A stretch of DNA of 64,000 nt from an uncultured Flavobacteriaceae bacterium (lineage in GTDB: Bacteria; Bacteroidota; Bacteroidia; Flavobacteriales; Flavobacteriaceae), in contig CANNAC010000002.1 in NCBI GenBank assembly GCA_947502495.1, positions 186,001 to 250,000 on the forward strand. The letters run 5' to 3'. Both the position numbers and the translations under genes were made by a program. The notes beneath the pieces were generated by a model. It made no database searches, was not told where the DNA came from, and saw only the letters and a list, made by a program, of their open reading frames with translations. Below, one piece after another: positions 1-64,000 of the stretch; positions within the stretch are counted from its first letter, which is position 1; every line of letters begins with the position of its first letter.

Positions 1-114
1 AAAATGAAATCATAAGGCTTAATTCATGCTATAATCAACATAATTTTATCTGAGGGGACTAACTAATTACGCGTTGTTGATAGTACTAAGATAGATATAA
101 TATATAGAACACGC

Positions 115-149
115 TTACGGAAAAACCGTAATTGATTTACGGAAAAACC
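115..149. repeat. Palindrome TTACGG-AAAAA-CCGTAA followed by a partial direct copy TTACGGAAAAACC
   Basis: Read directly: ttacggaaaaaccgtaa at 115-131 and ttacggaaaaacc at 137-149; starts are 22 bp apart. Confidence 0.75.
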
Positions 150-241
150 ACACTATTCAAGCTTTTCAAGACTTTGAAGGTTTCAAAAAAAAGAATAAAT
201 TTCAAAAATTAACATTTAGAAAAAGATAATTCGTACAAAAA

Positions 242-916
242 TTATAGAAAACCTTTATTTCGGGCTTCTTTTAATAACGTTTCATCTTGGCTATCTGTGA
301 TAGAAAAAACTTCTTTTAAGCTCTTTTTTCTTTTTTCAACAGAACTTGTAGAAATACCAATATGTTTGGTTAAACTTTTTGTTTTTATCCCTTGGGATAG
401 CAGATATAAAATTCTTCGGTCGATATCGTCTATTTCAATTTCAGACTCTAAAGCTGTTTTCAAATATTTGGTAACCGTGGTACTATAAAAAGGAGGGTTA
501 TTTAAAACAGCCTGAAATGCGCTAGCCAATTCCCTAGAAGTTAAATCACTTTTTATCACAAAACCTTCCGGCTTAATTTCTTTAATAATATTATGTATTC
601 TATACGGTTCATTAAACATAGTAAGAATAACAATTTTAGCCGTTGGCAAAAGGTCTCTAGCGTATTTAGAAAGGTCTTCTCCAGAGGTTATGGTTCCATC
701 AGACGAAGGAGGCAAACTAATGTCCATGAACAAGATATCATACGGACTCTCTTCTTCTATAGACTTTCTCATTAATGCTATAGATTGATCGCAGGTATTC
801 GCAATATCTATTTGCAATTCTTGTGTTTCTTTTTTGGTCGCTAATAGTGTGTTTTGATAACCTTCTATAATCATAGGATGGTCATCTGTCATTAATATTT
901 TAATTATTTCTTGCAT
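242..916 (-). CDS. Two-component response regulator, receiver plus LuxR-type HTH
   Basis: Receiver motifs (TDDHP, ILFMDISLP, VILTM, IKSD) and C-terminal HTH; next to a histidine kinase. Confidence 0.85.
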   Translation of the reverse strand: MQEIIKILMTDDHPMIIEGYQNTLLATKKETQELQIDIANTCDQSIALMRKSIEEESPYDILFMDISLPPSSDGTITSGEDLSKYARDLLPTAKIVILTMFNEPYRIHNIIKEIKPEGFVIKSDLTSRELASAFQAVLNNPPFYSTTVTKYLKTALESEIEIDDIDRRILYLLSQGIKTKSLTKHIGISTSSVEKRKKSLKEVFSITDSQDETLLKEARNKGFL

Positions 917-934
917 TCAGTTAGGTCTTTTTTG

Positions 935-2944
935 CTAGATTGGAATAGTAATGGCAATGGTCGTGCCTTTATTTATTTGCGATTTAATTTTTAATATTCC
1001 TTTAATTTCTTTGACTCTGGAGGTTATATTTTTAATACCAATTCCTTTTTTGGATTTGCTGACTTCAAAACCAGAACCATCGTCTGTAATTGTGATACAA
1101 ATTACATTATTTTTTATACTAAAGCTAATTTCTACGATGGAAGCATTAGCATGTTTATATATATTTTGAAGGGATTCTTGTAATATTCTATAGATGTGAA
1201 TTTTAGTTTTATTGGTTATATTATCCCAATGTATCGAATCACTGTGAATAAGCTTATAATCCAATCCATAAGCTCGAGTTTGCATTTCTAAAAGCGATTT
1301 AATAATATCTGCAAAACCAGAACCGGAAACAAAATCGGTATTTAACTCATGAGATACTTTTCTAATTTCTTGCTCGATAGCTTGTAACTCATCTATATAA
1401 TTTTCTCTCGATTTAATAGCTTCTTCCGTAGAACTCATATTTAAACTATCTAAACTCAATCTCGTTCCAAAAAGTCTTCCTAAAATACCATCGTGCAATT
1501 CTTCAGAAATCCTTCTCTTTTCTGTACTTCTAGCTTCATCAATTTTATCCTGTTGCGACAACATAAGATTATAGATTTCTTCATTGGTCTCTTGCTGTTC
1601 TTGTACAAACTTTAACTCTTTGTTTTTAGAACGTTGTGTGAAAATAATATATAATAAAGCAAGTGTAACTAATAAAGCTATGGATATCCAAAGGAAGAAA
1701 AATCGTTCTTTAGATACTTGTTCTTTTTCTGCTTTTATTTGATCTGTTTCGTAATCGATTCTAGCAAATTTATTTCGAATAGAACGCTCTACTTTCTGTA
1801 AGCTATCGCTTAATTTTATATAGGCATTTAAGCTAGATTTAGCGTTTTCTCCTGTTTCGAGTTTCGATTTTAGTAGAAGCGCTTCTAAAATAGTTTCATT
1901 GGCGACTAATTCTTTACTTATTTTGTATGCATTATCGGCATAATATCTAGCACTATCTATATTTTTTATTTCTAGATAAAATTCGGATACATCCATACTA
2001 ATAGATAAAAGACCAAAATCATCGTCTTCTTTTTTACTAATGGCGTATGCTTCATTAAATAACTTTTTAACCTCACTATTACTGGCGGTTTTATTAATGA
2101 ATTTTGCATTCGCCAATCCAGATAGAATCATAGAGTAAGAGGTTGGATCATATGCATAAACAGACTCATCTGTATATAGCTTTTGATACAGTCTTTCTGC
2201 GGTTATATAATCTTTTTTCCGCCTATATAAAGCAGCTATATTGATATTAGAAAATAATCTTTTCTCATAAGAATCCTCCATTCTATCACAAATAGCAAGT
2301 GTCTTATTATAATATTCTAAGGCTTTATCGTATTGTTCTAATTCGGCAGAAACTATGGCTATTAAATTATTTGCATACCACAAGGTTTCTAAGTTATAAT
2401 CGTACTCTGGTAATTGTTCTATTAAAGCAATCGATTTAATAGCATTATTTTCACAACCTATATAATCTCTTTCGGTTTCTTGTATATCTGCCATGTTGGC
2501 TAATACTTCTCCTTGATTTCTTATATCATTTAAAGATTCAAATAGCTTAACCGCTTTAAAGTAATAGTAATAAGCACTATCATGTTTCTCGTTGATATGA
2601 TGGTACAAACCAAGAACATTATTTGCATTTGCAAGCGCAAAAGAATCTTGTATTTTTGTTGCTAGTTTTCGGTTTTCATGATTAATCTTAAATAAAGAAT
2701 CATAATCTCCATGGATAAGAAATAGATAGGAGAGCACTCTTTTACTACTTAATATTGTAGAATCCTGTTTTATAGCTAAAGAATTCTGAATCGCTTTTCT
2801 AGCATATTCAAAACGCATCGTTACTTCCACCTCATTATTATTAGCAAGATTTCGTAATACAACAATGCTATCTAATTTTTTATTTTGAGAAAATAAATTA
2901 GACGCAAGTAGAACTGTAATGATAAAAAGAAAAAATTTATTCAA
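935..2944 (-). CDS. TPR-containing sensor histidine kinase (HisKA_3/HATPase_c)
   Basis: Signal peptide, TPR-like repeats, TM helix, EKRRISEELHDGILGRLFGTR H-box, DDGSGFE G-box. Confidence 0.88.
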   Translation of the reverse strand: MNKFFLFIITVLLASNLFSQNKKLDSIVVLRNLANNNEVEVTMRFEYARKAIQNSLAIKQDSTILSSKRVLSYLFLIHGDYDSLFKINHENRKLATKIQDSFALANANNVLGLYHHINEKHDSAYYYYFKAVKLFESLNDIRNQGEVLANMADIQETERDYIGCENNAIKSIALIEQLPEYDYNLETLWYANNLIAIVSAELEQYDKALEYYNKTLAICDRMEDSYEKRLFSNINIAALYRRKKDYITAERLYQKLYTDESVYAYDPTSYSMILSGLANAKFINKTASNSEVKKLFNEAYAISKKEDDDFGLLSISMDVSEFYLEIKNIDSARYYADNAYKISKELVANETILEALLLKSKLETGENAKSSLNAYIKLSDSLQKVERSIRNKFARIDYETDQIKAEKEQVSKERFFFLWISIALLVTLALLYIIFTQRSKNKELKFVQEQQETNEEIYNLMLSQQDKIDEARSTEKRRISEELHDGILGRLFGTRLSLDSLNMSSTEEAIKSRENYIDELQAIEQEIRKVSHELNTDFVSGSGFADIIKSLLEMQTRAYGLDYKLIHSDSIHWDNITNKTKIHIYRILQESLQNIYKHANASIVEISFSIKNNVICITITDDGSGFEVSKSKKGIGIKNITSRVKEIKGILKIKSQINKGTTIAITIPI

Positions 2945-3073
2945 TGATTTATTTATGTGTTAAATCAAATTTATACTTTTTTAATTAAACAGCATTCAAA
3001 ATAAATAATTAGCTAAATAAAAAAGGCATTTCAATATATCTTTTGAAACACCTTTTTTTAAAAATGATATATT

Positions 3074-3241
3074 TTAACTTTGTTGTGGAATTTTAATTCC
3101 TTTCTTTTCTTTTTTAAGAGTAACTTTTACAATAGTCTCACTATTTTTATCTTTTTCGTGAGATGGTTTGTCTTGTGGAGTTAAAGATGCGAAGATTGCA
3201 CATACTACTGCTGCTAATACTGTAATTTTTAGGGATTTCAT
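3074..3241 (-). CDS. Small hypothetical protein (55 aa) with N-terminal hydrophobic segment
   Basis: Not in supplied track; translated by hand: MKSLKITVLAAVVCAIFASLTPQDKPSHEKDKNSETIVKVTLKKEKKGIKIPQQS*. Confidence 0.55.
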   Translation of the reverse strand: MKSLKITVLAAVVCAIFASLTPQDKPSHEKDKNSETIVKVTLKKEKKGIKIPQQS

Positions 3242-3566
3242 TTTATTTAATTTTATAGTTAATATTCTTATATATATACTTCAGATAAAGCATCTACCAA
3301 GGCAAATATCTTTATGCAAGAGAAATAGAAAATTTACTGTAAAAAACAAAGTAGACACTATATCTATTTTGAATTTATTGAGGGAATAAATAAAATGAAT
3401 TAAAGAACCTTAACCAATTGATTTCTAATTTTTTGAAAAATCCAATTAAGGTTGTCAAATATATAGAAATACTAAATTAAGAAAACAAAAAACACGACAA
3501 AACACTTATTTCATCGGTTAAATGTACGATTTATATTTATAATGTGCAAAAAAAAGAGTAGAAAAC

Positions 3567-3665
3567 AAAAAAGCAACAGCATTTCACAAGTAAATTAGAA
3601 AAGCTATGTATTGGTTTAAGTACATAAAACAATATATAGACTTAAACAGCTATCAAACAACACAA
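3567..3665. repeat. Degenerate copy 1 of a duplicated multi-hairpin sequence
   Basis: Aligns by eye with 3876-3971: shared aaaaaagc, atttcacaagt, aaagct, ggtttaa, ataga, ctatcaaacaacacaa. Confidence 0.6.
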
Positions 3666-3796
3666 TATATTTGAGTACTAAATGATTCGATTGGCTTGCT
3701 TCGGAGAGTTCAAAATAGCGGTTTAGAAATACCTTTATATTTTATAGTTCTATACGTAATAGCGTACAGTATTCAAGAACGCAAATTAACTAATGA

Positions 3797-3842
3797 AAAA
3801 ATCTTAAACCGGAATGCTTTCATTCGGATTTAAGATTTTTTA
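3797..3842. terminator. Stem-loop with A/T flanks (possible bidirectional terminator)
   Basis: aaaaaatcttaaaccggaatg / cattcggatttaagatttttt inverted repeat. Confidence 0.5.
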
Positions 3843-3875
3843 CAATTTAAAAGAAATGGAAAATGCTTTAAAATA

Positions 3876-3971
3876 AAAAAGCTTCACAATTTCACAAGTG
3901 AAAAAGGAAAGCTTTCCATCGGTTTAACTACTTAAACCATTGATAGACTTTAACATCTATCAAACAACACA
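3876..3971. repeat. Copy 2 of multi-hairpin sequence with four successive small palindromes
   Basis: tttcacaagtgaaa; ggaaagctttcc; ggtttaa-ctac-ttaaacc; gatag...ctatc in series. Confidence 0.65.
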
Positions 3972-3984
3972 ACTAAATCTTATT

Positions 3985-4018
3985 GCTAAAAAAAGCTTCT
4001 CCGAAGAGAAGCTTTAGC
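3985..4018 (-). terminator. Terminator hairpin downstream of tRNA-Asp
   Basis: gctaaaaaaagcttctccgaagagaagctttagc inverted repeat just 3' of the tRNA. Confidence 0.6.
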
Positions 4019-4026
4019 AATTTTCG

Positions 4027-4100
4027 CGGTCTGGACGGGACTCGAACCCGCGACCCCCTGCGTGACAGGCAGGTATTCTAACCAACTGAACTACCAGACC
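4027..4100 (-). tRNA. tRNA-Asp (GTC)
   Basis: Reverse complement GGTCTGGTAGTTCAGTTGGTTAGAATACCTGCCTGTCACGCAGGGGGTCGCGGGTTCGAGTCCCGTCCAGACCG folds as a cloverleaf with GTC anticodon. Confidence 0.95.
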
Positions 4101-4181
4101 GTTGCGTTATTGCGAGTGCAAATATACACAGCATATTTAATATTTCAAGCTTTTTTTTAAGTTTTTTTAAAAAAAAATTCA

Positions 4182-5111
4182 TCAAACAAAATTCCGACGC
4201 TCTACCATGTAGGTTGTCAGGATATTATCAAAATTTTTATTTATGTCTGCCTCCACATATTTTATTCTGTATTGACCACATTTCAATCTTAGAGCATCAA
4301 AATAACGTAAAACAGCCTTCTCATAATTCATTTTTACCGTTTCTGAGTACAAATTTATGTGCTCTCCGGTTTCTACATCTATAAAACGCTTTGGCTTATT
4401 ATCAAAATCAAAGCTTAGCTCCTTGTTTTTATCAAATACATGAAATAATACTACTTCGTGTTTATTATGCTTTAAATGACGTAATGCTTCAAATAGCTTC
4501 TCTTCATCCGCACTCGTTTGAAACATATCTGTAAAAAGGAAGATTAAAGACCTTCTATGGATCTTTTCTGCTATTAGGTGTAAATAGTTGTAGGTTTCGG
4601 TTTTCTTGTTTAGCGTCTTCGTAACTACCGCATCGCTAAGTTGACCAAGTAACATTTGATGATGACGTTCACTTCCTTTTTCTGGCGCGTAAAAATCATA
4701 CGCATCGCTATAGATACTTAAACCTACCGCATCGCGTTGTTTTTTTAACATATGCATTAAAGATGCAGACGCTAATGCCGAAAAGGCTACTTTATTTAAA
4801 TGGTTAATAGAAAAATCTTGCATTTCAGGATAATGCATAGAACTACTATTATCTAGAATGAGATGACAACGCAGATTGGTTTCGTCATCATAACGTTTGG
4901 TATATAATTTGTCTGTTTTTGCAAAAAGTTTCCAATCGATATGTCGGGTGCTTTCTCCTTGATTGTAGATTTTATGTTCTGCAAATTCTGCTGAAAATCC
5001 ATGAAACGGACTTTTATGCATTCCAGAAACAAAGCCTTCTACCACTTGCTTAGCAAGAAGTTCCAGATTTTTAAATCCGCCAGCTTTATTTAGTTCGTCT
5101 CTTAAATTCAA
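4182..5111 (-). CDS. DUF58 domain-containing protein
   Basis: HKSPFHGFSAEFAEHKIYNQGESTRHIDWKLFAKTDKLYTKRYDDETNLRCHLILDNSSSM typical of DUF58. Confidence 0.88.
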   Translation of the reverse strand: MNLRDELNKAGGFKNLELLAKQVVEGFVSGMHKSPFHGFSAEFAEHKIYNQGESTRHIDWKLFAKTDKLYTKRYDDETNLRCHLILDNSSSMHYPEMQDFSINHLNKVAFSALASASLMHMLKKQRDAVGLSIYSDAYDFYAPEKGSERHHQMLLGQLSDAVVTKTLNKKTETYNYLHLIAEKIHRRSLIFLFTDMFQTSADEEKLFEALRHLKHNKHEVVLFHVFDKNKELSFDFDNKPKRFIDVETGEHINLYSETVKMNYEKAVLRYFDALRLKCGQYRIKYVEADINKNFDNILTTYMVERRNFV

Positions 5112-5133
5112 TGTTTATATTTTGCTTAGCAGC

Positions 5134-5256
5134 GCGTTAGGGATTGCAGCGATATCCTTTTATTTTTTTTCAAAAAAGATAGCCCATTCGACTCCGCTCA
5201 GGATAAACTCCAAGCCTGGTTTTCTTCTGCTTTTTTCACAAAAGAAAAAACGCCCC
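5134..5256 (-). repeat. Mosaic structured repeat family, copy 1, with nested TTCGACTCCGCTCAGG repeat
   Basis: Minus strand GGGGCGTTTT...ACCAGGCTT...ATCTTTTTT...AAAAGGATATCGCTGCAATCCCTAACGC; closing stem GCGTT/AACGC. Confidence 0.7.
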
Positions 5257-5276
5257 AATTATAATAGCTCTAAACT

Positions 5277-5308
5277 AAAAAAGGTTTGCCATAACAGCAA
5301 ACCTTTTA
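5277..5308. terminator. Terminator hairpin downstream of trxA
   Basis: aaaaaaggtttgccataacagcaaacctttt. Confidence 0.7.
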
Positions 5309-5329
5309 TCTTTTCTTTTACTTTATATA

Positions 5330-5647
5330 CTATAAAAGTGCATCGATTGCTTCTGCATACGCAGTTTTTGGAGCAACACCTACTTGACGACCTACAACTT
5401 CTCCGTTTTGAAAAATTAAAACCGTTGGAATGTTACGTACACCATATTTGGCTGCAAATTCTTGGTTTGCATCTACGTCTAACTTACCTACAACCGCTTT
5501 ACCGTCGTATTCTGTGCTAATTTCATCAATGATTGGCCCTACCATTCTACATGGTCCACACCAAGCTGCCCAAAAGTCAACCATTACTGGTTTGTCACTT
5601 TTTAATACTGTTTCTTCAAAGTTTGCATCTGTGATTTCTAATGCCAT
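5330..5647 (-). CDS. trxA: Thioredoxin
   Basis: WAAWCGPCRMVGPI active site, full-length 105 aa. Confidence 0.95.
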   Translation of the reverse strand: MALEITDANFEETVLKSDKPVMVDFWAAWCGPCRMVGPIIDEISTEYDGKAVVGKLDVDANQEFAAKYGVRNIPTVLIFQNGEVVGRQVGVAPKTAYAEAIDALL

Positions 5648-5778
5648 AATTTTATGTTTTAATTGAGTTTTAATTCAGGTTAATATGCAATATTAGTCAA
5701 AAATTTTGCCAAAGCTTACAACCTTACAATTTGTTCTGTTTATTGCTTTATTGTTTTATTCTATGCATTTTCATTTTA

Positions 5779-5861
5779 GCGCATAAACCAGGCTTTACGT
5801 TATATCTTTTTTTTGCCATATATAGCAGCAAAAAAAAGGATGCCACTACAATCCTTTGCGC
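5779..5861 (+). repeat. Mosaic structured repeat family, copy 2
   Basis: GCGCA...ACCAGGCTTTACGTTATATCTTTTTTTT...AAAAAAAGGATGCCACTACAATCCTTTGCGC; closing stem GCGCA/TGCGC. Confidence 0.7.
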
Positions 5862-5866
5862 AAATC

Positions 5867-8800
5867 CTAATTCAATTTATAATACACTTGCTGATGATCT
5901 AATTCGCTCAACAATTCTTGACTTACTTTTACTTTTTGTTTTCGGCTAATCATGGGTAACTTTATCTGATCGGCATTATCATATACCACAAAATTTAAAG
6001 CTTGATTTCCAGGATGCATCTGCAGCAATTCCTTTAATTTTATGATTTTTTCGGCTTCTAATTCTTTTATATTTAATTGAATAGACAGTTTTTTAGCATA
6101 GGTTTCCATTACATCATGCAACAGCTGAAAACTATTAAACTGCATTCTAGGATCACTTTTCTTTCCCGTATCTTTATTTACCCAACCCTCACGAATAAAG
6201 ATCTTAACATAGACAAAGTTGTTTTGCATTAAAAAGTGTCTGAATTTTAGATACTCTTCACCAAACATTCGAAATTCAAAACTATCGGTATAATCTTCAA
6301 TGGTAAACATTGCCCAACCTTTACCCTGTTTACTTACTCTATGCTGTATATCTCTAACAACACCACCAAAGGTAAGCTCTCTATTTACATAGGTGTCCAA
6401 GTCGTTAAACAACGAAATATTCGCATTACAGAAGGTTTTCATTTCTGTTTTAAAATCATCTAAAGGATGTCCCGAAATATAAACACCTACTACTTCTCTT
6501 TCTTGTGCTAGTTTTTCCATGGTTCCCCATTCTTCACACGGAGGCACTTCGGGTTCTGCAATTTGCACATCACTGGCAGCACCAAATAAACTTACTTGTG
6601 CAGAGTTTTCATTTTCTTGATGTTTGGCACCATATTTTACTGCTTTTTCTAAAAAAGTAATACCATCACCTTCATCATGAAAATATTGTGCTCTATGCGT
6701 ATCTCCAAAACCATCAAATCCTCCAGCTAGCGCTAAGTTCTCAAAAGCTCTCTTATTTGCTGCACGTAAATCAATTCTTTTTGCTAAATCGAAAATGGAC
6801 TTATACGGTTCTTTTTCTCTGTTTTCTACAATAGTTTTTACGGCACCATGACCAACTCCTTTAATGGCACCCATCCCAAAACGAACGGCATAATCCTGGT
6901 TTACCGAAAATTTATAAAAACTTTCATTCACATCTGGACCAAGTACGTTTAATTTCATACGCTTACATTCTTCCATAAAGAAAGTAACCGATTTAATATC
7001 GTTCATATTATTAGAAAGTACAGCTGCCATATATTCTGCAGGATAGTGCGCTTTTAAATATGCGGTTTGGTAGGCAATCCACGCATAACATGTGGAGTGC
7101 GATTTATTAAAGGCGTAACTTGCAAAGGCTTCCCAATCCTTCCAGATCTTCTCTAGTTTTTTGGCATCATGCCCTTTAGCACTTGCTTGTTCAATAAACT
7201 TTGGTTTCATTTTATCTAGAACCGCAATTTGCTTTTTACCCATCGCCTTACGCAGTACATCGGCTTCACCTTTGGTGAAATCTGCTAGCTTTTGAGAAAG
7301 TAGCATTACTTGCTCTTGGTAAACTGTAATTCCGTAGGTTTCTTTAAGATATTCTTCCATCGCCGGAAGGTCATACTCTATCTCTTCATCTCCATGTTTA
7401 CGTTTTACGAAACTAGGAATATATTCCATTGGTCCAGGACGATACAAGGCATTCATGGCAATTAAATCTTCAAAAACCGTTGGCTTTAAATCTTTAAGAT
7501 GCTTCTGCATTCCTGGCGATTCATATTGAAACACACCAACCGTTTCTCCTCTTTGGAAGAGCTCGTAGGTTTTTTCATCATCTAAAGGAAAACTATCTGG
7601 ATCTAATAGAATATCATGTTTTTGCTTTACAATTTTTACGGTATCTTTAATTAAGGTTAACGTCTTTAACCCTAAGAAATCCATTTTTAGTAGTCCTGCA
7701 TCTTCTACAACCGAGTTATCGAATTGCGTAACATACAAACCAGAATCTTTTGCAACAGAAACCGGAACGAACTTGGTAATATCATCTGGTGTAATAATTA
7801 CACCACAAGCATGAATTCCTGTATTACGAACCGACCCTTCTAATGTTCTTGCAAGATTTACGGTTTCGGCCGGTAAATCGTCTCCATCCGAAATATTTAA
7901 AAGCTCATTTACTTTTTCTAAATCTTCCGCACGAAACATGCTTTTCAGCTTCTTTTCGTCGGCAGCAAAAATCTTTCCTAATTTAGACATATTAGGAATT
8001 AGCTTGGCTATTCTATCGGCGTCAAATAGTGGTAAATCTAAAACACGAGCGGTATCTCGAATAGAAGATTTAGCAGCCATCGTACCATAAGTAATAATTT
8101 GCGCTACCTGATTGCTTCCGTATTTTTCGATTACGTAATCCATAACACGACCACGACCTTCATCATCAAAATCGATATCAATATCTGGCATACTCACACG
8201 ATCCGGATTCAAGAAACGCTCAAAAAGTAAGTTATACTTTAAGGGATCAATATTGGTAATCTTTAAACAGTATGCTGCAACAGAACCTGCTGCCGAACCA
8301 CGCCCAGGACCTACGGATACATCCATATTTCTGGCTTCGCGGATAAAATCTTCTACAATAAGGAAATATCCAGGGTATCCTGTTTTTTCAATGACGCTAA
8401 GCTCAAAATCTAAACGTTCTACAACTTCTTCTGAAAGCTCTTCGCCATAGCGCTTTTTAGCGCCTTCATAAACTAAATGTCTAAGGAATTTATTTTCTCC
8501 ACGCTTTCCGTTATCAGCTTTATCTTCTTCAAAAACAAACTCTTCCGGAATATCGAAGGCAGGTAATAATACATCACGAGCCAATTGAAAAGGCTCAATT
8601 TTATCTACAACTTCTTGAATATTTGAAATCGCTTCAGGAACATCCTTAAACAACTTTTTCATGGCATCAGGAGACTTGAAATAGTATTCCTGATTTGGCA
8701 TTCCGTATCGATATCCTCGTCCTCTACCAATTGGAGTCGCCTGCTTTTCACCATCTTTTACACACAATAAAATATCGTGTGCATTCGCATCTCCTTTTTT

Positions 8801-10252
8801 ACAATAGTACGTATTATTAGTAGCTACGAGTTTAATATCGTGCTTCTTTGAAAAGTTAATTAAAACAGGATTCACTCTGTTTTCGTCATCTTGATTATGA
8901 CGCATTAACTCAATATATAAATCATCGCCAAATAGTTCTTTCCACCATAAAAGGGATTCTTCGGCCTGATTTTCTCCAACATTTAAAACCTTACTTGGTA
9001 CTTCACCATATAGATTTCCTGTTAGACAAATAAGATCTTCTCTATATTCTTCTATTAGCTTTTTATCAATTCTTGGTAAATAGTAAAATCCATTTACAAA
9101 GGCATGTGAGGATAGTTTCGCTAAGTTGTGATACCCATTTTTATTTTTAGCAATAAGTACAATTTGGTACCCATTATCTTTTCGGCTTTTATCTAAATGA
9201 TCTTCACAAACAAAAAACTCGACACCAATAATAGGCTTCATTTCGTTTAATGTTGCAGGATCACCTCTTTCTACAGCCTCTGCATTTTTAGCTTTTACAC
9301 TTTTATTATGATTGTTTACCGCTTTTACAAAATGAAAAGCTCCCATCATATTCGCATGATCGGTAAGTGCGACTGCAGACATATTATATTCTGCTGCCGA
9401 AGCCACTAAATCGGGAACACTGATAGTAGATTGTAATACCGAAAACTGCGAATGGTTATGCAAATGCATAAAGTCTACCGTTTGCAGACTCGCTATATTT
9501 TCTTTTATTTCTTGCGAAGAAAGATCTATCGCTTGTGCTTTTTGAATTCGTTCATTAATCTTAGCACTTTCGCGCTTCAGATTAATATGTTTTAAACCTA
9601 TTAGCTGAATCGTTTTTGGATTGGCTTCCGAAAAATTCTGAAAATAATCCTCTGGAACATCCAACTGTTCTAGGGTATATTGCTCTCTTCGTATTAGCTC
9701 GAAAAAACAACGCGTAGTTGCCTCCACATCTGCGGTTGCATTATGCGCTTCCCCAAAAGGAGTATCAAATAAAAACTGATGCAACTCGGTTAAGGTTGGT
9801 AATTTAAACTTACCATATCTACCTCCTGGAAGCTCACACAAACTAGCAGTATGTTCGGTACAGGTATCTAAAACAGGAAGTTCTTGTAATGGATTTGCTA
9901 CGTCACCCCGCACAAATTCGGCTCCCATAATATTGAGGTCAAACTTTACATTCTGACCAACCACAAACTTCGTTTTCCCTAAAGCTTCATTAAATTTCTC
10001 TAAAACCTCGGCTAAAGGCACACCTTGTTCTTGTGCTAATTCGGTAGAAATTCCGTGAATTTTCTCCGCATCATAAGGGATATTAAACCCTTCTGGTTGT
10101 ACTAAATAATCTTGACTTTCAATACAGTTCCCCATAGCATCGTGCAATTGCCATGCTATCTGTATACATCGAGGCCAATTATCTGTATCGGTAATTGGAG
10201 CATCCCAACGTTTGGGTAAACCAGTAGTTTCAGTATCAAAAATTAAGTACAT
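5867..10252 (-). CDS. dnaE: DNA polymerase III subunit alpha with N-terminal DEDDh 3'-5' exonuclease domain
   Basis: N-term FDTETTGLPKRW ... HNATADVEATTRCF exonuclease motifs; then PHP (FMHLHNHSQFSVL), PDIDIDFDDEGRGRVMDYV polymerase motif. Confidence 0.95.
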   Translation of the reverse strand: MYLIFDTETTGLPKRWDAPITDTDNWPRCIQIAWQLHDAMGNCIESQDYLVQPEGFNIPYDAEKIHGISTELAQEQGVPLAEVLEKFNEALGKTKFVVGQNVKFDLNIMGAEFVRGDVANPLQELPVLDTCTEHTASLCELPGGRYGKFKLPTLTELHQFLFDTPFGEAHNATADVEATTRCFFELIRREQYTLEQLDVPEDYFQNFSEANPKTIQLIGLKHINLKRESAKINERIQKAQAIDLSSQEIKENIASLQTVDFMHLHNHSQFSVLQSTISVPDLVASAAEYNMSAVALTDHANMMGAFHFVKAVNNHNKSVKAKNAEAVERGDPATLNEMKPIIGVEFFVCEDHLDKSRKDNGYQIVLIAKNKNGYHNLAKLSSHAFVNGFYYLPRIDKKLIEEYREDLICLTGNLYGEVPSKVLNVGENQAEESLLWWKELFGDDLYIELMRHNQDDENRVNPVLINFSKKHDIKLVATNNTYYCKKGDANAHDILLCVKDGEKQATPIGRGRGYRYGMPNQEYYFKSPDAMKKLFKDVPEAISNIQEVVDKIEPFQLARDVLLPAFDIPEEFVFEEDKADNGKRGENKFLRHLVYEGAKKRYGEELSEEVVERLDFELSVIEKTGYPGYFLIVEDFIREARNMDVSVGPGRGSAAGSVAAYCLKITNIDPLKYNLLFERFLNPDRVSMPDIDIDFDDEGRGRVMDYVIEKYGSNQVAQIITYGTMAAKSSIRDTARVLDLPLFDADRIAKLIPNMSKLGKIFAADEKKLKSMFRAEDLEKVNELLNISDGDDLPAETVNLARTLEGSVRNTGIHACGVIITPDDITKFVPVSVAKDSGLYVTQFDNSVVEDAGLLKMDFLGLKTLTLIKDTVKIVKQKHDILLDPDSFPLDDEKTYELFQRGETVGVFQYESPGMQKHLKDLKPTVFEDLIAMNALYRPGPMEYIPSFVKRKHGDEEIEYDLPAMEEYLKETYGITVYQEQVMLLSQKLADFTKGEADVLRKAMGKKQIAVLDKMKPKFIEQASAKGHDAKKLEKIWKDWEAFASYAFNKSHSTCYAWIAYQTAYLKAHYPAEYMAAVLSNNMNDIKSVTFFMEECKRMKLNVLGPDVNESFYKFSVNQDYAVRFGMGAIKGVGHGAVKTIVENREKEPYKSIFDLAKRIDLRAANKRAFENLALAGGFDGFGDTHRAQYFHDEGDGITFLEKAVKYGAKHQENENSAQVSLFGAASDVQIAEPEVPPCEEWGTMEKLAQEREVVGVYISGHPLDDFKTEMKTFCNANISLFNDLDTYVNRELTFGGVVRDIQHRVSKQGKGWAMFTIEDYTDSFEFRMFGEEYLKFRHFLMQNNFVYVKIFIREGWVNKDTGKKSDPRMQFNSFQLLHDVMETYAKKLSIQLNIKELEAEKIIKLKELLQMHPGNQALNFVVYDNADQIKLPMISRKQKVKVSQELLSELDHQQVYYKLN

Positions 10253-10330
10253 AAAGGTTTTTTCTTAAGAATAAAAGAGAACGATAAAATTACGAAAAAT
10301 TGCCCTTTTAGTCACGGAAAGTTATAAACA

Positions 10331-10359
10331 AATAGCGCAACCTAAATGGTTGCGCTATT
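10331..10359. terminator. Hairpin terminator
   Basis: aatagcgcaacc-taaat-ggttgcgctatt. Confidence 0.7.
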
Positions 10360-10380
10360 AAAATCTATTTCATTAGAATT

Positions 10381-10833
10381 TTAGGACACTAATTCTTCAT
10401 GTACTTTTACAGTATTGATTGCTGCTTGCACTGCATTTTTCTGTTTGTTTAACAAAGAATCAATAGATGGCGGGAATATCATATCTGAACTAATAATTTC
10501 ATTATACTCCGCTAAACTAGCTTTTTCTCCTCGTAGCGCCTCTGCTAAAATAACTTCTTCATCATTAGAAATGAATGTAGATTTTAGTATCATCCAATTT
10601 CTATGCATTACCCCTTTAAAACTCCCCGAATCTTCAGGGATTTCGCCATACATTAAGATTTCTGTTCTTAAATCTTTAGCAAATTCACTTCTTTCTGAAG
10701 CTCTTCTTTTAAAGAACTTTTTTAAATTTTTACTTTCTACGTTATCGATAGCATTTAAATACCCTTTTTCGGCATCGTAATTTTTTACTAATAACTCATT
10801 TAATTGGTTTGAAATTTTTTCTGTGAACTTCAT
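10381..10833 (-). CDS. PA2169/DUF2383 family four-helix-bundle protein
   Basis: Ferritin-like length and pattern (NELLVKNYDAEKGYLNAIDNVE...FKGVMHRNWMILKS). Confidence 0.75.
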   Translation of the reverse strand: MKFTEKISNQLNELLVKNYDAEKGYLNAIDNVESKNLKKFFKRRASERSEFAKDLRTEILMYGEIPEDSGSFKGVMHRNWMILKSTFISNDEEVILAEALRGEKASLAEYNEIISSDMIFPPSIDSLLNKQKNAVQAAINTVKVHEELVS

Positions 10834-10976
10834 ATATCTTTTACATTTTTAAATCTCAATAGCTTTCTTTATAGATGCGTATTGTTTCACATCTGCAATA
10901 ACAACCTAATACAAATAAGGCGTCATGTCAAGGGATTTAACAATGTTTATGAAGGACTTAAGAGTTTTTAACAAAA

Positions 10977-11006
10977 AAAAAGCGCATCCCATTAGGATGC
11001 GCTTTT
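10977..11006. terminator. Hairpin terminator
   Basis: aaaagcgcatcccattaggatgcgctttt. Confidence 0.7.
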
Positions 11007-11026
11007 CTATATCTTTATTAAATCTT

Positions 11027-11890
11027 TTAGTTACAAGAATACCCTGCAGTTTCTAAAGCTTGAATATAATCTTCAAAAGAAGTTCCTGCTAAATCAAAAT
11101 TAGTAGCCGGAGCTCCATTGATCGACACGTTCATTGTTCCATCACCATTGTCACAATATTCGGTATCCGGAAAGGAAGTAATAGAACATGTTTGACAAAC
11201 TCCAGGAGTTGTACCGCCACCACAATCTAAACCATCTATTATACCTTGCAACGTATTTGTGTCATCTCCACAACTAGTAATTTGTTGCATTAATGCCGCT
11301 TGATATGCATTACAAACCGCAGCATAATCAGAACTCGTAGCATCTGTAGCATTATAAATAGCTAACGCAGCTTCTGTTGCAGTAACCGCATCATCACAAG
11401 AAACCACTGTAGCACTTACACCACCAGAAACCGGAATTTCATAAAAAACACCCTGACTATAATTCACTTTATTTAAACCAGAAGCAGAAAAGGCATTAAA
11501 CCAAAATGTTCCCGATACTTTATTTCCAGAATCGCTATATCCAGTGATTACAATTTCACCATCCGCAGGATAAATTTGAACCGTTTCATCTGGCTCATTA
11601 TTTGTAGAATGTATAACATCTTGAATACTAGTAAAAACAGCCTCACTTGCACTTCCTTCACCAAGAATATACGTACCAACTGCAGCTCCCATTTTTAATA
11701 AAACGGTTTCACTTCCTCGTCCTCCACTAATGATTAGCTGTCCGCTACCATTAATCTCAGCACTATAATAATCTGACCTCCATAAAGCACCGTCTTTTTC
11801 ACCTTGTAAAGCTGGCGTATTAAACTCAAGTTCTTCACCACAACTCACCATAAATAAAGCGGAAACAACAAATAGGAATATCTTTTTCAT
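11027..11890 (-). CDS. Lipoprotein, flavobacterial hypothetical (DUF6252-like)
   Basis: ORF 11027..11914; start moved to MKKIFLFVVSALFMVSCGEE lipobox. Family call tentative. Confidence 0.65.
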   Translation of the reverse strand: MKKIFLFVVSALFMVSCGEELEFNTPALQGEKDGALWRSDYYSAEINGSGQLIISGGRGSETVLLKMGAAVGTYILGEGSASEAVFTSIQDVIHSTNNEPDETVQIYPADGEIVITGYSDSGNKVSGTFWFNAFSASGLNKVNYSQGVFYEIPVSGGVSATVVSCDDAVTATEAALAIYNATDATSSDYAAVCNAYQAALMQQITSCGDDTNTLQGIIDGLDCGGGTTPGVCQTCSITSFPDTEYCDNGDGTMNVSINGAPATNFDLAGTSFEDYIQALETAGYSCN

Positions 11891-11948
11891 AAATTTTATA
11901 TAATTTGAGAGCATAAAAATAGCATAAAAAAATGATTAATATAAAAAG

Positions 11949-11977
11949 TTGAATATAAATTATTTATAGTATCTTTG
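11949..11977 (+). promoter_or_regulatory. Bacteroidetes-type promoter upstream of rpsP
   Basis: TTG (11949-11951), 18 bp spacer, TATCTTTG (11970-11977), matching TANNTTTG. Confidence 0.6.
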
Positions 11978-12025
11978 CACACTTATTAATAACCAGAGGT
12001 CGAGAACCTCAATGAATTAATTATT

Positions 12026-12523
12026 ATGCCTGTAAAAATTAGATTACAAAGACACGGTAAAAAAGGAAAACCTTATTACTGGATCGTAGCAGCAGATGCT
12101 CGCGCGAAAAGAGATGGTAAATACCTAGAGAAATTAGGTGCTTACAACCCAAACACTAACCCAGCAACTATTGACTTAAATGTTGATGGCGCTGTAACAT
12201 GGTTAGAAAATGGTGCTCAACCTACTGACACAGCTAAAGCTATTTTATCTTACAAAGGTGTTTTGTTAAAAAAACATTTAAAAGGTGGAGTAACTAAAGG
12301 TGCTTTAACTGAAGAGCAAGCAGAAGCGAAGTTTACTGCTTGGTTAGAAGAAAAAGAAGGTAAAGTTGGTGCAAAAACAGATGGTTTAGCTAAGGCGGAA
12401 GCAGAAGCAAAAGCAAAAGCTTTTGAAGCTGAAAAAGCTGCTAACGAAGCTAGAATTGCAGCAGCAACTCCAGTTGTAGAAGAAGCTCCTGCTGAAGAAG
12501 CTTCTAACGAAGAAGAAGAATAA
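12026..12523 (+). CDS. rpsP: 30S ribosomal protein S16 with acidic/Ala-rich C-terminal extension
   Basis: [42 protein letters not shown]. Confidence 0.96.
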
Positions 12524-12545
12524 AAAAAATATTTTTTATACTTTT

Positions 12546-12579
12546 AAACTCCAATACAATTTCTGTGTTGGAGTTTTTT
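12546..12579 (+). terminator. Terminator after rpsP
   Basis: aaactccaatac-aatttct-gtgttggagtttttt. Confidence 0.7.
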
Positions 12580-12673
12580 ATTTATTACCTCTAAAGAAAA
12601 GTGGTTTTAATTAAAAATGACATAAATTTGAAAGAGATTCCCTTTTCAAGGGAACATAAAATTATATTTTTCA

Positions 12674-13204
12674 ATGAAAAAAGAAGATTGTTTTTTTCTA
12701 GGTAAAATTGTAAAAAAGTACAGTTTTAAAGGAGAAGTTTTAGTAAAACTAGATACCGACGAACCAGATATTTATGATGGATTAGAATCTGTTTTTATCG
12801 ATTTAAGAGGAAACCTTATTCCTTTTTTTATTGAACATGCACAATTGCATAAATCGGAATTATTACGCATACGCTTTGAAGATGTAAATACAGAAGAAGA
12901 TGCAGATGCTATATTAAAAAGTGATCTCTATTTACCTCTAGAATTTCTACCAAAACTAGAAGGCGATAAATTCTACTTTCATGAAATTATAGGATTTACT
13001 GTAAAAGACACCAACTTTGGTGATGTTGGAATTATTACTGGAATTAACGACACCACAGCACAAGCGCTTTTTGAAATAGACAGAGATGGTATTGAAATAT
13101 TAATTCCAATGAACGATCATTTCATCCAAAAAGTGGACAAAGAAAATAAAGTGATTCTTGTGGAAACACCAGAAGGCTTGATTGATTTGTATTTAGAAGA
13201 ATAA
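12674..13204 (+). CDS. rimM: Ribosome maturation factor RimM
   Basis: Downstream of rpsP; LGKIVKKYSFKGEVLVKLDTD N-term and PRC-barrel C-term. Confidence 0.93.
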   Translation: MKKEDCFFLGKIVKKYSFKGEVLVKLDTDEPDIYDGLESVFIDLRGNLIPFFIEHAQLHKSELLRIRFEDVNTEEDADAILKSDLYLPLEFLPKLEGDKFYFHEIIGFTVKDTNFGDVGIITGINDTTAQALFEIDRDGIEILIPMNDHFIQKVDKENKVILVETPEGLIDLYLEE

Positions 13205-13246
13205 GCCCATCCAAAATCCTTCCCAAAAAAAAGGACTTTTACTTTT

Positions 13247-13960
13247 ATGAACAAACCATTTAAATTCAAAGAGTTTCAAGTAAGTCAAGACCAATGTGCC
13301 ATGAAAATTGGTACAGATGGGGTATTACTTGGTGCTTGGACTTCGGTAAAACAAAATCCTTTTGCAATTCTGGATATTGGTGCAGGAACTGGTGTTCTAT
13401 CTTTAATGTTAGCACAACGCAGTCAGGCAGAAGTGATTGATGCCATGGAAATTGACGAGCATGCGTATGAGCAATGTGTTGATAATTTTGAAAATGCACC
13501 TTGGGCAGATCGACTTTTTTGCTATCACGCTGCATTAGAAGAATTCACCGAAGAGATTGAAGATAAATACGATTTGATTATATCGAATCCTCCTTTTTAT
13601 TCGGAAGACTTTAAAACCGAAAACACACAACGTGATTTAGCACGTTTTACAGATGCGATGCCTTTTCATCATTTAGTAGAAAGCGTTGCTGCTTTATTAA
13701 TAGAAGATGGTATTTTCTCGGTTGTTATTCCGTTTAAGGAAGAGGCTGTTTTTATAGAATTAGCATCCAAAGTACAATTATTTCCGAATAGAATTTTGCA
13801 TGTCAAGGGCTCGCCTACCTCCGAAATAAAACGAAGTCTTTTAGAATTTTCTTTCCGCGAAAGCGATATAGAGATACAAGAACTCACTATAGAAACTACA
13901 AGACACCAATACACAGAAGACTACATACATTTGACGAAAGATTTTTATCTTAAAATGTGA
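13247..13960 (+). CDS. tRNA1(Val) (adenine(37)-N6)-methyltransferase family
   Basis: FKFKEFQVSQDQCAMKIGTDGVLLGAW, ILDIGAGTGVLSLMLAQR, ISNPPFY. Confidence 0.88.
   Translation: MNKPFKFKEFQVSQDQCAMKIGTDGVLLGAWTSVKQNPFAILDIGAGTGVLSLMLAQRSQAEVIDAMEIDEHAYEQCVDNFENAPWADRLFCYHAALEEFTEEIEDKYDLIISNPPFYSEDFKTENTQRDLARFTDAMPFHHLVESVAALLIEDGIFSVVIPFKEEAVFIELASKVQLFPNRILHVKGSPTSEIKRSLLEFSFRESDIEIQELTIETTRHQYTEDYIHLTKDFYLKM
13851..13865. repeat. Dispersed palindromic repeat CTTTCCGCGAAAGCG, inside a CDS
   Basis: tttccgcgaaagcg also at 16889 and, inverted, at about 52033. Confidence 0.6.
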
Positions 13961-14072
13961 TATTTATATTTGGCAATGAAAACGATTTCGTTACTTTTGT
14001 TAAACGTATAAAATAACGCCTTCTATTTTGATTAATTCTCAAAAATTAGAAGCTTAAAATATCATAAAAAGA

Positions 14073-15251
14073 ATGAAAGCCGATTTATTCGAAGCACCAG
14101 ATTATTACAACCTAGACGAATTACTTACGGAAGAACACAAATTAGTTCGTGATGCCGCAAGAGAATGGGTAAAACGTGACGTCTCTCCTATTATTGAAGA
14201 CTATGCACAAAGAGCAGAATTTCCAACACAAATAGTTAAAGGATTAGCCGAAATTGGGGCTTTTGGACCTTACATTCCGGAAGAGTATGGAGGTGCTGGA
14301 TTAGACCAAATTTCTTATGGTTTAATCATGCAAGAAATAGAACGTGGTGATTCTGGAGTTCGTAGTACAGCTTCTGTACAGTCATCTTTAGTGATGTATC
14401 CAATCTGGAAATACGGAAACGAAGAACAACGCAATAAATACTTACCAAAATTAGCTTCGGGAGAATGGATTGGTTCTTTTGGATTAACAGAACCGGATCA
14501 TGGTAGTAATCCGGGCGCAATGGTTACCAACTTTAAAGATATGGGAGATCATTATCTTTTAAATGGTGCAAAAATGTGGATTTCGAATGCACCTTTTTGT
14601 AATATCGCTGTTGTTTGGGCTAAAAATGAAGAAGGTCGTATTCATGGTCTCGTTGTAGAACGTGGCATGGAAGGCTTCACTACGCCAGAAACACATAATA
14701 AATGGTCACTTAGAGCATCTGCTACTGGAGAATTAATTTTCGACAACGTAAAAGTGCCAAAAGAAAACTTATTACCAAATAAATCTGGTCTTGGCGCTCC
14801 ATTAGGGTGTTTAGATTCGGCGCGTTTTGGTATTGCTTGGGGAGCAATTGGTGCTGCCATGGATTGTTATGACACTGCTTTACGTTACAGTAAAGAACGT
14901 ATTCAGTTTGGTAAGCCAATTGGACAGTTTCAATTACAGCAAAAGAAATTAGCAGAAATGGTTACCGAAATCACAAAAGCACAATTATTAGCCTGGCGAC
15001 TTGGTGTAATGCGTGAGAATGGAACGGCTACCTCCGCACAAATTTCTATGGCTAAACGAAATAATGTAGATATGGCTTTAACTATTGCTCGTGACGCTAG
15101 ACAAATGTTAGGTGGTATGGGAATTAGTGGCGAATACTCCATTATGAGACATATGATGAACTTAGAAAGTGTGGTTACTTATGAAGGGACACACGATATT
15201 CACTTACTAATTACAGGAATGGATGTTACTGGCCTAAACGCCTTCAAATAG
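14073..15251 (+). CDS. Acyl-CoA dehydrogenase, glutaryl-CoA dehydrogenase-like
   Basis: GSFGLTEPDHGSNPGAM, RIQFGKPIGQFQLQQKKLAEM, QMLGGMGISGEYSIMRHMMNLESVVTYEGTHDIH. Confidence 0.92.
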   Translation: MKADLFEAPDYYNLDELLTEEHKLVRDAAREWVKRDVSPIIEDYAQRAEFPTQIVKGLAEIGAFGPYIPEEYGGAGLDQISYGLIMQEIERGDSGVRSTASVQSSLVMYPIWKYGNEEQRNKYLPKLASGEWIGSFGLTEPDHGSNPGAMVTNFKDMGDHYLLNGAKMWISNAPFCNIAVVWAKNEEGRIHGLVVERGMEGFTTPETHNKWSLRASATGELIFDNVKVPKENLLPNKSGLGAPLGCLDSARFGIAWGAIGAAMDCYDTALRYSKERIQFGKPIGQFQLQQKKLAEMVTEITKAQLLAWRLGVMRENGTATSAQISMAKRNNVDMALTIARDARQMLGGMGISGEYSIMRHMMNLESVVTYEGTHDIHLLITGMDVTGLNAFK

Positions 15252-15268
15252 TGGCTGAGCCACATCTA

Positions 15269-15420
15269 ATTATTGCACTCGGTTGGAAACTCTACGAGTA
15301 ATAATTAAGTGCCGTTTGATTATTGCACTCGGTTGGAAACTCTACGAGTAATAATTAAGTGCCGTTTGATTATTGCACTCGGTTGGAAACTCTAGTAGTA
15401 ATAATTAAATATCGTTTTAT
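15269..15420. repeat. Three contiguous 50-bp tandem repeats, each containing an imperfect hairpin
   Basis: attattgcactcggttggaaactctacgagtaataattaagtgccgtttg; tattgcactc at 15271, 15321 and 15371; ATTATT(GC)ACTC pairs with GAGTAATAAT. Confidence 0.92.
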
Positions 15421-15465
15421 TGGACTCCGACGGAATTATTATTTATAAGATAAAAGATATACTAT

Positions 15466-15497
15466 AAAAATGCTTCTCCAAATGGAGAAGCATTTTT
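15466..15497. terminator. Hairpin terminator
   Basis: aaaaatgcttctccaaatggagaagcattttt. Confidence 0.65.
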
Positions 15498-15507
15498 TGT
15501 TGAAAAT

Positions 15508-16425
15508 TTGCTTACATTTACTACTATGTTTTCAGCAAAAAAACGGTTAGATAAGGCGTACAAAGAAGCAAAAATTTTAGATTTTGATAACGATTCAAAA
15601 TTTATTCTTTTTAGCGATTGTCATCGTGGAGATAATAGTTTTGCAGATGATTTTGCAAACAATAGAAATATTTATTTTCATGCTTTAAAGAATTATTATG
15701 CCGAAGGATTTAGTTATGCCGAAATTGGGGATGGCGATGAACTTTGGGAAAACTTATCTTTTACACCAATATTAGAAGCACATAAAAACGTGTATCTGCT
15801 AATGAAATTATTTCATGAGCAAGAGCGTTTGCATATGATTTGGGGAAATCATGATATGGTATATCGCAATCCGAAGTATGTGGAAAAAAATCTATCTACT
15901 TATTTTGATGAAAAAATTGGTGAGGATGTCGAACTGTTTTGCGGTATTAAATACCATGAAGGTATTATATTAAAACATACCAAAACGCAGCAAGAAGTTT
16001 TTTTAACGCATGGGCATCAAGCAGATTGGTGGAACTACACCTTTTGGAAATGGAGTAGATTTTTAGTCCGAGCACTTTGGAAACCTTTAAACGTTATGGG
16101 AATTGCAGACCCCACAAGTCCTGCCAAAAACTACAAAGAGCTTATTAAAGTAGAACGAAGAACAAAAAAATGGATCACAGAAAACAATAATTTAATTACT
16201 GTGGTTGGTCATACACATAGACCACGTTTTCCAGAACCTGGAGATATTGCTTTTTTTAATGATGGTAGTTGTGTACACCCAAGAAGTATTACAGGAATTG
16301 AAATTGAAAACGGTGCAATTTCCCTAATTAAATGGCAAATTGCCACATCTGAAGATGGTACACTAAAAATTGTACGTGTATTATTAGAAGGACCCAAAAA
16401 GCTAATAGACTATAAAACAGAGTGA
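15508..16425 (+). CDS. Metallophosphoesterase, UDP-2,3-diacylglucosamine diphosphatase-like
   Basis: FSDCHRGD, GDGDELWE, MIWGNHDM, LTHGHQAD, VVGHTHRPRF; start may be M at 15526. Confidence 0.85.
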   Translation: MLTFTTMFSAKKRLDKAYKEAKILDFDNDSKFILFSDCHRGDNSFADDFANNRNIYFHALKNYYAEGFSYAEIGDGDELWENLSFTPILEAHKNVYLLMKLFHEQERLHMIWGNHDMVYRNPKYVEKNLSTYFDEKIGEDVELFCGIKYHEGIILKHTKTQQEVFLTHGHQADWWNYTFWKWSRFLVRALWKPLNVMGIADPTSPAKNYKELIKVERRTKKWITENNNLITVVGHTHRPRFPEPGDIAFFNDGSCVHPRSITGIEIENGAISLIKWQIATSEDGTLKIVRVLLEGPKKLIDYKTE

Positions 16426-16432
16426 ATTATTT

Positions 16433-16544
16433 GGGCGTTACCTTTTAAAAAAAAGGTCAGGCTTTTCATTATATCTTTTTTATCTCATAGCTTTCGACTG
16501 CGCGAAACCAGACAAAAAAAGGATGCCATTTCAATCCTTAACGC
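16433..16544 (+). repeat. Mosaic structured repeat family, copy 3, with nested TTTCGACTGCGCGAAA
   Basis: GGGCGTTACCTTTTAAAAAAAAGGTCAGGCTTTTCATTATATCTTTTTT...AAAAAAAGGATGCCATTTCAATCCTTAACGC; closing stem GCGTTA/TAACGC. Confidence 0.75.
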
Positions 16545-16549
16545 AACCC

Positions 16550-16882
16550 TTAACTTTCAGGAGCAAGCTCTACCTCCAAACCTTCCATTGCTGGAGTCAT
16601 TTGAATTTGACAACCTAAACGCGAGTTTTCTTTAACATCAAATGCTTCGCTTAACATCGCTTCTTCATCATCCTGCATTTCTGGTAATTCGGTTTCACTT
16701 AACACATAACACTGACAAGATGCACACATTGCCATACCGCCACAAATACCAATGGTTCCTTCTGGAGCAAGCTCGTACGAGCGCACTACTTCCATAAGAT
16801 TCATAGCCATATCTGTTGGCGCAAGTACTTCATGTGTTACACCATCTCTATCTGTTATTTTTATGTTTATGTCTTGTTCCAT
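16550..16882 (-). CDS. 2Fe-2S ferredoxin
   Basis: GICGGMAMCASCQCYVL [2Fe-2S] motif. Confidence 0.93.
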   Translation of the reverse strand: MEQDINIKITDRDGVTHEVLAPTDMAMNLMEVVRSYELAPEGTIGICGGMAMCASCQCYVLSETELPEMQDDEEAMLSEAFDVKENSRLGCQIQMTPAMEGLEVELAPES

Positions 16883-16888
16883 CTTTAG

Positions 16889-16905
16889 TTTCCGCGAAAG
16901 CGGGA
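16889..16905. repeat. Dispersed palindromic repeat TTTCCGCGAAAGCGGGA
   Basis: Shares tttccgcgaaagcg with 13852-13865 and the inverted copy near 52033. Confidence 0.6.
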
Positions 16906-16994
16906 ATCTTTAAAATTTAATAAATAATAACGCTTCCCGACTACGCTTGAAGTGCTATTTTCTGTACATCAAAATTAATACCTTTATTTGGAGA

Positions 16995-17020
16995 GCTTTC
17001 GACTGCGCTCCAGGTGACAC
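16995..17020. repeat. Dispersed TTCGACTGCGCTC(C)AGGTGACA repeat
   Basis: gctttcgactgcgctccaggtgacac; same family as 5186, 53522 and 54286. Confidence 0.65.
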
Positions 17021-17037
17021 TAGCATTTCGATTTAAA

Positions 17038-18099
17038 TTACTCTATTTTCTTCACTACTGCTTTTGGTGACTCTTTTCTTGTACCATCAAACCCATCTAC
17101 TCCTGCAACGGTCGTGTATTTTAACACATATCTTTTTCCCGGATTGATTATCTGGTATGCAGATTGACACATTAATGTTGCTTCATGAAAACCACAAAGA
17201 ATTAATTTCAATTTTCCTGGATAGGTATTTACATCTCCAATAGCGTAGATTCCTGGTATGTTTGTTTGGTAATCTAATGCATTATTTACTTTAATGGCAT
17301 TTTTTTCTATTTCTAATCCCCAATTTGCAATGGGTCCTAGTTTTGGTGAGAGTCCGAAAAGAGGAATAAAATGATCACATTGTAGCTCATACTCTTTTTC
17401 TATGTGCTCTGCTTGTTTAACAACTATTCCTTCTAATTTTTCATCTCCTAAAATACCAACTACTTCTGCTGGTGTAATTAGGTCTATTTTCCCATTGTTT
17501 TTAAGTTCTTGTACTTTTTCTACAGAATCTAGATGTCCGCGAAATTCGCTTCTTCTATGTATTAAAGTTACTGAGCTTGCAATATCACTTAAAAAGATAC
17601 TCCAATCTAGTGCAGAATCTCCACCACCAGCAATGACCACTTTTTTATTTCTATAAAATTCTGGTTCTTTAATCATATACTCTACTCCTTTGTCTTCAAA
17701 GTCTGCGATATTATGAATTAAAGGCTTTCGTGGTTCAAAGCTTCCTAGTCCACCAGCGATGGCTACTACTGGCGCTTGGTGTTTTGTTCCTTTATTGGTG
17801 GTAACAATAAAGCTACCATCTTCTTGTTTCTCTATGGTTTCTGCGCGTTCACCAAGTGTAAATCCTGGTTCGAACTGTTTGCATTGTTCCATTAATTTAT
17901 GCGTTAAATCGCCAGCAAGAATTTCTGGATATGCTGGAATATCATAAATAGGCTTTTTAGGATACAGCTCTGAGCACTGTCCGCCTTGTTGTGGTAACGC
18001 ATCAATTAAATGACATTTTAATTTCAATAAGCCAGCTTCAAAAACAGCGAATAATCCTGTTGGACCAGCTCCTATTATAAGTATATCTGTTTTAATCAT
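17038..18099 (-). CDS. Ferredoxin--NADP(+) reductase (thioredoxin reductase-like type)
   Basis: ORF 17038..18177; likely start MIKTDILIIGAGPTGLFAVFEAGLLKLKCHLIDALPQQGGQCSELYP at 18099. Confidence 0.9.
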   Translation of the reverse strand: MIKTDILIIGAGPTGLFAVFEAGLLKLKCHLIDALPQQGGQCSELYPKKPIYDIPAYPEILAGDLTHKLMEQCKQFEPGFTLGERAETIEKQEDGSFIVTTNKGTKHQAPVVAIAGGLGSFEPRKPLIHNIADFEDKGVEYMIKEPEFYRNKKVVIAGGGDSALDWSIFLSDIASSVTLIHRRSEFRGHLDSVEKVQELKNNGKIDLITPAEVVGILGDEKLEGIVVKQAEHIEKEYELQCDHFIPLFGLSPKLGPIANWGLEIEKNAIKVNNALDYQTNIPGIYAIGDVNTYPGKLKLILCGFHEATLMCQSAYQIINPGKRYVLKYTTVAGVDGFDGTRKESPKAVVKKIE

Positions 18100-18141
18100 A
18101 CTAATGCCCGCAAAAGTGGGTATCTCTTTAATACGCATAAA

Positions 18142-18168
18142 CCTGTGAGGTTTTAAAAACCTCACAGG
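18142..18168. repeat. Perfect 13-bp inverted repeat CCTGTGAGGTTTT-A-AAAACCTCACAGG
   Basis: Read directly; upstream of the reductase start. Confidence 0.85.
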
Positions 18169-18252
18169 AGTACACATTATATATTATTATTCAACTTTGT
18201 TTTTACAAAGTACTTGTTTTTAGTTGCCAAATTTCATGACTTTTATCAGTTT

Positions 18253-18349
18253 GCGTGAAGCCTGCCTGCCGGCAGGCAGGGATTGAACGGCTTGTTTGAG
18301 CTCCTCGCAGAGAGCGAGTAGTGAAAGCCTGACCCTTGCGGTCACGCCC
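18253..18349 (-). repeat. Mosaic structured repeat family, copy 4, with CCTGCCTGCCGGCAGGCAGG palindrome
   Basis: Minus strand GGGCGTGACCGCAAGGGTCAGGCTTTCACTA...CGTTCAATCCCTGCCTGCCGGCAGGCAGGCTTCACGC; closing stem GCGTGA/TCACGC. Confidence 0.7.
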
Positions 18350-18351
18350 AA

Positions 18352-18594
18352 CTAAGCTTCTATATTAATAACCTGTTCTATTTGTGGTGCATACTTTTTA
18401 ATAGTCATTTCTACACCTGATTTTAGGGTCATTTGATTTACACTACAACCAACACAAGCACCTTCTAACTGCACCTTTACCACTTTACCATCTTCAATAG
18501 AAAGCAATGAGATATCGCCTCCATCACTTTGTAAAAACGGACGAATTTCATCTAAGGCTTTCTCTACATTTAATCTTAGTTCTTCTGTAGTCAT
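18352..18594 (-). CDS. NifU-like C-terminal domain Fe-S biogenesis protein
   Basis: LRPFLQSDGGD-like and LEGACVGCSVNQMTLKSGVE (CxxC) motifs. Confidence 0.9.
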   Translation of the reverse strand: MTTEELRLNVEKALDEIRPFLQSDGGDISLLSIEDGKVVKVQLEGACVGCSVNQMTLKSGVEMTIKKYAPQIEQVINIEA

Positions 18595-18597
18595 TTA

Positions 18598-19734
18598 TTA
18601 TTTTTTTACCGCTGAACATCCAGCCATTGTTGTTATTTTAATTGCTTCGGTTGGAGGTAAATCATCATTTCTTCGTACCACTTCTTGCACAACGTTCTGC
18701 GTTATTTTTTCGAATGCTTGCTCTAATGCTGTTGCTGTTTGCAGTGCTGCTGGATGACCAATATCTCCTGCTTCACGAATGCTTTGTATTAAAGGCAACT
18801 CTCCTAAAAACGGTACTTGTAAATCTTCGGCAAGGTTTTTTGCTCCTTGTTTACCAAAGATATAGTATTTATTTTCTGGCAATTCTTCTGGTGTAAAGTA
18901 AGCCATATTTTCAATTATTCCTAAAACTGGAACGTTAATGCTTTCTTGTTGAAACATTGCTACTCCTTTTTTAGCATCTGCTAAAGCTACGTTTTGTGGT
19001 GTACTTACAATAACAGCTCCTGTTATAGGTAGCGATTGCATGATACTTAGGTGAATATCTCCTGTTCCTGGAGGTAAATCTAAAAGTAAAAAATCTAATT
19101 CTCCCCAAGCTGCATCAAAAATCATTTGGTTTAATGCTTTTGCTGCCATTGGTCCACGCCAAACAACTGCTTGGTCTGGTTTTGTAAAAAAGCCGATAGA
19201 AAGAATTTTAACGCCGTAATTTTCTACAGGTTTCATTTTAGACTTTCCGTCTACATTTACGGCTAACGGTTTTTCGTTTACTACATCAAACATAATTGGA
19301 ATAGAAGGCCCATAAATATCGGCATCTAAGATTCCTACTTTAAATCCCATTTTAGCCAAAGTAACGGCAAGGTTTGCGGTAACTGTTGATTTACCAACAC
19401 CTCCTTTTCCGGAAGCTACTGCGACTATGTTTTGAATTCCAGGAATCGATTTTCCTTTAATGACATTAGGAGCAGATTTTGTTGGTGCTTCTACTTTAAT
19501 GTTAACGGTTATCTTTGCTTTTTCATAAACTAATCTATGAATCGTCTGTAGTATTTCTACTTCGGTTTTCTTTTTTGCTTGTAAGCTTGGGTTTGTAATT
19601 GTAATATCTACAACAACCTCATCGCCAAAAGTTATTACATTGGTAACGGCACCACTTTCTACCATGTTTTGTCCTTCGCCAGGAGCAGAAATGGTTTCTA
19701 ATGCTTTTAATATGTCTTGTTTGTTGATTTTCAT
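18598..19734 (-). CDS. Mrp/NBP35-family Fe-S cluster carrier ATPase
   Basis: IVAVASGKGGVGKSTVTANLAV P-loop; LLLDLPPGTGDIHLS. Confidence 0.94.
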   Translation of the reverse strand: MKINKQDILKALETISAPGEGQNMVESGAVTNVITFGDEVVVDITITNPSLQAKKKTEVEILQTIHRLVYEKAKITVNIKVEAPTKSAPNVIKGKSIPGIQNIVAVASGKGGVGKSTVTANLAVTLAKMGFKVGILDADIYGPSIPIMFDVVNEKPLAVNVDGKSKMKPVENYGVKILSIGFFTKPDQAVVWRGPMAAKALNQMIFDAAWGELDFLLLDLPPGTGDIHLSIMQSLPITGAVIVSTPQNVALADAKKGVAMFQQESINVPVLGIIENMAYFTPEELPENKYYIFGKQGAKNLAEDLQVPFLGELPLIQSIREAGDIGHPAALQTATALEQAFEKITQNVVQEVVRRNDDLPPTEAIKITTMAGCSAVKK

Positions 19735-20011
19735 ATTTTATATCTATTGAAAATAGAGTCTAATATTATAGACAAAACTTTCAAATTCTATTAAGATTTA
19801 TTCTAAACAGCAAATATAATTAATATTGCTGTAAGACGGAAGATTGCAGCTGGAAGTTTTTTTGTGGTATTATTAGAAAAAGCTATTACTCAAGGATTTG
19901 CTATTCTTTGTCAATTTTACAAAAATTAGGAAATGCGGATAGATTCTTACATGCCTTAAGAAGGACAAGTTACATGCTGTGGAACACAAAATTGTAGCGT
20001 ACTACTGTCAA

Positions 20012-21043
20012 TTATTTAATAACTAATCTTTGGGTTTCTACTTTGTTATTTTGATTGATTTTAATGATATAAACGCCAGAATGCAACATAGAAACATCTA
20101 AAATGCGTTCTATTAAAGTTTGCTTTAAAACTTGCTTTCCTGTAATATCAAAAATGCGAATCGTAGTTTCGTCTTGAATATTATTGCTTGTTATATTAAT
20201 GTAATTGTTTGCAGGATTGGGGTAAAAAGAAAAAATATTTTCTTTAAATGTTGGCGTTGCTAATACTTGGCAATCCTCGGAAACGGTTATACTAGCTATA
20301 GTTTCACCAACTTGACACCCAGAGAAACAATCTCCTCCAAAAACGGAAAAGTGAAATGTATTTTCCATATAAACAATATCACAAGCGGAAGTAGGATATT
20401 CTCCAGCTGGCGCTCCAAATTCATAAAACTCAATGCCATATGGTTGACCAGTATAATTTGTTCTAACACCTATATCTTGTAAAAAAACTTCCGCATAATT
20501 AAAATCATCTATAGCTTCAAAGTCGTCAATTAAAGCGTATAAATTTAATATATCATAATTCGTTTTAATAAAAAAAGCAGTGCTAGAGGAAGAGGTGAAA
20601 TCCATAAAAGTATCTATTGTAAACTGATACGTACTCATTAAGTTGTCTAATGGAGAAACACCAGACACCGCTGAATTTTTAAAATTTTCTACCCAAGGCA
20701 AAGCGGTAGGCACATTAAAAACGAGCGTTTTAAATTCAATAGGGTTGCTAATCTCTTGATTGGCATGAAAATTAAAATAACTAAAAAGCATATCGATCTC
20801 TGGATCGTTATTTGGGTTTTCATAAATAGCAGAAAGCTTTTCTAAATAAGGTGTAACTCTTTCTTCTGGTAAAAAAGGATTATCAAAATCTGGATCTGAA
20901 GAATCTGCCAAAATAGCTCTGAGCGCTAACAACTTCGCATCTAACTCATAATTATCTTGTATATATGAATTGATACTACATTGCGCGAATACGGCGGCAT
21001 TAATACATAACGTAGCAAATAAGAAAAGTAATAGTTTCTTCAT
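20012..21043 (-). CDS. Secreted protein with T9SS type A sorting domain
   Basis: Signal peptide; C-term FSFYPNPANNYINITSNN...VYIIKINQNNKVETQRLVIK. Confidence 0.85.
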   Translation of the reverse strand: MKKLLLFLFATLCINAAVFAQCSINSYIQDNYELDAKLLALRAILADSSDPDFDNPFLPEERVTPYLEKLSAIYENPNNDPEIDMLFSYFNFHANQEISNPIEFKTLVFNVPTALPWVENFKNSAVSGVSPLDNLMSTYQFTIDTFMDFTSSSSTAFFIKTNYDILNLYALIDDFEAIDDFNYAEVFLQDIGVRTNYTGQPYGIEFYEFGAPAGEYPTSACDIVYMENTFHFSVFGGDCFSGCQVGETIASITVSEDCQVLATPTFKENIFSFYPNPANNYINITSNNIQDETTIRIFDITGKQVLKQTLIERILDVSMLHSGVYIIKINQNNKVETQRLVIK

Positions 21044-21098
21044 TTTTGATAATTTTAAATAAAAATACGCCTAAACAAACAAACAAACAAACAAGCAA

Positions 21099-21428
21099 TT
21101 ATAACTCCTTTGCAGGATCCCAAAACAAGCTTTCAAAGTTTTGAATTTGGTTTTCAACAACCGTGACACCTTCGTTTTCTAAAAGCTGCTGCATGAGGTT
21201 TGTTCCGTCAAAATGAAATTTACCAGTTAGCAATCCTTTTCGGTTTACTACTCGGTGTGCAGGAACGTCTTTTGCTCCAGAACCATTCATGGCATAACCT
21301 ACCATTCTAGCACTTTTTGCAGCACCTAAATATTTGGCAATTGCTCCATAACTTGTAACGCGACCATCTGGTATTAAGCGAGCAACTTCATATACTTTTT
21401 CGAAAAAATTTAAGGTCTTTTCCTGCAT
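21099..21428 (-). CDS. MGMT-family alkyltransferase-like protein lacking the catalytic Cys
   Basis: GRVTSYGAIAKYLG ... VPAHRVVNRKGLLTG; PAHRV in place of PCHRV. Confidence 0.88.
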   Translation of the reverse strand: MQEKTLNFFEKVYEVARLIPDGRVTSYGAIAKYLGAAKSARMVGYAMNGSGAKDVPAHRVVNRKGLLTGKFHFDGTNLMQQLLENEGVTVVENQIQNFESLFWDPAKEL

Positions 21429-22057
21429 TACAGATCTTTAAGAATATGAAACAAGGTAATAATAGAAATTATTCCGGTTACGGTACCAATAAGATAATTC
21501 ATGCTTTTTTGTGAAGTAAGCGTCTTGCTTTTTATTTTATCGAAAAAGAAAATATAGATATAGAAAATAACAAAACTACCTGTTGCAGCTCCGGCAACGT
21601 AGGAAAAAATACTGGTTTTTTCGAAGCTCATCCAACCAAAAGAAGCAAGCGTTATACTCATATACGCTTGATACGGAATAGGAAAAACATTTAAAGCAGA
21701 AAGCAGCATGCCTTGAAAAAACCTACTCTTTTTACTTTTTACTTTTAGTTCTGCTTTGGGCTTATCTTCGGTTTTGGCTATTAATAAGTAATATATAGTT
21801 ATCAGAACAAACAGTATAAAGGCAACCCGTTGTAAAACGTCTACAACATCCTGATGATTACTCAAATAGCGTGCAAAAAGCACACCAAGATATGTTTGAA
21901 TGACAATGATAACACAGGCTCCAATAGAAAAAGTAATACCTCTAGAATACCCATCTTTTAGGCTAATTTTTGCCGCGGTCATGTTGAGTAATCCAGGAGG
22001 AGTTACACCAACTATAGCAACAAGTAATCCTAAAAAAAATGTAATGGTTATAGTCAA
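21428..22057 (-). CDS. LysE family transporter
   Basis: GLLVAIVGVTPPGLLNMTAAKISLKDG plus several TM helices. Confidence 0.8.
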   Translation of the reverse strand: MTITITFFLGLLVAIVGVTPPGLLNMTAAKISLKDGYSRGITFSIGACVIIVIQTYLGVLFARYLSNHQDVVDVLQRVAFILFVLITIYYLLIAKTEDKPKAELKVKSKKSRFFQGMLLSALNVFPIPYQAYMSITLASFGWMSFEKTSIFSYVAGAATGSFVIFYIYIFFFDKIKSKTLTSQKSMNYLIGTVTGIISIITLFHILKDL

Positions 22058-22058
22058 A

Positions 22059-22733
22059 CTATTTTATTTTAAAACGAATATACGTAATTGCTTTGTCTTC
22101 TTTAAGGTATTGACTTTCATAAAAGGTTTGAATACTGGTTACCTCTTCTGGACTTCCTTCTTGTTTATATACGTTATGATTTGCGTATAATACTTCATGA
22201 CCTTCACCATGTAACAATCCTAAAGTATAGCCATGCATAAACTCACTATCTGTTTTAAGATTCATGATTCCGTCTGGTTTTAGGATGTTTTTATAGCGTT
22301 TTAAGAATTCAGAATTCGTCATTCTGTGTTTGGTACGCTTATATTTTATTTGTGGATCGGGGAAAGTAATCCAGATTTCATCGACTTCATTTTCAGCAAA
22401 AACATGCTCTACCAATTCTATTTGCGTACGAATAAAAGCTACGTTTGGTATATTCTCTTCGATTGCTGTTTTAGCACCTCTCCAAAAACGCGCCCCTTTA
22501 ATATCGATACCAATAAAGTTTTTATTTGGATATTTTTCAGCTAAAGCTACACTATACTCGCCTTTACCACAACCAAGCTCTAAAACTAAAGGGTTATCAT
22601 TTTTAAAAAAGGTAGCACACCAGTTTCCTTTTAATTGGTATTGCGCATCTACTAGCTCTTCTCTTGTTGGTTCAAATACGTTTTTAAAAGTTTCGTTTTC
22701 TTTAAAACGTTTCAGTTTATTTTTACTTCCCAC
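22059..22733 (-). CDS. trmB: tRNA (guanosine(46)-N7)-methyltransferase
   Basis: LELGCGKGEYSVALAEKYPNKNFIGIDIKGAR; ITFPDPQIKYKRTKHRM. Confidence 0.94.
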   Translation of the reverse strand: MGSKNKLKRFKENETFKNVFEPTREELVDAQYQLKGNWCATFFKNDNPLVLELGCGKGEYSVALAEKYPNKNFIGIDIKGARFWRGAKTAIEENIPNVAFIRTQIELVEHVFAENEVDEIWITFPDPQIKYKRTKHRMTNSEFLKRYKNILKPDGIMNLKTDSEFMHGYTLGLLHGEGHEVLYANHNVYKQEGSPEEVTSIQTFYESQYLKEDKAITYIRFKIK

Positions 22734-22801
22734 AATTATTTAATGTTTTGGCAAAATTAAGGAAATATAACGAGCCTTGTTTATGCTTATCTTTGTTTTT
22801 T

Positions 22802-23854
22802 ATGAAAGGTAGAAAACGAATATTAGTTGCACCTCTAAATTGGGGACTTGGTCATGCTACACGTTGCATACCAATTATACGTGCGTTATTATTACATGAT
22901 TTTGAAGTTATTTTAGCTAGCGATGGTATTGCTTTGCAATTACTAAAAAAGGAATTTCCCGATCTGGAAGCGCTGGAACTACCTTCTTACCAAATTGCAT
23001 ATGCTAAAAATGCAAAACTATTTAAATGGAAATTATTAAAAGATTCTCCTAAGGTTTTAAAGGCTATTAAAGCGGAAAAAAAAGCCATTAAAACCATCAT
23101 TGAAACCCATCATATTACCGGAATTATTAGCGACAACAGACTTGGCCTGCATAACAAAAAAGTGCCTTGTGTTTTTATAAGCCATCAACTACAGGTTTTA
23201 AGCGGAAGCACTACTTGGCTGAGTACTAAAATGCATCAAAAAGTAATGCAACAGTTTGATGTTTGTTGGGTACCTGATAATTTAGGCGAACCCAATTTAA
23301 GCGGAAAACTTGGTCATGTGGATGTACCAGAATTACCAACAAAATATATTGGTCCGTTAAGTAGATTTCATAAAAAAGAAGTAATACAAACCACCGATTT
23401 ATTAGTTATATTATCTGGACCAGAACCACAACGGACCTTTTTGGAAGAGAAACTTCTTGAAGAGTTAAAAACCTTTAAAGGAAATATTGTATTTGTAAAA
23501 GGGACTATTGAAGAAGTGCAAACCAAATTACAAAAAGACAATATGACTATTTATAATTTTATGACTAGTGCTTTGTTAGAACAAACAATAAACGAAAGTG
23601 CTTTGGTGTTATCGCGTTCTGGATATACTACCATAATGGATTTAGCAAAATTAGAAAAAAAAGCTTTTTTTATACCAACTCCTGGTCAATTTGAACAAGA
23701 ATATTTAGCAAAAAGATTAGATGCTTTGGGTATGGTGCCGAGTTGTAAACAGGAAGATTTTACCATTAGCAAACTAGAAGCTGTAGCTACTAGTTCTGGA
23801 TTAAAGCATTTTGATTATGATGTGAATTACAAAAGGTTATTTGGCCTTTTCTAG
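22802..23854 (+). CDS. Glycosyltransferase (GT28/MurG-like)
   Basis: MKGRKRILVAPLNWGLGHATRCIPIIRAL; SRSGYTTIMDLAKLEKKAFFIPTPGQFEQEYLAKRL; start moved from 22748. Confidence 0.85.
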   Translation: MKGRKRILVAPLNWGLGHATRCIPIIRALLLHDFEVILASDGIALQLLKKEFPDLEALELPSYQIAYAKNAKLFKWKLLKDSPKVLKAIKAEKKAIKTIIETHHITGIISDNRLGLHNKKVPCVFISHQLQVLSGSTTWLSTKMHQKVMQQFDVCWVPDNLGEPNLSGKLGHVDVPELPTKYIGPLSRFHKKEVIQTTDLLVILSGPEPQRTFLEEKLLEELKTFKGNIVFVKGTIEEVQTKLQKDNMTIYNFMTSALLEQTINESALVLSRSGYTTIMDLAKLEKKAFFIPTPGQFEQEYLAKRLDALGMVPSCKQEDFTISKLEAVATSSGLKHFDYDVNYKRLFGLF

Positions 23855-24889
23855 CGTGAAAGAAAACTCGCTTCCTACTTCAAATTCACTTTCTATATAA
23901 ATCTTTTCGTCATGCGCTTCAATAATATGCTTTACTATTGCTAATCCCAATCCGGAACCGCCTTCTTTACGCGAACCACTTTTATCTACTCGGTAAAAAC
24001 GTTCAAACAATCTTGATATGTGCTTTTTTTCAATACCTTCTCCATTATCTGTTACACGTACAATAACTTTATTTTTAATAAGGTTTTCAATACTAACTTC
24101 TGTCGTCCCTTGTTCGCTTCCGTATTTTATAGAATTTACAATAAGGTTTGTAAGTACTTGTTCTATGCGTTCTTTATCGCCATTAACTAAAATTGGTTCT
24201 TTATAATCGATATCAAAAGTTAAGGTGATATTTTTTTTTGTTGCTTTCATTTCAAAAAGCTCAAAAACACTTTGTACTAAATCGACAATATCAAAAGTCT
24301 CTATATTTAAACTCAAATCCCCAATTTCTAATTTGGTAATCATATCTAAATCTCGAACAATATAGATAAGTCTTTCTACGCCTTTATTCGCATTACTTAA
24401 ATACTTGTCGCGTACATTTTTATCTTTTACTGCCCCATCTAATAAAGTAAGAATATAACCTTGTACGGTAAACAATGGTGTTTTAAGTTCGTGAGATACA
24501 TTACCAAGAAACTCTTTTCGGTACTCTTCACGTACTTTAAGCATTTCAAGTTCTAGTTTTCGATCTTTGGCATACTTATCAATTTCTTGTGTAAGTGTTG
24601 CCATATCTGTGGTAATTCTTTCTTTTTTTAAGGTAGAAGATTCTAAAAGCGTAAGATCATCATATACCTTTTTTACTCGTTTATAAATAAATTGTTCTAC
24701 ACGATATTGAATAATGATGAAAGAAGAGATAAAACAGGTTAGAGCAATAAACACTACTTGAATCCAATCTAGAATATAAAATTTATATAAAAAAACACTC
24801 ATTAAGAGCGTTAAAAAAATAGTGATATACAAGGCTGTTTTGAAAGCAAACTTGTATGTTTTTTTTAATTTTCTTTGCATTGTATTCAC
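23837..24889 (-). CDS. Sensor histidine kinase (HisKA/HATPase_c, PhoR-like)
   Basis: FLGNVSHELKTPLFTVQGYILTLLDGA; DNGEGIEKKHISRLFERFYRVDKSGSRKEGGSGLGLAIVKHI. Confidence 0.93.
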   Translation of the reverse strand: MNTMQRKLKKTYKFAFKTALYITIFLTLLMSVFLYKFYILDWIQVVFIALTCFISSFIIIQYRVEQFIYKRVKKVYDDLTLLESSTLKKERITTDMATLTQEIDKYAKDRKLELEMLKVREEYRKEFLGNVSHELKTPLFTVQGYILTLLDGAVKDKNVRDKYLSNANKGVERLIYIVRDLDMITKLEIGDLSLNIETFDIVDLVQSVFELFEMKATKKNITLTFDIDYKEPILVNGDKERIEQVLTNLIVNSIKYGSEQGTTEVSIENLIKNKVIVRVTDNGEGIEKKHISRLFERFYRVDKSGSRKEGGSGLGLAIVKHIIEAHDEKIYIESEFEVGSEFSFTLEKAK

Positions 24890-24958
24890 TTAATTATAAA
24901 AGGGTGTAACGAAACTAGAGTTGTTTTTAAATATTAAGACGTGATGATAAAACGAGTA

Positions 24959-25642
24959 TTAATCGACAAACTTATAACCAACTCCTTTTACTGTTTTAAA
25001 GTAATCATCGCCAATTTTCTCTCTAAGTTTTCTAATGTGCACATCTATGGTTCTTCCGCCAACAACAACTTCATTTCCCCAAACTTTATCCAGAATATCT
25101 TCACGCTTAAAAACTTTACCCGGCTTAGATGCTAGTAAAGATAATAATTCAAACTCTTTTCTAGGCAAAATGATTTCTACTCCTTTAAGTTCTATTTTAT
25201 ATTCTTCTCTGTTAATAATCAGACTACCGATTTTCACAATACTTTCACTTATATCCTCATCCTTAAAACGTCTTAACAAAGCTTTTACCTTACTCACCAA
25301 AACTTTTGGTTTTATTGGCTTTGTGATATAGTCATCTGCTCCAGCATCAAAACCAGCAACTTGTGAGTAATCTTCACCTCTTGCAGTTAGAAAAGTAATA
25401 ATTGTATTGTTTAAGTTTTCTATTTTTCTAATTTGTTCACATGCTTCAATACCATCCATTTCTGGCATCATTACGTCTAAAATAATAAGTTGCGGTTTTT
25501 CTTTTCTAGCTTTTTTTACAGCTTGCAAACCATTTTCTGCGGTTATAACTTGGTATCCTTCAGCAGTCAGATTGTAACCAACGATCTCTAAAATGTCTGG
25601 CTCATCATCTACTAATAGTATTTTAATGTCTTTCTTCTTCAT
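24959..25642 (-). CDS. OmpR/PhoB-family response regulator
   Basis: Receiver LILDVMMPEMDG; winged helix VVGGRTIDVHIRKLREKIGDDYFKTVKGVGYKF. Confidence 0.95.
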   Translation of the reverse strand: MKKKDIKILLVDDEPDILEIVGYNLTAEGYQVITAENGLQAVKKARKEKPQLIILDVMMPEMDGIEACEQIRKIENLNNTIITFLTARGEDYSQVAGFDAGADDYITKPIKPKVLVSKVKALLRRFKDEDISESIVKIGSLIINREEYKIELKGVEIILPRKEFELLSLLASKPGKVFKREDILDKVWGNEVVVGGRTIDVHIRKLREKIGDDYFKTVKGVGYKFVD

Positions 25643-25902
25643 TTGCTTATTTAAACTAAAGTTTAAGATAATGTAAAGATAAAATTAATCGGAAGGAAGT
25701 ACCGAAATTTACATACAAATAACAATATAGTAACATACGAATGATCATAACCCGTTTACACGCTTCAAAATAGATATGACACAATATAAATCTAATACCT
25801 AAGGACATAGCTAATGTTACATTACTGTGAATATTTAAATTTCATTTAGTTTAACTCATATTTCTAACTATATTTGTATTCTTAACTATAAACAACATAA
25901 TT

Positions 25903-27672
25903 ATGAAAAAAATTTACTTTTTATTTCTTACAGTATTAATTACAAGCTTGTCTTTTGGACAAGACCTGGTAATGACCGGGATTATTGACGGTCCTCTTCC
26001 AGGAGGTTTCCCTAAGGGAGTTGAATTTTACGTTGTAAATGACATACCTGATTTAAGTGTTTATGGAATTGAAAGAGCTGGAAATGGTGCAGCTTCGACA
26101 GGAGCACAAACATATACTTTCCCTGCAGATGCTTATCTTGCTGGAGACTATATATATATTTCTCCTGAAACTCCTTATTTTACTCAATATTTAGGAATTG
26201 CTCCAACTTATGAATTATCAACTTCTGAACTTAACAACAATGGGGATGATGCTGTATTATTATACCTAAATGGTGTTCTTAACGATGCTATTGGTGTTGC
26301 TGGTGTTGATGGTTCAGGAGAAGCTTGGGAATATTTAGACGGATGGATGTATAGAGCAGATGGTCAAGGTCCTAGCACTACTTTTGTAGCTTCAGAATGG
26401 ACATATAGTGGCGCTAATGCTTTAGATGGTTGTGATCTTGCTGATGATACTGGAATTAATGCAGATTGTGGTTCTGTTTTCCCTGTAGGAACATATACAG
26501 CAACTGCATCTACAACCCCTTCACTTGCAATAACAGCTCCTATTGATGGTAATGTTTTTGACCCTGGAACAGCTAATGTTGATATTTCTGTTAGTGTTCA
26601 AAATTTTATTATCGCTAACGGAACTGGTGATGGTCATATTCACCAAATACTAACAACTCCTTCTGGAACTTTTGATGAATTTAAATACGATACTGCACTA
26701 CAAAATATAGAGGTTGCAGATGGAGAGTCCTACACTGTTTTCATGGAACTTGTAGATAACACTAACACCCCAATTACCCCTGCTATTAGTGCAACAATTA
26801 ATTTTTCTGTAGCTGCACTAACAACAGTTACAGATATTGCTGCTTTAAGAGCAGATGTTGACGCTAATGGATCTGGTAAATTTTATGAAATAACTGGTGG
26901 TTCTTTAGTAACACATACCGATGGATTTAATGATAGAAAATGGATACAAGACACCAATATTTCTGGTGTATTAATTTTTGATGCTGCTGGAATTATTACT
27001 ACAACTTATACTGTTGGTGATATGATTTCTGGTTTAAAAGGAACAACTTCTATTAGTAATGGCGTTATACAATTTATACCAACTGAAGATTCTGGTGTAA
27101 TTGTTTCTTCAGGAAACCCCGTAATACCACAAATTATTACAATTCCTAATTTTAATGCTGCTCCTGATGATTATGAATCTGAATTAATTGCTTTTGAAAA
27201 TGTGTCTTTTGTAGAAGGTGATGGTACTGCTGTTTTTGCAACGGGATCAAATTATACATTATCTGACGGAACTAATACAGCAATAAAACGTACAGATTTC
27301 TTTGGTGCAGATTATATTGGAACGGTTATTCCTTCTACTGTATCTCCTGGTGTTGTTGGTGTTGCGGGCGAATTTAATGGAACATCTCAAATTTATGTTA
27401 GATCTCTTACAGACTTAACTTTATCTATTAATACTGTAGAAGCAAACCAATTTAATGTATTCCCTAACCCGGTTACAAATGGTTTAGTAAACATTACAAG
27501 CAAATCTAACGAAGCAATTGCTATCACTGTTTTTGATATTCTTGGGAAACAAGTAATCAACAAAACGGTTAACAATAACACCTTAAACGTTGCAGCTTTA
27601 ACTAGTGGAGTTTACATTTTAAAAGTATCTCAAAACGGAAGTATTTCTACTAAGAAATTAGTAATTAAATAA
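25903..27672 (+). CDS. Secreted T9SS-sorted multidomain protein
   Basis: Signal peptide MKKIYFLFLTVLITSLSFGQ; C-term FNVFPNPVTNGLVNI...GVYILKVSQNGSISTKKLVIK. Confidence 0.85.
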   Translation: MKKIYFLFLTVLITSLSFGQDLVMTGIIDGPLPGGFPKGVEFYVVNDIPDLSVYGIERAGNGAASTGAQTYTFPADAYLAGDYIYISPETPYFTQYLGIAPTYELSTSELNNNGDDAVLLYLNGVLNDAIGVAGVDGSGEAWEYLDGWMYRADGQGPSTTFVASEWTYSGANALDGCDLADDTGINADCGSVFPVGTYTATASTTPSLAITAPIDGNVFDPGTANVDISVSVQNFIIANGTGDGHIHQILTTPSGTFDEFKYDTALQNIEVADGESYTVFMELVDNTNTPITPAISATINFSVAALTTVTDIAALRADVDANGSGKFYEITGGSLVTHTDGFNDRKWIQDTNISGVLIFDAAGIITTTYTVGDMISGLKGTTSISNGVIQFIPTEDSGVIVSSGNPVIPQIITIPNFNAAPDDYESELIAFENVSFVEGDGTAVFATGSNYTLSDGTNTAIKRTDFFGADYIGTVIPSTVSPGVVGVAGEFNGTSQIYVRSLTDLTLSINTVEANQFNVFPNPVTNGLVNITSKSNEAIAITVFDILGKQVINKTVNNNTLNVAALTSGVYILKVSQNGSISTKKLVIK

Positions 27673-27825
27673 CACCAATATTAAGTTATTGTTAAAAGGC
27701 TGGTATTCATTTACCAGTCTTTTTTTTTGTAATATCTTTGTCAAAACAACCTGAGGAGGTTGTTTAATATTATATAAATAAATGGCATAAAATTTGCCAT
27801 ATTAACTCTAAAAAAACAACACATT

Positions 27826-28659
27826 ATGACAAAAATCTACTTTTTATTATTTACAATATTAATGAGTCTTCCTTCCATTGGACAAGACTTAGTAATTACA
27901 GGAGTTTTTGATGCTCCCTTAACTGGAGGAACACCAAAAGGTGTTGAGCTTCGTGCATTAGCAGACGTTGCAGACCTAAGTATCTATGGTATTGGTAGTG
28001 CAAATAATGGTGGTGGATCAGACGGTGAAGAATTTACTTTTCCTGCTGTTGCTTTAGCTGCTGGAACATATATATATGTTGCCTCTGAAAGCCCACAATT
28101 TACAAGTTTCTTTGGTTTTGCTCCTGATTATGTATCTAGTGCAATGGGTATTAATGGTGATGATGCAGTAGAATTATTTACAAACGGATCTGTTACGGAT
28201 ACTTTTGGAGACATAAGTGTAGATGGAAGTGGAGAATCTTGGGATTATTTAGACGGTTGGGCTTACAGAATTAACAATACTGGCCCTGATGGCACAACCT
28301 TTGTTCTAGCTAATTGGACCTTTAGTGGAACTAATAGTTTTGATGGTGAAACCACTAATGCTTCAGCTGCAACACCAATGCCAATTGGAACATATGCAAA
28401 CAGTACGTTATCTACAGAAGTTTTTTCTGGTGCTAATTTCACTATTTTCCCTAACCCAACATCTAACGGAAAGGTTAACATTAAAACAAGCAACAACGGA
28501 GCGGTACAAGTTTCTGTTTTTGATGTTTTAGGAAAACAAGTATTAGCAAAAAACGTTACGAACCAAACTTTAAATGTTTCTAACTTAAACGCTGGAATGT
28601 ATATTTTAAAGTTAACGCAAAACGGAAATAGTACTACTAAAAAATTAGTAATTAACTAA
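27826..28659 (+). CDS. Secreted T9SS-sorted protein, paralog of the upstream N-terminal domain
   Basis: MTKIYFLLFTILMSLPSIGQDLVITGVFDAPLTGGTPKGVEL resembles upstream QDLVMTGIIDGPLPGGFPKGVEF; C-term sorting domain. Confidence 0.85.
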   Translation: MTKIYFLLFTILMSLPSIGQDLVITGVFDAPLTGGTPKGVELRALADVADLSIYGIGSANNGGGSDGEEFTFPAVALAAGTYIYVASESPQFTSFFGFAPDYVSSAMGINGDDAVELFTNGSVTDTFGDISVDGSGESWDYLDGWAYRINNTGPDGTTFVLANWTFSGTNSFDGETTNASAATPMPIGTYANSTLSTEVFSGANFTIFPNPTSNGKVNIKTSNNGAVQVSVFDVLGKQVLAKNVTNQTLNVSNLNAGMYILKLTQNGNSTTKKLVIN

Positions 28660-28680
28660 TTTCCTTTTTACAACCTATAA

Positions 28681-28711
28681 AAAGCGTTGCTCTATAGAGT
28701 AACGCTTTTTT
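28681..28711. terminator. Hairpin terminator
   Basis: aaagcgttgctctatagagtaacgctttttt. Confidence 0.7.
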
Positions 28712-28744
28712 ATTTTACATACTTTTGTGCTCCATACAAAACTC

Positions 28745-29725
28745 ATGATAAACGCCAAAGATATATTTAGCATCCAAAACCAAACGGAATTTGAAAATGT
28801 AGCATTAGCCGTTTTTAAATTTCAGTTTGAAAACAATGCCATATATCGTTCTTTTTGCGATTTATTATACATCCATCCAAGTGATGTAAAACATATTGCT
28901 GATATTCCTTTCTTACCGATTTCCTTTTTTAAAACCCATGAAATTTTAAGTACTTCGGAAGAAATTCAGGAAACATTTACAAGTAGTGGTACCACAGGAA
29001 GTGTTACCAGTAAACATCAAGTTACTAATATTTCTATTTACGAAGAAAGCTTTTTAAAAGGTTTTAAACACTTTTACGGAAATATCGAGGAATATACCAT
29101 TCTTGCGTTACTACCCAATTACCTAGAGCGTGAAGGCTCTTCATTAGTTTATATGGTTAATGATTTAATTGAAAAATCTAACAAACCAGAAAGTGGCTTT
29201 TATTTAAATAATCTTTCCGCTTTAAAAAGCAAATTAGAAACCTTAGATAAACAAGGCGAAAAGGTATTACTTATTGGTGTTTCTTTCGCTCTATTAAATT
29301 TAGTAGAAAGTCATTCCTTTGCATTAAAAAACACCATCATCATGGAAACTGGAGGCATGAAAGGAAGACGGAAAGAATTAATACGAGAAGAATTACACGA
29401 CATTTTAAAACAAGGATTTGGTGTACAAAACATCCATAGTGAATATGGTATGACCGAATTATTAAGCCAAGCATATTCTATTGGGAATGGTGTTTTTAAA
29501 TGTCCAAATTGGATGCGCGTGCTAACTCGGGATACCGAAGATGCTTTATCGATACAAGCACCTGGGAAAACTGGCGGACTAAACGTAATCGATTTAGCAA
29601 ATATAAATTCCTGTTCTTTTATAGCAACCCAAGATTTAGCAAAAGTAAGCAACAATGGTTCTTTTGAAATACTAGGAAGATTTGACAATAGTGATATTAG
29701 AGGCTGTAACCTGATGGTATTATAA
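28745..29725 (+). CDS. LuxE-like acyl-protein synthetase / AMP-dependent acyltransferase
   Basis: TFTSSGTTGSVTSKHQV; NTIIMETGGMKGRRKELIREELHDILKQGFGVQNIHSEYGMTELLSQAYS; start moved from 28727. Confidence 0.82.
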   Translation: MINAKDIFSIQNQTEFENVALAVFKFQFENNAIYRSFCDLLYIHPSDVKHIADIPFLPISFFKTHEILSTSEEIQETFTSSGTTGSVTSKHQVTNISIYEESFLKGFKHFYGNIEEYTILALLPNYLEREGSSLVYMVNDLIEKSNKPESGFYLNNLSALKSKLETLDKQGEKVLLIGVSFALLNLVESHSFALKNTIIMETGGMKGRRKELIREELHDILKQGFGVQNIHSEYGMTELLSQAYSIGNGVFKCPNWMRVLTRDTEDALSIQAPGKTGGLNVIDLANINSCSFIATQDLAKVSNNGSFEILGRFDNSDIRGCNLMVL

Positions 29726-29776
29726 TTCCCTTATGTAATTAGTCTTTGATTCAAACGACTCATAAAAAAACAACTT

Positions 29777-30217
29777 ATGAGAACGCTTATCTTTTTATTT
29801 TTTATCACAACAGGAACTATATCTGCACAACAAATAGATTATAACACAAAAAAAGGTGTTGCTGTAGCAGGTTATGATGTTGTTGCATACTTTAACAACG
29901 AAGCTGTAGAAGGGAACAAAAAATACACCACAGAAAAAGATGGTGTAACCTATTTATTTTCTTCTGAAAAAAATCAAAATATTTTTATTGAAAATCCTGA
30001 AAATTACATGCCTCAATACGGAGGTTATTGCGCCTATGCGGTAGCTGTAAAATCCAAAAAAGTATCTATAGACCCGGAAACTTTTGAGATTCGTGATGGA
30101 AAACTATACCTTTTCTATAATGCTTGGGGAACAAACACCTTAGAACTTTGGAATGCAGAAAACCCGAACGATCTAAAAAGGAAAGCGGACAACAATTGGG
30201 AAAAAATAAAACAATAA
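29777..30217 (+). CDS. YHS domain-containing secreted protein
   Basis: GVAVAGYDVVAYFNNEAVEG...YMPQYGGYCAYAVA. Confidence 0.88.
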   Translation: MRTLIFLFFITTGTISAQQIDYNTKKGVAVAGYDVVAYFNNEAVEGNKKYTTEKDGVTYLFSSEKNQNIFIENPENYMPQYGGYCAYAVAVKSKKVSIDPETFEIRDGKLYLFYNAWGTNTLELWNAENPNDLKRKADNNWEKIKQ

Positions 30218-30301
30218 TACTGTAAGTATTAAAAAAGAATACCGACTATATAATTGCTAAGAAAAAGAAAAATTAGTTTTTTAGTAAATTGGTTAGTTTT
30301 T

Positions 30302-30338
30302 AAAGCCTGATTATGAAAATAGTCAGGCTTCTTTTTTT
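30302..30338. terminator. Hairpin terminator
   Basis: aaagcctgattatgaaaatagtcaggcttctttttt. Confidence 0.7.
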
Positions 30339-30424
30339 ACAAATTTTCGAGTTTTGATTTAAAAGAAAAATCCTTCTTCCCTTAATAAAAAGGAAGAAGG
30401 ATTTGAAATAATAGCGATAAAAAA

Positions 30425-31732
30425 TTAAACCGCTTTTATAATATAGGTATTACGTTTTCCTTTATTAATAACAACATAAGTTCCATTAATTAAGTCTTCG
30501 TTAGTAATCTTATAGTCTTCTTTAACCTTTTCTTTGTTGACTGCAACCGAATTTTCTTTTAAAGCTCTTCGCGCTTCTCCATTCGATGCTAAAAAGTTCG
30601 TTTGTGCAGCTAACGCAGCAATCATATCTAAACCTTCTTCCATTTCTTGCTTAGAAACTTCTGCTAGAGGTACACCTTCAAAAACATCTAAAAAAGTGTT
30701 TTCATCCAAAGTATTTATATCTTCTTTAAAAGACTTACTAAATAAAATATTAGAAGCTTTTTCTGCATTTTCAAAATCCGATTTAGAATGCACTAATGTG
30801 GTAACTTCTTCTGCTAGTCGTTTTTGTAATAAACGCACGTGAGGCATTTCTTTATGCTCTACAATTAAAGCATCGATAGTATCTTTATCTAAAAAGGTAA
30901 ATATTTTAATATACTTTTCGGCATCTTCATCACTTGTGTTTAACCAAAATTGGTAAAACTTATATACCGAAGTCTTATCGGTATCTAACCAAATGTTTCC
31001 TCCTTCACTTTTACCAAATTTAGAACCATCTGCTTTGGTTATTAAAGGACAGGTCATGGCATAAGCTTTCGCTTCTTGGCCAACGTTCATACGTCTTACT
31101 AACTCTGTTCCTGTAGTAATGTTTCCCCATTGGTCACTTCCTCCCATTTGCAACAAACAATTGTGTTGTTTGTATAAGTGGTAAAAATCATATCCTTGAA
31201 TTAATTGGTAAGTAAACTCTGTAAAAGACATACCAACGTTTCCTTCTTCACCAGACAAACGTTTCTTTACCGAATCTTTTGCCATCATGTAGTTCACGGT
31301 AATTCGTTTACCAACATCACGTGCAAAGTCTATAAAGCTAAATGTTTTCATCCAATCGTAGTTATTCACTAAAATTGGAGCATTTTTTTCTTCCGAAGAA
31401 AAGTTAAGAAAACGAGATAATACGCTTTTAATTCCTGCAACATTATGGTTTAAGGTCGCTTCGTCTAGTAAATTACGCTCATCGCTTTTACCAGAAGGAT
31501 CCCCAATCATTCCTGTTGCACCACCAACCAACGCAATTGGTTTATGTCCTGCTTTTTCTAAATGCATTAATAAAATAATAGGAACTAAACTACCAATATG
31601 CAACGAATCTGATGTTGGATCAAAACCAATATAAGCCGTTGTCATCTCTTTATTTAATTGCTCTTCTGTTCCGGGCATGATATCATGTACCATTCCTCTC
31701 CACGTTAATTCTTCTACTATATTATAGTTCAT
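30425..31732 (-). CDS. tyrS: Tyrosyl-tRNA synthetase
   Basis: [37 protein letters not shown]-term S4 domain. Confidence 0.96.
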
Positions 31733-31819
31733 TTCTTGTATATTATTCTAAAGTCTAGCAAAGATATGTTTATCCTTCAAAAGAGGAAAGAGAATAACAA
31801 AAAAGACTATTTTTGTTTT

Positions 31820-32827
31820 ATGATTTTAGTTACAGGAGGAACAGGTTTAGTAGGATCACATCTGCTTTATGAATTGGTTAAAGACAACCAAAAGGTTCGC
31901 GCTATCTATAGAAGTGAAGAAAAACTACAGATGGTAAAAAAAGTATTTTCCTATTTTACGGAAGATGTTTCCACGCTTTTTAATAAGATAGAATGGATGG
32001 AAGCCGATATATTAGACGTTCCACTTTTAACTCATGCTTTTCAAGACATAACAAAGGTATATCACTGTGCAGCGCTTATTTCTTTCGACCCAAAAGAGTA
32101 TCATAAACTTAGAAAAACCAATATTGAAGGGACTGCAAATATTGTTAATTTATGCATTTCTAATACTATTGAAAAGCTGTGTTATGTTAGTTCTATTGCT
32201 ACGCTAGGAAATAATGAAGACAATAGTTTTATTGACGAAGAAACGTTTTGGAATCCGGAAGGAGAAAATAACGTGTATGGCATTACAAAATATGGCGCAG
32301 AAATGGAAGTTTGGCGTGGTACTCAAGAAGGATTAGATGCGATAATAGTAAATCCTGGAATTATTATAGGTGCTGGTTTTTGGAATTCTGGTAGCGGATT
32401 ACTCTTTAAAAAGGTACATAATAAACTTCGATATTACGTTACTGGAACTACTGGATATGTTGACGTTAAAGATGTTGTAACCGTTATGTTACACCTCATG
32501 CAAAGCAATATTATAAACCAACGTTTTGTTCTAGTAGCTAAAAATTTAAGCTTTCAACAGGTAACAGAAATGACCGCTAAATACCTAAAAGTGAAAGCGC
32601 CGCAAAAACGAGCTTCTTCATTACTGCTTGAAATAGTTTGGCGTGCAGATTGGTTAAAAAGTTTTTTAACTGGAAAGCCAAGAAGCTTAACAAAACAAAA
32701 TGCTACAACTGCTTTAACGATTACAAATTATGATAACCAAAAAATTATAAAGGCTTTAGATTTTAAATTTATACCGATAGAAAAAAGTATAGAACAAGTT
32801 GCAGAACTATTTTTAATAGAAGTTTAA
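31820..32827 (+). CDS. NAD-dependent epimerase/dehydratase family protein
   Basis: MILVTGGTGLVGSHLLYELV Rossmann; VYGITKYGAEMEV; start moved from 31736. Confidence 0.9.
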   Translation: MILVTGGTGLVGSHLLYELVKDNQKVRAIYRSEEKLQMVKKVFSYFTEDVSTLFNKIEWMEADILDVPLLTHAFQDITKVYHCAALISFDPKEYHKLRKTNIEGTANIVNLCISNTIEKLCYVSSIATLGNNEDNSFIDEETFWNPEGENNVYGITKYGAEMEVWRGTQEGLDAIIVNPGIIIGAGFWNSGSGLLFKKVHNKLRYYVTGTTGYVDVKDVVTVMLHLMQSNIINQRFVLVAKNLSFQQVTEMTAKYLKVKAPQKRASSLLLEIVWRADWLKSFLTGKPRSLTKQNATTALTITNYDNQKIIKALDFKFIPIEKSIEQVAELFLIEV

Positions 32828-32828
32828 T

Positions 32829-33314
32829 CTACTCCGGTTTTATTGATGTTTTTTTATTCTTTTTAGCCAGTGCATTATTCATGGACGTCTCTTTCTTTGC
32901 GACTTCCTCAGGGCTTAATTTTGTTTCTGCCCGTTTTATAGAATCTAATCTTCTCTTTTCCTTCGTTTCTTTTTTATCTAACGCGGTGTACACTACTTTT
33001 AACTTGGTTAAGCTATCTCTAACTCGCTTGTAGATGTCTTCGTATGTTTCTGGGTGATAGGTGTAGTAGTAATTACTCGAAGCAAACTGGGCACTATCTA
33101 TTTGATGCTTTTCATAAATATGCGCTTCTAATTGAACACCATTTTCTTCAAGTACTGTTCTATTTACTCCTTTTGCAGAACTATATACAGACATATCCAC
33201 AATCACACGAACCATTTTATCTTTAGAAATAAGATTATCCGGTTTCTTTGGTTTGTTCTGGCTAAAACAAGACACTAATAATAGTACCAAGCATGTATAT
33301 AATACGTTTTTCAT
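32829..33314 (-). CDS. DUF4296 lipoprotein
   Basis: MKNVLYTCLVLLLVSCFSQ lipobox; KPDNLISKDKMVRVIVDM. Confidence 0.8.
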   Translation of the reverse strand: MKNVLYTCLVLLLVSCFSQNKPKKPDNLISKDKMVRVIVDMSVYSSAKGVNRTVLEENGVQLEAHIYEKHQIDSAQFASSNYYYTYHPETYEDIYKRVRDSLTKLKVVYTALDKKETKEKRRLDSIKRAETKLSPEEVAKKETSMNNALAKKNKKTSIKPE

Positions 33315-34660
33315 TATCTATTAAATGTTAATTGTTTCGCCGCTTTAACATCATAAAACTTAAAGTTTTTATAGGCTAAACTTCCATTTACAAAAGTGTG
33401 AGTAATTCTAGATTTGAAGGTAGTGCCTTCAAAAGGAGACCAACCACATTTGTATAAAATATTATCTTTTTTTACGGTCCAAGGATTACTTAAATCTACC
33501 AGTACTAAATCTGCAAAGTAGCCTTCTTTTATATATCCACGTTTTTCAACTTGAAATAAGATAGCAGGATTATGGCACATTTTTTCGACCAACTTCTCTA
33601 ACGATATTTTTCCTCTATGATGCATTTCAAGCATTGCAGGAAGTGCATGCTGTACTAATGGTCCGCCAGAAGGTGCTTTGGTGTACACATTATTCTTTTC
33701 TTCTAAAGTATGTGGTGCGTGATCTGTTGCTATAACGTCTATTCTATCGTCTAACAAGGCTTTCCATAAACCATCTTTATCTTTTTGAGATTTCACTGCA
33801 GGATTCCATTTTATGAAAGTCCCCTTTGCATCATAATCTTCATCTGTAAACCATAAGTGATGCACACAAACCTCAGCGGTAATTTTTTTATCTTTTAACG
33901 GAATCTTATTGGTAAACAAACTCGTTTCCTTCGCTGTAGAAAGATGAAAAACATGCAGTCTAGCTCCCGTTTTTTTAGCAAGTTCTATTGCCTTAGACGA
34001 AGAGATATAACAAGCCTCTTCACTTCTAATATCTGGATGATGCTTTAATGGGATATCATCACCAAACTCTTCCATATATTTGGCTAGATTATTTTTAATT
34101 GTTCCTTCGTCTTCACAATGCACCGCAATAAGCAGTTTTGTGCTAGAAAATATTTTTTCTAAAACTTCTGGATTATCTACCAACATATTTCCTGTAGACG
34201 AACCTAAAAACAGTTTTAAAGCTGCCACTTGTTTCGGATCTACTTTTAAAATTTCTTCTAGATTATCATTGGTACCACCAAACATAAAAGAATAATTAGC
34301 CGACGACGTTTTTGAAGCTATTTCAAATTTTTCGTTAAGCTTTTCTATGGTTGTTGTTTGCGGATTGGTATTTGGCATTTCTATAAAAGAGGTAATCCCA
34401 CCAGCAATTGCAGCTTTAGATTCCGTTTCTATATTTGCTTTCTGCGTTAATCCTGGTTCTCTAAAATGTACTTGATCATCAATAACACCAGGAAGTAAGT
34501 AATTACCTTCTGCATCAAAAATGTGAACATCAGCAGATTTCGCACTAATAGATTCACTTATCTCTTTAATGTATTCGCCTTCTATAAGAATATCACCATG
34601 AAAGATAGTTCCTTCATTCACAATCTTTGCGTTCTTAATAAGTGTTTGTTTGTATTGCAT
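33314..34660 (-). CDS. pyrC: Dihydroorotase
   Basis: LPGVIDDQVHFREPGLTQKANIETESKAAIAGGITSFIEMPNTNPQTT; VIATDHAPHTLEEK. Confidence 0.92.
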   Translation of the reverse strand: MQYKQTLIKNAKIVNEGTIFHGDILIEGEYIKEISESISAKSADVHIFDAEGNYLLPGVIDDQVHFREPGLTQKANIETESKAAIAGGITSFIEMPNTNPQTTTIEKLNEKFEIASKTSSANYSFMFGGTNDNLEEILKVDPKQVAALKLFLGSSTGNMLVDNPEVLEKIFSSTKLLIAVHCEDEGTIKNNLAKYMEEFGDDIPLKHHPDIRSEEACYISSSKAIELAKKTGARLHVFHLSTAKETSLFTNKIPLKDKKITAEVCVHHLWFTDEDYDAKGTFIKWNPAVKSQKDKDGLWKALLDDRIDVIATDHAPHTLEEKNNVYTKAPSGGPLVQHALPAMLEMHHRGKISLEKLVEKMCHNPAILFQVEKRGYIKEGYFADLVLVDLSNPWTVKKDNILYKCGWSPFEGTTFKSRITHTFVNGSLAYKNFKFYDVKAAKQLTFNR

Positions 34661-34669
34661 GTCTTAATT

Positions 34670-35401
34670 TTACTTTATAAATAGACTTTTACATTTCATA
34701 GAGATGACACCAAAAATAGCTTCAGAAATAATACCTGAACTTAATTTAGATTCTCCTTTTGTTCTATCTGTAAAAATAACTGGAATTTCTTTTATTTTAA
34801 ACTTTTTACAATATGCCTTAAATTTCATTTCTATCTGAAAAGCATATCCTGTAAACTTTATGGTATTTAAATCAAATGCTTCTAACACTTCCCTTTTATA
34901 GCAAATGAAGCCTGCAGTAGTATCATGAATTTTCATTCTAGTGACAAAACGCACGTATTTGGAAGCCAAATAAGATAGTAAAACTCTACTCATTGGCCAG
35001 TTTACCACATTTACACCCGTTACATATCGGGAACCAATTGCTAAATCCACACCATCTATATGACAGGCATGATATAAGCGAATTAAATCTTTTGGGTTAT
35101 GCGAAAAATCGGCATCCATTTCAAAAACATAACGATACGTTCTTGCCAAACTCCATTTAAAACCATGAATGTATGCGGTGCCTAATCCAGACTTTTCCTT
35201 TCTTACTTCCAGATGTAAACGCTCCGGAAATTGCGCTTGCAGCTCCTTCACTTTTAATGCTGTTAGATCTGGCGAATTATCATCTACGACCAAAACATCA
35301 AAGGCTTTTTCAAGAGAAAACACAGCTTTAATAATAGCTTCAATATTCTCTATTTCGTTGTATGTTGGTATGATGACAATAGCGTCTGGCATAAAAGGCA
35401 T
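34670..35401 (-). CDS. Polyprenol monophosphomannose synthase-like GT2
   Basis: IIPTYNEIENIEAII; VVDDNSPDLT; EMDADFSHNPKDL. Confidence 0.9.
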   Translation of the reverse strand: MPFMPDAIVIIPTYNEIENIEAIIKAVFSLEKAFDVLVVDDNSPDLTALKVKELQAQFPERLHLEVRKEKSGLGTAYIHGFKWSLARTYRYVFEMDADFSHNPKDLIRLYHACHIDGVDLAIGSRYVTGVNVVNWPMSRVLLSYLASKYVRFVTRMKIHDTTAGFICYKREVLEAFDLNTIKFTGYAFQIEMKFKAYCKKFKIKEIPVIFTDRTKGESKLSSGIISEAIFGVISMKCKSLFIK

Positions 35402-35499
35402 TTAATTTTAGCAAATGTAAGCTATTTAAAAATTACTTTTTTTTAAATTTTCCTTAAAAAATGGAAGAAGAATAGGAATATTTATAATAATTTTACCGT

Positions 35500-36150
35500 A
35501 TGCTTCGCGAAATTATATCTAATGAAATTTTTACCATATTACTAGTACTTTGTCTAGTTTTAGTTGCCACTGCAAAAGTGCTGTTTACAAAACGATTTAA
35601 TGATTTTGTTAATGTGCTAGGTAATTTTAGATATTTAAAAGTATACTCTAGAGAGCTAAAAGCTATTGACGGTTTTGATGCTTTACTTTTTATAAACTTA
35701 TTAATCTCTAGTTCTATTTTTAGTGTTTTGATCTATCAAAGTTTTGTTGGTGAAATTGAAGACATCCCCACTTTTTTAATTAAAGTATTTATCGGAATTG
35801 CAGTAATAATACTAGCAAAAACATCTATTGAACGGTTATTAGGAAGCTTATTTGATGTAGAAAACATTTTAGATTTTTATGTATTTCAAAAGATGAGCTA
35901 TAAAAATTTTATTGGTTTACTGCTCATACCTGTTAACTTCATTTTATTATTTAGCGTCACACCGTCACCTATTCTTCTACAAATTCTGGTTCTTGTTTTT
36001 TTACTAATTAATTGCATTAGTATAGCGGCTTCCTACAAGACCTATCAAAGTTTGATAAAATCCAATTTGTTGTATTTTATTTTGTATCTTTGCACTCTTG
36101 AAATTTCGCCTTATCTCGTATTATATAAGTTATTTATAGATTACAGCTAA
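35500..36150 (+). CDS. DUF4271 membrane protein
   Basis: Polytopic; directly upstream of hemD; DUF4271-like sequence. Confidence 0.75.
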   Translation: MLREIISNEIFTILLVLCLVLVATAKVLFTKRFNDFVNVLGNFRYLKVYSRELKAIDGFDALLFINLLISSSIFSVLIYQSFVGEIEDIPTFLIKVFIGIAVIILAKTSIERLLGSLFDVENILDFYVFQKMSYKNFIGLLLIPVNFILLFSVTPSPILLQILVLVFLLINCISIAASYKTYQSLIKSNLLYFILYLCTLEISPYLVLYKLFIDYS

Positions 36151-36173
36151 GGTATAAAAAAGCTAGCTATTAT

Positions 36174-36923
36174 ATGAAAGTCAAAACCATTTTAGTATCT
36201 CAACCAGAACCTAAAATAGAAAATTCGCCTTATTTTGATTTGCAAGAAAAGCAAAAAGTGAAGATAGACTTTAGACCTTTTATTCATGTAGAAGGAGTTC
36301 CTGCAAAAGAAATAAGATTACAAAAAATAGATTTAAGCAATTATACTGCCATTATTTTAACAAGCAGAAACGCTGTTGACCACTTTTTTAGAGTTGCAGA
36401 CGAAATGCGTTTTAAAGTACCGGATAGCATGAAATACTTCTGCCAGTCGGAAGCTGTTGCTTACTATTTACAAAAATACGTGGTATATAGAAAACGTAAA
36501 ATTTATGTTGGTAAGCGAACTTTTTCGGAGTTATCTCCAACCATAAAGAAATATAAAGACGAAAAATTCTTATTACCAACTACAGACAAACTTAAACCGG
36601 AAGTTCCAGAAATACTAGATGGTTTAGCAGTAAATTGGAAACAAGCTGTTTTTTACAAAACGGTTATAAGCGATTTATCTGATCTAGAAGATGTATTTTA
36701 TGACATTTTAGTATTTTTTAGTCCTTCTGGAATAGATTCTTTATTCAAGAATTTCCCAGACTTTAAACAAAACGACACTAGAATAGCTGTTTTTGGTAAT
36801 ACTACCATTAAAGCTGTAGAAGCACATGGTTTACGTGTAGATATCTCTGCACCAACGCCGGAAACACCTTCTATGACGATGGCTTTAGAAAAGTACATCA
36901 ACAAAATAAACAAAGGAAAATAG
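36174..36923 (+). CDS. hemD: Uroporphyrinogen-III synthase
   Basis: VKTILVSQPEPKIENSPYFDL; AIILTSRNAVDHFF; VFFSPSGIDSLFKNFPDF; AVFGNTTIKAVEAHGL. Confidence 0.88.
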   Translation: MKVKTILVSQPEPKIENSPYFDLQEKQKVKIDFRPFIHVEGVPAKEIRLQKIDLSNYTAIILTSRNAVDHFFRVADEMRFKVPDSMKYFCQSEAVAYYLQKYVVYRKRKIYVGKRTFSELSPTIKKYKDEKFLLPTTDKLKPEVPEILDGLAVNWKQAVFYKTVISDLSDLEDVFYDILVFFSPSGIDSLFKNFPDFKQNDTRIAVFGNTTIKAVEAHGLRVDISAPTPETPSMTMALEKYINKINKGK

Positions 36924-36941
36924 TTTCATACTATTCCATAA

Positions 36942-36976
36942 AAAAATCGCAACATATACATGTTGCGATTTTTTTT
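36942..36976. terminator. Bidirectional hairpin terminator
   Basis: aaaaaatcgcaacatatacatgttgcgatttttttt. Confidence 0.75.
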
Positions 36977-36995
36977 GGTTAATACTTTAATTCTT

Positions 36996-37898
36996 TTACT
37001 GAATTATCAATTTCTTCGTTTGCGATTTACCTTCAGCTAGTATTCTTGCCAAATAAACTCCAGGAGCCATTGCACTAATATCTATAGCATTCTCACCAAA
37101 CTGCATTTGCGTTTTTAATACTAACTTTCCAGTTATATCATATACTTGAATCTGTGATTCTTGTAAGTTAGACGCCACATAAATTCTGTTTTTAGCAGGA
37201 TTAGGGTAGATATCAAACGTTAACTCATTTTGACCAGCTACCGAAAGTGTAGGGCAACCTGTTGCATCATTTACAAAAGAACTAGTCCCATCTTTTTGCC
37301 AAGGTAAAGCTGTTAAATAACCAGCAGTACAATCATCCACAAATATATTTACTAGACTAGCATTAAAACGTACATCAAATGCCGTTACGTTTGCATTATT
37401 ACCATTACGCATATCCAATGATGTTAAACTAGTTTGTCTTGCATCTAGTAATGTTAAACCTGTATTACCTGATAAATCTAAATTTACCACCGGCGATCCA
37501 GGAATACGCAACTCACTTAATGTAATATTTGCTCCAGTAACTAAGTTACTTAAAGAAGTACTACCTTCTGTATTAAGTATACTTAAATTAGTGTTAGCAG
37601 AAACATCTAAACTAGTTACCACCGCATTATACGTTATAACAAGTTCAGTAATACCTGTTAATGCTTCAATACCTGTAAAATCATCAATAGCATTGTAAGG
37701 TGCCGCTCCTCCTAAATTTAAGGTTCCAGTAACTGCTGCAGCTTCACTATCTAAAATCAAACCATCTAATGGCCCATTAATAGTAGTAGTGGAGATTAGA
37801 AATTGCTCAAAATCTGCATTAGGAACTGCTGTCACCTGTGCGTTAATTTTCATTTGCATGGCTACAACAATAGCCATAAAAAGTAGTGTTTTTTTCAT
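36996..37898 (-). CDS. Secreted LRR-like protein with T9SS sorting domain
   Basis: LTGITELVITYNAVVTSLDVSANTNLSIL repeats; C-term FDIYPNPAKNRIYV...GVYLARILAEGKSQTKKLIIQ. Confidence 0.85.
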   Translation of the reverse strand: MKKTLLFMAIVVAMQMKINAQVTAVPNADFEQFLISTTTINGPLDGLILDSEAAAVTGTLNLGGAAPYNAIDDFTGIEALTGITELVITYNAVVTSLDVSANTNLSILNTEGSTSLSNLVTGANITLSELRIPGSPVVNLDLSGNTGLTLLDARQTSLTSLDMRNGNNANVTAFDVRFNASLVNIFVDDCTAGYLTALPWQKDGTSSFVNDATGCPTLSVAGQNELTFDIYPNPAKNRIYVASNLQESQIQVYDITGKLVLKTQMQFGENAIDISAMAPGVYLARILAEGKSQTKKLIIQ

Positions 37899-37989
37899 AA
37901 TTAATAGCTTTATAATTTATCCCATAAAGTTAAGTTATAAAAAAACACCTACAAGACCCTTTTAACAAGTATAACCGTAGTTCATCTAT

Positions 37990-39603
37990 TTACTTCTTAA
38001 CGTTTGGTGCACCATCTAAAATTTCTTGATTTGCATTCGCTTCAAACTGTTTAAAGTTAGCTCTAAAAGAATCCGACAATTTATACGCTGTTTTGTAATA
38101 CCCTTCATCATTATTCCAAGTAGATCTCGGGCTTAACACTTCTGTTGGTACATTAGGACATGTTCTTGGTTGTTTCAATCCAAAAACAGAATGTACATGA
38201 TAGTTATCTTTGTTAGCTGCTTCTAAACTTCCATCCATCGCAGCAGTAATCATTGCTCTAGTATATTTTAATTTCATTCTAGAACCAACGCCGTAAGGTC
38301 CACCAGTCCAACCGGTATTCACCAACCAAACGTTTACACCAGCATCTTTCATTTTCTGACTTAACATTTCTGCATATTTTGTTGGATGTAACGGCATAAA
38401 TGGCGCTCCAAAACAAGCAGAAAAACTTGGTAATGGCTCGTCTATTCCTGCTTCTGTTCCTGCAACTTTAGCAGTATAACCAGAAATAAAATGGTATGCA
38501 GCTTGACCTGGAGTTAACTTAGAGATTGGAGGCAAAACACCAAAAGCATCTGCAGTTAAAAAGAAGATGTTTTTAGGATTCTTACCTGTAGAAGGTTTTT
38601 GTATATTTTCAATATGATAAATAGGATAACTAACTCTTGTATTTTGTGTTATAGAAGTATCTGCAAAATCGACTTCTCCTTTATCATTCATTATTACATT
38701 TTCTAAAATTGCTCCTTTTTTAATAGCAGCATAAATTTCAGGTTCTTGCTCTTGCGATAAGTTAATTACTTTCGCGTAACAACCTCCTTCAAAATTAAAT
38801 ACCGAATTTTCGGCAGTCCAACCATGCTCATCATCACCAATTAAACTTCTATCTGGATCCGTAGACAATGTTGTTTTTCCGGTACCAGAAAGACCAAAGA
38901 AAATAGAGGTATCTCCATCTTTACCAACATTTGCACTACAGTGCATTGGTAATGTGTTTTTAAATACTGGAAGTATAAAATTTAATGCAGAAAAAATTCC
39001 TTTTTTAATTTCCCCAGTATAACCAGTTCCACCAATTAAAGCAATTTTTCTCGTAAAGTCTAAAATAGCAAAGTTATGTTGACGTGTCCCATCTACTTCT
39101 GGATCTGCCATAAAACCTGGAGCATTTACTATAGTCCATTCTGGAGCGAAATCTTTTAGTTCTTCTTCCGTTGGACGTAAAAACATATTATAAGCAAACA
39201 TGTTACTCCAAGGTTGCTCGTTTATTACTCTAATATTTAATTTATAGTCTTTATCTGCACAAGCATAACTATCTCTTACAAAAACTTCTTTGTTAGATAA
39301 ATAGTCTACTACTTTAGCATATAGTTTTTCAAACTTATCCGAATCAAAAGGAATATTAATATTCCCCCACCAAACTCTATCTTTAGTTACATCATCTTTA
39401 ACGATAAACCTATCTTTTGGTGACCTACCAGTAAACTCTCCTGTATTTACTGCTAGCGCTCCAGACGAAGCTGTAACACCTTGCTTTTTTTCAACAGTAA
39501 TATCGTGAAGTTGTGCTGGTGAAAGTTGATAATTAACTTTTGCATTTTTGATTCCATATTGTTCTAACGAAATCGTTTTCGTTACTTGACTATGATTAAC
39601 CAT
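37990..39603 (-). CDS. pckA: Phosphoenolpyruvate carboxykinase (ATP)
   Basis: GLSGTGKTTLSTDPDRSLIGDDEHGW. Confidence 0.96.
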   Translation of the reverse strand: MVNHSQVTKTISLEQYGIKNAKVNYQLSPAQLHDITVEKKQGVTASSGALAVNTGEFTGRSPKDRFIVKDDVTKDRVWWGNINIPFDSDKFEKLYAKVVDYLSNKEVFVRDSYACADKDYKLNIRVINEQPWSNMFAYNMFLRPTEEELKDFAPEWTIVNAPGFMADPEVDGTRQHNFAILDFTRKIALIGGTGYTGEIKKGIFSALNFILPVFKNTLPMHCSANVGKDGDTSIFFGLSGTGKTTLSTDPDRSLIGDDEHGWTAENSVFNFEGGCYAKVINLSQEQEPEIYAAIKKGAILENVIMNDKGEVDFADTSITQNTRVSYPIYHIENIQKPSTGKNPKNIFFLTADAFGVLPPISKLTPGQAAYHFISGYTAKVAGTEAGIDEPLPSFSACFGAPFMPLHPTKYAEMLSQKMKDAGVNVWLVNTGWTGGPYGVGSRMKLKYTRAMITAAMDGSLEAANKDNYHVHSVFGLKQPRTCPNVPTEVLSPRSTWNNDEGYYKTAYKLSDSFRANFKQFEANANQEILDGAPNVKK

Positions 39604-39666
39604 ATTTTAATTGTGTTGTTTAAGATGCAAAATTAAAACTTTATTTTAAAGTAGCAGTCTAAAACC

Positions 39667-40128
39667 TTAATTATCCGCCTTTAGTTTTAAAAAGTTTATC
39701 AACATTATTACCCAAACCATAATTAACAAAAGGCCTCCCAAAGGTGTAATTAATGCAATTTTAGTAAAATCTACACTAGTCAATGCATTTGTAGCCAAGC
39801 CATAAATAGATCCTGAAAAAAACAAAACCCCAACAACTAGTAGTATATAAATAGTTTTTTTAGCTTTTTCTGGTATCACAGGTACACTTCCTAGTATTAA
39901 AAGTAAAAATGCATGATACATTTGGTAACGTACCCCAGTTTCAAAAGACTGTAAAGATGCTTCCGAAATTAATTCTTTTAAGCCATGCGCAGCAAATGCA
40001 CCTAGTATAATTCCTATAATGCCAAAAACAGCTCCAGTAATTAATAATTTTTTGTTCATATAATTATGTATTTCGTTTAATTTAGCCACAGTATTTATTA
40101 CATTCGTAATTACAAAATTACTCAACAA
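39667..40128 (-). CDS. DUF423 membrane protein
   Basis: GIIGIILGAFAAHGLKELISEASLQSFETGVRYQMYHAFLLL; start may be internal MNKKLLITG. Confidence 0.85.
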   Translation of the reverse strand: MLSNFVITNVINTVAKLNEIHNYMNKKLLITGAVFGIIGIILGAFAAHGLKELISEASLQSFETGVRYQMYHAFLLLILGSVPVIPEKAKKTIYILLVVGVLFFSGSIYGLATNALTSVDFTKIALITPLGGLLLIMVWVIMLINFLKLKADN

Positions 40129-40136
40129 TTCTCATT

Positions 40137-41501
40137 ATGCGAAAGATTTTAGTCATTGGTTCTGGAAAATCATCCTCCTACCTTATTAAATATTTATTAG
40201 ACAAATCAAATACAGAAAACTTATTAATTATAGTTGGCGATATAAACTTTACGCACGCTAAAAAATTAATTGGTGATCATGAAAATGCGCAAGCTATTTT
40301 ATTAGATGTTTTTGATAAAAGCTCCCGTCAAGAAGCCATACAAAACGCAGACATTGTAGTCTCTATGCTACCTGCTAGATTTCATATAGAAGTTGCAAAA
40401 GACTGTATTACTTTTAATAAGAATATGGTAACCGCTTCTTATATAAGTCCAGAAATGCAAGCATTAGATAAGGCTGCAAAAGACAAAGGGCTTGTTTTTA
40501 TGAACGAAATTGGCGTCGACCCCGGAATAGATCACATGAGTGCCATGCAAGTAATTGATAGCATTAGAGATAAAGGCGGCGAGTTAATTTTATTCGAATC
40601 CTTTACAGGAGGCCTAGTGGCCCCAGAAAGTGATAATAATTTATGGAACTACAAATTCACATGGAATCCTAGAAACGTGGTGACTGCAGGTCAAGGCGGT
40701 GCTGGAAAGTTTTTACAAGAAGACACCTATAAATATATACCATACAATAGACTTTTTAGACGTACCGAATTTTTAGAAGTGGAAGGCTACGGTAAATTTG
40801 AAGGCTATGCCAACAGAGATTCCCTTAAATACCAAAGTGTTTACGGTTTAGAATCTATAAAAACACTTTATAGAGGTACTATTAGACGCGTTGGTTTTTC
40901 TAGAGCATGGAATGTATTCGTACAATTAGGTATGACAGATGACAGCTATACTATAGACGACAGTGAAAACATGACCTATCGTGATTTTGTAAATGCATTT
41001 TTACCTTATAGTCCTACAGATTCTGTTGAACTTAAATTTAGACACGCACTTAAAATAGACCAAGATGATGTGGTTTGGGATAAATATTTAGAGTTAGATC
41101 TTTTTAGTAAAACTAAAATGGTAGCACTTAAAAAAGCAACGCCTGCACAAATTTTACAAAAAATCTTAATGGATAGCTGGACATTAGATCCAGACGATAA
41201 AGATATGATTGTTATGTACCACAAGTTTGGGTACGTGTTAGATGGTAAAAAACACCAAATAGATGCAACCATGGTAACCATTGGTGAGGACCAAACGTAT
41301 ACCGCAATGGCAAAAACAGTTGGCCTACCAGTAGCAATAGCAACACTAGCTATTCTAAACGAAAAAATAACAACTCCAGGTGTACAAATCCCAATCAACA
41401 AAGAGGTTTACACACCAATTTTAAAAGAATTAGAAGATTACGGTATTATTTTTAACGAAAAAGAAGTGCCTTATCTAGGTTACAATCCTTTACACGTTTA
41501 A
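40137..41501 (+). CDS. Saccharopine dehydrogenase family protein
   Basis: ILVIGSGKSSSYLIKYLL; MNEIGVDPGIDHMSAM. Confidence 0.92.
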   Translation: MRKILVIGSGKSSSYLIKYLLDKSNTENLLIIVGDINFTHAKKLIGDHENAQAILLDVFDKSSRQEAIQNADIVVSMLPARFHIEVAKDCITFNKNMVTASYISPEMQALDKAAKDKGLVFMNEIGVDPGIDHMSAMQVIDSIRDKGGELILFESFTGGLVAPESDNNLWNYKFTWNPRNVVTAGQGGAGKFLQEDTYKYIPYNRLFRRTEFLEVEGYGKFEGYANRDSLKYQSVYGLESIKTLYRGTIRRVGFSRAWNVFVQLGMTDDSYTIDDSENMTYRDFVNAFLPYSPTDSVELKFRHALKIDQDDVVWDKYLELDLFSKTKMVALKKATPAQILQKILMDSWTLDPDDKDMIVMYHKFGYVLDGKKHQIDATMVTIGEDQTYTAMAKTVGLPVAIATLAILNEKITTPGVQIPINKEVYTPILKELEDYGIIFNEKEVPYLGYNPLHV

Positions 41502-41511
41502 ACTTTTTATA

Positions 41512-41611
41512 GCGTTTCCCTACTTCGTTTCAAAAGACGAAGTAGGGTCAAGCTTTCCGTTATATCTTTTTCTCGTACCTCAAAAAAGGATGCCACTACA
41601 ATCCTTAACGC
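41512..41611 (+). repeat. Mosaic structured repeat family, copy 5
   Basis: GCGTTTCCCTACTTCGTTTCAAAAGACGAAGTAGGGTCAAGCTTTCCGTTATATCTTTTT...AAAAAAGGATGCCACTACAATCCTTAACGC. Confidence 0.78.
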
Positions 41612-41753
41612 GAAATTCGCTTTCAATTTCAAATCATTTCTGTACATTTATATTTTAACTGAAATATAATTCCATTTCAATCCTAATAAATTAAAACATA
41701 ATAATTTTCCGTGTACACGGAAATTAAAAAAACCATTTTCAAGGGAAGTAAAT

Positions 41754-42224
41754 ATGAAAACGATAAATAACAATATTCTTATAGATGGTATCGATAAGAA
41801 AATACTGCGCGCTTTAATGGAAGATGCAAGAACACCTATCCTTGAAATAGCAAGAAGTGTTGGTATTTCTGGAGCTGCCATTCACCAACGACTACGAAAA
41901 CTAGAAAAATCTGGACTAATAGCAGGTTCTAAATTTGTAATAAATCCAAAAGTATTAGGCTATACCACCATGGCATATATTGGGGTGTATCTAGATAAAG
42001 CCATGAGTAATCCCGAAGCGGTAAAACAACTTAAAAAAATTCCCGAGGTTTTAGAATGCCATTACACCACAGGAAATTGGAGTATTTTTATTAAAATTCT
42101 TTGTAAAGACAATGAACATCTTATGCAGGTTTTAAATAAAGACATTCAATCTATTTCTGGTGTCTCTAGAACAGAAACCTTCATTTCTTTAGATCAACAG
42201 ATTGACCGACAAATTAAGATATAA
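41754..42224 (+). CDS. Lrp/AsnC family transcriptional regulator
   Basis: IDKKILRALMEDARTPILEIARSVGISGAAIHQRLRKLEKSGLI. Confidence 0.93.
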   Translation: MKTINNNILIDGIDKKILRALMEDARTPILEIARSVGISGAAIHQRLRKLEKSGLIAGSKFVINPKVLGYTTMAYIGVYLDKAMSNPEAVKQLKKIPEVLECHYTTGNWSIFIKILCKDNEHLMQVLNKDIQSISGVSRTETFISLDQQIDRQIKI

Positions 42225-42225
42225 A

Positions 42226-42255
42226 AAAAGCTCCTAAATTTCTTTAGGAGCTTTC
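42226..42255. terminator. Bidirectional hairpin terminator
   Basis: aaaaagctcctaaatttctttaggagcttt. Confidence 0.7.
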
Positions 42256-42278
42256 TTATAAAAGGTATTATTAATTAA

Positions 42279-45200
42279 CTATTCTTTAATAACACGTATG
42301 GTTTTAACTACATTACCAATAGTTACTTTAACAAAGTAAGCGCCAGTTTGCAAATTAGACATGTCGACATCCAATTCTAAACTATTTGTTGTTTTACTAT
42401 ATACTTCTTGACCTAACATATTAAATACAGATACATTAGAAATCTCTTTTTTAGCATTCAATGTTAACATAGTATATACAGGATTCGGATGATAACAAAA
42501 TGTAGTATCGCTATCAAAATCGGTTGTTGCTAATGCTGTTGGATCAAATGCAATGATATCAAAAGTACCTTCAAGACGTCTAGTGCTCGCTTCTACAACA
42601 CCATCACTCCATACTCTAATATAATAGGTGACACCAGAAGTTAAACCGGTAACAACTAGACTTGCTCCTGTAGCATCTCCAATATCACATCCTATTGCTT
42701 CAGCATCTAATTGCCCACAATTTGGGTATAAAGCAATACTAGCCGCTGTAGATGTGCCCGAAGTTGTTGTTTCTATAGTAACCTCTCCAGATAATGGCGC
42801 TACAAAAGCATACCAAACATCTGCTTTAAATGTATATGGGTTACAATCTGTATCATCATCTTCACCTGTTGAGCTATCGGTTGCTCCAGCTGTAGTTTCT
42901 CCTGTTAAAGGTGCAGCAAGTGTAAGTGCTGTTGGGTTTGCGCATAAATCATTTCCTGGAGCTGGAACATTCGAAATACAAGCCACAACCATCTCATAAT
43001 CTCCAACATCCGTATTATAACCTTCTATCATAATAAAATACGTTATGTTTGGTTGCGCAGTAAAAGTAACTTCAGATTGACCACTAGGACAAACATTGGA
43101 AACATCGTTAAATGCAATTTGATTAGATTGTGGACAATCATCAAATACTCTAATAAATGTATCATAAGTAGAATTACAAAGCGATAAAACAACATCCTGC
43201 AGCGCGGTACCGGTAAACGAATAAAACACATCATTTGAAGGATTATTTCCTGAATCTGTTGCATTAGCTGTAGAACCAGTAACCGTTTCACCGCATGTTA
43301 CAGCAACAGCTCCTGTACACAAGTCATTAGTAGGCGCTGGACAGGTAAAGGTTACAGCTCCTAAATCCACATCGCAGGCAACATCATTCCCATGTTTCAA
43401 GGTAAAGTTTATAGATGTTCCTGAGGCATAAGGACCTAATTCATAGGTACCAGTTGTCGTAACGGTTGTAGATGCAGTTCCGTCAAATATTACTGGACTT
43501 CCATTACCTACATCGGTAACATTTACATCCACATAAAAACCACTATTTGCACAATCTTGAGTTCCAAGAGTTGCGGTTGCAGCTCCTGCCGCGCAGGTAT
43601 CCACAATATCTACTTTAATATTATGAAAACCAAAGCTATTTAATTGACCACTAACAGGTGCCGAAATATTAAAACTCGAAATATCTGTTGCATTCCCCAT
43701 GTTGGTAATAGCGATAGCTCCAGCACCTATAGGATAAGTTGTTGGACTAGATATTTCAAGATCATCGTTATTGGTAACTACTATAGTACCTGGATTCAAA
43801 GTATCATAATCTATACCTTTTAAAGTGAAATTTGTTGGAAATCCATTTCTAGTTATGGTCAAAACGTGTGGATTTAGCGGATCTCCAAAACTATGAAAAA
43901 AAGCAAAATCTCCCGGCGGAACATCAGGTAGTTCTTCTAAATCTTCATCCCCAGAATGGGCAACGGTTAATACATAAGTATCGCCATCTTTAACTATCGT
44001 TTCTGTAATTACCGATGCAACTTCATCATCGACTGCGGTATCTATAGTAAAAATCACCTCATCACATGTACTGTAAACAGTTCCTATCACCACATCACAT
44101 GTTGGGTCTACGCCATGTTGCAAAGTAAAGGTTACTGGTGTTCCTATTGGATAGGTTCCAACACCAAACGTTCCTGTACCTGTTATAGGTATAGAATTTG
44201 TACCATCAAATAAAACAGGACTTCCTCCACTACCTAAATCGGTAATATTTATAACTGCATAAAAAGTACCTGCATCACAATCTTGAAATGGCGTATCTAA
44301 TTGCGCGGTTCCCGCTGCAGGGGAACAAGGTGGCGGACAAGTATCTGTCACGGCTCCTAAATCAACATTACAGGTAATATCCGCTCCATGTTGTAAAGTG
44401 AAATTGACCGGTGTTCCTGTTGGATATGGTCCAAAATCATAATCACCAATTTCAGTAACTGGTGTAGTAGTTGTACCATCAAAAATAGATGGTGTACCAC
44501 CTCCTAAATCGGTAACCTCTACTTTCGCAAGAAAGGTTCCTGCTTCACAATCTTGACTCACTAAAGTTGCTGTTCCTGCTGGAGCCACACAACCTTCTTC
44601 GATATCTATGCTAATATTATGGAATCCAAATAGATTTAAATCATCCGTATTATTTGTACCAATTTTAAAACTTGAAATATTTACACCGTTTAGAACATTA
44701 GTGAAACTTAAAGCTCCAGACGACCCAGCATCATACGATGTATATGCAGAAATTTCTTGATCATCCTGGTTTCGCACGTATATACTTCCCGTTCCCGCGG
44801 CGTCATAATCTATTCCATTTAAAGTAAAATTTGCTGGAAAACCATTTCTAGTTACCGATAAAATAAATGGATCGAGCGGATTCAAAGTACTATGATAAAA
44901 GAAAAAATCGGTTGGATATCCATCTACAGGAAGAAGTGCCTCACTACCAGGATGATCTATAGTTAACACAAACGTATCTGCGCCAACAACAATAGTTTCT
45001 GTAATATTTGTACCATTATCTATTGCTGTATCAATAGTGAAAATTATTTCATTACAGGTATCTTTTACAATACCTAAATCTACATTACATGTACCATCAC
45101 TACCATGTAGTAAGGTTATTGGAATAATGGTTCCAGCGGCATAAGGCCCAAGTGTTGTAATACCTGTTGCTGTTATAGGGGTAGATGTAGTACCATCGTA

Positions 45201-46127
45201 TATTGCTGGACTTCCACTTCCTAAATCTGTAACGTTAACATCTATCAAAAATGTCTCTGCTACACAATCTTGTGAATCCAAAGTTGCTGTACCTGAGGGA
45301 GGTAAACAAGGTGGCGGACAAGTATCTGCGACCGTACCTAAATTTACATTACAAGCAGTATCCGTTCCATGCTGTAAGGTGAAATTTATTGGCGTTCCTG
45401 TTGGGTAAGGCCCAAAATTGTAAACACCAGTTGCAGTAACTGCGGTAGTAGTTATACCGTCAAAAATGGATGGTGTACCACTTCCTAAATCCGTTACATT
45501 TACTTGCGCAAGAAATGTTCCTGCTCCACAATCTTGACTTACAAAAGTTGCTGTTCCTGCTGGAGGAACACAAGCTCCTACAATATCCACATTAATATTA
45601 TGAAATGCAAAACTGGTAATATCATCCTGATCATTAAAAATAATTTTAAAAGCAGTAATATTTGCTGCATTAGCTGGATTGGTTATATTAATTGGACCAC
45701 CACCTACTAGATATTCTTGATTTACTGAAACATTTTGATCATCTTGGTTTTCAATCAAAACAAACCCATCTGCTACAGTATCATAATCTATTCCATTTAA
45801 TTTAAAATTTGTTGGAACCCCATTTTTAGTAAGTGTTATAACAATTGGATTTGTAGAAGTATCATTACCAGAATAAAACAAATAGTCTCCTCCTCCTAGA
45901 ATTAGTTCAAATAAAGCTTCAGCATTATGACCAGCAACATCAATTTCCAACGTATAAGAAGCCCCTTCTACGGATATCGTTTCCGTAATACTAACACCAT
46001 TATCCACTGCCGTATCCATCGTAAAGTTTATATTCTGAGCAATAGCAGAATAACTAAATAGCAATAAGACACAAAAAACACGAATGCTTTTGATGCTTGC
46101 TTTTTTTAAATTGTAGATTTTTTTCAT
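42279..46127 (-). CDS. Large secreted modular-repeat protein with T9SS sorting domain
   Basis: Three repeats of a 'FTIDTAVDNG..ITETI..GIDYD..FGFHNI..VDI' module alternating with 'GTATL.SQDC.AGTF...VTDLGSG.P.IFDGTT' modules; C-term CYHPNPVYTMLTL... Confidence 0.88.
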   Translation of the reverse strand: MKKIYNLKKASIKSIRVFCVLLLFSYSAIAQNINFTMDTAVDNGVSITETISVEGASYTLEIDVAGHNAEALFELILGGGDYLFYSGNDTSTNPIVITLTKNGVPTNFKLNGIDYDTVADGFVLIENQDDQNVSVNQEYLVGGGPINITNPANAANITAFKIIFNDQDDITSFAFHNINVDIVGACVPPAGTATFVSQDCGAGTFLAQVNVTDLGSGTPSIFDGITTTAVTATGVYNFGPYPTGTPINFTLQHGTDTACNVNLGTVADTCPPPCLPPSGTATLDSQDCVAETFLIDVNVTDLGSGSPAIYDGTTSTPITATGITTLGPYAAGTIIPITLLHGSDGTCNVDLGIVKDTCNEIIFTIDTAIDNGTNITETIVVGADTFVLTIDHPGSEALLPVDGYPTDFFFYHSTLNPLDPFILSVTRNGFPANFTLNGIDYDAAGTGSIYVRNQDDQEISAYTSYDAGSSGALSFTNVLNGVNISSFKIGTNNTDDLNLFGFHNISIDIEEGCVAPAGTATLVSQDCEAGTFLAKVEVTDLGGGTPSIFDGTTTTPVTEIGDYDFGPYPTGTPVNFTLQHGADITCNVDLGAVTDTCPPPCSPAAGTAQLDTPFQDCDAGTFYAVINITDLGSGGSPVLFDGTNSIPITGTGTFGVGTYPIGTPVTFTLQHGVDPTCDVVIGTVYSTCDEVIFTIDTAVDDEVASVITETIVKDGDTYVLTVAHSGDEDLEELPDVPPGDFAFFHSFGDPLNPHVLTITRNGFPTNFTLKGIDYDTLNPGTIVVTNNDDLEISSPTTYPIGAGAIAITNMGNATDISSFNISAPVSGQLNSFGFHNIKVDIVDTCAAGAATATLGTQDCANSGFYVDVNVTDVGNGSPVIFDGTASTTVTTTGTYELGPYASGTSINFTLKHGNDVACDVDLGAVTFTCPAPTNDLCTGAVAVTCGETVTGSTANATDSGNNPSNDVFYSFTGTALQDVVLSLCNSTYDTFIRVFDDCPQSNQIAFNDVSNVCPSGQSEVTFTAQPNITYFIMIEGYNTDVGDYEMVVACISNVPAPGNDLCANPTALTLAAPLTGETTAGATDSSTGEDDDTDCNPYTFKADVWYAFVAPLSGEVTIETTTSGTSTAASIALYPNCGQLDAEAIGCDIGDATGASLVVTGLTSGVTYYIRVWSDGVVEASTRRLEGTFDIIAFDPTALATTDFDSDTTFCYHPNPVYTMLTLNAKKEISNVSVFNMLGQEVYSKTTNSLELDVDMSNLQTGAYFVKVTIGNVVKTIRVIKE

Positions 46128-46211
46128 AATAAATATATTTATGTTAATACTATAAAGGATACCGTCAAAAAAAATTTGGCGGTATCCCTTTAATTTAGTT
46201 TAATTATATTT

Positions 46212-46739
46212 TTAGCTTCTAGATGGATAAACACCTTGTAATGCTATAATATAACTTAGACATGTAAAAGGTTGCATATTATTATGCGACTGACTACCAC
46301 CAGTTTGCCCAACAACGGTAGCATCTGCAGCCATTTGTGCATTTGCTCCTGTTGCAAAAACCCCACCTTCTGCATTGTAAGCATTTGCTGGATTGCTTAC
46401 TGCAGCACCACCTCTAGGAATTGGGCTTACAGCATTAGTAATAGCAGTATGACTATGCGCAGGCATTTCATTAGCTTTAAGCGTTACAACTGGCTCACCT
46501 CCTTGTTGCCCTAATCGCATAAGTGGTAATCCAGGACCTGTCCCTTGGTGTACAGGTACTCTACCTCTTAAATCAGGTAAAGCAAAAGTTGTTCTACCAT
46601 CTCCTCCATACGTAGTTCCTAATAAAGAAAATAAAGCATTGTACTGAGAAATAGCTAATAATTGTCCGTCGCAATATGCCCAACCTCTTGGTGCAAAAGT
46701 TCCTCCGAACAAAATAATTTGTGCCATAAATGGATCCAT
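46212..46739 (-). CDS. Phage tail collar-domain (microcystin-dependent-like) protein
   Basis: MAQIILFGGTFAPRGWAYCDGQLLAISQYNALFSLLGTTYGGDGRTTFALPDLRGRVPVHQG. Confidence 0.9.
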   Translation of the reverse strand: MDPFMAQIILFGGTFAPRGWAYCDGQLLAISQYNALFSLLGTTYGGDGRTTFALPDLRGRVPVHQGTGPGLPLMRLGQQGGEPVVTLKANEMPAHSHTAITNAVSPIPRGGAAVSNPANAYNAEGGVFATGANAQMAADATVVGQTGGSQSHNNMQPFTCLSYIIALQGVYPSRS

Positions 46740-46915
46740 AATATATTTATTTAATTGGTTAATAACAAACCAAAGCTACTGATTACTAAGCGTTTACATA
46801 TAAGCGAATTTACTTGATATAAAAACCGAGTAGAAATACCTGATTTTTGATTTTTATATGTTTTAATAAAAATATCTTGTAGCTTTAAAGTCTATTAATT
46901 AATAAATCTTAAATC

Positions 46916-47374
46916 ATGAGTATAAACACGAAATCCATACCGGTTTTAGAAGCACAAACCTATGTGAAAAAATGGCAATCAGAAAACAGTGAAATTAACA
47001 AAAAAGGCGGCTTAAAACATGCCAAAGCTTTTTTAATACCCGCTGGAGATATTATTGATTGCCTACTAGAAATGGAGATATTAAAAGACCTTTCTTGTAT
47101 TAACACAAGCCTTGTAGATTCTGCGGGTATTAGAGCGTACATGGGAATTGACAGACTAGCTTCAGACAACACACCAAGTGCAGAAACCGAAAAACTAGTA
47201 CTTGTTGCAACAACAAAAGAAGTCAATGGCACTGAAACCATACATAGAGATATTATAGAAGGATATGTTCTTAAAAACCCACCACCTCATAAACTAATTG
47301 GTACCGGTGTTTTTGATTTTACAGAACCTTGTCCTACCGTCTGCGACCCAAATAGCCCATTTTATAAACCTTAA
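46916..47374 (+). CDS. Hypothetical protein
   Basis: 152-aa ORF, Cys-containing C-term EPCPTVCDPNSPFYKP; no family recognised. Confidence 0.6.
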   Translation: MSINTKSIPVLEAQTYVKKWQSENSEINKKGGLKHAKAFLIPAGDIIDCLLEMEILKDLSCINTSLVDSAGIRAYMGIDRLASDNTPSAETEKLVLVATTKEVNGTETIHRDIIEGYVLKNPPPHKLIGTGVFDFTEPCPTVCDPNSPFYKP

Positions 47375-47382
47375 AAATTGGA

Positions 47383-48039
47383 ATGAAGGAATTTGATGAA
47401 GCAATTCAACTTTTTACAAAAATCTTACTTTTTATAAATACGGCATTATATACCTATAGTTTTTTAAAACACAAAAAAAGTAAAGCGGTTAAGTATTTTG
47501 TTTTCTATTTAATAACTTCTTTTTGTATTTCTATAGGTAGTAACCTAATTGTAGATATTCAAAGAATGTTTGATTTTGAATTAAACAACTTATACTTATC
47601 GCATTTCTTTTTTGTATTTCAGTTTATTTTTCTGTCGCTCTTTTATCGTCAGTTATTTAATGAAAAACAAAAAAAATATCTAAATACTATAAGTGTTTTG
47701 GTGTTTTTAGTATTAATAATTCAATACACTTTAAATGCTACATTATTTTCTAAGTTTAATTTATTAGAAATATTAATTACATCGTTTCCTTTGGTTTTAT
47801 ATTCCATTTTTCACTTATATAATTCATTAAGTAAACCTGGAAAATTTATGTATATCAATGCAGGCATATTAATTTACTTATCAATAAGTACCCTTATTTT
47901 TATTTTAGGAAACTTAATTAATGCGGTTGATAGAGCACTATCAGTTGACATATGGTTTTTAAACAGAGTATTTTATGTAGGCTATTTACTACTAATTTTA
48001 ATTGAATGGAAAAAGAGCTTATGGAAAACGAAAAATTAA
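47383..48039 (+). CDS. Hypothetical polytopic membrane protein
   Basis: About 7 hydrophobic segments; overlaps the downstream kinase ORF. Confidence 0.65.
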   Translation: MKEFDEAIQLFTKILLFINTALYTYSFLKHKKSKAVKYFVFYLITSFCISIGSNLIVDIQRMFDFELNNLYLSHFFFVFQFIFLSLFYRQLFNEKQKKYLNTISVLVFLVLIIQYTLNATLFSKFNLLEILITSFPLVLYSIFHLYNSLSKPGKFMYINAGILIYLSISTLIFILGNLINAVDRALSVDIWFLNRVFYVGYLLLILIEWKKSLWKTKN

Positions 48040-48809
48040 TTATTCAAGCATTAGTTTATGGAATCATTTTTTTGGTTTTAACAACTACTGGGTTAATTCT
48101 GTTTTTTCATTATTCCAGGCAAAAAATAGTGCAAAAAGAGCTTGAAAAATCTGCTTTAAAATTAGAAAATCAACAAAAAATATTACAAACTTCTATAGCT
48201 ATTCAAGAAATAGAACGTAAACGTATCGCGCAAGACTTACATGATGCCATTAGCTCTAAACTCAACATTATTAGCTTGTCTACCAATGTGCTATTAACAG
48301 ATACATCTATTACTGATAAACAGAAAGCTGCGTTAACCCAAATACTTGAAATAACCTCTACGACTCTAGAAAGCTCCAGGAAAATCGCGCACGATTTAAT
48401 GCCGCCAATTTTGGATGAATTCGGACTTAAAGTTGCTTTAGAAGAATTATTTGATGATTTTTCAGCTAATACCTCATTAGAAATAGAGCATAATATTGAA
48501 AATTTAAGTAAATTATCGAGAACCAATCAATTACATGTATTTAGAATTATTCAAGAACTAATGAATAATTCTATTAGACATGGAAAAGCAAATGAATTAG
48601 CCATTTATATGGAACAAAATACAACAGGATTTAAAATCCGCTACCAAGATAATGGTGTTGGTTTTAATGTTACAGAAGTTAGTAAAAAAAGTGGCATTGG
48701 ATTACAAAACATAAATAGTCGTGTTAAAATTTTAAACGGATTCCTTAAAATGGAAAGCACAAAAAATAATGGTAGTCTTTTTATAATACAATGTAAATAC
48801 CATGGATAA
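48006..48809 (+). CDS. Sensor histidine kinase (HisKA_3)
   Basis: EIERKRIAQDLHDAISSKLNIISLSTN; YQDNGVGFN; start may be M at 48021. Confidence 0.9.
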   Translation: MEKELMENEKLIIQALVYGIIFLVLTTTGLILFFHYSRQKIVQKELEKSALKLENQQKILQTSIAIQEIERKRIAQDLHDAISSKLNIISLSTNVLLTDTSITDKQKAALTQILEITSTTLESSRKIAHDLMPPILDEFGLKVALEELFDDFSANTSLEIEHNIENLSKLSRTNQLHVFRIIQELMNNSIRHGKANELAIYMEQNTTGFKIRYQDNGVGFNVTEVSKKSGIGLQNINSRVKILNGFLKMESTKNNGSLFIIQCKYHG

Positions 48810-49479
48810 AATAAATATAGCATTAGCAGATGATGAACTTCTATTCCTTCAAGGATTAAAAGCAATTCTAGGTAACGAAGAGCATATAAATATTCTTTTT
48901 GACGCTAAAGACGGCGAAGAGTTAATACAACAATTACGGGATGCCAAAACACTACCCGAGATTGTAGTAACAGACCTTAAAATGCCTAATTTAAATGGTG
49001 TTGAAGTTACTAAAATCATTCATAAAGAATTTCCAAAAATAAAAGTAATTGCACTAACTAGTTATTTCAGCAAACCTTTTATTTTAAATATGATTTCAAT
49101 TGGCGCTGTTGCCTATTTAGCAAAAAACAGCACACCAGCCTTAATGATTAAAACCATTGAAGAGGTTTATGAAAAAGGCTTTTACTATGATGGAAAGGTC
49201 ATGCAATATGTGCATGAAAGCATTACAAACCCTAAAGACAAGAAAATAAAATCGACGTTTGACACTAATTATTTCACCAAACGAGAAATTGAGGTTTTAG
49301 AACTTATTTGCAAACAATACACGACTGTTGATATTGGGGAAAAACTGTTTATAAGTCCAAGGACTGTAGAAGGTCACCGAAATAACTTACTACTTAAAAC
49401 GGAATCCAAAAATGTTGCTGGTTTAGTTATTTATGCATTAAAAAACAAACTTGTTTCCCTAGATAACAATAGCTTTTAA
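48802..49479 (+). CDS. LuxR-family response regulator
   Basis: IALADDELLFLQGL; VVTDLKMPNLNG; FTKREIEVLELICKQYTTVDIGEKLFISPRTVEGHRNNLLLK. Confidence 0.93.
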   Translation: MDKINIALADDELLFLQGLKAILGNEEHINILFDAKDGEELIQQLRDAKTLPEIVVTDLKMPNLNGVEVTKIIHKEFPKIKVIALTSYFSKPFILNMISIGAVAYLAKNSTPALMIKTIEEVYEKGFYYDGKVMQYVHESITNPKDKKIKSTFDTNYFTKREIEVLELICKQYTTVDIGEKLFISPRTVEGHRNNLLLKTESKNVAGLVIYALKNKLVSLDNNSF

Positions 49480-49483
49480 AAAT

Positions 49484-49511
49484 AAAAAGCTCCTTCAAGA
49501 GGAGCTTTTTA
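49484..49511. terminator. Hairpin terminator
   Basis: aaaaagctccttcaagaggagcttttt. Confidence 0.7.
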
Positions 49512-49527
49512 TTTAAATTTTTCAAGC

Positions 49528-50253
49528 TTAATCTCTAGACATAAATATTTGTAATACATACCAAAATAACAGCATTAAAGAGGCAAACAAGCCCAATGCT
49601 GCCGGTATATAATCGTCTTCTGAATATTTATTTACTAAGTTAGATGTTTGGTATATAATAGATCCTCCTGCTAACAAGCACATTCCTACAGAAAACCAAA
49701 GACCTAAGTTAAAACCAAAAAGTGTTCCTGCAATGATTAATCCCATTGCAATAAAAAAACCAACCGTTAAACCGGTCTTTAAAAAAGAAAAATCTCTTTT
49801 CGTTACAAAAACCACAGAAGATAATCCCGTAAACAAAGCTAGGGTTACAATAGCTGCTTGATTTAATAATTCTGGACCAGATGCTGTATAGTACATAGCT
49901 ATATAAATCATTGGTACAAAAATAAATGCTTGCGCTAAAATATAAGCGCCATAGGCCAAGTATTGTTTTGGTTTATCTTGCGATTTTAATACTATTTTTT
50001 CGGCATACGTAGTCACCAACATAAAACCACCTAACATAAGAAGCCATTTAAAACCTTCCGTTAAGGATAAAGCAAAATTCACAATAGTTTCGCTTTGTAA
50101 TAATAAATATTCAAAAAGAATAAAAACTAAAACACCACCAGCAACATGCGCATAGGTTCTTTTATAAAATGTAACGCGATCCATCTGTTCTAATCGCCCT
50201 ATACGTACTTTAGGTCCTTCTCCTTGAAAAGGATTTATATTTTGGTTTTCCAT
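49528..50253 (-). CDS. Bax inhibitor-1/YccA family membrane protein
   Basis: MENQNINPFQGEG..., seven hydrophobic segments; start moved from 50307. Confidence 0.8.
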   Translation of the reverse strand: MENQNINPFQGEGPKVRIGRLEQMDRVTFYKRTYAHVAGGVLVFILFEYLLLQSETIVNFALSLTEGFKWLLMLGGFMLVTTYAEKIVLKSQDKPKQYLAYGAYILAQAFIFVPMIYIAMYYTASGPELLNQAAIVTLALFTGLSSVVFVTKRDFSFLKTGLTVGFFIAMGLIIAGTLFGFNLGLWFSVGMCLLAGGSIIYQTSNLVNKYSEDDYIPAALGLFASLMLLFWYVLQIFMSRD

Positions 50254-50348
50254 TAATAATTTTCCATTTAATTCGTTTTTGAAAAGTAATAAAAAAAGAG
50301 ACATCAAAATAAATTAAGGTCTCTTTTTTCTTACGCTATAGATTTATA

Positions 50349-51044
50349 TTAATCTCTTCCTCCAAATACTTGAAGCGCCCAATATAACAAGGAAGCTAAA
50401 GCTCCAATTGCAGCAACTAGATAGGTTCTAGCTGCCCATTTAAGTGCGTCTTCTGACCCTGCATATTCTTCTTGTGTCAACATGTTTTTATTTTTCAACC
50501 AAGCTAAAGCTCTGTTACTTGCATCATATTCTACAGGTAAAGTAATAAAGCTAAACAAAGTAGCAAAGCCCATAAATACTAAACCAGCAACGGCAACCCA
50601 GTAACCCATTCCTATTCCTGCTGCGCCACCAAGAACTAATCCACCAATAACCAACCATTGTGACATACCAGAAGTCACGCTAACTATTGGTACTAAAGCA
50701 GAACGCATACCTAAAGCACTATATGCTTGTGCATGTTGTACTGCATGACCACATTCATGTGCTGCAACTGCCGCAGCTGCTGCATTTGCATGATTGTAAA
50801 CGACCTCACTTAAGTTTACTGTTTTATTTTTCGGGTTGTAATGGTCTGTTAATTGTCCCGCAGTAGAAATAACTTCTACATCTGTAATACCATTATCGGC
50901 AAGCATTTTTTCGGCAATCTCTCTACCGGTTAACCCATTACGTAAATGTACTTGTGCGTATTTTTTAAATTTTTTCTTTAATTGGTTACTCACCAACCAA
51001 CTTACAAGTGCTATTACTCCTATTAATATATAATATCCAATCAT
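50349..51044 (-). CDS. Zinc metallopeptidase (YugP-like)
   Basis: AAAAVAAHECGHAVQHAQAYSALGMRSALVPIVS. Confidence 0.92.
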   Translation of the reverse strand: MIGYYILIGVIALVSWLVSNQLKKKFKKYAQVHLRNGLTGREIAEKMLADNGITDVEVISTAGQLTDHYNPKNKTVNLSEVVYNHANAAAAAVAAHECGHAVQHAQAYSALGMRSALVPIVSVTSGMSQWLVIGGLVLGGAAGIGMGYWVAVAGLVFMGFATLFSFITLPVEYDASNRALAWLKNKNMLTQEEYAGSEDALKWAARTYLVAAIGALASLLYWALQVFGGRD

Positions 51045-51175
51045 TTATTTTTGTTTTAGTGTTTAAATATACTATTTGTATAGCAAAAAATAAGCCAAAT
51101 ATTCGTTAAGAAATTTTGTCAGTTTTAAATGGTAAGAAATCTAACTACTCGTCTTTTATTTCTTTCCCGAAAAAG

Positions 51176-51562
51176 TTATTCTTGCAAATGAATCACTTCT
51201 ATTGCAAAACTATTTTCAAAAACAATAACAAGTTTTTCTGCTTTTGATTCCAAAAAACTTGGTGGTTTTCCTAGAGCATACACCAAGTGATCGTTTCCGG
51301 TAAGTGTAGAAGGTGATGGGGATCCTAACAGTGCAATAACCTCTTGTTTGGTTTTACCAATTAGTAATTCACTTTCCATAATATCTTCTGCCAACTTATA
51401 TCGAGTAGTACGTTCACTTCTCCATTGCTGCTCATTAAAACGTTCTTCAAAAAGCCATGTTAATGTGGTACTAAGCACAAAAGCGACAAAGAAAAACAAT
51501 CCAATTTTATCATTCCGCTTTAGTTTTAACCACATATATCTATTCTGTACATTTCGTTTCAC
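51176..51562 (-). CDS. Hypothetical protein, outer-membrane assembly (SmpA/OmlA)-like
   Basis: LLIGKTKQEVIALLGSPSPS resembles the SmpA/OmlA GxTxxEVxxLLGxP pattern. Confidence 0.5.
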   Translation of the reverse strand: MKRNVQNRYMWLKLKRNDKIGLFFFVAFVLSTTLTWLFEERFNEQQWRSERTTRYKLAEDIMESELLIGKTKQEVIALLGSPSPSTLTGNDHLVYALGKPPSFLESKAEKLVIVFENSFAIEVIHLQE

Positions 51563-51568
51563 GCGAAT

Positions 51569-52087
51569 TTATTGTTTGATAAGTGTTGCCTTTTGTGTCA
51601 CAGTTACTGGGTAACTAATAACTTCTGGAATTTCTTCATTTAGACCTCCACTTTTTTCTTCCAGATTTTTACCTGAAAACACAATCTCAAAAATCATTTT
51701 ATCTTCATAAAATCGTTCGGTGGTAATTAACAAGTTTTTTTGCACTTCAAATACACTATACAGGGTATTATCTATATATTTTGCAGATAATAATATACCG
51801 TTATTTTCATCCACAGCAAATGCACCTTTTTCTTTATCTATTGCCTTCAACGTATAATTACGATCATTTCTTTTTCCTTCAGCAATATATACAATTTTAT
51901 AGGTATAGGTGTCTACAGAGTCTGTTGCCATTAAATGGAATTCCATACCAATAGTTTGCTTACCTCTAGCATTGGTGATTTCTAAATCGCCTTTATAGAT
52001 ACCGAAATAATCTTCTGGAAAAACTTTGTCTTGCGCTTTCGCGGAAAAACAAAAAAGTAAAACGATGAGAAATGGAAGTCCTTTCAT
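51569..52087 (-). CDS. Secreted hypothetical protein
   Basis: Signal peptide MKGLPFLIVLLFCFSAKAQ. Confidence 0.6.
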   Translation of the reverse strand: MKGLPFLIVLLFCFSAKAQDKVFPEDYFGIYKGDLEITNARGKQTIGMEFHLMATDSVDTYTYKIVYIAEGKRNDRNYTLKAIDKEKGAFAVDENNGILLSAKYIDNTLYSVFEVQKNLLITTERFYEDKMIFEIVFSGKNLEEKSGGLNEEIPEVISYPVTVTQKATLIKQ

Positions 52088-52170
52088 AATTAGTATTTTA
52101 CTCTAAAATATAAAAAAAATGGATTCTCTCTTTCGAAAGAATCCATTAAATATATAATACTTCAGATTTA

Positions 52171-55100
52171 TTACCCTACAATATTTACAATTTTACCAGG
52201 AACTACAATTACTTTTTTAGGTGTTCTACCTTCTAATTGCGCGATGGTTTTTTCGTTAGACATCACTGCTTTTTCAATTTCATCTTTACTCAGATCCATT
52301 GGTAATTCGATAGTAAAACGCATTTTACCATTAAATGAAATCGGATAATTCTTACTACTTTCTACTAAATGACTTGCATCAAATTTAGGAAAAGCTACCG
52401 TAGCTATCGATCCTTCATTTCCTAACTGACTATATAATTCTTCAGCAATATGTGGTGCATACGGAGAAACTAAAGCCAATAAAGGCTCTAACACTTCTTT
52501 GCTAGTACATTTTTGCGCAGTAAGTTCATTAACCGCAATCATAAAGGTAGAAACCGAAGTATTAAAAGAGAAATTCTCGATGTCTTCTTCTACTTTCTTT
52601 ATGGTTTTATGTAATGTTTTTAAGTTGTCTTTTGTTGCAGCGACATCCGTAACGTTTAATCCGTTTTCACCAACATACAATTTCCATAGTTTTTTAAGGA
52701 AACCATGAACTCCTGTAATTCCGGCAGTATTCCAAGGTTTTGCTTGCTCTAACGGACCTAGAAACATTTCGTACAAACGAAGACTGTCTGCACCATACTG
52801 TTCGCAAATCGCATCTGGACTAACGACGTTGTATTTGGACTTCGACATTTTTTCGACTTCGCGACCGACTTTGTAAACGCCATTTTCTAAAAGGAATTCT
52901 GCGTCTTTATAATCTGCGCCAAACTCGGCATCGCTTTTTAAACTTTCAATATCCAATTCATCCGATGCATTCACGTATTGTACTTTTACGTGAATTGCAG
53001 AAACATTAATTGATATATCAAAATCATTAATATTTGAAACTACTGTCTTAAAATCATCATCACGATTACTTTTATTAACTTCTTTAATAAAGAGATTTTT
53101 AGCTACTTCCTGATTGTCTAAAACAGAAGAAGAAATGTAAATTAAACTATTTAAAAAATTAACTTTTATTATTTGGCCTTCAGTTTTAGATGTACAAATA
53201 AAATCAGAAACCCTATAAATAAAAGCACTAGTTCCCAAAATCATTCCTTGGTTAATCAACTTTTTAAAAGGCTCATCCACGCCAACAAATGCTCTATCTT
53301 TTAAAAACTTCGTCCAAAAACGAGAGTATAATAAATGTCCGGTTGCATGCTCGCTTCCACCAATATATAAATCTACATTTTCCCAATAGTTAAGTGCATC
53401 TTCGCTAGCAAAATCTTCTCCTCTTTTGGCTTTTTCTTCCATATAACTAAAGAAATACCAAGAGCTTCCTGCCCAACCTGGCATGGTGTTTAGTTCTAAA
53501 GGGTAGATTCCGTTATCCTCACCTTCGACTGCGCTCAGGTTGACATTAGAAACCACTTTATTGTTTACAGTATCCCAAGCCCAAACATCTGCACGACCTA
53601 AAGGTGGCTCTCCTGTTTCGGTTGGTAAATATTTTTCTACTTCTGGTAATGTGATTGGTAAATGTGCTTTATCAATCATTTGCGGCATTCCATTTACATA
53701 GTATACTGGAAATGGTTCTCCCCAATAACGTTGTCTAGAAAATACAGCATCACGTAATCGGTAGTTTGTTTTTCCTTCTCCTTGACCCAATTGCTCTAAA
53801 TCGTAAATAGCACGTTTAGAAGCTTTTTTGTAGTTCATTCCGTTAAGGAAATCACTATTTGCAATCTTCACATTGTCTTTAGCAGCATACGCTTCTTCAG
53901 AAATATCTACACCTTCAAAAATATTAGGAATCGCAATATTAAAATGTTTTGCAAAGTCGTAATCCCTTTGATCACCACAAGGCACAGACATAACTGCTCC
54001 TGTTCCGTAACCCGCTAAAACATAATCTCCAATCCAAATAGGAATTGGTTCTTTACTAAAAGGATGTTCTGCATAGGCTCCTGTAAATGCACCAGAAATG
54101 GTTTTTACATCTGCCATTCTATCGCGTTCGCTACGTTTTGCAGTTGCTAGAATATACGCATCTACTTCTGCTTTTTGCTCTGGAGTTGTAATTTGAGATA
54201 CTAATTCGTGTTCTGGAGCTAAAGTCATAAAACTAACTCCGAAAATAGTATCTGGTCTTGTTGTGAAAACTTCTATTTGTTGTGGTGCTTCGACAAGCTC
54301 AGCATGACTCTTATTTTCATTATTATCTAAAACGTTGAAAGTAACAGATGCTCCAACCGATTTACCAATCCAGTTACGTTGGCTTTCTTTCAATGAATCT
54401 GTCCAATCAATAGTATCTAAACCTTGAAGTAAACGTTCTGCATATGCCGAAATACGCATCGACCATTGCGTCATCTTTTTACGTAGTACTGGATGACCAC
54501 CACGTTCGGAAACACCATTTACTATTTCGTCATTCGCTAAAACCGTTCCTAAAGCAGGACACCAGTTCACTTCGGTTTCTGCTAAATAGGTTAATCTATA
54601 TTTAAGAAGAATTTCTTCTTGTTCTTTTTGGCTGAAATTATTCCATGCTTCCGCTGTAAATACTTCGATATTATCATCGCAAACTGCATTCACATTTGCG
54701 TTTCCTTCGGAAGCAAAAACAGCAATTAAACTAGAAATTTCTTCCGCTTTATTACTTTCATTATTATACCAAGACTCAAAAAGCTGAATAAAAATCCATT
54801 GTGTCCATTTGTAATATTCCGGACTAGAAGTACGCACTTCGCGAGACCAATCGAAAGAAAAACCGATTTGATCTAACTGTCGTCTGTATGTTTTAATATT
54901 CGTTTCTGTAGTAACCGCAGGATGCTGACCCGTTTGAATAGCATATTGTTCTGCAGGCAAACCAAAACTATCATAACCTTGTGGGTGCAATACATTAAAT
55001 CCTTTATGACGTTTATATCGTGCATAAATATCACTTGCGATATACCCTAATGGATGACCAACATGTAATCCTGCTCCAGACGGATAAGGAAACATATCTA

Positions 55101-55206
55101 AAACATAATATTTTGGTTTCTCGCTAGTATTTGAGGCTTTAAACGTTTGGTTTTCTGCCCAATATTTTTGCCATTTGGCTTCAATCTCGTTGAAATGGTA
55201 TTGCAT
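52171..55206 (-). CDS. leuS: Leucyl-tRNA synthetase
   Basis: MQYHFNEIEAKWQKYW; MFPYPSGAGLHVGHPLGY; EKMSKSKYNVVSPD; start moved from 55233. Confidence 0.96.
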   Translation of the reverse strand: MQYHFNEIEAKWQKYWAENQTFKASNTSEKPKYYVLDMFPYPSGAGLHVGHPLGYIASDIYARYKRHKGFNVLHPQGYDSFGLPAEQYAIQTGQHPAVTTETNIKTYRRQLDQIGFSFDWSREVRTSSPEYYKWTQWIFIQLFESWYNNESNKAEEISSLIAVFASEGNANVNAVCDDNIEVFTAEAWNNFSQKEQEEILLKYRLTYLAETEVNWCPALGTVLANDEIVNGVSERGGHPVLRKKMTQWSMRISAYAERLLQGLDTIDWTDSLKESQRNWIGKSVGASVTFNVLDNNENKSHAELVEAPQQIEVFTTRPDTIFGVSFMTLAPEHELVSQITTPEQKAEVDAYILATAKRSERDRMADVKTISGAFTGAYAEHPFSKEPIPIWIGDYVLAGYGTGAVMSVPCGDQRDYDFAKHFNIAIPNIFEGVDISEEAYAAKDNVKIANSDFLNGMNYKKASKRAIYDLEQLGQGEGKTNYRLRDAVFSRQRYWGEPFPVYYVNGMPQMIDKAHLPITLPEVEKYLPTETGEPPLGRADVWAWDTVNNKVVSNVNLSAVEGEDNGIYPLELNTMPGWAGSSWYFFSYMEEKAKRGEDFASEDALNYWENVDLYIGGSEHATGHLLYSRFWTKFLKDRAFVGVDEPFKKLINQGMILGTSAFIYRVSDFICTSKTEGQIIKVNFLNSLIYISSSVLDNQEVAKNLFIKEVNKSNRDDDFKTVVSNINDFDISINVSAIHVKVQYVNASDELDIESLKSDAEFGADYKDAEFLLENGVYKVGREVEKMSKSKYNVVSPDAICEQYGADSLRLYEMFLGPLEQAKPWNTAGITGVHGFLKKLWKLYVGENGLNVTDVAATKDNLKTLHKTIKKVEEDIENFSFNTSVSTFMIAVNELTAQKCTSKEVLEPLLALVSPYAPHIAEELYSQLGNEGSIATVAFPKFDASHLVESSKNYPISFNGKMRFTIELPMDLSKDEIEKAVMSNEKTIAQLEGRTPKKVIVVPGKIVNIVG
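53522..53545. repeat. Dispersed repeat CTTCGACTGCGCTCAGGTTGACA inside leuS, in frame
   Basis: Encodes VNLSAVEG on the minus strand; same core as 16995-17020. Confidence 0.8.
54286..54308. repeat. Dispersed repeat TGCTTCGACAAGCTCAGCATGAC inside leuS, in frame
   Basis: Encodes SHAELVEA on the minus strand. Confidence 0.8.
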
Positions 55207-55324
55207 TTTATATCTCTTTATTAACCTATTCAAGTAGCATTCACTGCCAATAAAAGGCGATTTACTGCATACTTTACAAGGCGCAAATTTACGTTTTATT
55301 ATAAGACTGTAAAAGGAAGAGGAA

Positions 55325-56185
55325 TCAAAATACGGGTTGCATAAGTTTTCCGGAGTATAATATCCAAATCATGGATAAAATTGCGGATACATTCATTGCA
55401 ATTCCGAATAATTTCATTTGCGAAAGTGTGTATGGTTTTTCTTTAAAAAACAGAAAGGTATCTAAAATTAGCCACAAGGAGAAAACAGCTAAAAACCCTG
55501 CTAAAACATAGTCTTGAAACCAATATGCTAGAATAAAAGTTTCTGTAAACAACAAAAACAGCATCACTAATTTGGTGTTTTTTCTACCAATGAGAGTCGC
55601 TGTAGTTTTCTTTCCTGCTTGCAAATCTGGCTCAATATCCATAATCTCTCCAGCAATATGTGCCTGAAAAGCAAATAAGGTTAAGTACAAAATAGTTTGC
55701 CAAGGCAAATCCTGTAAACCATTAAGTTGTGCACTAAAAAAAGCGGTAAACACATAGCCCATTTGTATGCAGATTTCAAAAGGCGGACGTTCTTTAATTC
55801 GGAAAGGTTTAAAATTGTAAACAATATTTATCACTATCATAAACAGCAATAACAGTAACATTTTAAATCCGGAAACAATCGTAAAATAAAGAACAAAAGG
55901 AGAAACAATAAGTACCACCTTTTTAATAATGGAAGCTAATTGTTTCTTGGTCGATCTTGCGCCAAATAGGAAGTTTCCTTTTCTTTCGTTGATTTTATCT
56001 GAACTATAATCGTTATAATCATTCAATCCGTACACCAAATAATTCAAAGGAAAAGTAACAAATAGCAAACCAATCCAAAAGTTAGTTTCGAGCCAGAAAT
56101 TAGATTCTAAACTAAAAGGAACTAGATAAATCCAAATGGTTGGAAACCACAAACCAGGTCGAGAAATTTTTAAATCGTGAATCAA
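55325..56185 (-). CDS. UbiA-family prenyltransferase
   Basis: YGLNDYNDYSSDKINERKGNFLFG; GEIMDIEPDLQAGKKTTATLIG. Confidence 0.85.
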   Translation of the reverse strand: MIHDLKISRPGLWFPTIWIYLVPFSLESNFWLETNFWIGLLFVTFPLNYLVYGLNDYNDYSSDKINERKGNFLFGARSTKKQLASIIKKVVLIVSPFVLYFTIVSGFKMLLLLLFMIVINIVYNFKPFRIKERPPFEICIQMGYVFTAFFSAQLNGLQDLPWQTILYLTLFAFQAHIAGEIMDIEPDLQAGKKTTATLIGRKNTKLVMLFLLFTETFILAYWFQDYVLAGFLAVFSLWLILDTFLFFKEKPYTLSQMKLFGIAMNVSAILSMIWILYSGKLMQPVF

Positions 56186-56430
56186 ATAAATATAAATTAT
56201 AACGTTTAATAATGTATCAAAGTTAAAGGTAATACAACACTATTAAAAGTTTAAACGTTATAATAATGGAAGTGATAAAACGAGCTACTTTATTATTAAA
56301 AGGAACATGCAAGGCATAGGATTCTCCAATTCATGAGAAGGACATTTTTATTGGAAAATAAAAGACTTGTATCTTTTAAAGTTTCTTTTCATTTTCTTTA
56401 TTATTTTTACAGCATTAACAAATCCTTTTT

Positions 56431-57306
56431 ATGAGCGCATCTTTTGAAAAATACCAGAAACGCAAACTTATTTCATCTTACTTTTCGGTGGTATTAAGTA
56501 TTGCTTTAGTCCTATTTTTATTAGGATTATTAGGTATGCTCATTCTTAATGCTAAAAAGGTGTCCGATCACTTTAAAGAGCAAGTAGTGGTCACTATTTA
56601 CTTAAAAGATAGTGCAAAAGATGTAGAAACTAAGCAATTGGAGAAGAGTTTGGCTTTGGCAGATTACGTAAAATCTACAGATTATGTAACCAAAGAACAA
56701 GCTGCAGCATCTATGAAAGCCGAAAACGGTGAAGATTTTATGGAGTTTTTGGGATACAATCCTTTACAAAACTCTATTGATGTACATTTAAAAGCAGATT
56801 ATGTAACCTCAGAACATTTAGAAGAAATAGCCAAAGAAGCACTAAACAAAAACTTTGTAGATGAAGTTCGTTATGACAATGATTTAGTGACTTTAATGAA
56901 CAATAACGTAAAGAAAATAAGCTTTTGGGTATTAATCCTAAGTGGTATTTTCACTTTAATCGCTGTGCTATTAATTAATAGTTCTATTCGTTTAGCGGTT
57001 TATGCAAAACGATTTACCATCAAAACCATGCAAATGGTTGGTGCTACCAAACGTTTTATTCGTAGACCTTTTGTTTGGAAAAGTGTACAATTAGGAATTA
57101 TTGGAGCAATCATTGCCATGTTAGGAATGGCAGTTGTTTTATATTATTTAAACCTGACTTTCCCAGAACTAGACTTAATGCGCAATCCTATTTTAATTAG
57201 TGCTTTATTTATTGGTGTTTTTCTTTTAGGAATAATAATTACCTGGTTTTCCACATTTTTTGCAACACAGCGTTTCTTAAATTTAAAAACCGATCAGCTG
57301 TATTAA
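56431..57306 (+). CDS. ftsX: Cell division protein FtsX
   Basis: VTIYLKDSAKDVETKQLEKSL; VAVLLINSSIRLAVYAKRFTIKTMQMVGATKRFIRRPF. Confidence 0.93.
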   Translation: MSASFEKYQKRKLISSYFSVVLSIALVLFLLGLLGMLILNAKKVSDHFKEQVVVTIYLKDSAKDVETKQLEKSLALADYVKSTDYVTKEQAAASMKAENGEDFMEFLGYNPLQNSIDVHLKADYVTSEHLEEIAKEALNKNFVDEVRYDNDLVTLMNNNVKKISFWVLILSGIFTLIAVLLINSSIRLAVYAKRFTIKTMQMVGATKRFIRRPFVWKSVQLGIIGAIIAMLGMAVVLYYLNLTFPELDLMRNPILISALFIGVFLLGIIITWFSTFFATQRFLNLKTDQLY

Positions 57307-57408
57307 TTAGGAAAAATCGTAATTTTAGATTCTCTTAACTTAAAAATTTTAAATAAAACCGTTACTTTGCACAAGTAAAACGGAAGACGATTACAGAATA
57401 CATATAAA

Positions 57409-57678
57409 ATGGGAGAACAAAAACGTAAAGAAGAAACGAAAAGCGAATTTATTTTTGGTAGAAAAAACTATAAATTCATGTTTATTGGTTTAGCTTGTAT
57501 TGCGCTAGGTTTTATTTTAATGTCTGGTGGAGGAAGTGATGATCCTAATGTTTTTAATCCTGAAATTTTTAGTTGGAGAAGAATTAGATTAGCACCGACT
57601 TTAGTACTTATCGGATTTGGTTTTCAAATTTATGCGATTCTTTTAAATCCGAATAAAAGTAAAAAAACAAACGTTTAA
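57409..57678 (+). CDS. DUF3098 small membrane protein
   Basis: FGRKNYKFMFIGLACIALGFILMSGGGSDDPNVFNPEIFSWRRI. Confidence 0.88.
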   Translation: MGEQKRKEETKSEFIFGRKNYKFMFIGLACIALGFILMSGGGSDDPNVFNPEIFSWRRIRLAPTLVLIGFGFQIYAILLNPNKSKKTNV

Positions 57679-57737
57679 TCTTCAAATTACAAGTACAAAA
57701 TAACAATTGGTACTAGTATTTTAATACTTTTGCCAAC

Positions 57738-58532
57738 ATGAATGTTATAGACTCCATTATTTTAGGAATAGTACAAGGATTAACAGAGTTTCTTCCTGTA
57801 TCATCAAGTGGCCATTTAGAACTTGGTAAAGCCATTCTTGGCGATAATTCGGTTCCAGAAGAAAGCCTACTCTTTACCGTAGTTTTACACTTTGCAACTG
57901 CTTTGAGCACCATTGTTGTTTTTAGAAAAGACATCCTTAGTTTACTTAAAGGTGTTTTCAAATTCGAGTGGAACGAAGATTTACAATTCGTATCTAAAAT
58001 CGCACTTTCTATGCTTCCCGCAGTTGTAGTAGGTTTATTTTTTGAAGAACAATTAGAAGCCCTATTTGGAGGTAATATCATGCTTGTAGGATGCATGCTA
58101 CTTGTAACAGCAGCTTTGCTATTTTTAGCAGACAAAGCAAAAGACACCGATAAAAAAGTAACCTTTAAAAATGCATTTGTTATTGGGATTTCGCAAGCAA
58201 TTGCCATGCTACCAGGAATTTCTCGTTCTGGCGCAACTATTTCTACTTCTGTTCTTTTAGGAAATGATAAAACGAAAGCAGCACGTTTTTCCTTTTTAAT
58301 GGTTGTTCCTTTAATCTTCGGAAAAATCGCAAAAGATCTTTTAAGTGGTGATTTAATTTCTGAAACACATAATCTTACCTCGCTAACCGCAGGATTTATT
58401 GCAGCCTTTATTGCTGGATTATTTGCTTGTACTTGGATGATTTCTTTAGTAAAGAAAAGTAAGCTATCTTACTTCGCTATTTATTGTGCTATCGTAGGTG
58501 TTATTGCCATAATCTTTTCTTTTTTAAACTAA
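57738..58532 (+). CDS. uppP: Undecaprenyl-diphosphatase
   Basis: GIVQGLTEFLPVSSSGHL; QAIAMLPGISRSGATIS. Confidence 0.96.
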   Translation: MNVIDSIILGIVQGLTEFLPVSSSGHLELGKAILGDNSVPEESLLFTVVLHFATALSTIVVFRKDILSLLKGVFKFEWNEDLQFVSKIALSMLPAVVVGLFFEEQLEALFGGNIMLVGCMLLVTAALLFLADKAKDTDKKVTFKNAFVIGISQAIAMLPGISRSGATISTSVLLGNDKTKAARFSFLMVVPLIFGKIAKDLLSGDLISETHNLTSLTAGFIAAFIAGLFACTWMISLVKKSKLSYFAIYCAIVGVIAIIFSFLN

Positions 58533-58533
58533 T

Positions 58534-59226
58534 ATGCTAACCGAAGAAGACTACAAATCCGGACAAGTTTTATTAATAGATAAACCTTTAAACTGGACCT
58601 CTTTTCAAGTGGTAAACAAGCTACGTTGGAAGATTAGACAGACCTATAATATTAAAAAAATTAAGGTTGGCCATGCAGGAACTTTAGATCCTTTAGCGAC
58701 TGGTTTACTCATTATTTGTACTGGAAAAATGACCAAGCAAATTGATACTTTTCAAGGTCAGATTAAAGAATATACAGGAACTATTGTTTTAGGTGGAACA
58801 ACGCCTTCTTACGATTTAGAATCCGAAATAAACGCAACATTCCCCACCGATCATATTACAAAAGATTTAGTAGAAGAAGCTACGAAACAATTTATTGGTG
58901 AGATCGATCAATTTCCTCCAGTTTTTTCCGCATTAAAAAAAGACGGAAAGCGTTTATACGAATACGCAAGAGCTGGCGAAGAAGTAGAAATTGCATCTAG
59001 AAAAATTACTATTGATACTTTTGAAATTACGCGTTTTGAAAACAACGAAGTCGATTTTAGAGTGATTTGCAGTAAAGGAACGTACATTCGTTCTTTAGCG
59101 CATGACTTTGGAAAAGCTCTACAATCTGGAGGACATCTTTCGGTTTTAAGAAGAACAAAAATTGGCGATTACAATGTGGATAATGCGGTTTCCATCGAAG
59201 CTTTTATGGAAGAATTAGATTCTTAA
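58534..59226 (+). CDS. truB: tRNA pseudouridine(55) synthase
   Basis: KVGHAGTLDPLATGLLIICTGKMTK. Confidence 0.95.
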   Translation: MLTEEDYKSGQVLLIDKPLNWTSFQVVNKLRWKIRQTYNIKKIKVGHAGTLDPLATGLLIICTGKMTKQIDTFQGQIKEYTGTIVLGGTTPSYDLESEINATFPTDHITKDLVEEATKQFIGEIDQFPPVFSALKKDGKRLYEYARAGEEVEIASRKITIDTFEITRFENNEVDFRVICSKGTYIRSLAHDFGKALQSGGHLSVLRRTKIGDYNVDNAVSIEAFMEELDS

Positions 59227-59295
59227 AAAATCTATTTTTTCATTTTTAACGTATCTTTAAGTGCCACCACTTAATAAAACACGTTATTAACCTAC

Positions 59296-59991
59296 ATGCA
59301 ATTCAACAATAAACATAAAGCAATGTCTATTACGTTTCTTATTTCGGGGACGATAATTTTGGGTATGTTTAATTTTCATATTTTAAAACACACGGAAGAA
59401 GTTGCTGAAACCTTCTACGAAATAGAGCCTGCAAAGGAAATCATAGAAACCGAATTAGAAGAACAGAAAAAAACGGCAAAAGCAGAAACGAACCAAGCTT
59501 ACAATCAAAATCAGAAAAGCAAAAGTCGCGCATATTCTCAAAGAAGAATTGCGCCACCAAAAGATTATGTAAGACCTGATTTAAGCCATTCGGATGATGG
59601 AATTTCTAACAAAAAGGATATACCTAAAAAAGAATCTAGGACAGAAAAAGACGAATTAAACTCTTTTAGCAAAGTGAATGATGTGCTTAAAAAGCAATTG
59701 GATGAAAACAATAATGCGAAAAGCTCTGTTAGCTATTCTTTGGTAAACAGAAAGCATAAATACCTGCCAACACCTATTTATTTATGCGAGGAAAGTGGTA
59801 AAATAGTAATAAATATTACGGTAAACACTTCTGGAAAAGTTACCGGAACGTCTTACAATAATGCTTCCAACTCTTCTAATAACTGTCTTATAGAACACGC
59901 ATTAGAATATGCTGAAAAAGCAAGATTTAATCGCAATACTTCTGAAGGTGCTCAGATTGGTACGATTACTTTTTATTTTGAAGGTAAATAA
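59296..59991 (+). CDS. Energy-transducer TonB-like hypothetical protein
   Basis: N-term TM, charged linker, C-term VINITVNTSGKVTGTSYNN...ALEYAEKARFNRN. Confidence 0.6.
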   Translation: MQFNNKHKAMSITFLISGTIILGMFNFHILKHTEEVAETFYEIEPAKEIIETELEEQKKTAKAETNQAYNQNQKSKSRAYSQRRIAPPKDYVRPDLSHSDDGISNKKDIPKKESRTEKDELNSFSKVNDVLKKQLDENNNAKSSVSYSLVNRKHKYLPTPIYLCEESGKIVINITVNTSGKVTGTSYNNASNSSNNCLIEHALEYAEKARFNRNTSEGAQIGTITFYFEGK

Positions 59992-60104
59992 TAATTCCTA
60001 TATAAATTAAGGAGTAGTTTTATTAAAACACACTCTCATATACACACCTTCCTTTAGCAAAAGAAAGGTATGTTTTGTGTATCTAAAACAATAAAATTGC
60101 TTCC

Positions 60105-60701
60105 TTATTCGTCTAATAAAGCAACCAAATCATCCACTGCATTTTGTCCTTTATCTTTATTGTACCAACGCTGTAAATCCTCTTTAAACTCTGGAGTAAG
60201 CATGCCATGTTTCTCTTTATAGTCCTTTACTAATTGTGTTGCTCCACTAGGTCTTGGCCCAAATGTATTTATCACTTCACCAGAAGTTTCATCTACCATA
60301 ATTAATTTAGGAATAGACTTTCCGCCATTCGTTAAAAAACTATTCATTAACGCTTCATTCTCATCACGCAATACTACTTTCACATTAATATTAGGATTTA
60401 GTTCTGCTACTTTTTGCATTACAGGAACTACATGCGCAGCATCACCACACCAGCTTTCTGTAAGTACTAACCAGGTAATTTTTTTATCTATTTTTTCAAT
60501 GCGTTCTTTAACCGATGCATTCACTTTCAAGGTTTTATCCCAACGCTTCATTCGTTTTGCATTCAGCATGGTATACTCTACAAGGTTTTCAGATTTATCT
60601 TTTCCTGTAGTATCCTTATTTTCTACTAAATTATTAACTAATGTGGTGTATTCGGTATAGCTAATACTTTTTGCTAAACTGTCTTTAATTATATTGTTCA
60701 T
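60105..60701 (-). CDS. Thioredoxin family protein
   Basis: WLVLTESWCGDAAHVVPVMQKVAELNPNINVKVVLRDENEALM. Confidence 0.88.
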   Translation of the reverse strand: MNNIIKDSLAKSISYTEYTTLVNNLVENKDTTGKDKSENLVEYTMLNAKRMKRWDKTLKVNASVKERIEKIDKKITWLVLTESWCGDAAHVVPVMQKVAELNPNINVKVVLRDENEALMNSFLTNGGKSIPKLIMVDETSGEVINTFGPRPSGATQLVKDYKEKHGMLTPEFKEDLQRWYNKDKGQNAVDDLVALLDE

Positions 60702-60884
60702 CTTCTTTATTTCTTCAGGTAAAAATAGTTACTTAACTATTTATAAATTATGACTTTTATCATAATCTATGTCTATCTTTATAACAAAAACTTACAAGTC
60801 CATAATAGGCATTTAGCAAATGATTTTTTTACTTTTGGCTTTGTAAGGTTACTTGATTAAGTCGAATTATAAAAATATAATGTA

Positions 60885-61448
60885 ATGACAAAACATAGAT
60901 GCGGTTGGTGTGTTGGAGATGATTTATACGAAGCATATCACGATCACGAATGGGGAGTTCCTGTGTATGACGACGAAACTATTTTTGAATTTTTAATTTT
61001 AGAAACTTTTCAAGCTGGTTTAAGTTGGATTACTATTTTACGAAAACGCGCAAATTTCCATGATGCTTTTGATCAGTTCGATTATAAAAAAATAGCAAAG
61101 TACAAGCAAGAAAAAATAGATTCTCTTTTAGATAATGCAGGAATTATTAGAAATAAACTGAAAATAAATTCAGCAATTAGCAATGCGCAAGAATTCATGA
61201 AAATTCAAGAAGAATTTGGGAGTTTTTCTAAATATATTTGGGCTTTTATAGATGGTAAAACGATAAAAAACGAACATAAAAATTATAAAGATGCTCCTGC
61301 GAATACTGCTATTAGTGATAGTATAAGTAAAGATTTAAAAAAGCGAGGTTTTAAGTTTGTAGGTTCTACCGTTATGTATGCATATATGCAAGCAACCGGT
61401 ATGATAAATGACCATGAAGTTGGTTGTTTTAGATATAATGAAGTATAG
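60885..61448 (+). CDS. tag: DNA-3-methyladenine glycosylase I
   Basis: HRCGWCVGDDLYEAYHDHEWGVPVYDDETIFEFLILETFQAGLSWITIL. Confidence 0.95.
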   Translation: MTKHRCGWCVGDDLYEAYHDHEWGVPVYDDETIFEFLILETFQAGLSWITILRKRANFHDAFDQFDYKKIAKYKQEKIDSLLDNAGIIRNKLKINSAISNAQEFMKIQEEFGSFSKYIWAFIDGKTIKNEHKNYKDAPANTAISDSISKDLKKRGFKFVGSTVMYAYMQATGMINDHEVGCFRYNEV

Positions 61449-61596
61449 CTCATGAGTTAGAAAATTTCAATATTATAGTCCGTTTAAGTGAAATTCTTTA
61501 AAAAGAATTTCAAACCGGGAATATTAACTAATTTACTAAAAAGCTTCTCAATACAATTTCTCATACTTCAAAATCACTCGAAGTGACAAAATAGGA

Positions 61597-62220
61597 TCAA
61601 AGATATTTCAAAAAAGCTTCTCTAGAAATATCTTCTGCACCCAAACTTTCTAAGTGATTGGTGTATACTTGGCAATCTATAAGTTTGTAATTGGTGTTTT
61701 GTATAAAACTTATAAATGCCACTTTACTGGCATTACTTACTTTGGCAAACATGCTTTCACCACAAAAAACGCCATTGTCTAAATCTAAACCATAAAGACC
61801 ACCAACGAGTTCTTCTTCTTGCCAAACCTCCACAGATTTCGCATAGCCTAATTGATGTAGTTTAATATAAGCTTGCACCATAGCATCGGTAATCCATGTG
61901 CCCGATTGTCCTTCGCGTTTTGCCAGAGAACAGGCTTTAATAACACCCATAAAATCCTGATTTACAGTTACTGTAAAATCTGATTTTTTTAGGACTTGTT
62001 TCATGCTTTTAGAAACTTTCAATTTTTCTGGAAACAAAACAAATCTAGGATCTGGAGACCACCATAAAACAGGATCACCGCTATTAAACCAAGGAAAAAT
62101 GCCACTTTGATATGCTAGCAAAAGTCGTGCTACACTTAAATCGCCACCAATGGCAAGCAAGCCTTCTTCGTCTGCTTCCTCAACCTTTGGAAATTCTATT
62201 TTACTCGTTAAATATTGCAT
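61597..62220 (-). CDS. aat: Leucyl/phenylalanyl-tRNA--protein transferase
   Basis: GLLAIGGDLSVARLLLAYQSGIFPWFNSGDPVLWWSPDPRFVL. Confidence 0.95.
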   Translation of the reverse strand: MQYLTSKIEFPKVEEADEEGLLAIGGDLSVARLLLAYQSGIFPWFNSGDPVLWWSPDPRFVLFPEKLKVSKSMKQVLKKSDFTVTVNQDFMGVIKACSLAKREGQSGTWITDAMVQAYIKLHQLGYAKSVEVWQEEELVGGLYGLDLDNGVFCGESMFAKVSNASKVAFISFIQNTNYKLIDCQVYTNHLESLGAEDISREAFLKYL

Positions 62221-62358
62221 ATAGACTATACTTCTTTTTCATTGAAAAAATAGCAAATACTATACAGAACAAAAACTATTAGACTATTTAATATTGATTT
62301 TCGTAAGTAAAAGTAAATGACTTTTATAAATTTTGTTATAAATCAGTTAAATATTTTG

Positions 62359-62552
62359 TAGATTTGTTTAATGAAAAAACGCCAATGCTACGAACATTGA
62401 CGTTTTCCGACAGTAATACTTATATCGGCATCCTAATGAAAGATCGCACAATATATGTATGTATATTAATTTGTACGTTTCCTGTCTATTTACTTCTAAA
62501 TGAAGAAGCTACTTATATATTAAGCACTCAATTATATTGAGTGCTTTTTATT
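62359..62552 (+). ncRNA. Putative small RNA locus (promoter-like TAGATTTG to terminator)
   Basis: TANNTTTG match at 62359-62366, hairpin aaaacgccaatg...cattgacgtttt, then taagcactcaattatattgagtgcttttta; no substantial ORF. Confidence 0.3.
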
Positions 62553-62561
62553 TACTAATGC

Positions 62562-62939
62562 TTAAAATGGAAGATCATCGTGATCTTCTTCATTTACATT
62601 TGCTGCAGGCTCAAAAGCATCTGCTGGTGGTACTGGAGGCATTTCGCCAGAAGCACTTTCTCCTTGCGCAGCTTCAATTCTCCAACCTTGAATAGAGTTG
62701 AAATATTTAGTTTCTCCTTGTGGATTAACCCATTCTCTTCCTCTTAAATTGATGTTTACTTTTACAGCTTGTCCTGCTTGGTAGTTGTTTAAAAGATCTG
62801 TTTTATCTTGCACAAACTCTACTAGTATATGTTGTGGATATTGCTCGTCTGTTGTTACTACTAATTCTCTCTTTCTAAACCCATTACTTCCAAAAGTTTG
62901 AGTTTCTCCAATCATTTTTACTTTTCCTTGTACTTCCAT
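62562..62939 (-). CDS. DUF3127 domain-containing (ssDNA-binding-like) protein
   Basis: MEVQGKVKMIGETQTFGSNGFRKRELVVTTDEQYPQHILVEF; acidic DDLPF C-term tail. Confidence 0.88.
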   Translation of the reverse strand: MEVQGKVKMIGETQTFGSNGFRKRELVVTTDEQYPQHILVEFVQDKTDLLNNYQAGQAVKVNINLRGREWVNPQGETKYFNSIQGWRIEAAQGESASGEMPPVPPADAFEPAANVNEEDHDDLPF

Positions 62940-62984
62940 CTTCTATATAATTTTTAAATATTCGTCTAATTTGATATCGCAAAG

Positions 62985-63884
62985 TTACGATAATAACATT
63001 TTCCAAGCACTCTCTACATCATTAAAACTTAAAAAATCTTTTGCTTTTTTATGTTTTATTTCCGTGGATAAAGAACTTAAATTATGTTCGTTTTTAAAAG
63101 CCTGAATGCTTTTTTCTTCCGGTAAGTTTTCAACATTCCCCAACATACCTAAATCATTTCCTGTTAAAATAGTACTATTTCTAATTTCTTCTGGTACATT
63201 ATCTACACCAATTCCTAAGGTGGAAAGTGGTTTCGGTATTTCAAAAAAACCAGTTTTTGCACGACTATAATAACTTCCTCCTGCTCTTGCTACTAAATCT
63301 AATAATTCTTGATTAATAGATTGGTCTTCGTTTAAAACACCTTCAGAGATATGAAGTTTTACCACTTCACAAATTACTAAATTTCCAGCGCCTCCTTCGG
63401 TTCCTAATTTTACAATTTCGTTTACTTTACATTCCAATTGTATTGGAGATTCTGCAACACGAAAAGGTTTTACTATGTCGGATTTCAACATGGTTAATCC
63501 CGCTTTTTCAAACTCATTTACACCTTCCGGGTATTCGGTACTACTCAAAGACATTTGATGCACCAAATCGTAATTCACCACATTAATGACTACTTCTTTT
63601 GTAGTTTCTACATTTTCAAGTGTATGCTTTGTGGTATTATCTCGTACTCTTCGAGCGGGCGAAAATATTAATATTGGCGGGTTTGCACTAAACACATTAA
63701 AAAAACTAAAAGGCGACAAATTAGGATTGCCATCAACATCTATAGTACTTGCGAAAGCAATAGGTCTTGGCGCAACGGCACTTAATAAGTACCCATGCAA
63801 TTTTCCTGTAGTAAGTTCTTTTGGTTCGAATGATAACATGTTCACAATAATTTCTACAAAACTAAGGCTTTTGATGCGCAACAA
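62985..63884 (-). CDS. Flavin reductase-like FMN-binding protein
   Basis: LLSAVAPRPIAFASTIDVDGNPNLSPFSFFNVFSANPPILIFSP. Confidence 0.9.
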   Translation of the reverse strand: MLRIKSLSFVEIIVNMLSFEPKELTTGKLHGYLLSAVAPRPIAFASTIDVDGNPNLSPFSFFNVFSANPPILIFSPARRVRDNTTKHTLENVETTKEVVINVVNYDLVHQMSLSSTEYPEGVNEFEKAGLTMLKSDIVKPFRVAESPIQLECKVNEIVKLGTEGGAGNLVICEVVKLHISEGVLNEDQSINQELLDLVARAGGSYYSRAKTGFFEIPKPLSTLGIGVDNVPEEIRNSTILTGNDLGMLGNVENLPEEKSIQAFKNEHNLSSLSTEIKHKKAKDFLSFNDVESAWKMLLS

Positions 63885-64000
63885 AAAACCTATTTACTAA
63901 CAACTACACAATAATATTAACAGAATAGCATTATATTTAAAATTTAAATCCGGAAACAAGTTCTGGATGCCGCTAAAAATATTTTTCAAACTAAATTATG

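What the first reader, a model, noticed from the sequence alone, without database searches (positions are those of the whole stretch)
5134..41611. Dispersed 'mosaic' structured repeat family (5 copies) with compensatory variation in its closing stem
Copies at 5134-5256(-), 5779-5861(+), 16433-16544(+), 18253-18349(-) and 41512-41611(+) share an ordered architecture. The order is: 5' closing strand GCGTT/GCGCA/GCGTGA, a variable arm usually ending in GGTC or ACC, AGGCTTT(A/C)CGTTATATCTTTTT (less conserved in copies 1 and 4), a variable insert, AAAAAAGGATGCCACTACAATCCTT, then 3' closing strand AACGC/TGCGC/TCACGC. The closing strands covary: GCGTTA/TAACGC, GCGCA/TGCGC, GCGTGA/TCACGC. Arm 1 also stays paired while its sequence changes completely (ACCTTTT...AAAAGGT; CCCTACTTCG...CGAAGTAGGG; GACC-GCAA-GGGTC). 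This argues for selection on RNA or DNA structure rather than on sequence. I have an impression that similar elements occur in other Flavobacteriaceae but cannot verify that or name a family.
Basis: partly seen in the sequence, partly recalled or inferred. Interest (0 to 1): 0.75.

Follow-up and report, generated by a model that had tools for sequence, protein, structure and literature searches.

The report
Folded gene-end repeats with swappable caps
The five repeats belong to a large family of self-folding DNA elements that sit just after genes across Flavobacteriaceae; four are the catalogued but unexplained Rfam motif Flavo-1, the fifth is an uncatalogued sister class that replaces Flavo-1 at the same chromosomal spots, and together they point to a structural element of gene ends whose function is still unknown.

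Summary
A fourth (5134-5253) is a Flavo-1-type element broken up by an insert. The copy at 18253-18349 is a different class, absent from Rfam 15, which I modelled (R1). The own genome has at least 39 Flavo-1 copies over cut-off and at least 22 class-2 hits. Flavo-1 occurs in 157 of 251 family genomes and class 2 in 143; class 2 also occurs elsewhere in the class Bacteroidia.

Both classes share one frame: closing stem P1, a variable hairpin arm P3, and a core P2 built on conserved G-A mismatches. Covariation is very strong (score 0.535 vs 0.201 shuffled). At orthologous sites in one genus the P1 frame persists, while tips, arms or the whole P2 are exchanged, including Flavo-1 for class 2. In this family the elements concentrate 4-17 nt after stop codons and are rare between divergent genes. 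G.T outnumbers A.C 20:1 in core stems (11:0 where flanking genes transcribe only the other strand), so the folded strand is usually not the mRNA. No promoter, terminator or nearby RAYT partner was found.

Best reading: REP/BIME-like folded-DNA elements of gene ends, vertically kept. Function is inferred.

The parts
5134..5253 (+). Copy 1: class 1 (Flavo-1-type) element; P1 GCGTT/AACGC, core interrupted in its 3' strand by a CTCCGCTCAGGATAAACTCC-type insert; between thioredoxin (5330-5647 -) and a DUF58 gene (4182-5111 -)
   Evidence: the site is occupied in all 7 genus genomes with different tips and arms
5779..5861 (-). Copy 2: class 1, P1 GCGCA/TGCGC, short arm; directly after the stop of dnaE (DNA polymerase III alpha, 5867-10252 -)
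   Evidence: Rfam RF01705, 59.8 bits; class 2 at this site in G253, empty in G254
16435..16544 (-). Copy 3: class 1, P1 GCGTTA/TAACGC, arm ACCTTTT..AAAAGGT; between convergent metallophosphatase (15508-16425 +) and ferredoxin-like (16550-16882 -) genes
   Evidence: Rfam RF01705, 51.8 bits; arm replaced in G170 while P1 and core are kept
18253..18347 (+). Copy 4: class 2 element (GAGCTC..CTCGCAGAGAGCGAG cap), P1 GCGTGA/TCACGC; 4 nt after the stop of a NifU-domain gene (18352-18594 -)
   Evidence: R1 71 bits at 18276-18331; present in all 7 genus genomes; no Rfam match
18261..18280 (.). 20-bp palindrome CCTGCCTGCCGGCAGGCAGG inserted in copy 4
   Evidence: absent at this point in G251, G252, G254, G255; inserted twice in G170
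41512..41611 (-). Copy 5: class 1, P1 GCGTT/AACGC, arm CCCTACTTCG..CGAAGTAGGG; 10 nt after the stop of a saccharopine-dehydrogenase-like gene (40137-41501 +)
   Evidence: Rfam RF01705, 48.6 bits; core and arm replaced in G170 (L027 vs L097)

Best explanation
These are old, multi-copy, self-folding intergenic elements that work at the DNA level at the ends of genes, in the manner of REP/BIME elements. One strand (the Rfam strand, F) can fold into a three-way junction: a short closing stem P1, a core P2 made of 2-3 bp helices alternating with G.A-mismatch loops (GNA/GNA in Flavo-1, tandem GA in class 2), and a free-form hairpin arm P3. Shown: the fold is conserved by compensatory change, the frame is kept at its chromosomal position, and caps and arms are exchanged as whole hairpins, including Flavo-1 for class 2. 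Also shown: in Flavobacteriaceae the elements sit just after stop codons, and the fold is on F even where flanking genes transcribe only the other strand. Inferred: the folded or extruded F strand is what a host factor reads, or it keeps the template from re-pairing with RNA once ribosomes leave at the stop codon, so insulating the gene end. The exchanges would arise by recombination or template switching between dispersed copies. The factor is unknown.
For: Covariation 0.535 vs 0.201 shuffled for class 1 and 0.391 vs 0.119 for class 2. The A.G mismatch flips to G.A in three copies. G.T:A.C = 20:1 in the core and 5:0 in P1 over 216 copies; 11:0 in copies between two anti-F genes. Stop codon within 17 nt: own class 1 15/27 vs 7.0 expected, class 2 14/22 vs 5.0 expected. 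Orthologous sites are mostly occupied across the genus, with class 1/class 2 switches at sites L008, L010, L018, L026. Stem changes between own and G170 keep pairing: 10 paired changes, 2 broken, with flanks at 83% identity. Class 1 and class 2 co-occur across genomes, odds ratio 13, p 5e-19. No conserved Bacteroidetes -7 promoter motif upstream of F; no terminator-like site on the elements within 5000-19000. An F. psychrophilum transcriptome study found Flavo-1 hits indifferently sense or antisense and often untranscribed (PMC9723704).
Against: No direct DNA-level evidence; the F strand could act as an antisense RNA. F shows no lagging-strand preference in G170 (about 20 of 49; judged by eye, coarse skew, no test). 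Outside the family, stop adjacency and orientation bias are not seen in 20 class-2 loci, so the placement rule may be local. Tight stop spacing (11-12 nt) at conserved loci such as sufD-sufS would also fit an mRNA-level role.
Confidence: 0.4

Rival explanations
1. A 3'-UTR or intercistronic element that works in the sense mRNA next to the stop codon (stability, ribosome release, translational attenuation), as reported for E. coli REPs within 15 nt of a stop.
For: Stop distance peaks at 11-12 nt at conserved loci in many genera: sufD-sufS, hmgA-hppD, phoH-purC, aroC and others, nearly always with the same orientation. E. coli REPs closer than 16 nt to the stop lower translation (PMC12306157).
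Against: If the sense strand folded, its G-U pairs would appear as A.C on F; among elements between two anti-F genes the count is G.T 11, A.C 0. The conserved G.A loops exist only on F. Class-2 loci outside the family show no stop adjacency.
Confidence: 0.22
2. A non-autonomous mobile element (REP/MITE type) moved in trans through its folded single strand; in-place conservation is slow decay.
For: Multi-copy; at least 125 copies in G128; patchy presence across the class Bacteroidia; conserved ends; REP-like location.
Against: Only two empty sites found among the orthologous sites examined; most examined G170 copies have an own-genome orthologue. RAYT/IS200 transposases: weak genome-level association (odds ratio 3.0) but absent from 30 of 46 high-copy genomes; G170 has 42 copies and no hit at E up to 1e-6. 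Only 1 of 20 RAYT loci scanned has Flavo-1 nearby and class 2 is near at most one. Neighbours of distant copies show no shared mobile enzyme in the families listed.
Confidence: 0.2
3. A small-RNA gene family transcribed from F, as filed in Rfam (Gene; sRNA).
For: The fold is on F; non-canonical G.A loops are typical RNA modules; Rfam RF01705 type.
Against: No conserved promoter upstream of F; F is antisense to both neighbours in the commonest context; the transcriptome study saw no strand preference and many untranscribed copies (PMC9723704); dozens to over a hundred divergent copies per genome.
Confidence: 0.13

Closest known systems
Rfam RF01705 Flavo-1 RNA (Weinberg et al. 2010, PMC2864571)
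   Same: Copies 2, 3 and 5 score above the gathering cut-off; same P2 core, pairing and strand; Bacteroidetes.
   Different: Rfam models 76 positions of the core; it does not model the outer P1/P3 frame of these copies, does not contain class 2, and files the motif as an sRNA gene.
REP/BIME elements (Enterobacteria and others; PMC2817692, PMC12306157)
   Same: Short, many-copy, imperfectly palindromic, intergenic, often just after stop codons, mosaic.
   Different: No RAYT link found locally, no REP hairpin with a conserved 5' tetranucleotide identified; three-way junction with G.A-loop core, swappable caps, conserved positions across genera.
Bacteroidetes RAYT-REPs (GCGCGGATTTGYAATCCGTG family around the RAYT in locus L060)
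   Same: Palindromic intergenic repeats in the same genome.
   Different: Different sequence; surround their transposase gene, which Flavo-1 and class 2 do not.

Membership tests
Rfam Flavo-1 (RF01705) | Score above the curated gathering cut-off of 42 bits | tested here: met
   Copies 2, 3, 5: 59.8, 51.8, 48.6 bits
Rfam Flavo-1 (RF01705) | Same for copies 1 and 4 | tested here: not met
   No match at E up to 1; copy 1 has the Flavo-1 frame by eye with an insert, copy 4 is class 2
Rfam Flavo-1 (RF01705) | Expressed small RNA | not testable with these tools
   No expression data here; published data equivocal (PMC9723704)
REP/BIME | Many short imperfect palindromes, intergenic, near gene 3' ends | tested here: met
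REP/BIME | Linked REP-associated tyrosine transposase flanked by the repeats | tested here: not met
   own RAYT has other repeats
REP/BIME | Conserved 5' tetranucleotide (GTAG/GGAG) before the hairpin | tested here: not met
   Flank consensus before the core is TTGCGTTA or TTTAGCC
MITE | Target-site duplication at clean insertion points | tested here: inconclusive
   Two empty sites found, both with diverged flanks; no duplication could be read
Intrinsic terminator | G+C-rich stem followed by a T run | tested here: not met
   No terminator-like hit on copies 1-4; class 2 lacks a T run after its stem on either strand by reading the sequence
Small-RNA gene with its own promoter | Conserved Bacteroidetes promoter (TAnnTTTG) at fixed distance upstream of F | tested here: not met
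   8 scattered matches in 134 copies, only two of them at the same distance

The most novel reading that the evidence does not exclude
Probability: 0.3. Interest if true: 0.8.

Novelty: new variant of a known kind. Interest (0 to 1): 0.6.

Why it matters
Flavo-1 has stood in Rfam since about 2010 as an sRNA of unknown function, and a transcriptome study found no clue to its role. The tests here give it a frame, a sister class that Rfam lacks, a position rule, a folding strand and an evolutionary behaviour (cap swapping at fixed sites). That moves the question from 'which sRNA is it' to 'what reads a folded strand at gene ends', which can be tested in a laboratory Flavobacterium.

Tried and rejected
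RAYT/IS200 mobilisation: own RAYT surrounded by an unrelated repeat family; family-wide Y1_Tnp search shows a weak genome-level association but many high-copy genomes without hits and no local link. Integron attC: end motifs in the wrong order by inspection, not pursued. Intrinsic terminator: no overlap. F-strand promoter: none conserved. Lagging-strand single-strandedness: no bias in G170 (counted by eye). Papers: no further work on Flavo-1 function found in the held library.

Full report
Observation. The five copies are present as described. Rfam identifies copies 2, 3 and 5 as RF01705 Flavo-1, on the opposite strand, here called F. The own genome has 39 hits over the cut-off, G170 of the same genus 40, G128 about 100 over the cut-off and 125 in all, and 157 of 251 family genomes have at least one.

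Anatomy. Parsed on F, the elements read GCGTTA|ppp|A|qq|GNA|rr|tip|rr'|GNA|qq'|G|ppp'|G|arm|TAACGC|CCAAA. P1 and the arm P3 lie outside Rfam's 76-position model for this type. A canonical type with P1 TAGCC../..GGAAATAGC and mostly no arm, closest to Rfam's consensus, sits at a few loci shared between genera. In 40 own copies, 99.6% of cells pair and the covariation score is 0.535 against 0.201 in shuffles; slid versions reach at most 0.137. The p, q and r variants show no significant association among copies (27 combinations in 48 copies, permutation p 0.29, 0.14, 0.87). Caveat: the 38-column alignment was assembled from my parse, which favours pairing.

Class 2. Copy 4 belongs to a second class: same P1, same arm, same closing p pairs and A.G step, but GA/GA instead of GNA/GNA loops and a conserved GAGCTC..GCGAG cap. 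Its pairs covary too (0.391 vs 0.119). Rfam 15 has no match at E up to 1 in the copies tested. Model R1 (rough E-values) finds it in 143 of 251 family genomes and in 30 of 295 class-level genomes, 26 of them outside the family. The frame, with P1 covarying, is visible in distant copies. Class 1 and class 2 presence are strongly associated (odds ratio 13.4).

Evolution in place. Most of the 30 G170 copies examined have an own-genome copy between the same flanks. Between 20 such pairs the p/q/r pairs show 127 unchanged, 10 changed but still paired, 2 broken; left flanks are 83% identical. Tips and arms are exchanged as wholes (L014/L087, L022/L100, L019/L096, L027/L097). Across six genus relatives nearly all the examined sites are occupied. 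At four sites the P2 domain is class 1 in some species and class 2 in others: L018, L010, L026 and L008, which is window copy 2. Empty sites: copy 2 in G254 and probably L030 in G255 (one contiguous 71%-identity match). Copy 3 is replaced by unrelated sequence in four of the relatives, so losses occur.

Placement. In own, G170, other-genus and class-2 sets, elements between divergent genes are 8 of 117. Where an anti-F gene ends at the element, the stop lies within 17 nt in 15/27 (own), 7/20 (G170), 8/14 (other genera) and 14/22 (class 2), against 7.0, 3.5, 3.0 and 5.0 expected for random placement in the gap. At conserved canonical loci the spacing is 11-12 nt; these loci are not independent observations. 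Genes were called as long open reading frames, not by a gene finder. Locus names (sufD-sufS and others) rest on reading the protein termini and general knowledge, not on a family search.

Which strand folds. Over 216 class-1 copies the core has G.T 20 and A.C 1, P1 5 and 0, arm 37 and 21, tip 124 and 104. Class 2 gives 5 and 2. In the context where both flanking genes are on the anti-F strand the core count is 11 to 0. So core and P1 are selected on F, usually the non-mRNA strand, while arm and tip look like generic palindromes. Caveats: the Rfam search model is on F, which penalises A.C, and copies share ancestry.

Mechanism. An sRNA read from F lacks a conserved promoter and fits poorly with published transcription (PMC9723704). 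A sense-mRNA element conflicts with the strand test. A mobile element conflicts with the fixed positions and lack of a local partner. I therefore favour a DNA-level element of gene ends that works like REP/BIME elements without being shown to be one. The reading of the folded template strand as an insulator against RNA-DNA re-pairing is inference.

Limits. No R-scape, expression or probing data were available.

Noticed in passing
window 18261-18280; loci L072, L075, L080, L081, L104, L144, L154, L337: A 20-bp perfect palindrome CCTGCCTGCCGGCAGGCAGG is inserted inside or beside many of these elements, present or absent between orthologous copies; it looks like an independent tiny palindromic repeat.
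   Followed up: partly
L060 650-2100: A 184-aa RAYT-like Y1 transposase surrounded by many GCGCGGATTTGYAATCCGTG repeats, apparently its own REP family.
   Followed up: partly
tips of L003, L014, L022, L024, L066, L068, L080, L081: Recurrent tip modules (TTCGAGTGA..TATCGAGAACAAGT; GCTGCCATATATGGC; GAGGCACGAG) shared by unrelated copies and, for the latter two, by other genera.
   Followed up: partly
window 11985-12021: Rfam S16-Flavobacteria ribosomal protein leader upstream of the gene at 12026-12523.
   Followed up: no
G128 (L170-L198): A 5.4-Mb genome with at least 125 canonical Flavo-1 hits and no class-2 hit, each copy with its own compensated stem and tip.
   Followed up: partly
window 5082-5133 and equivalents in G251, G170, G253, G255: The stretch left of copy 1 differs completely between species pairs while gene and element on either side are conserved.
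   Followed up: no
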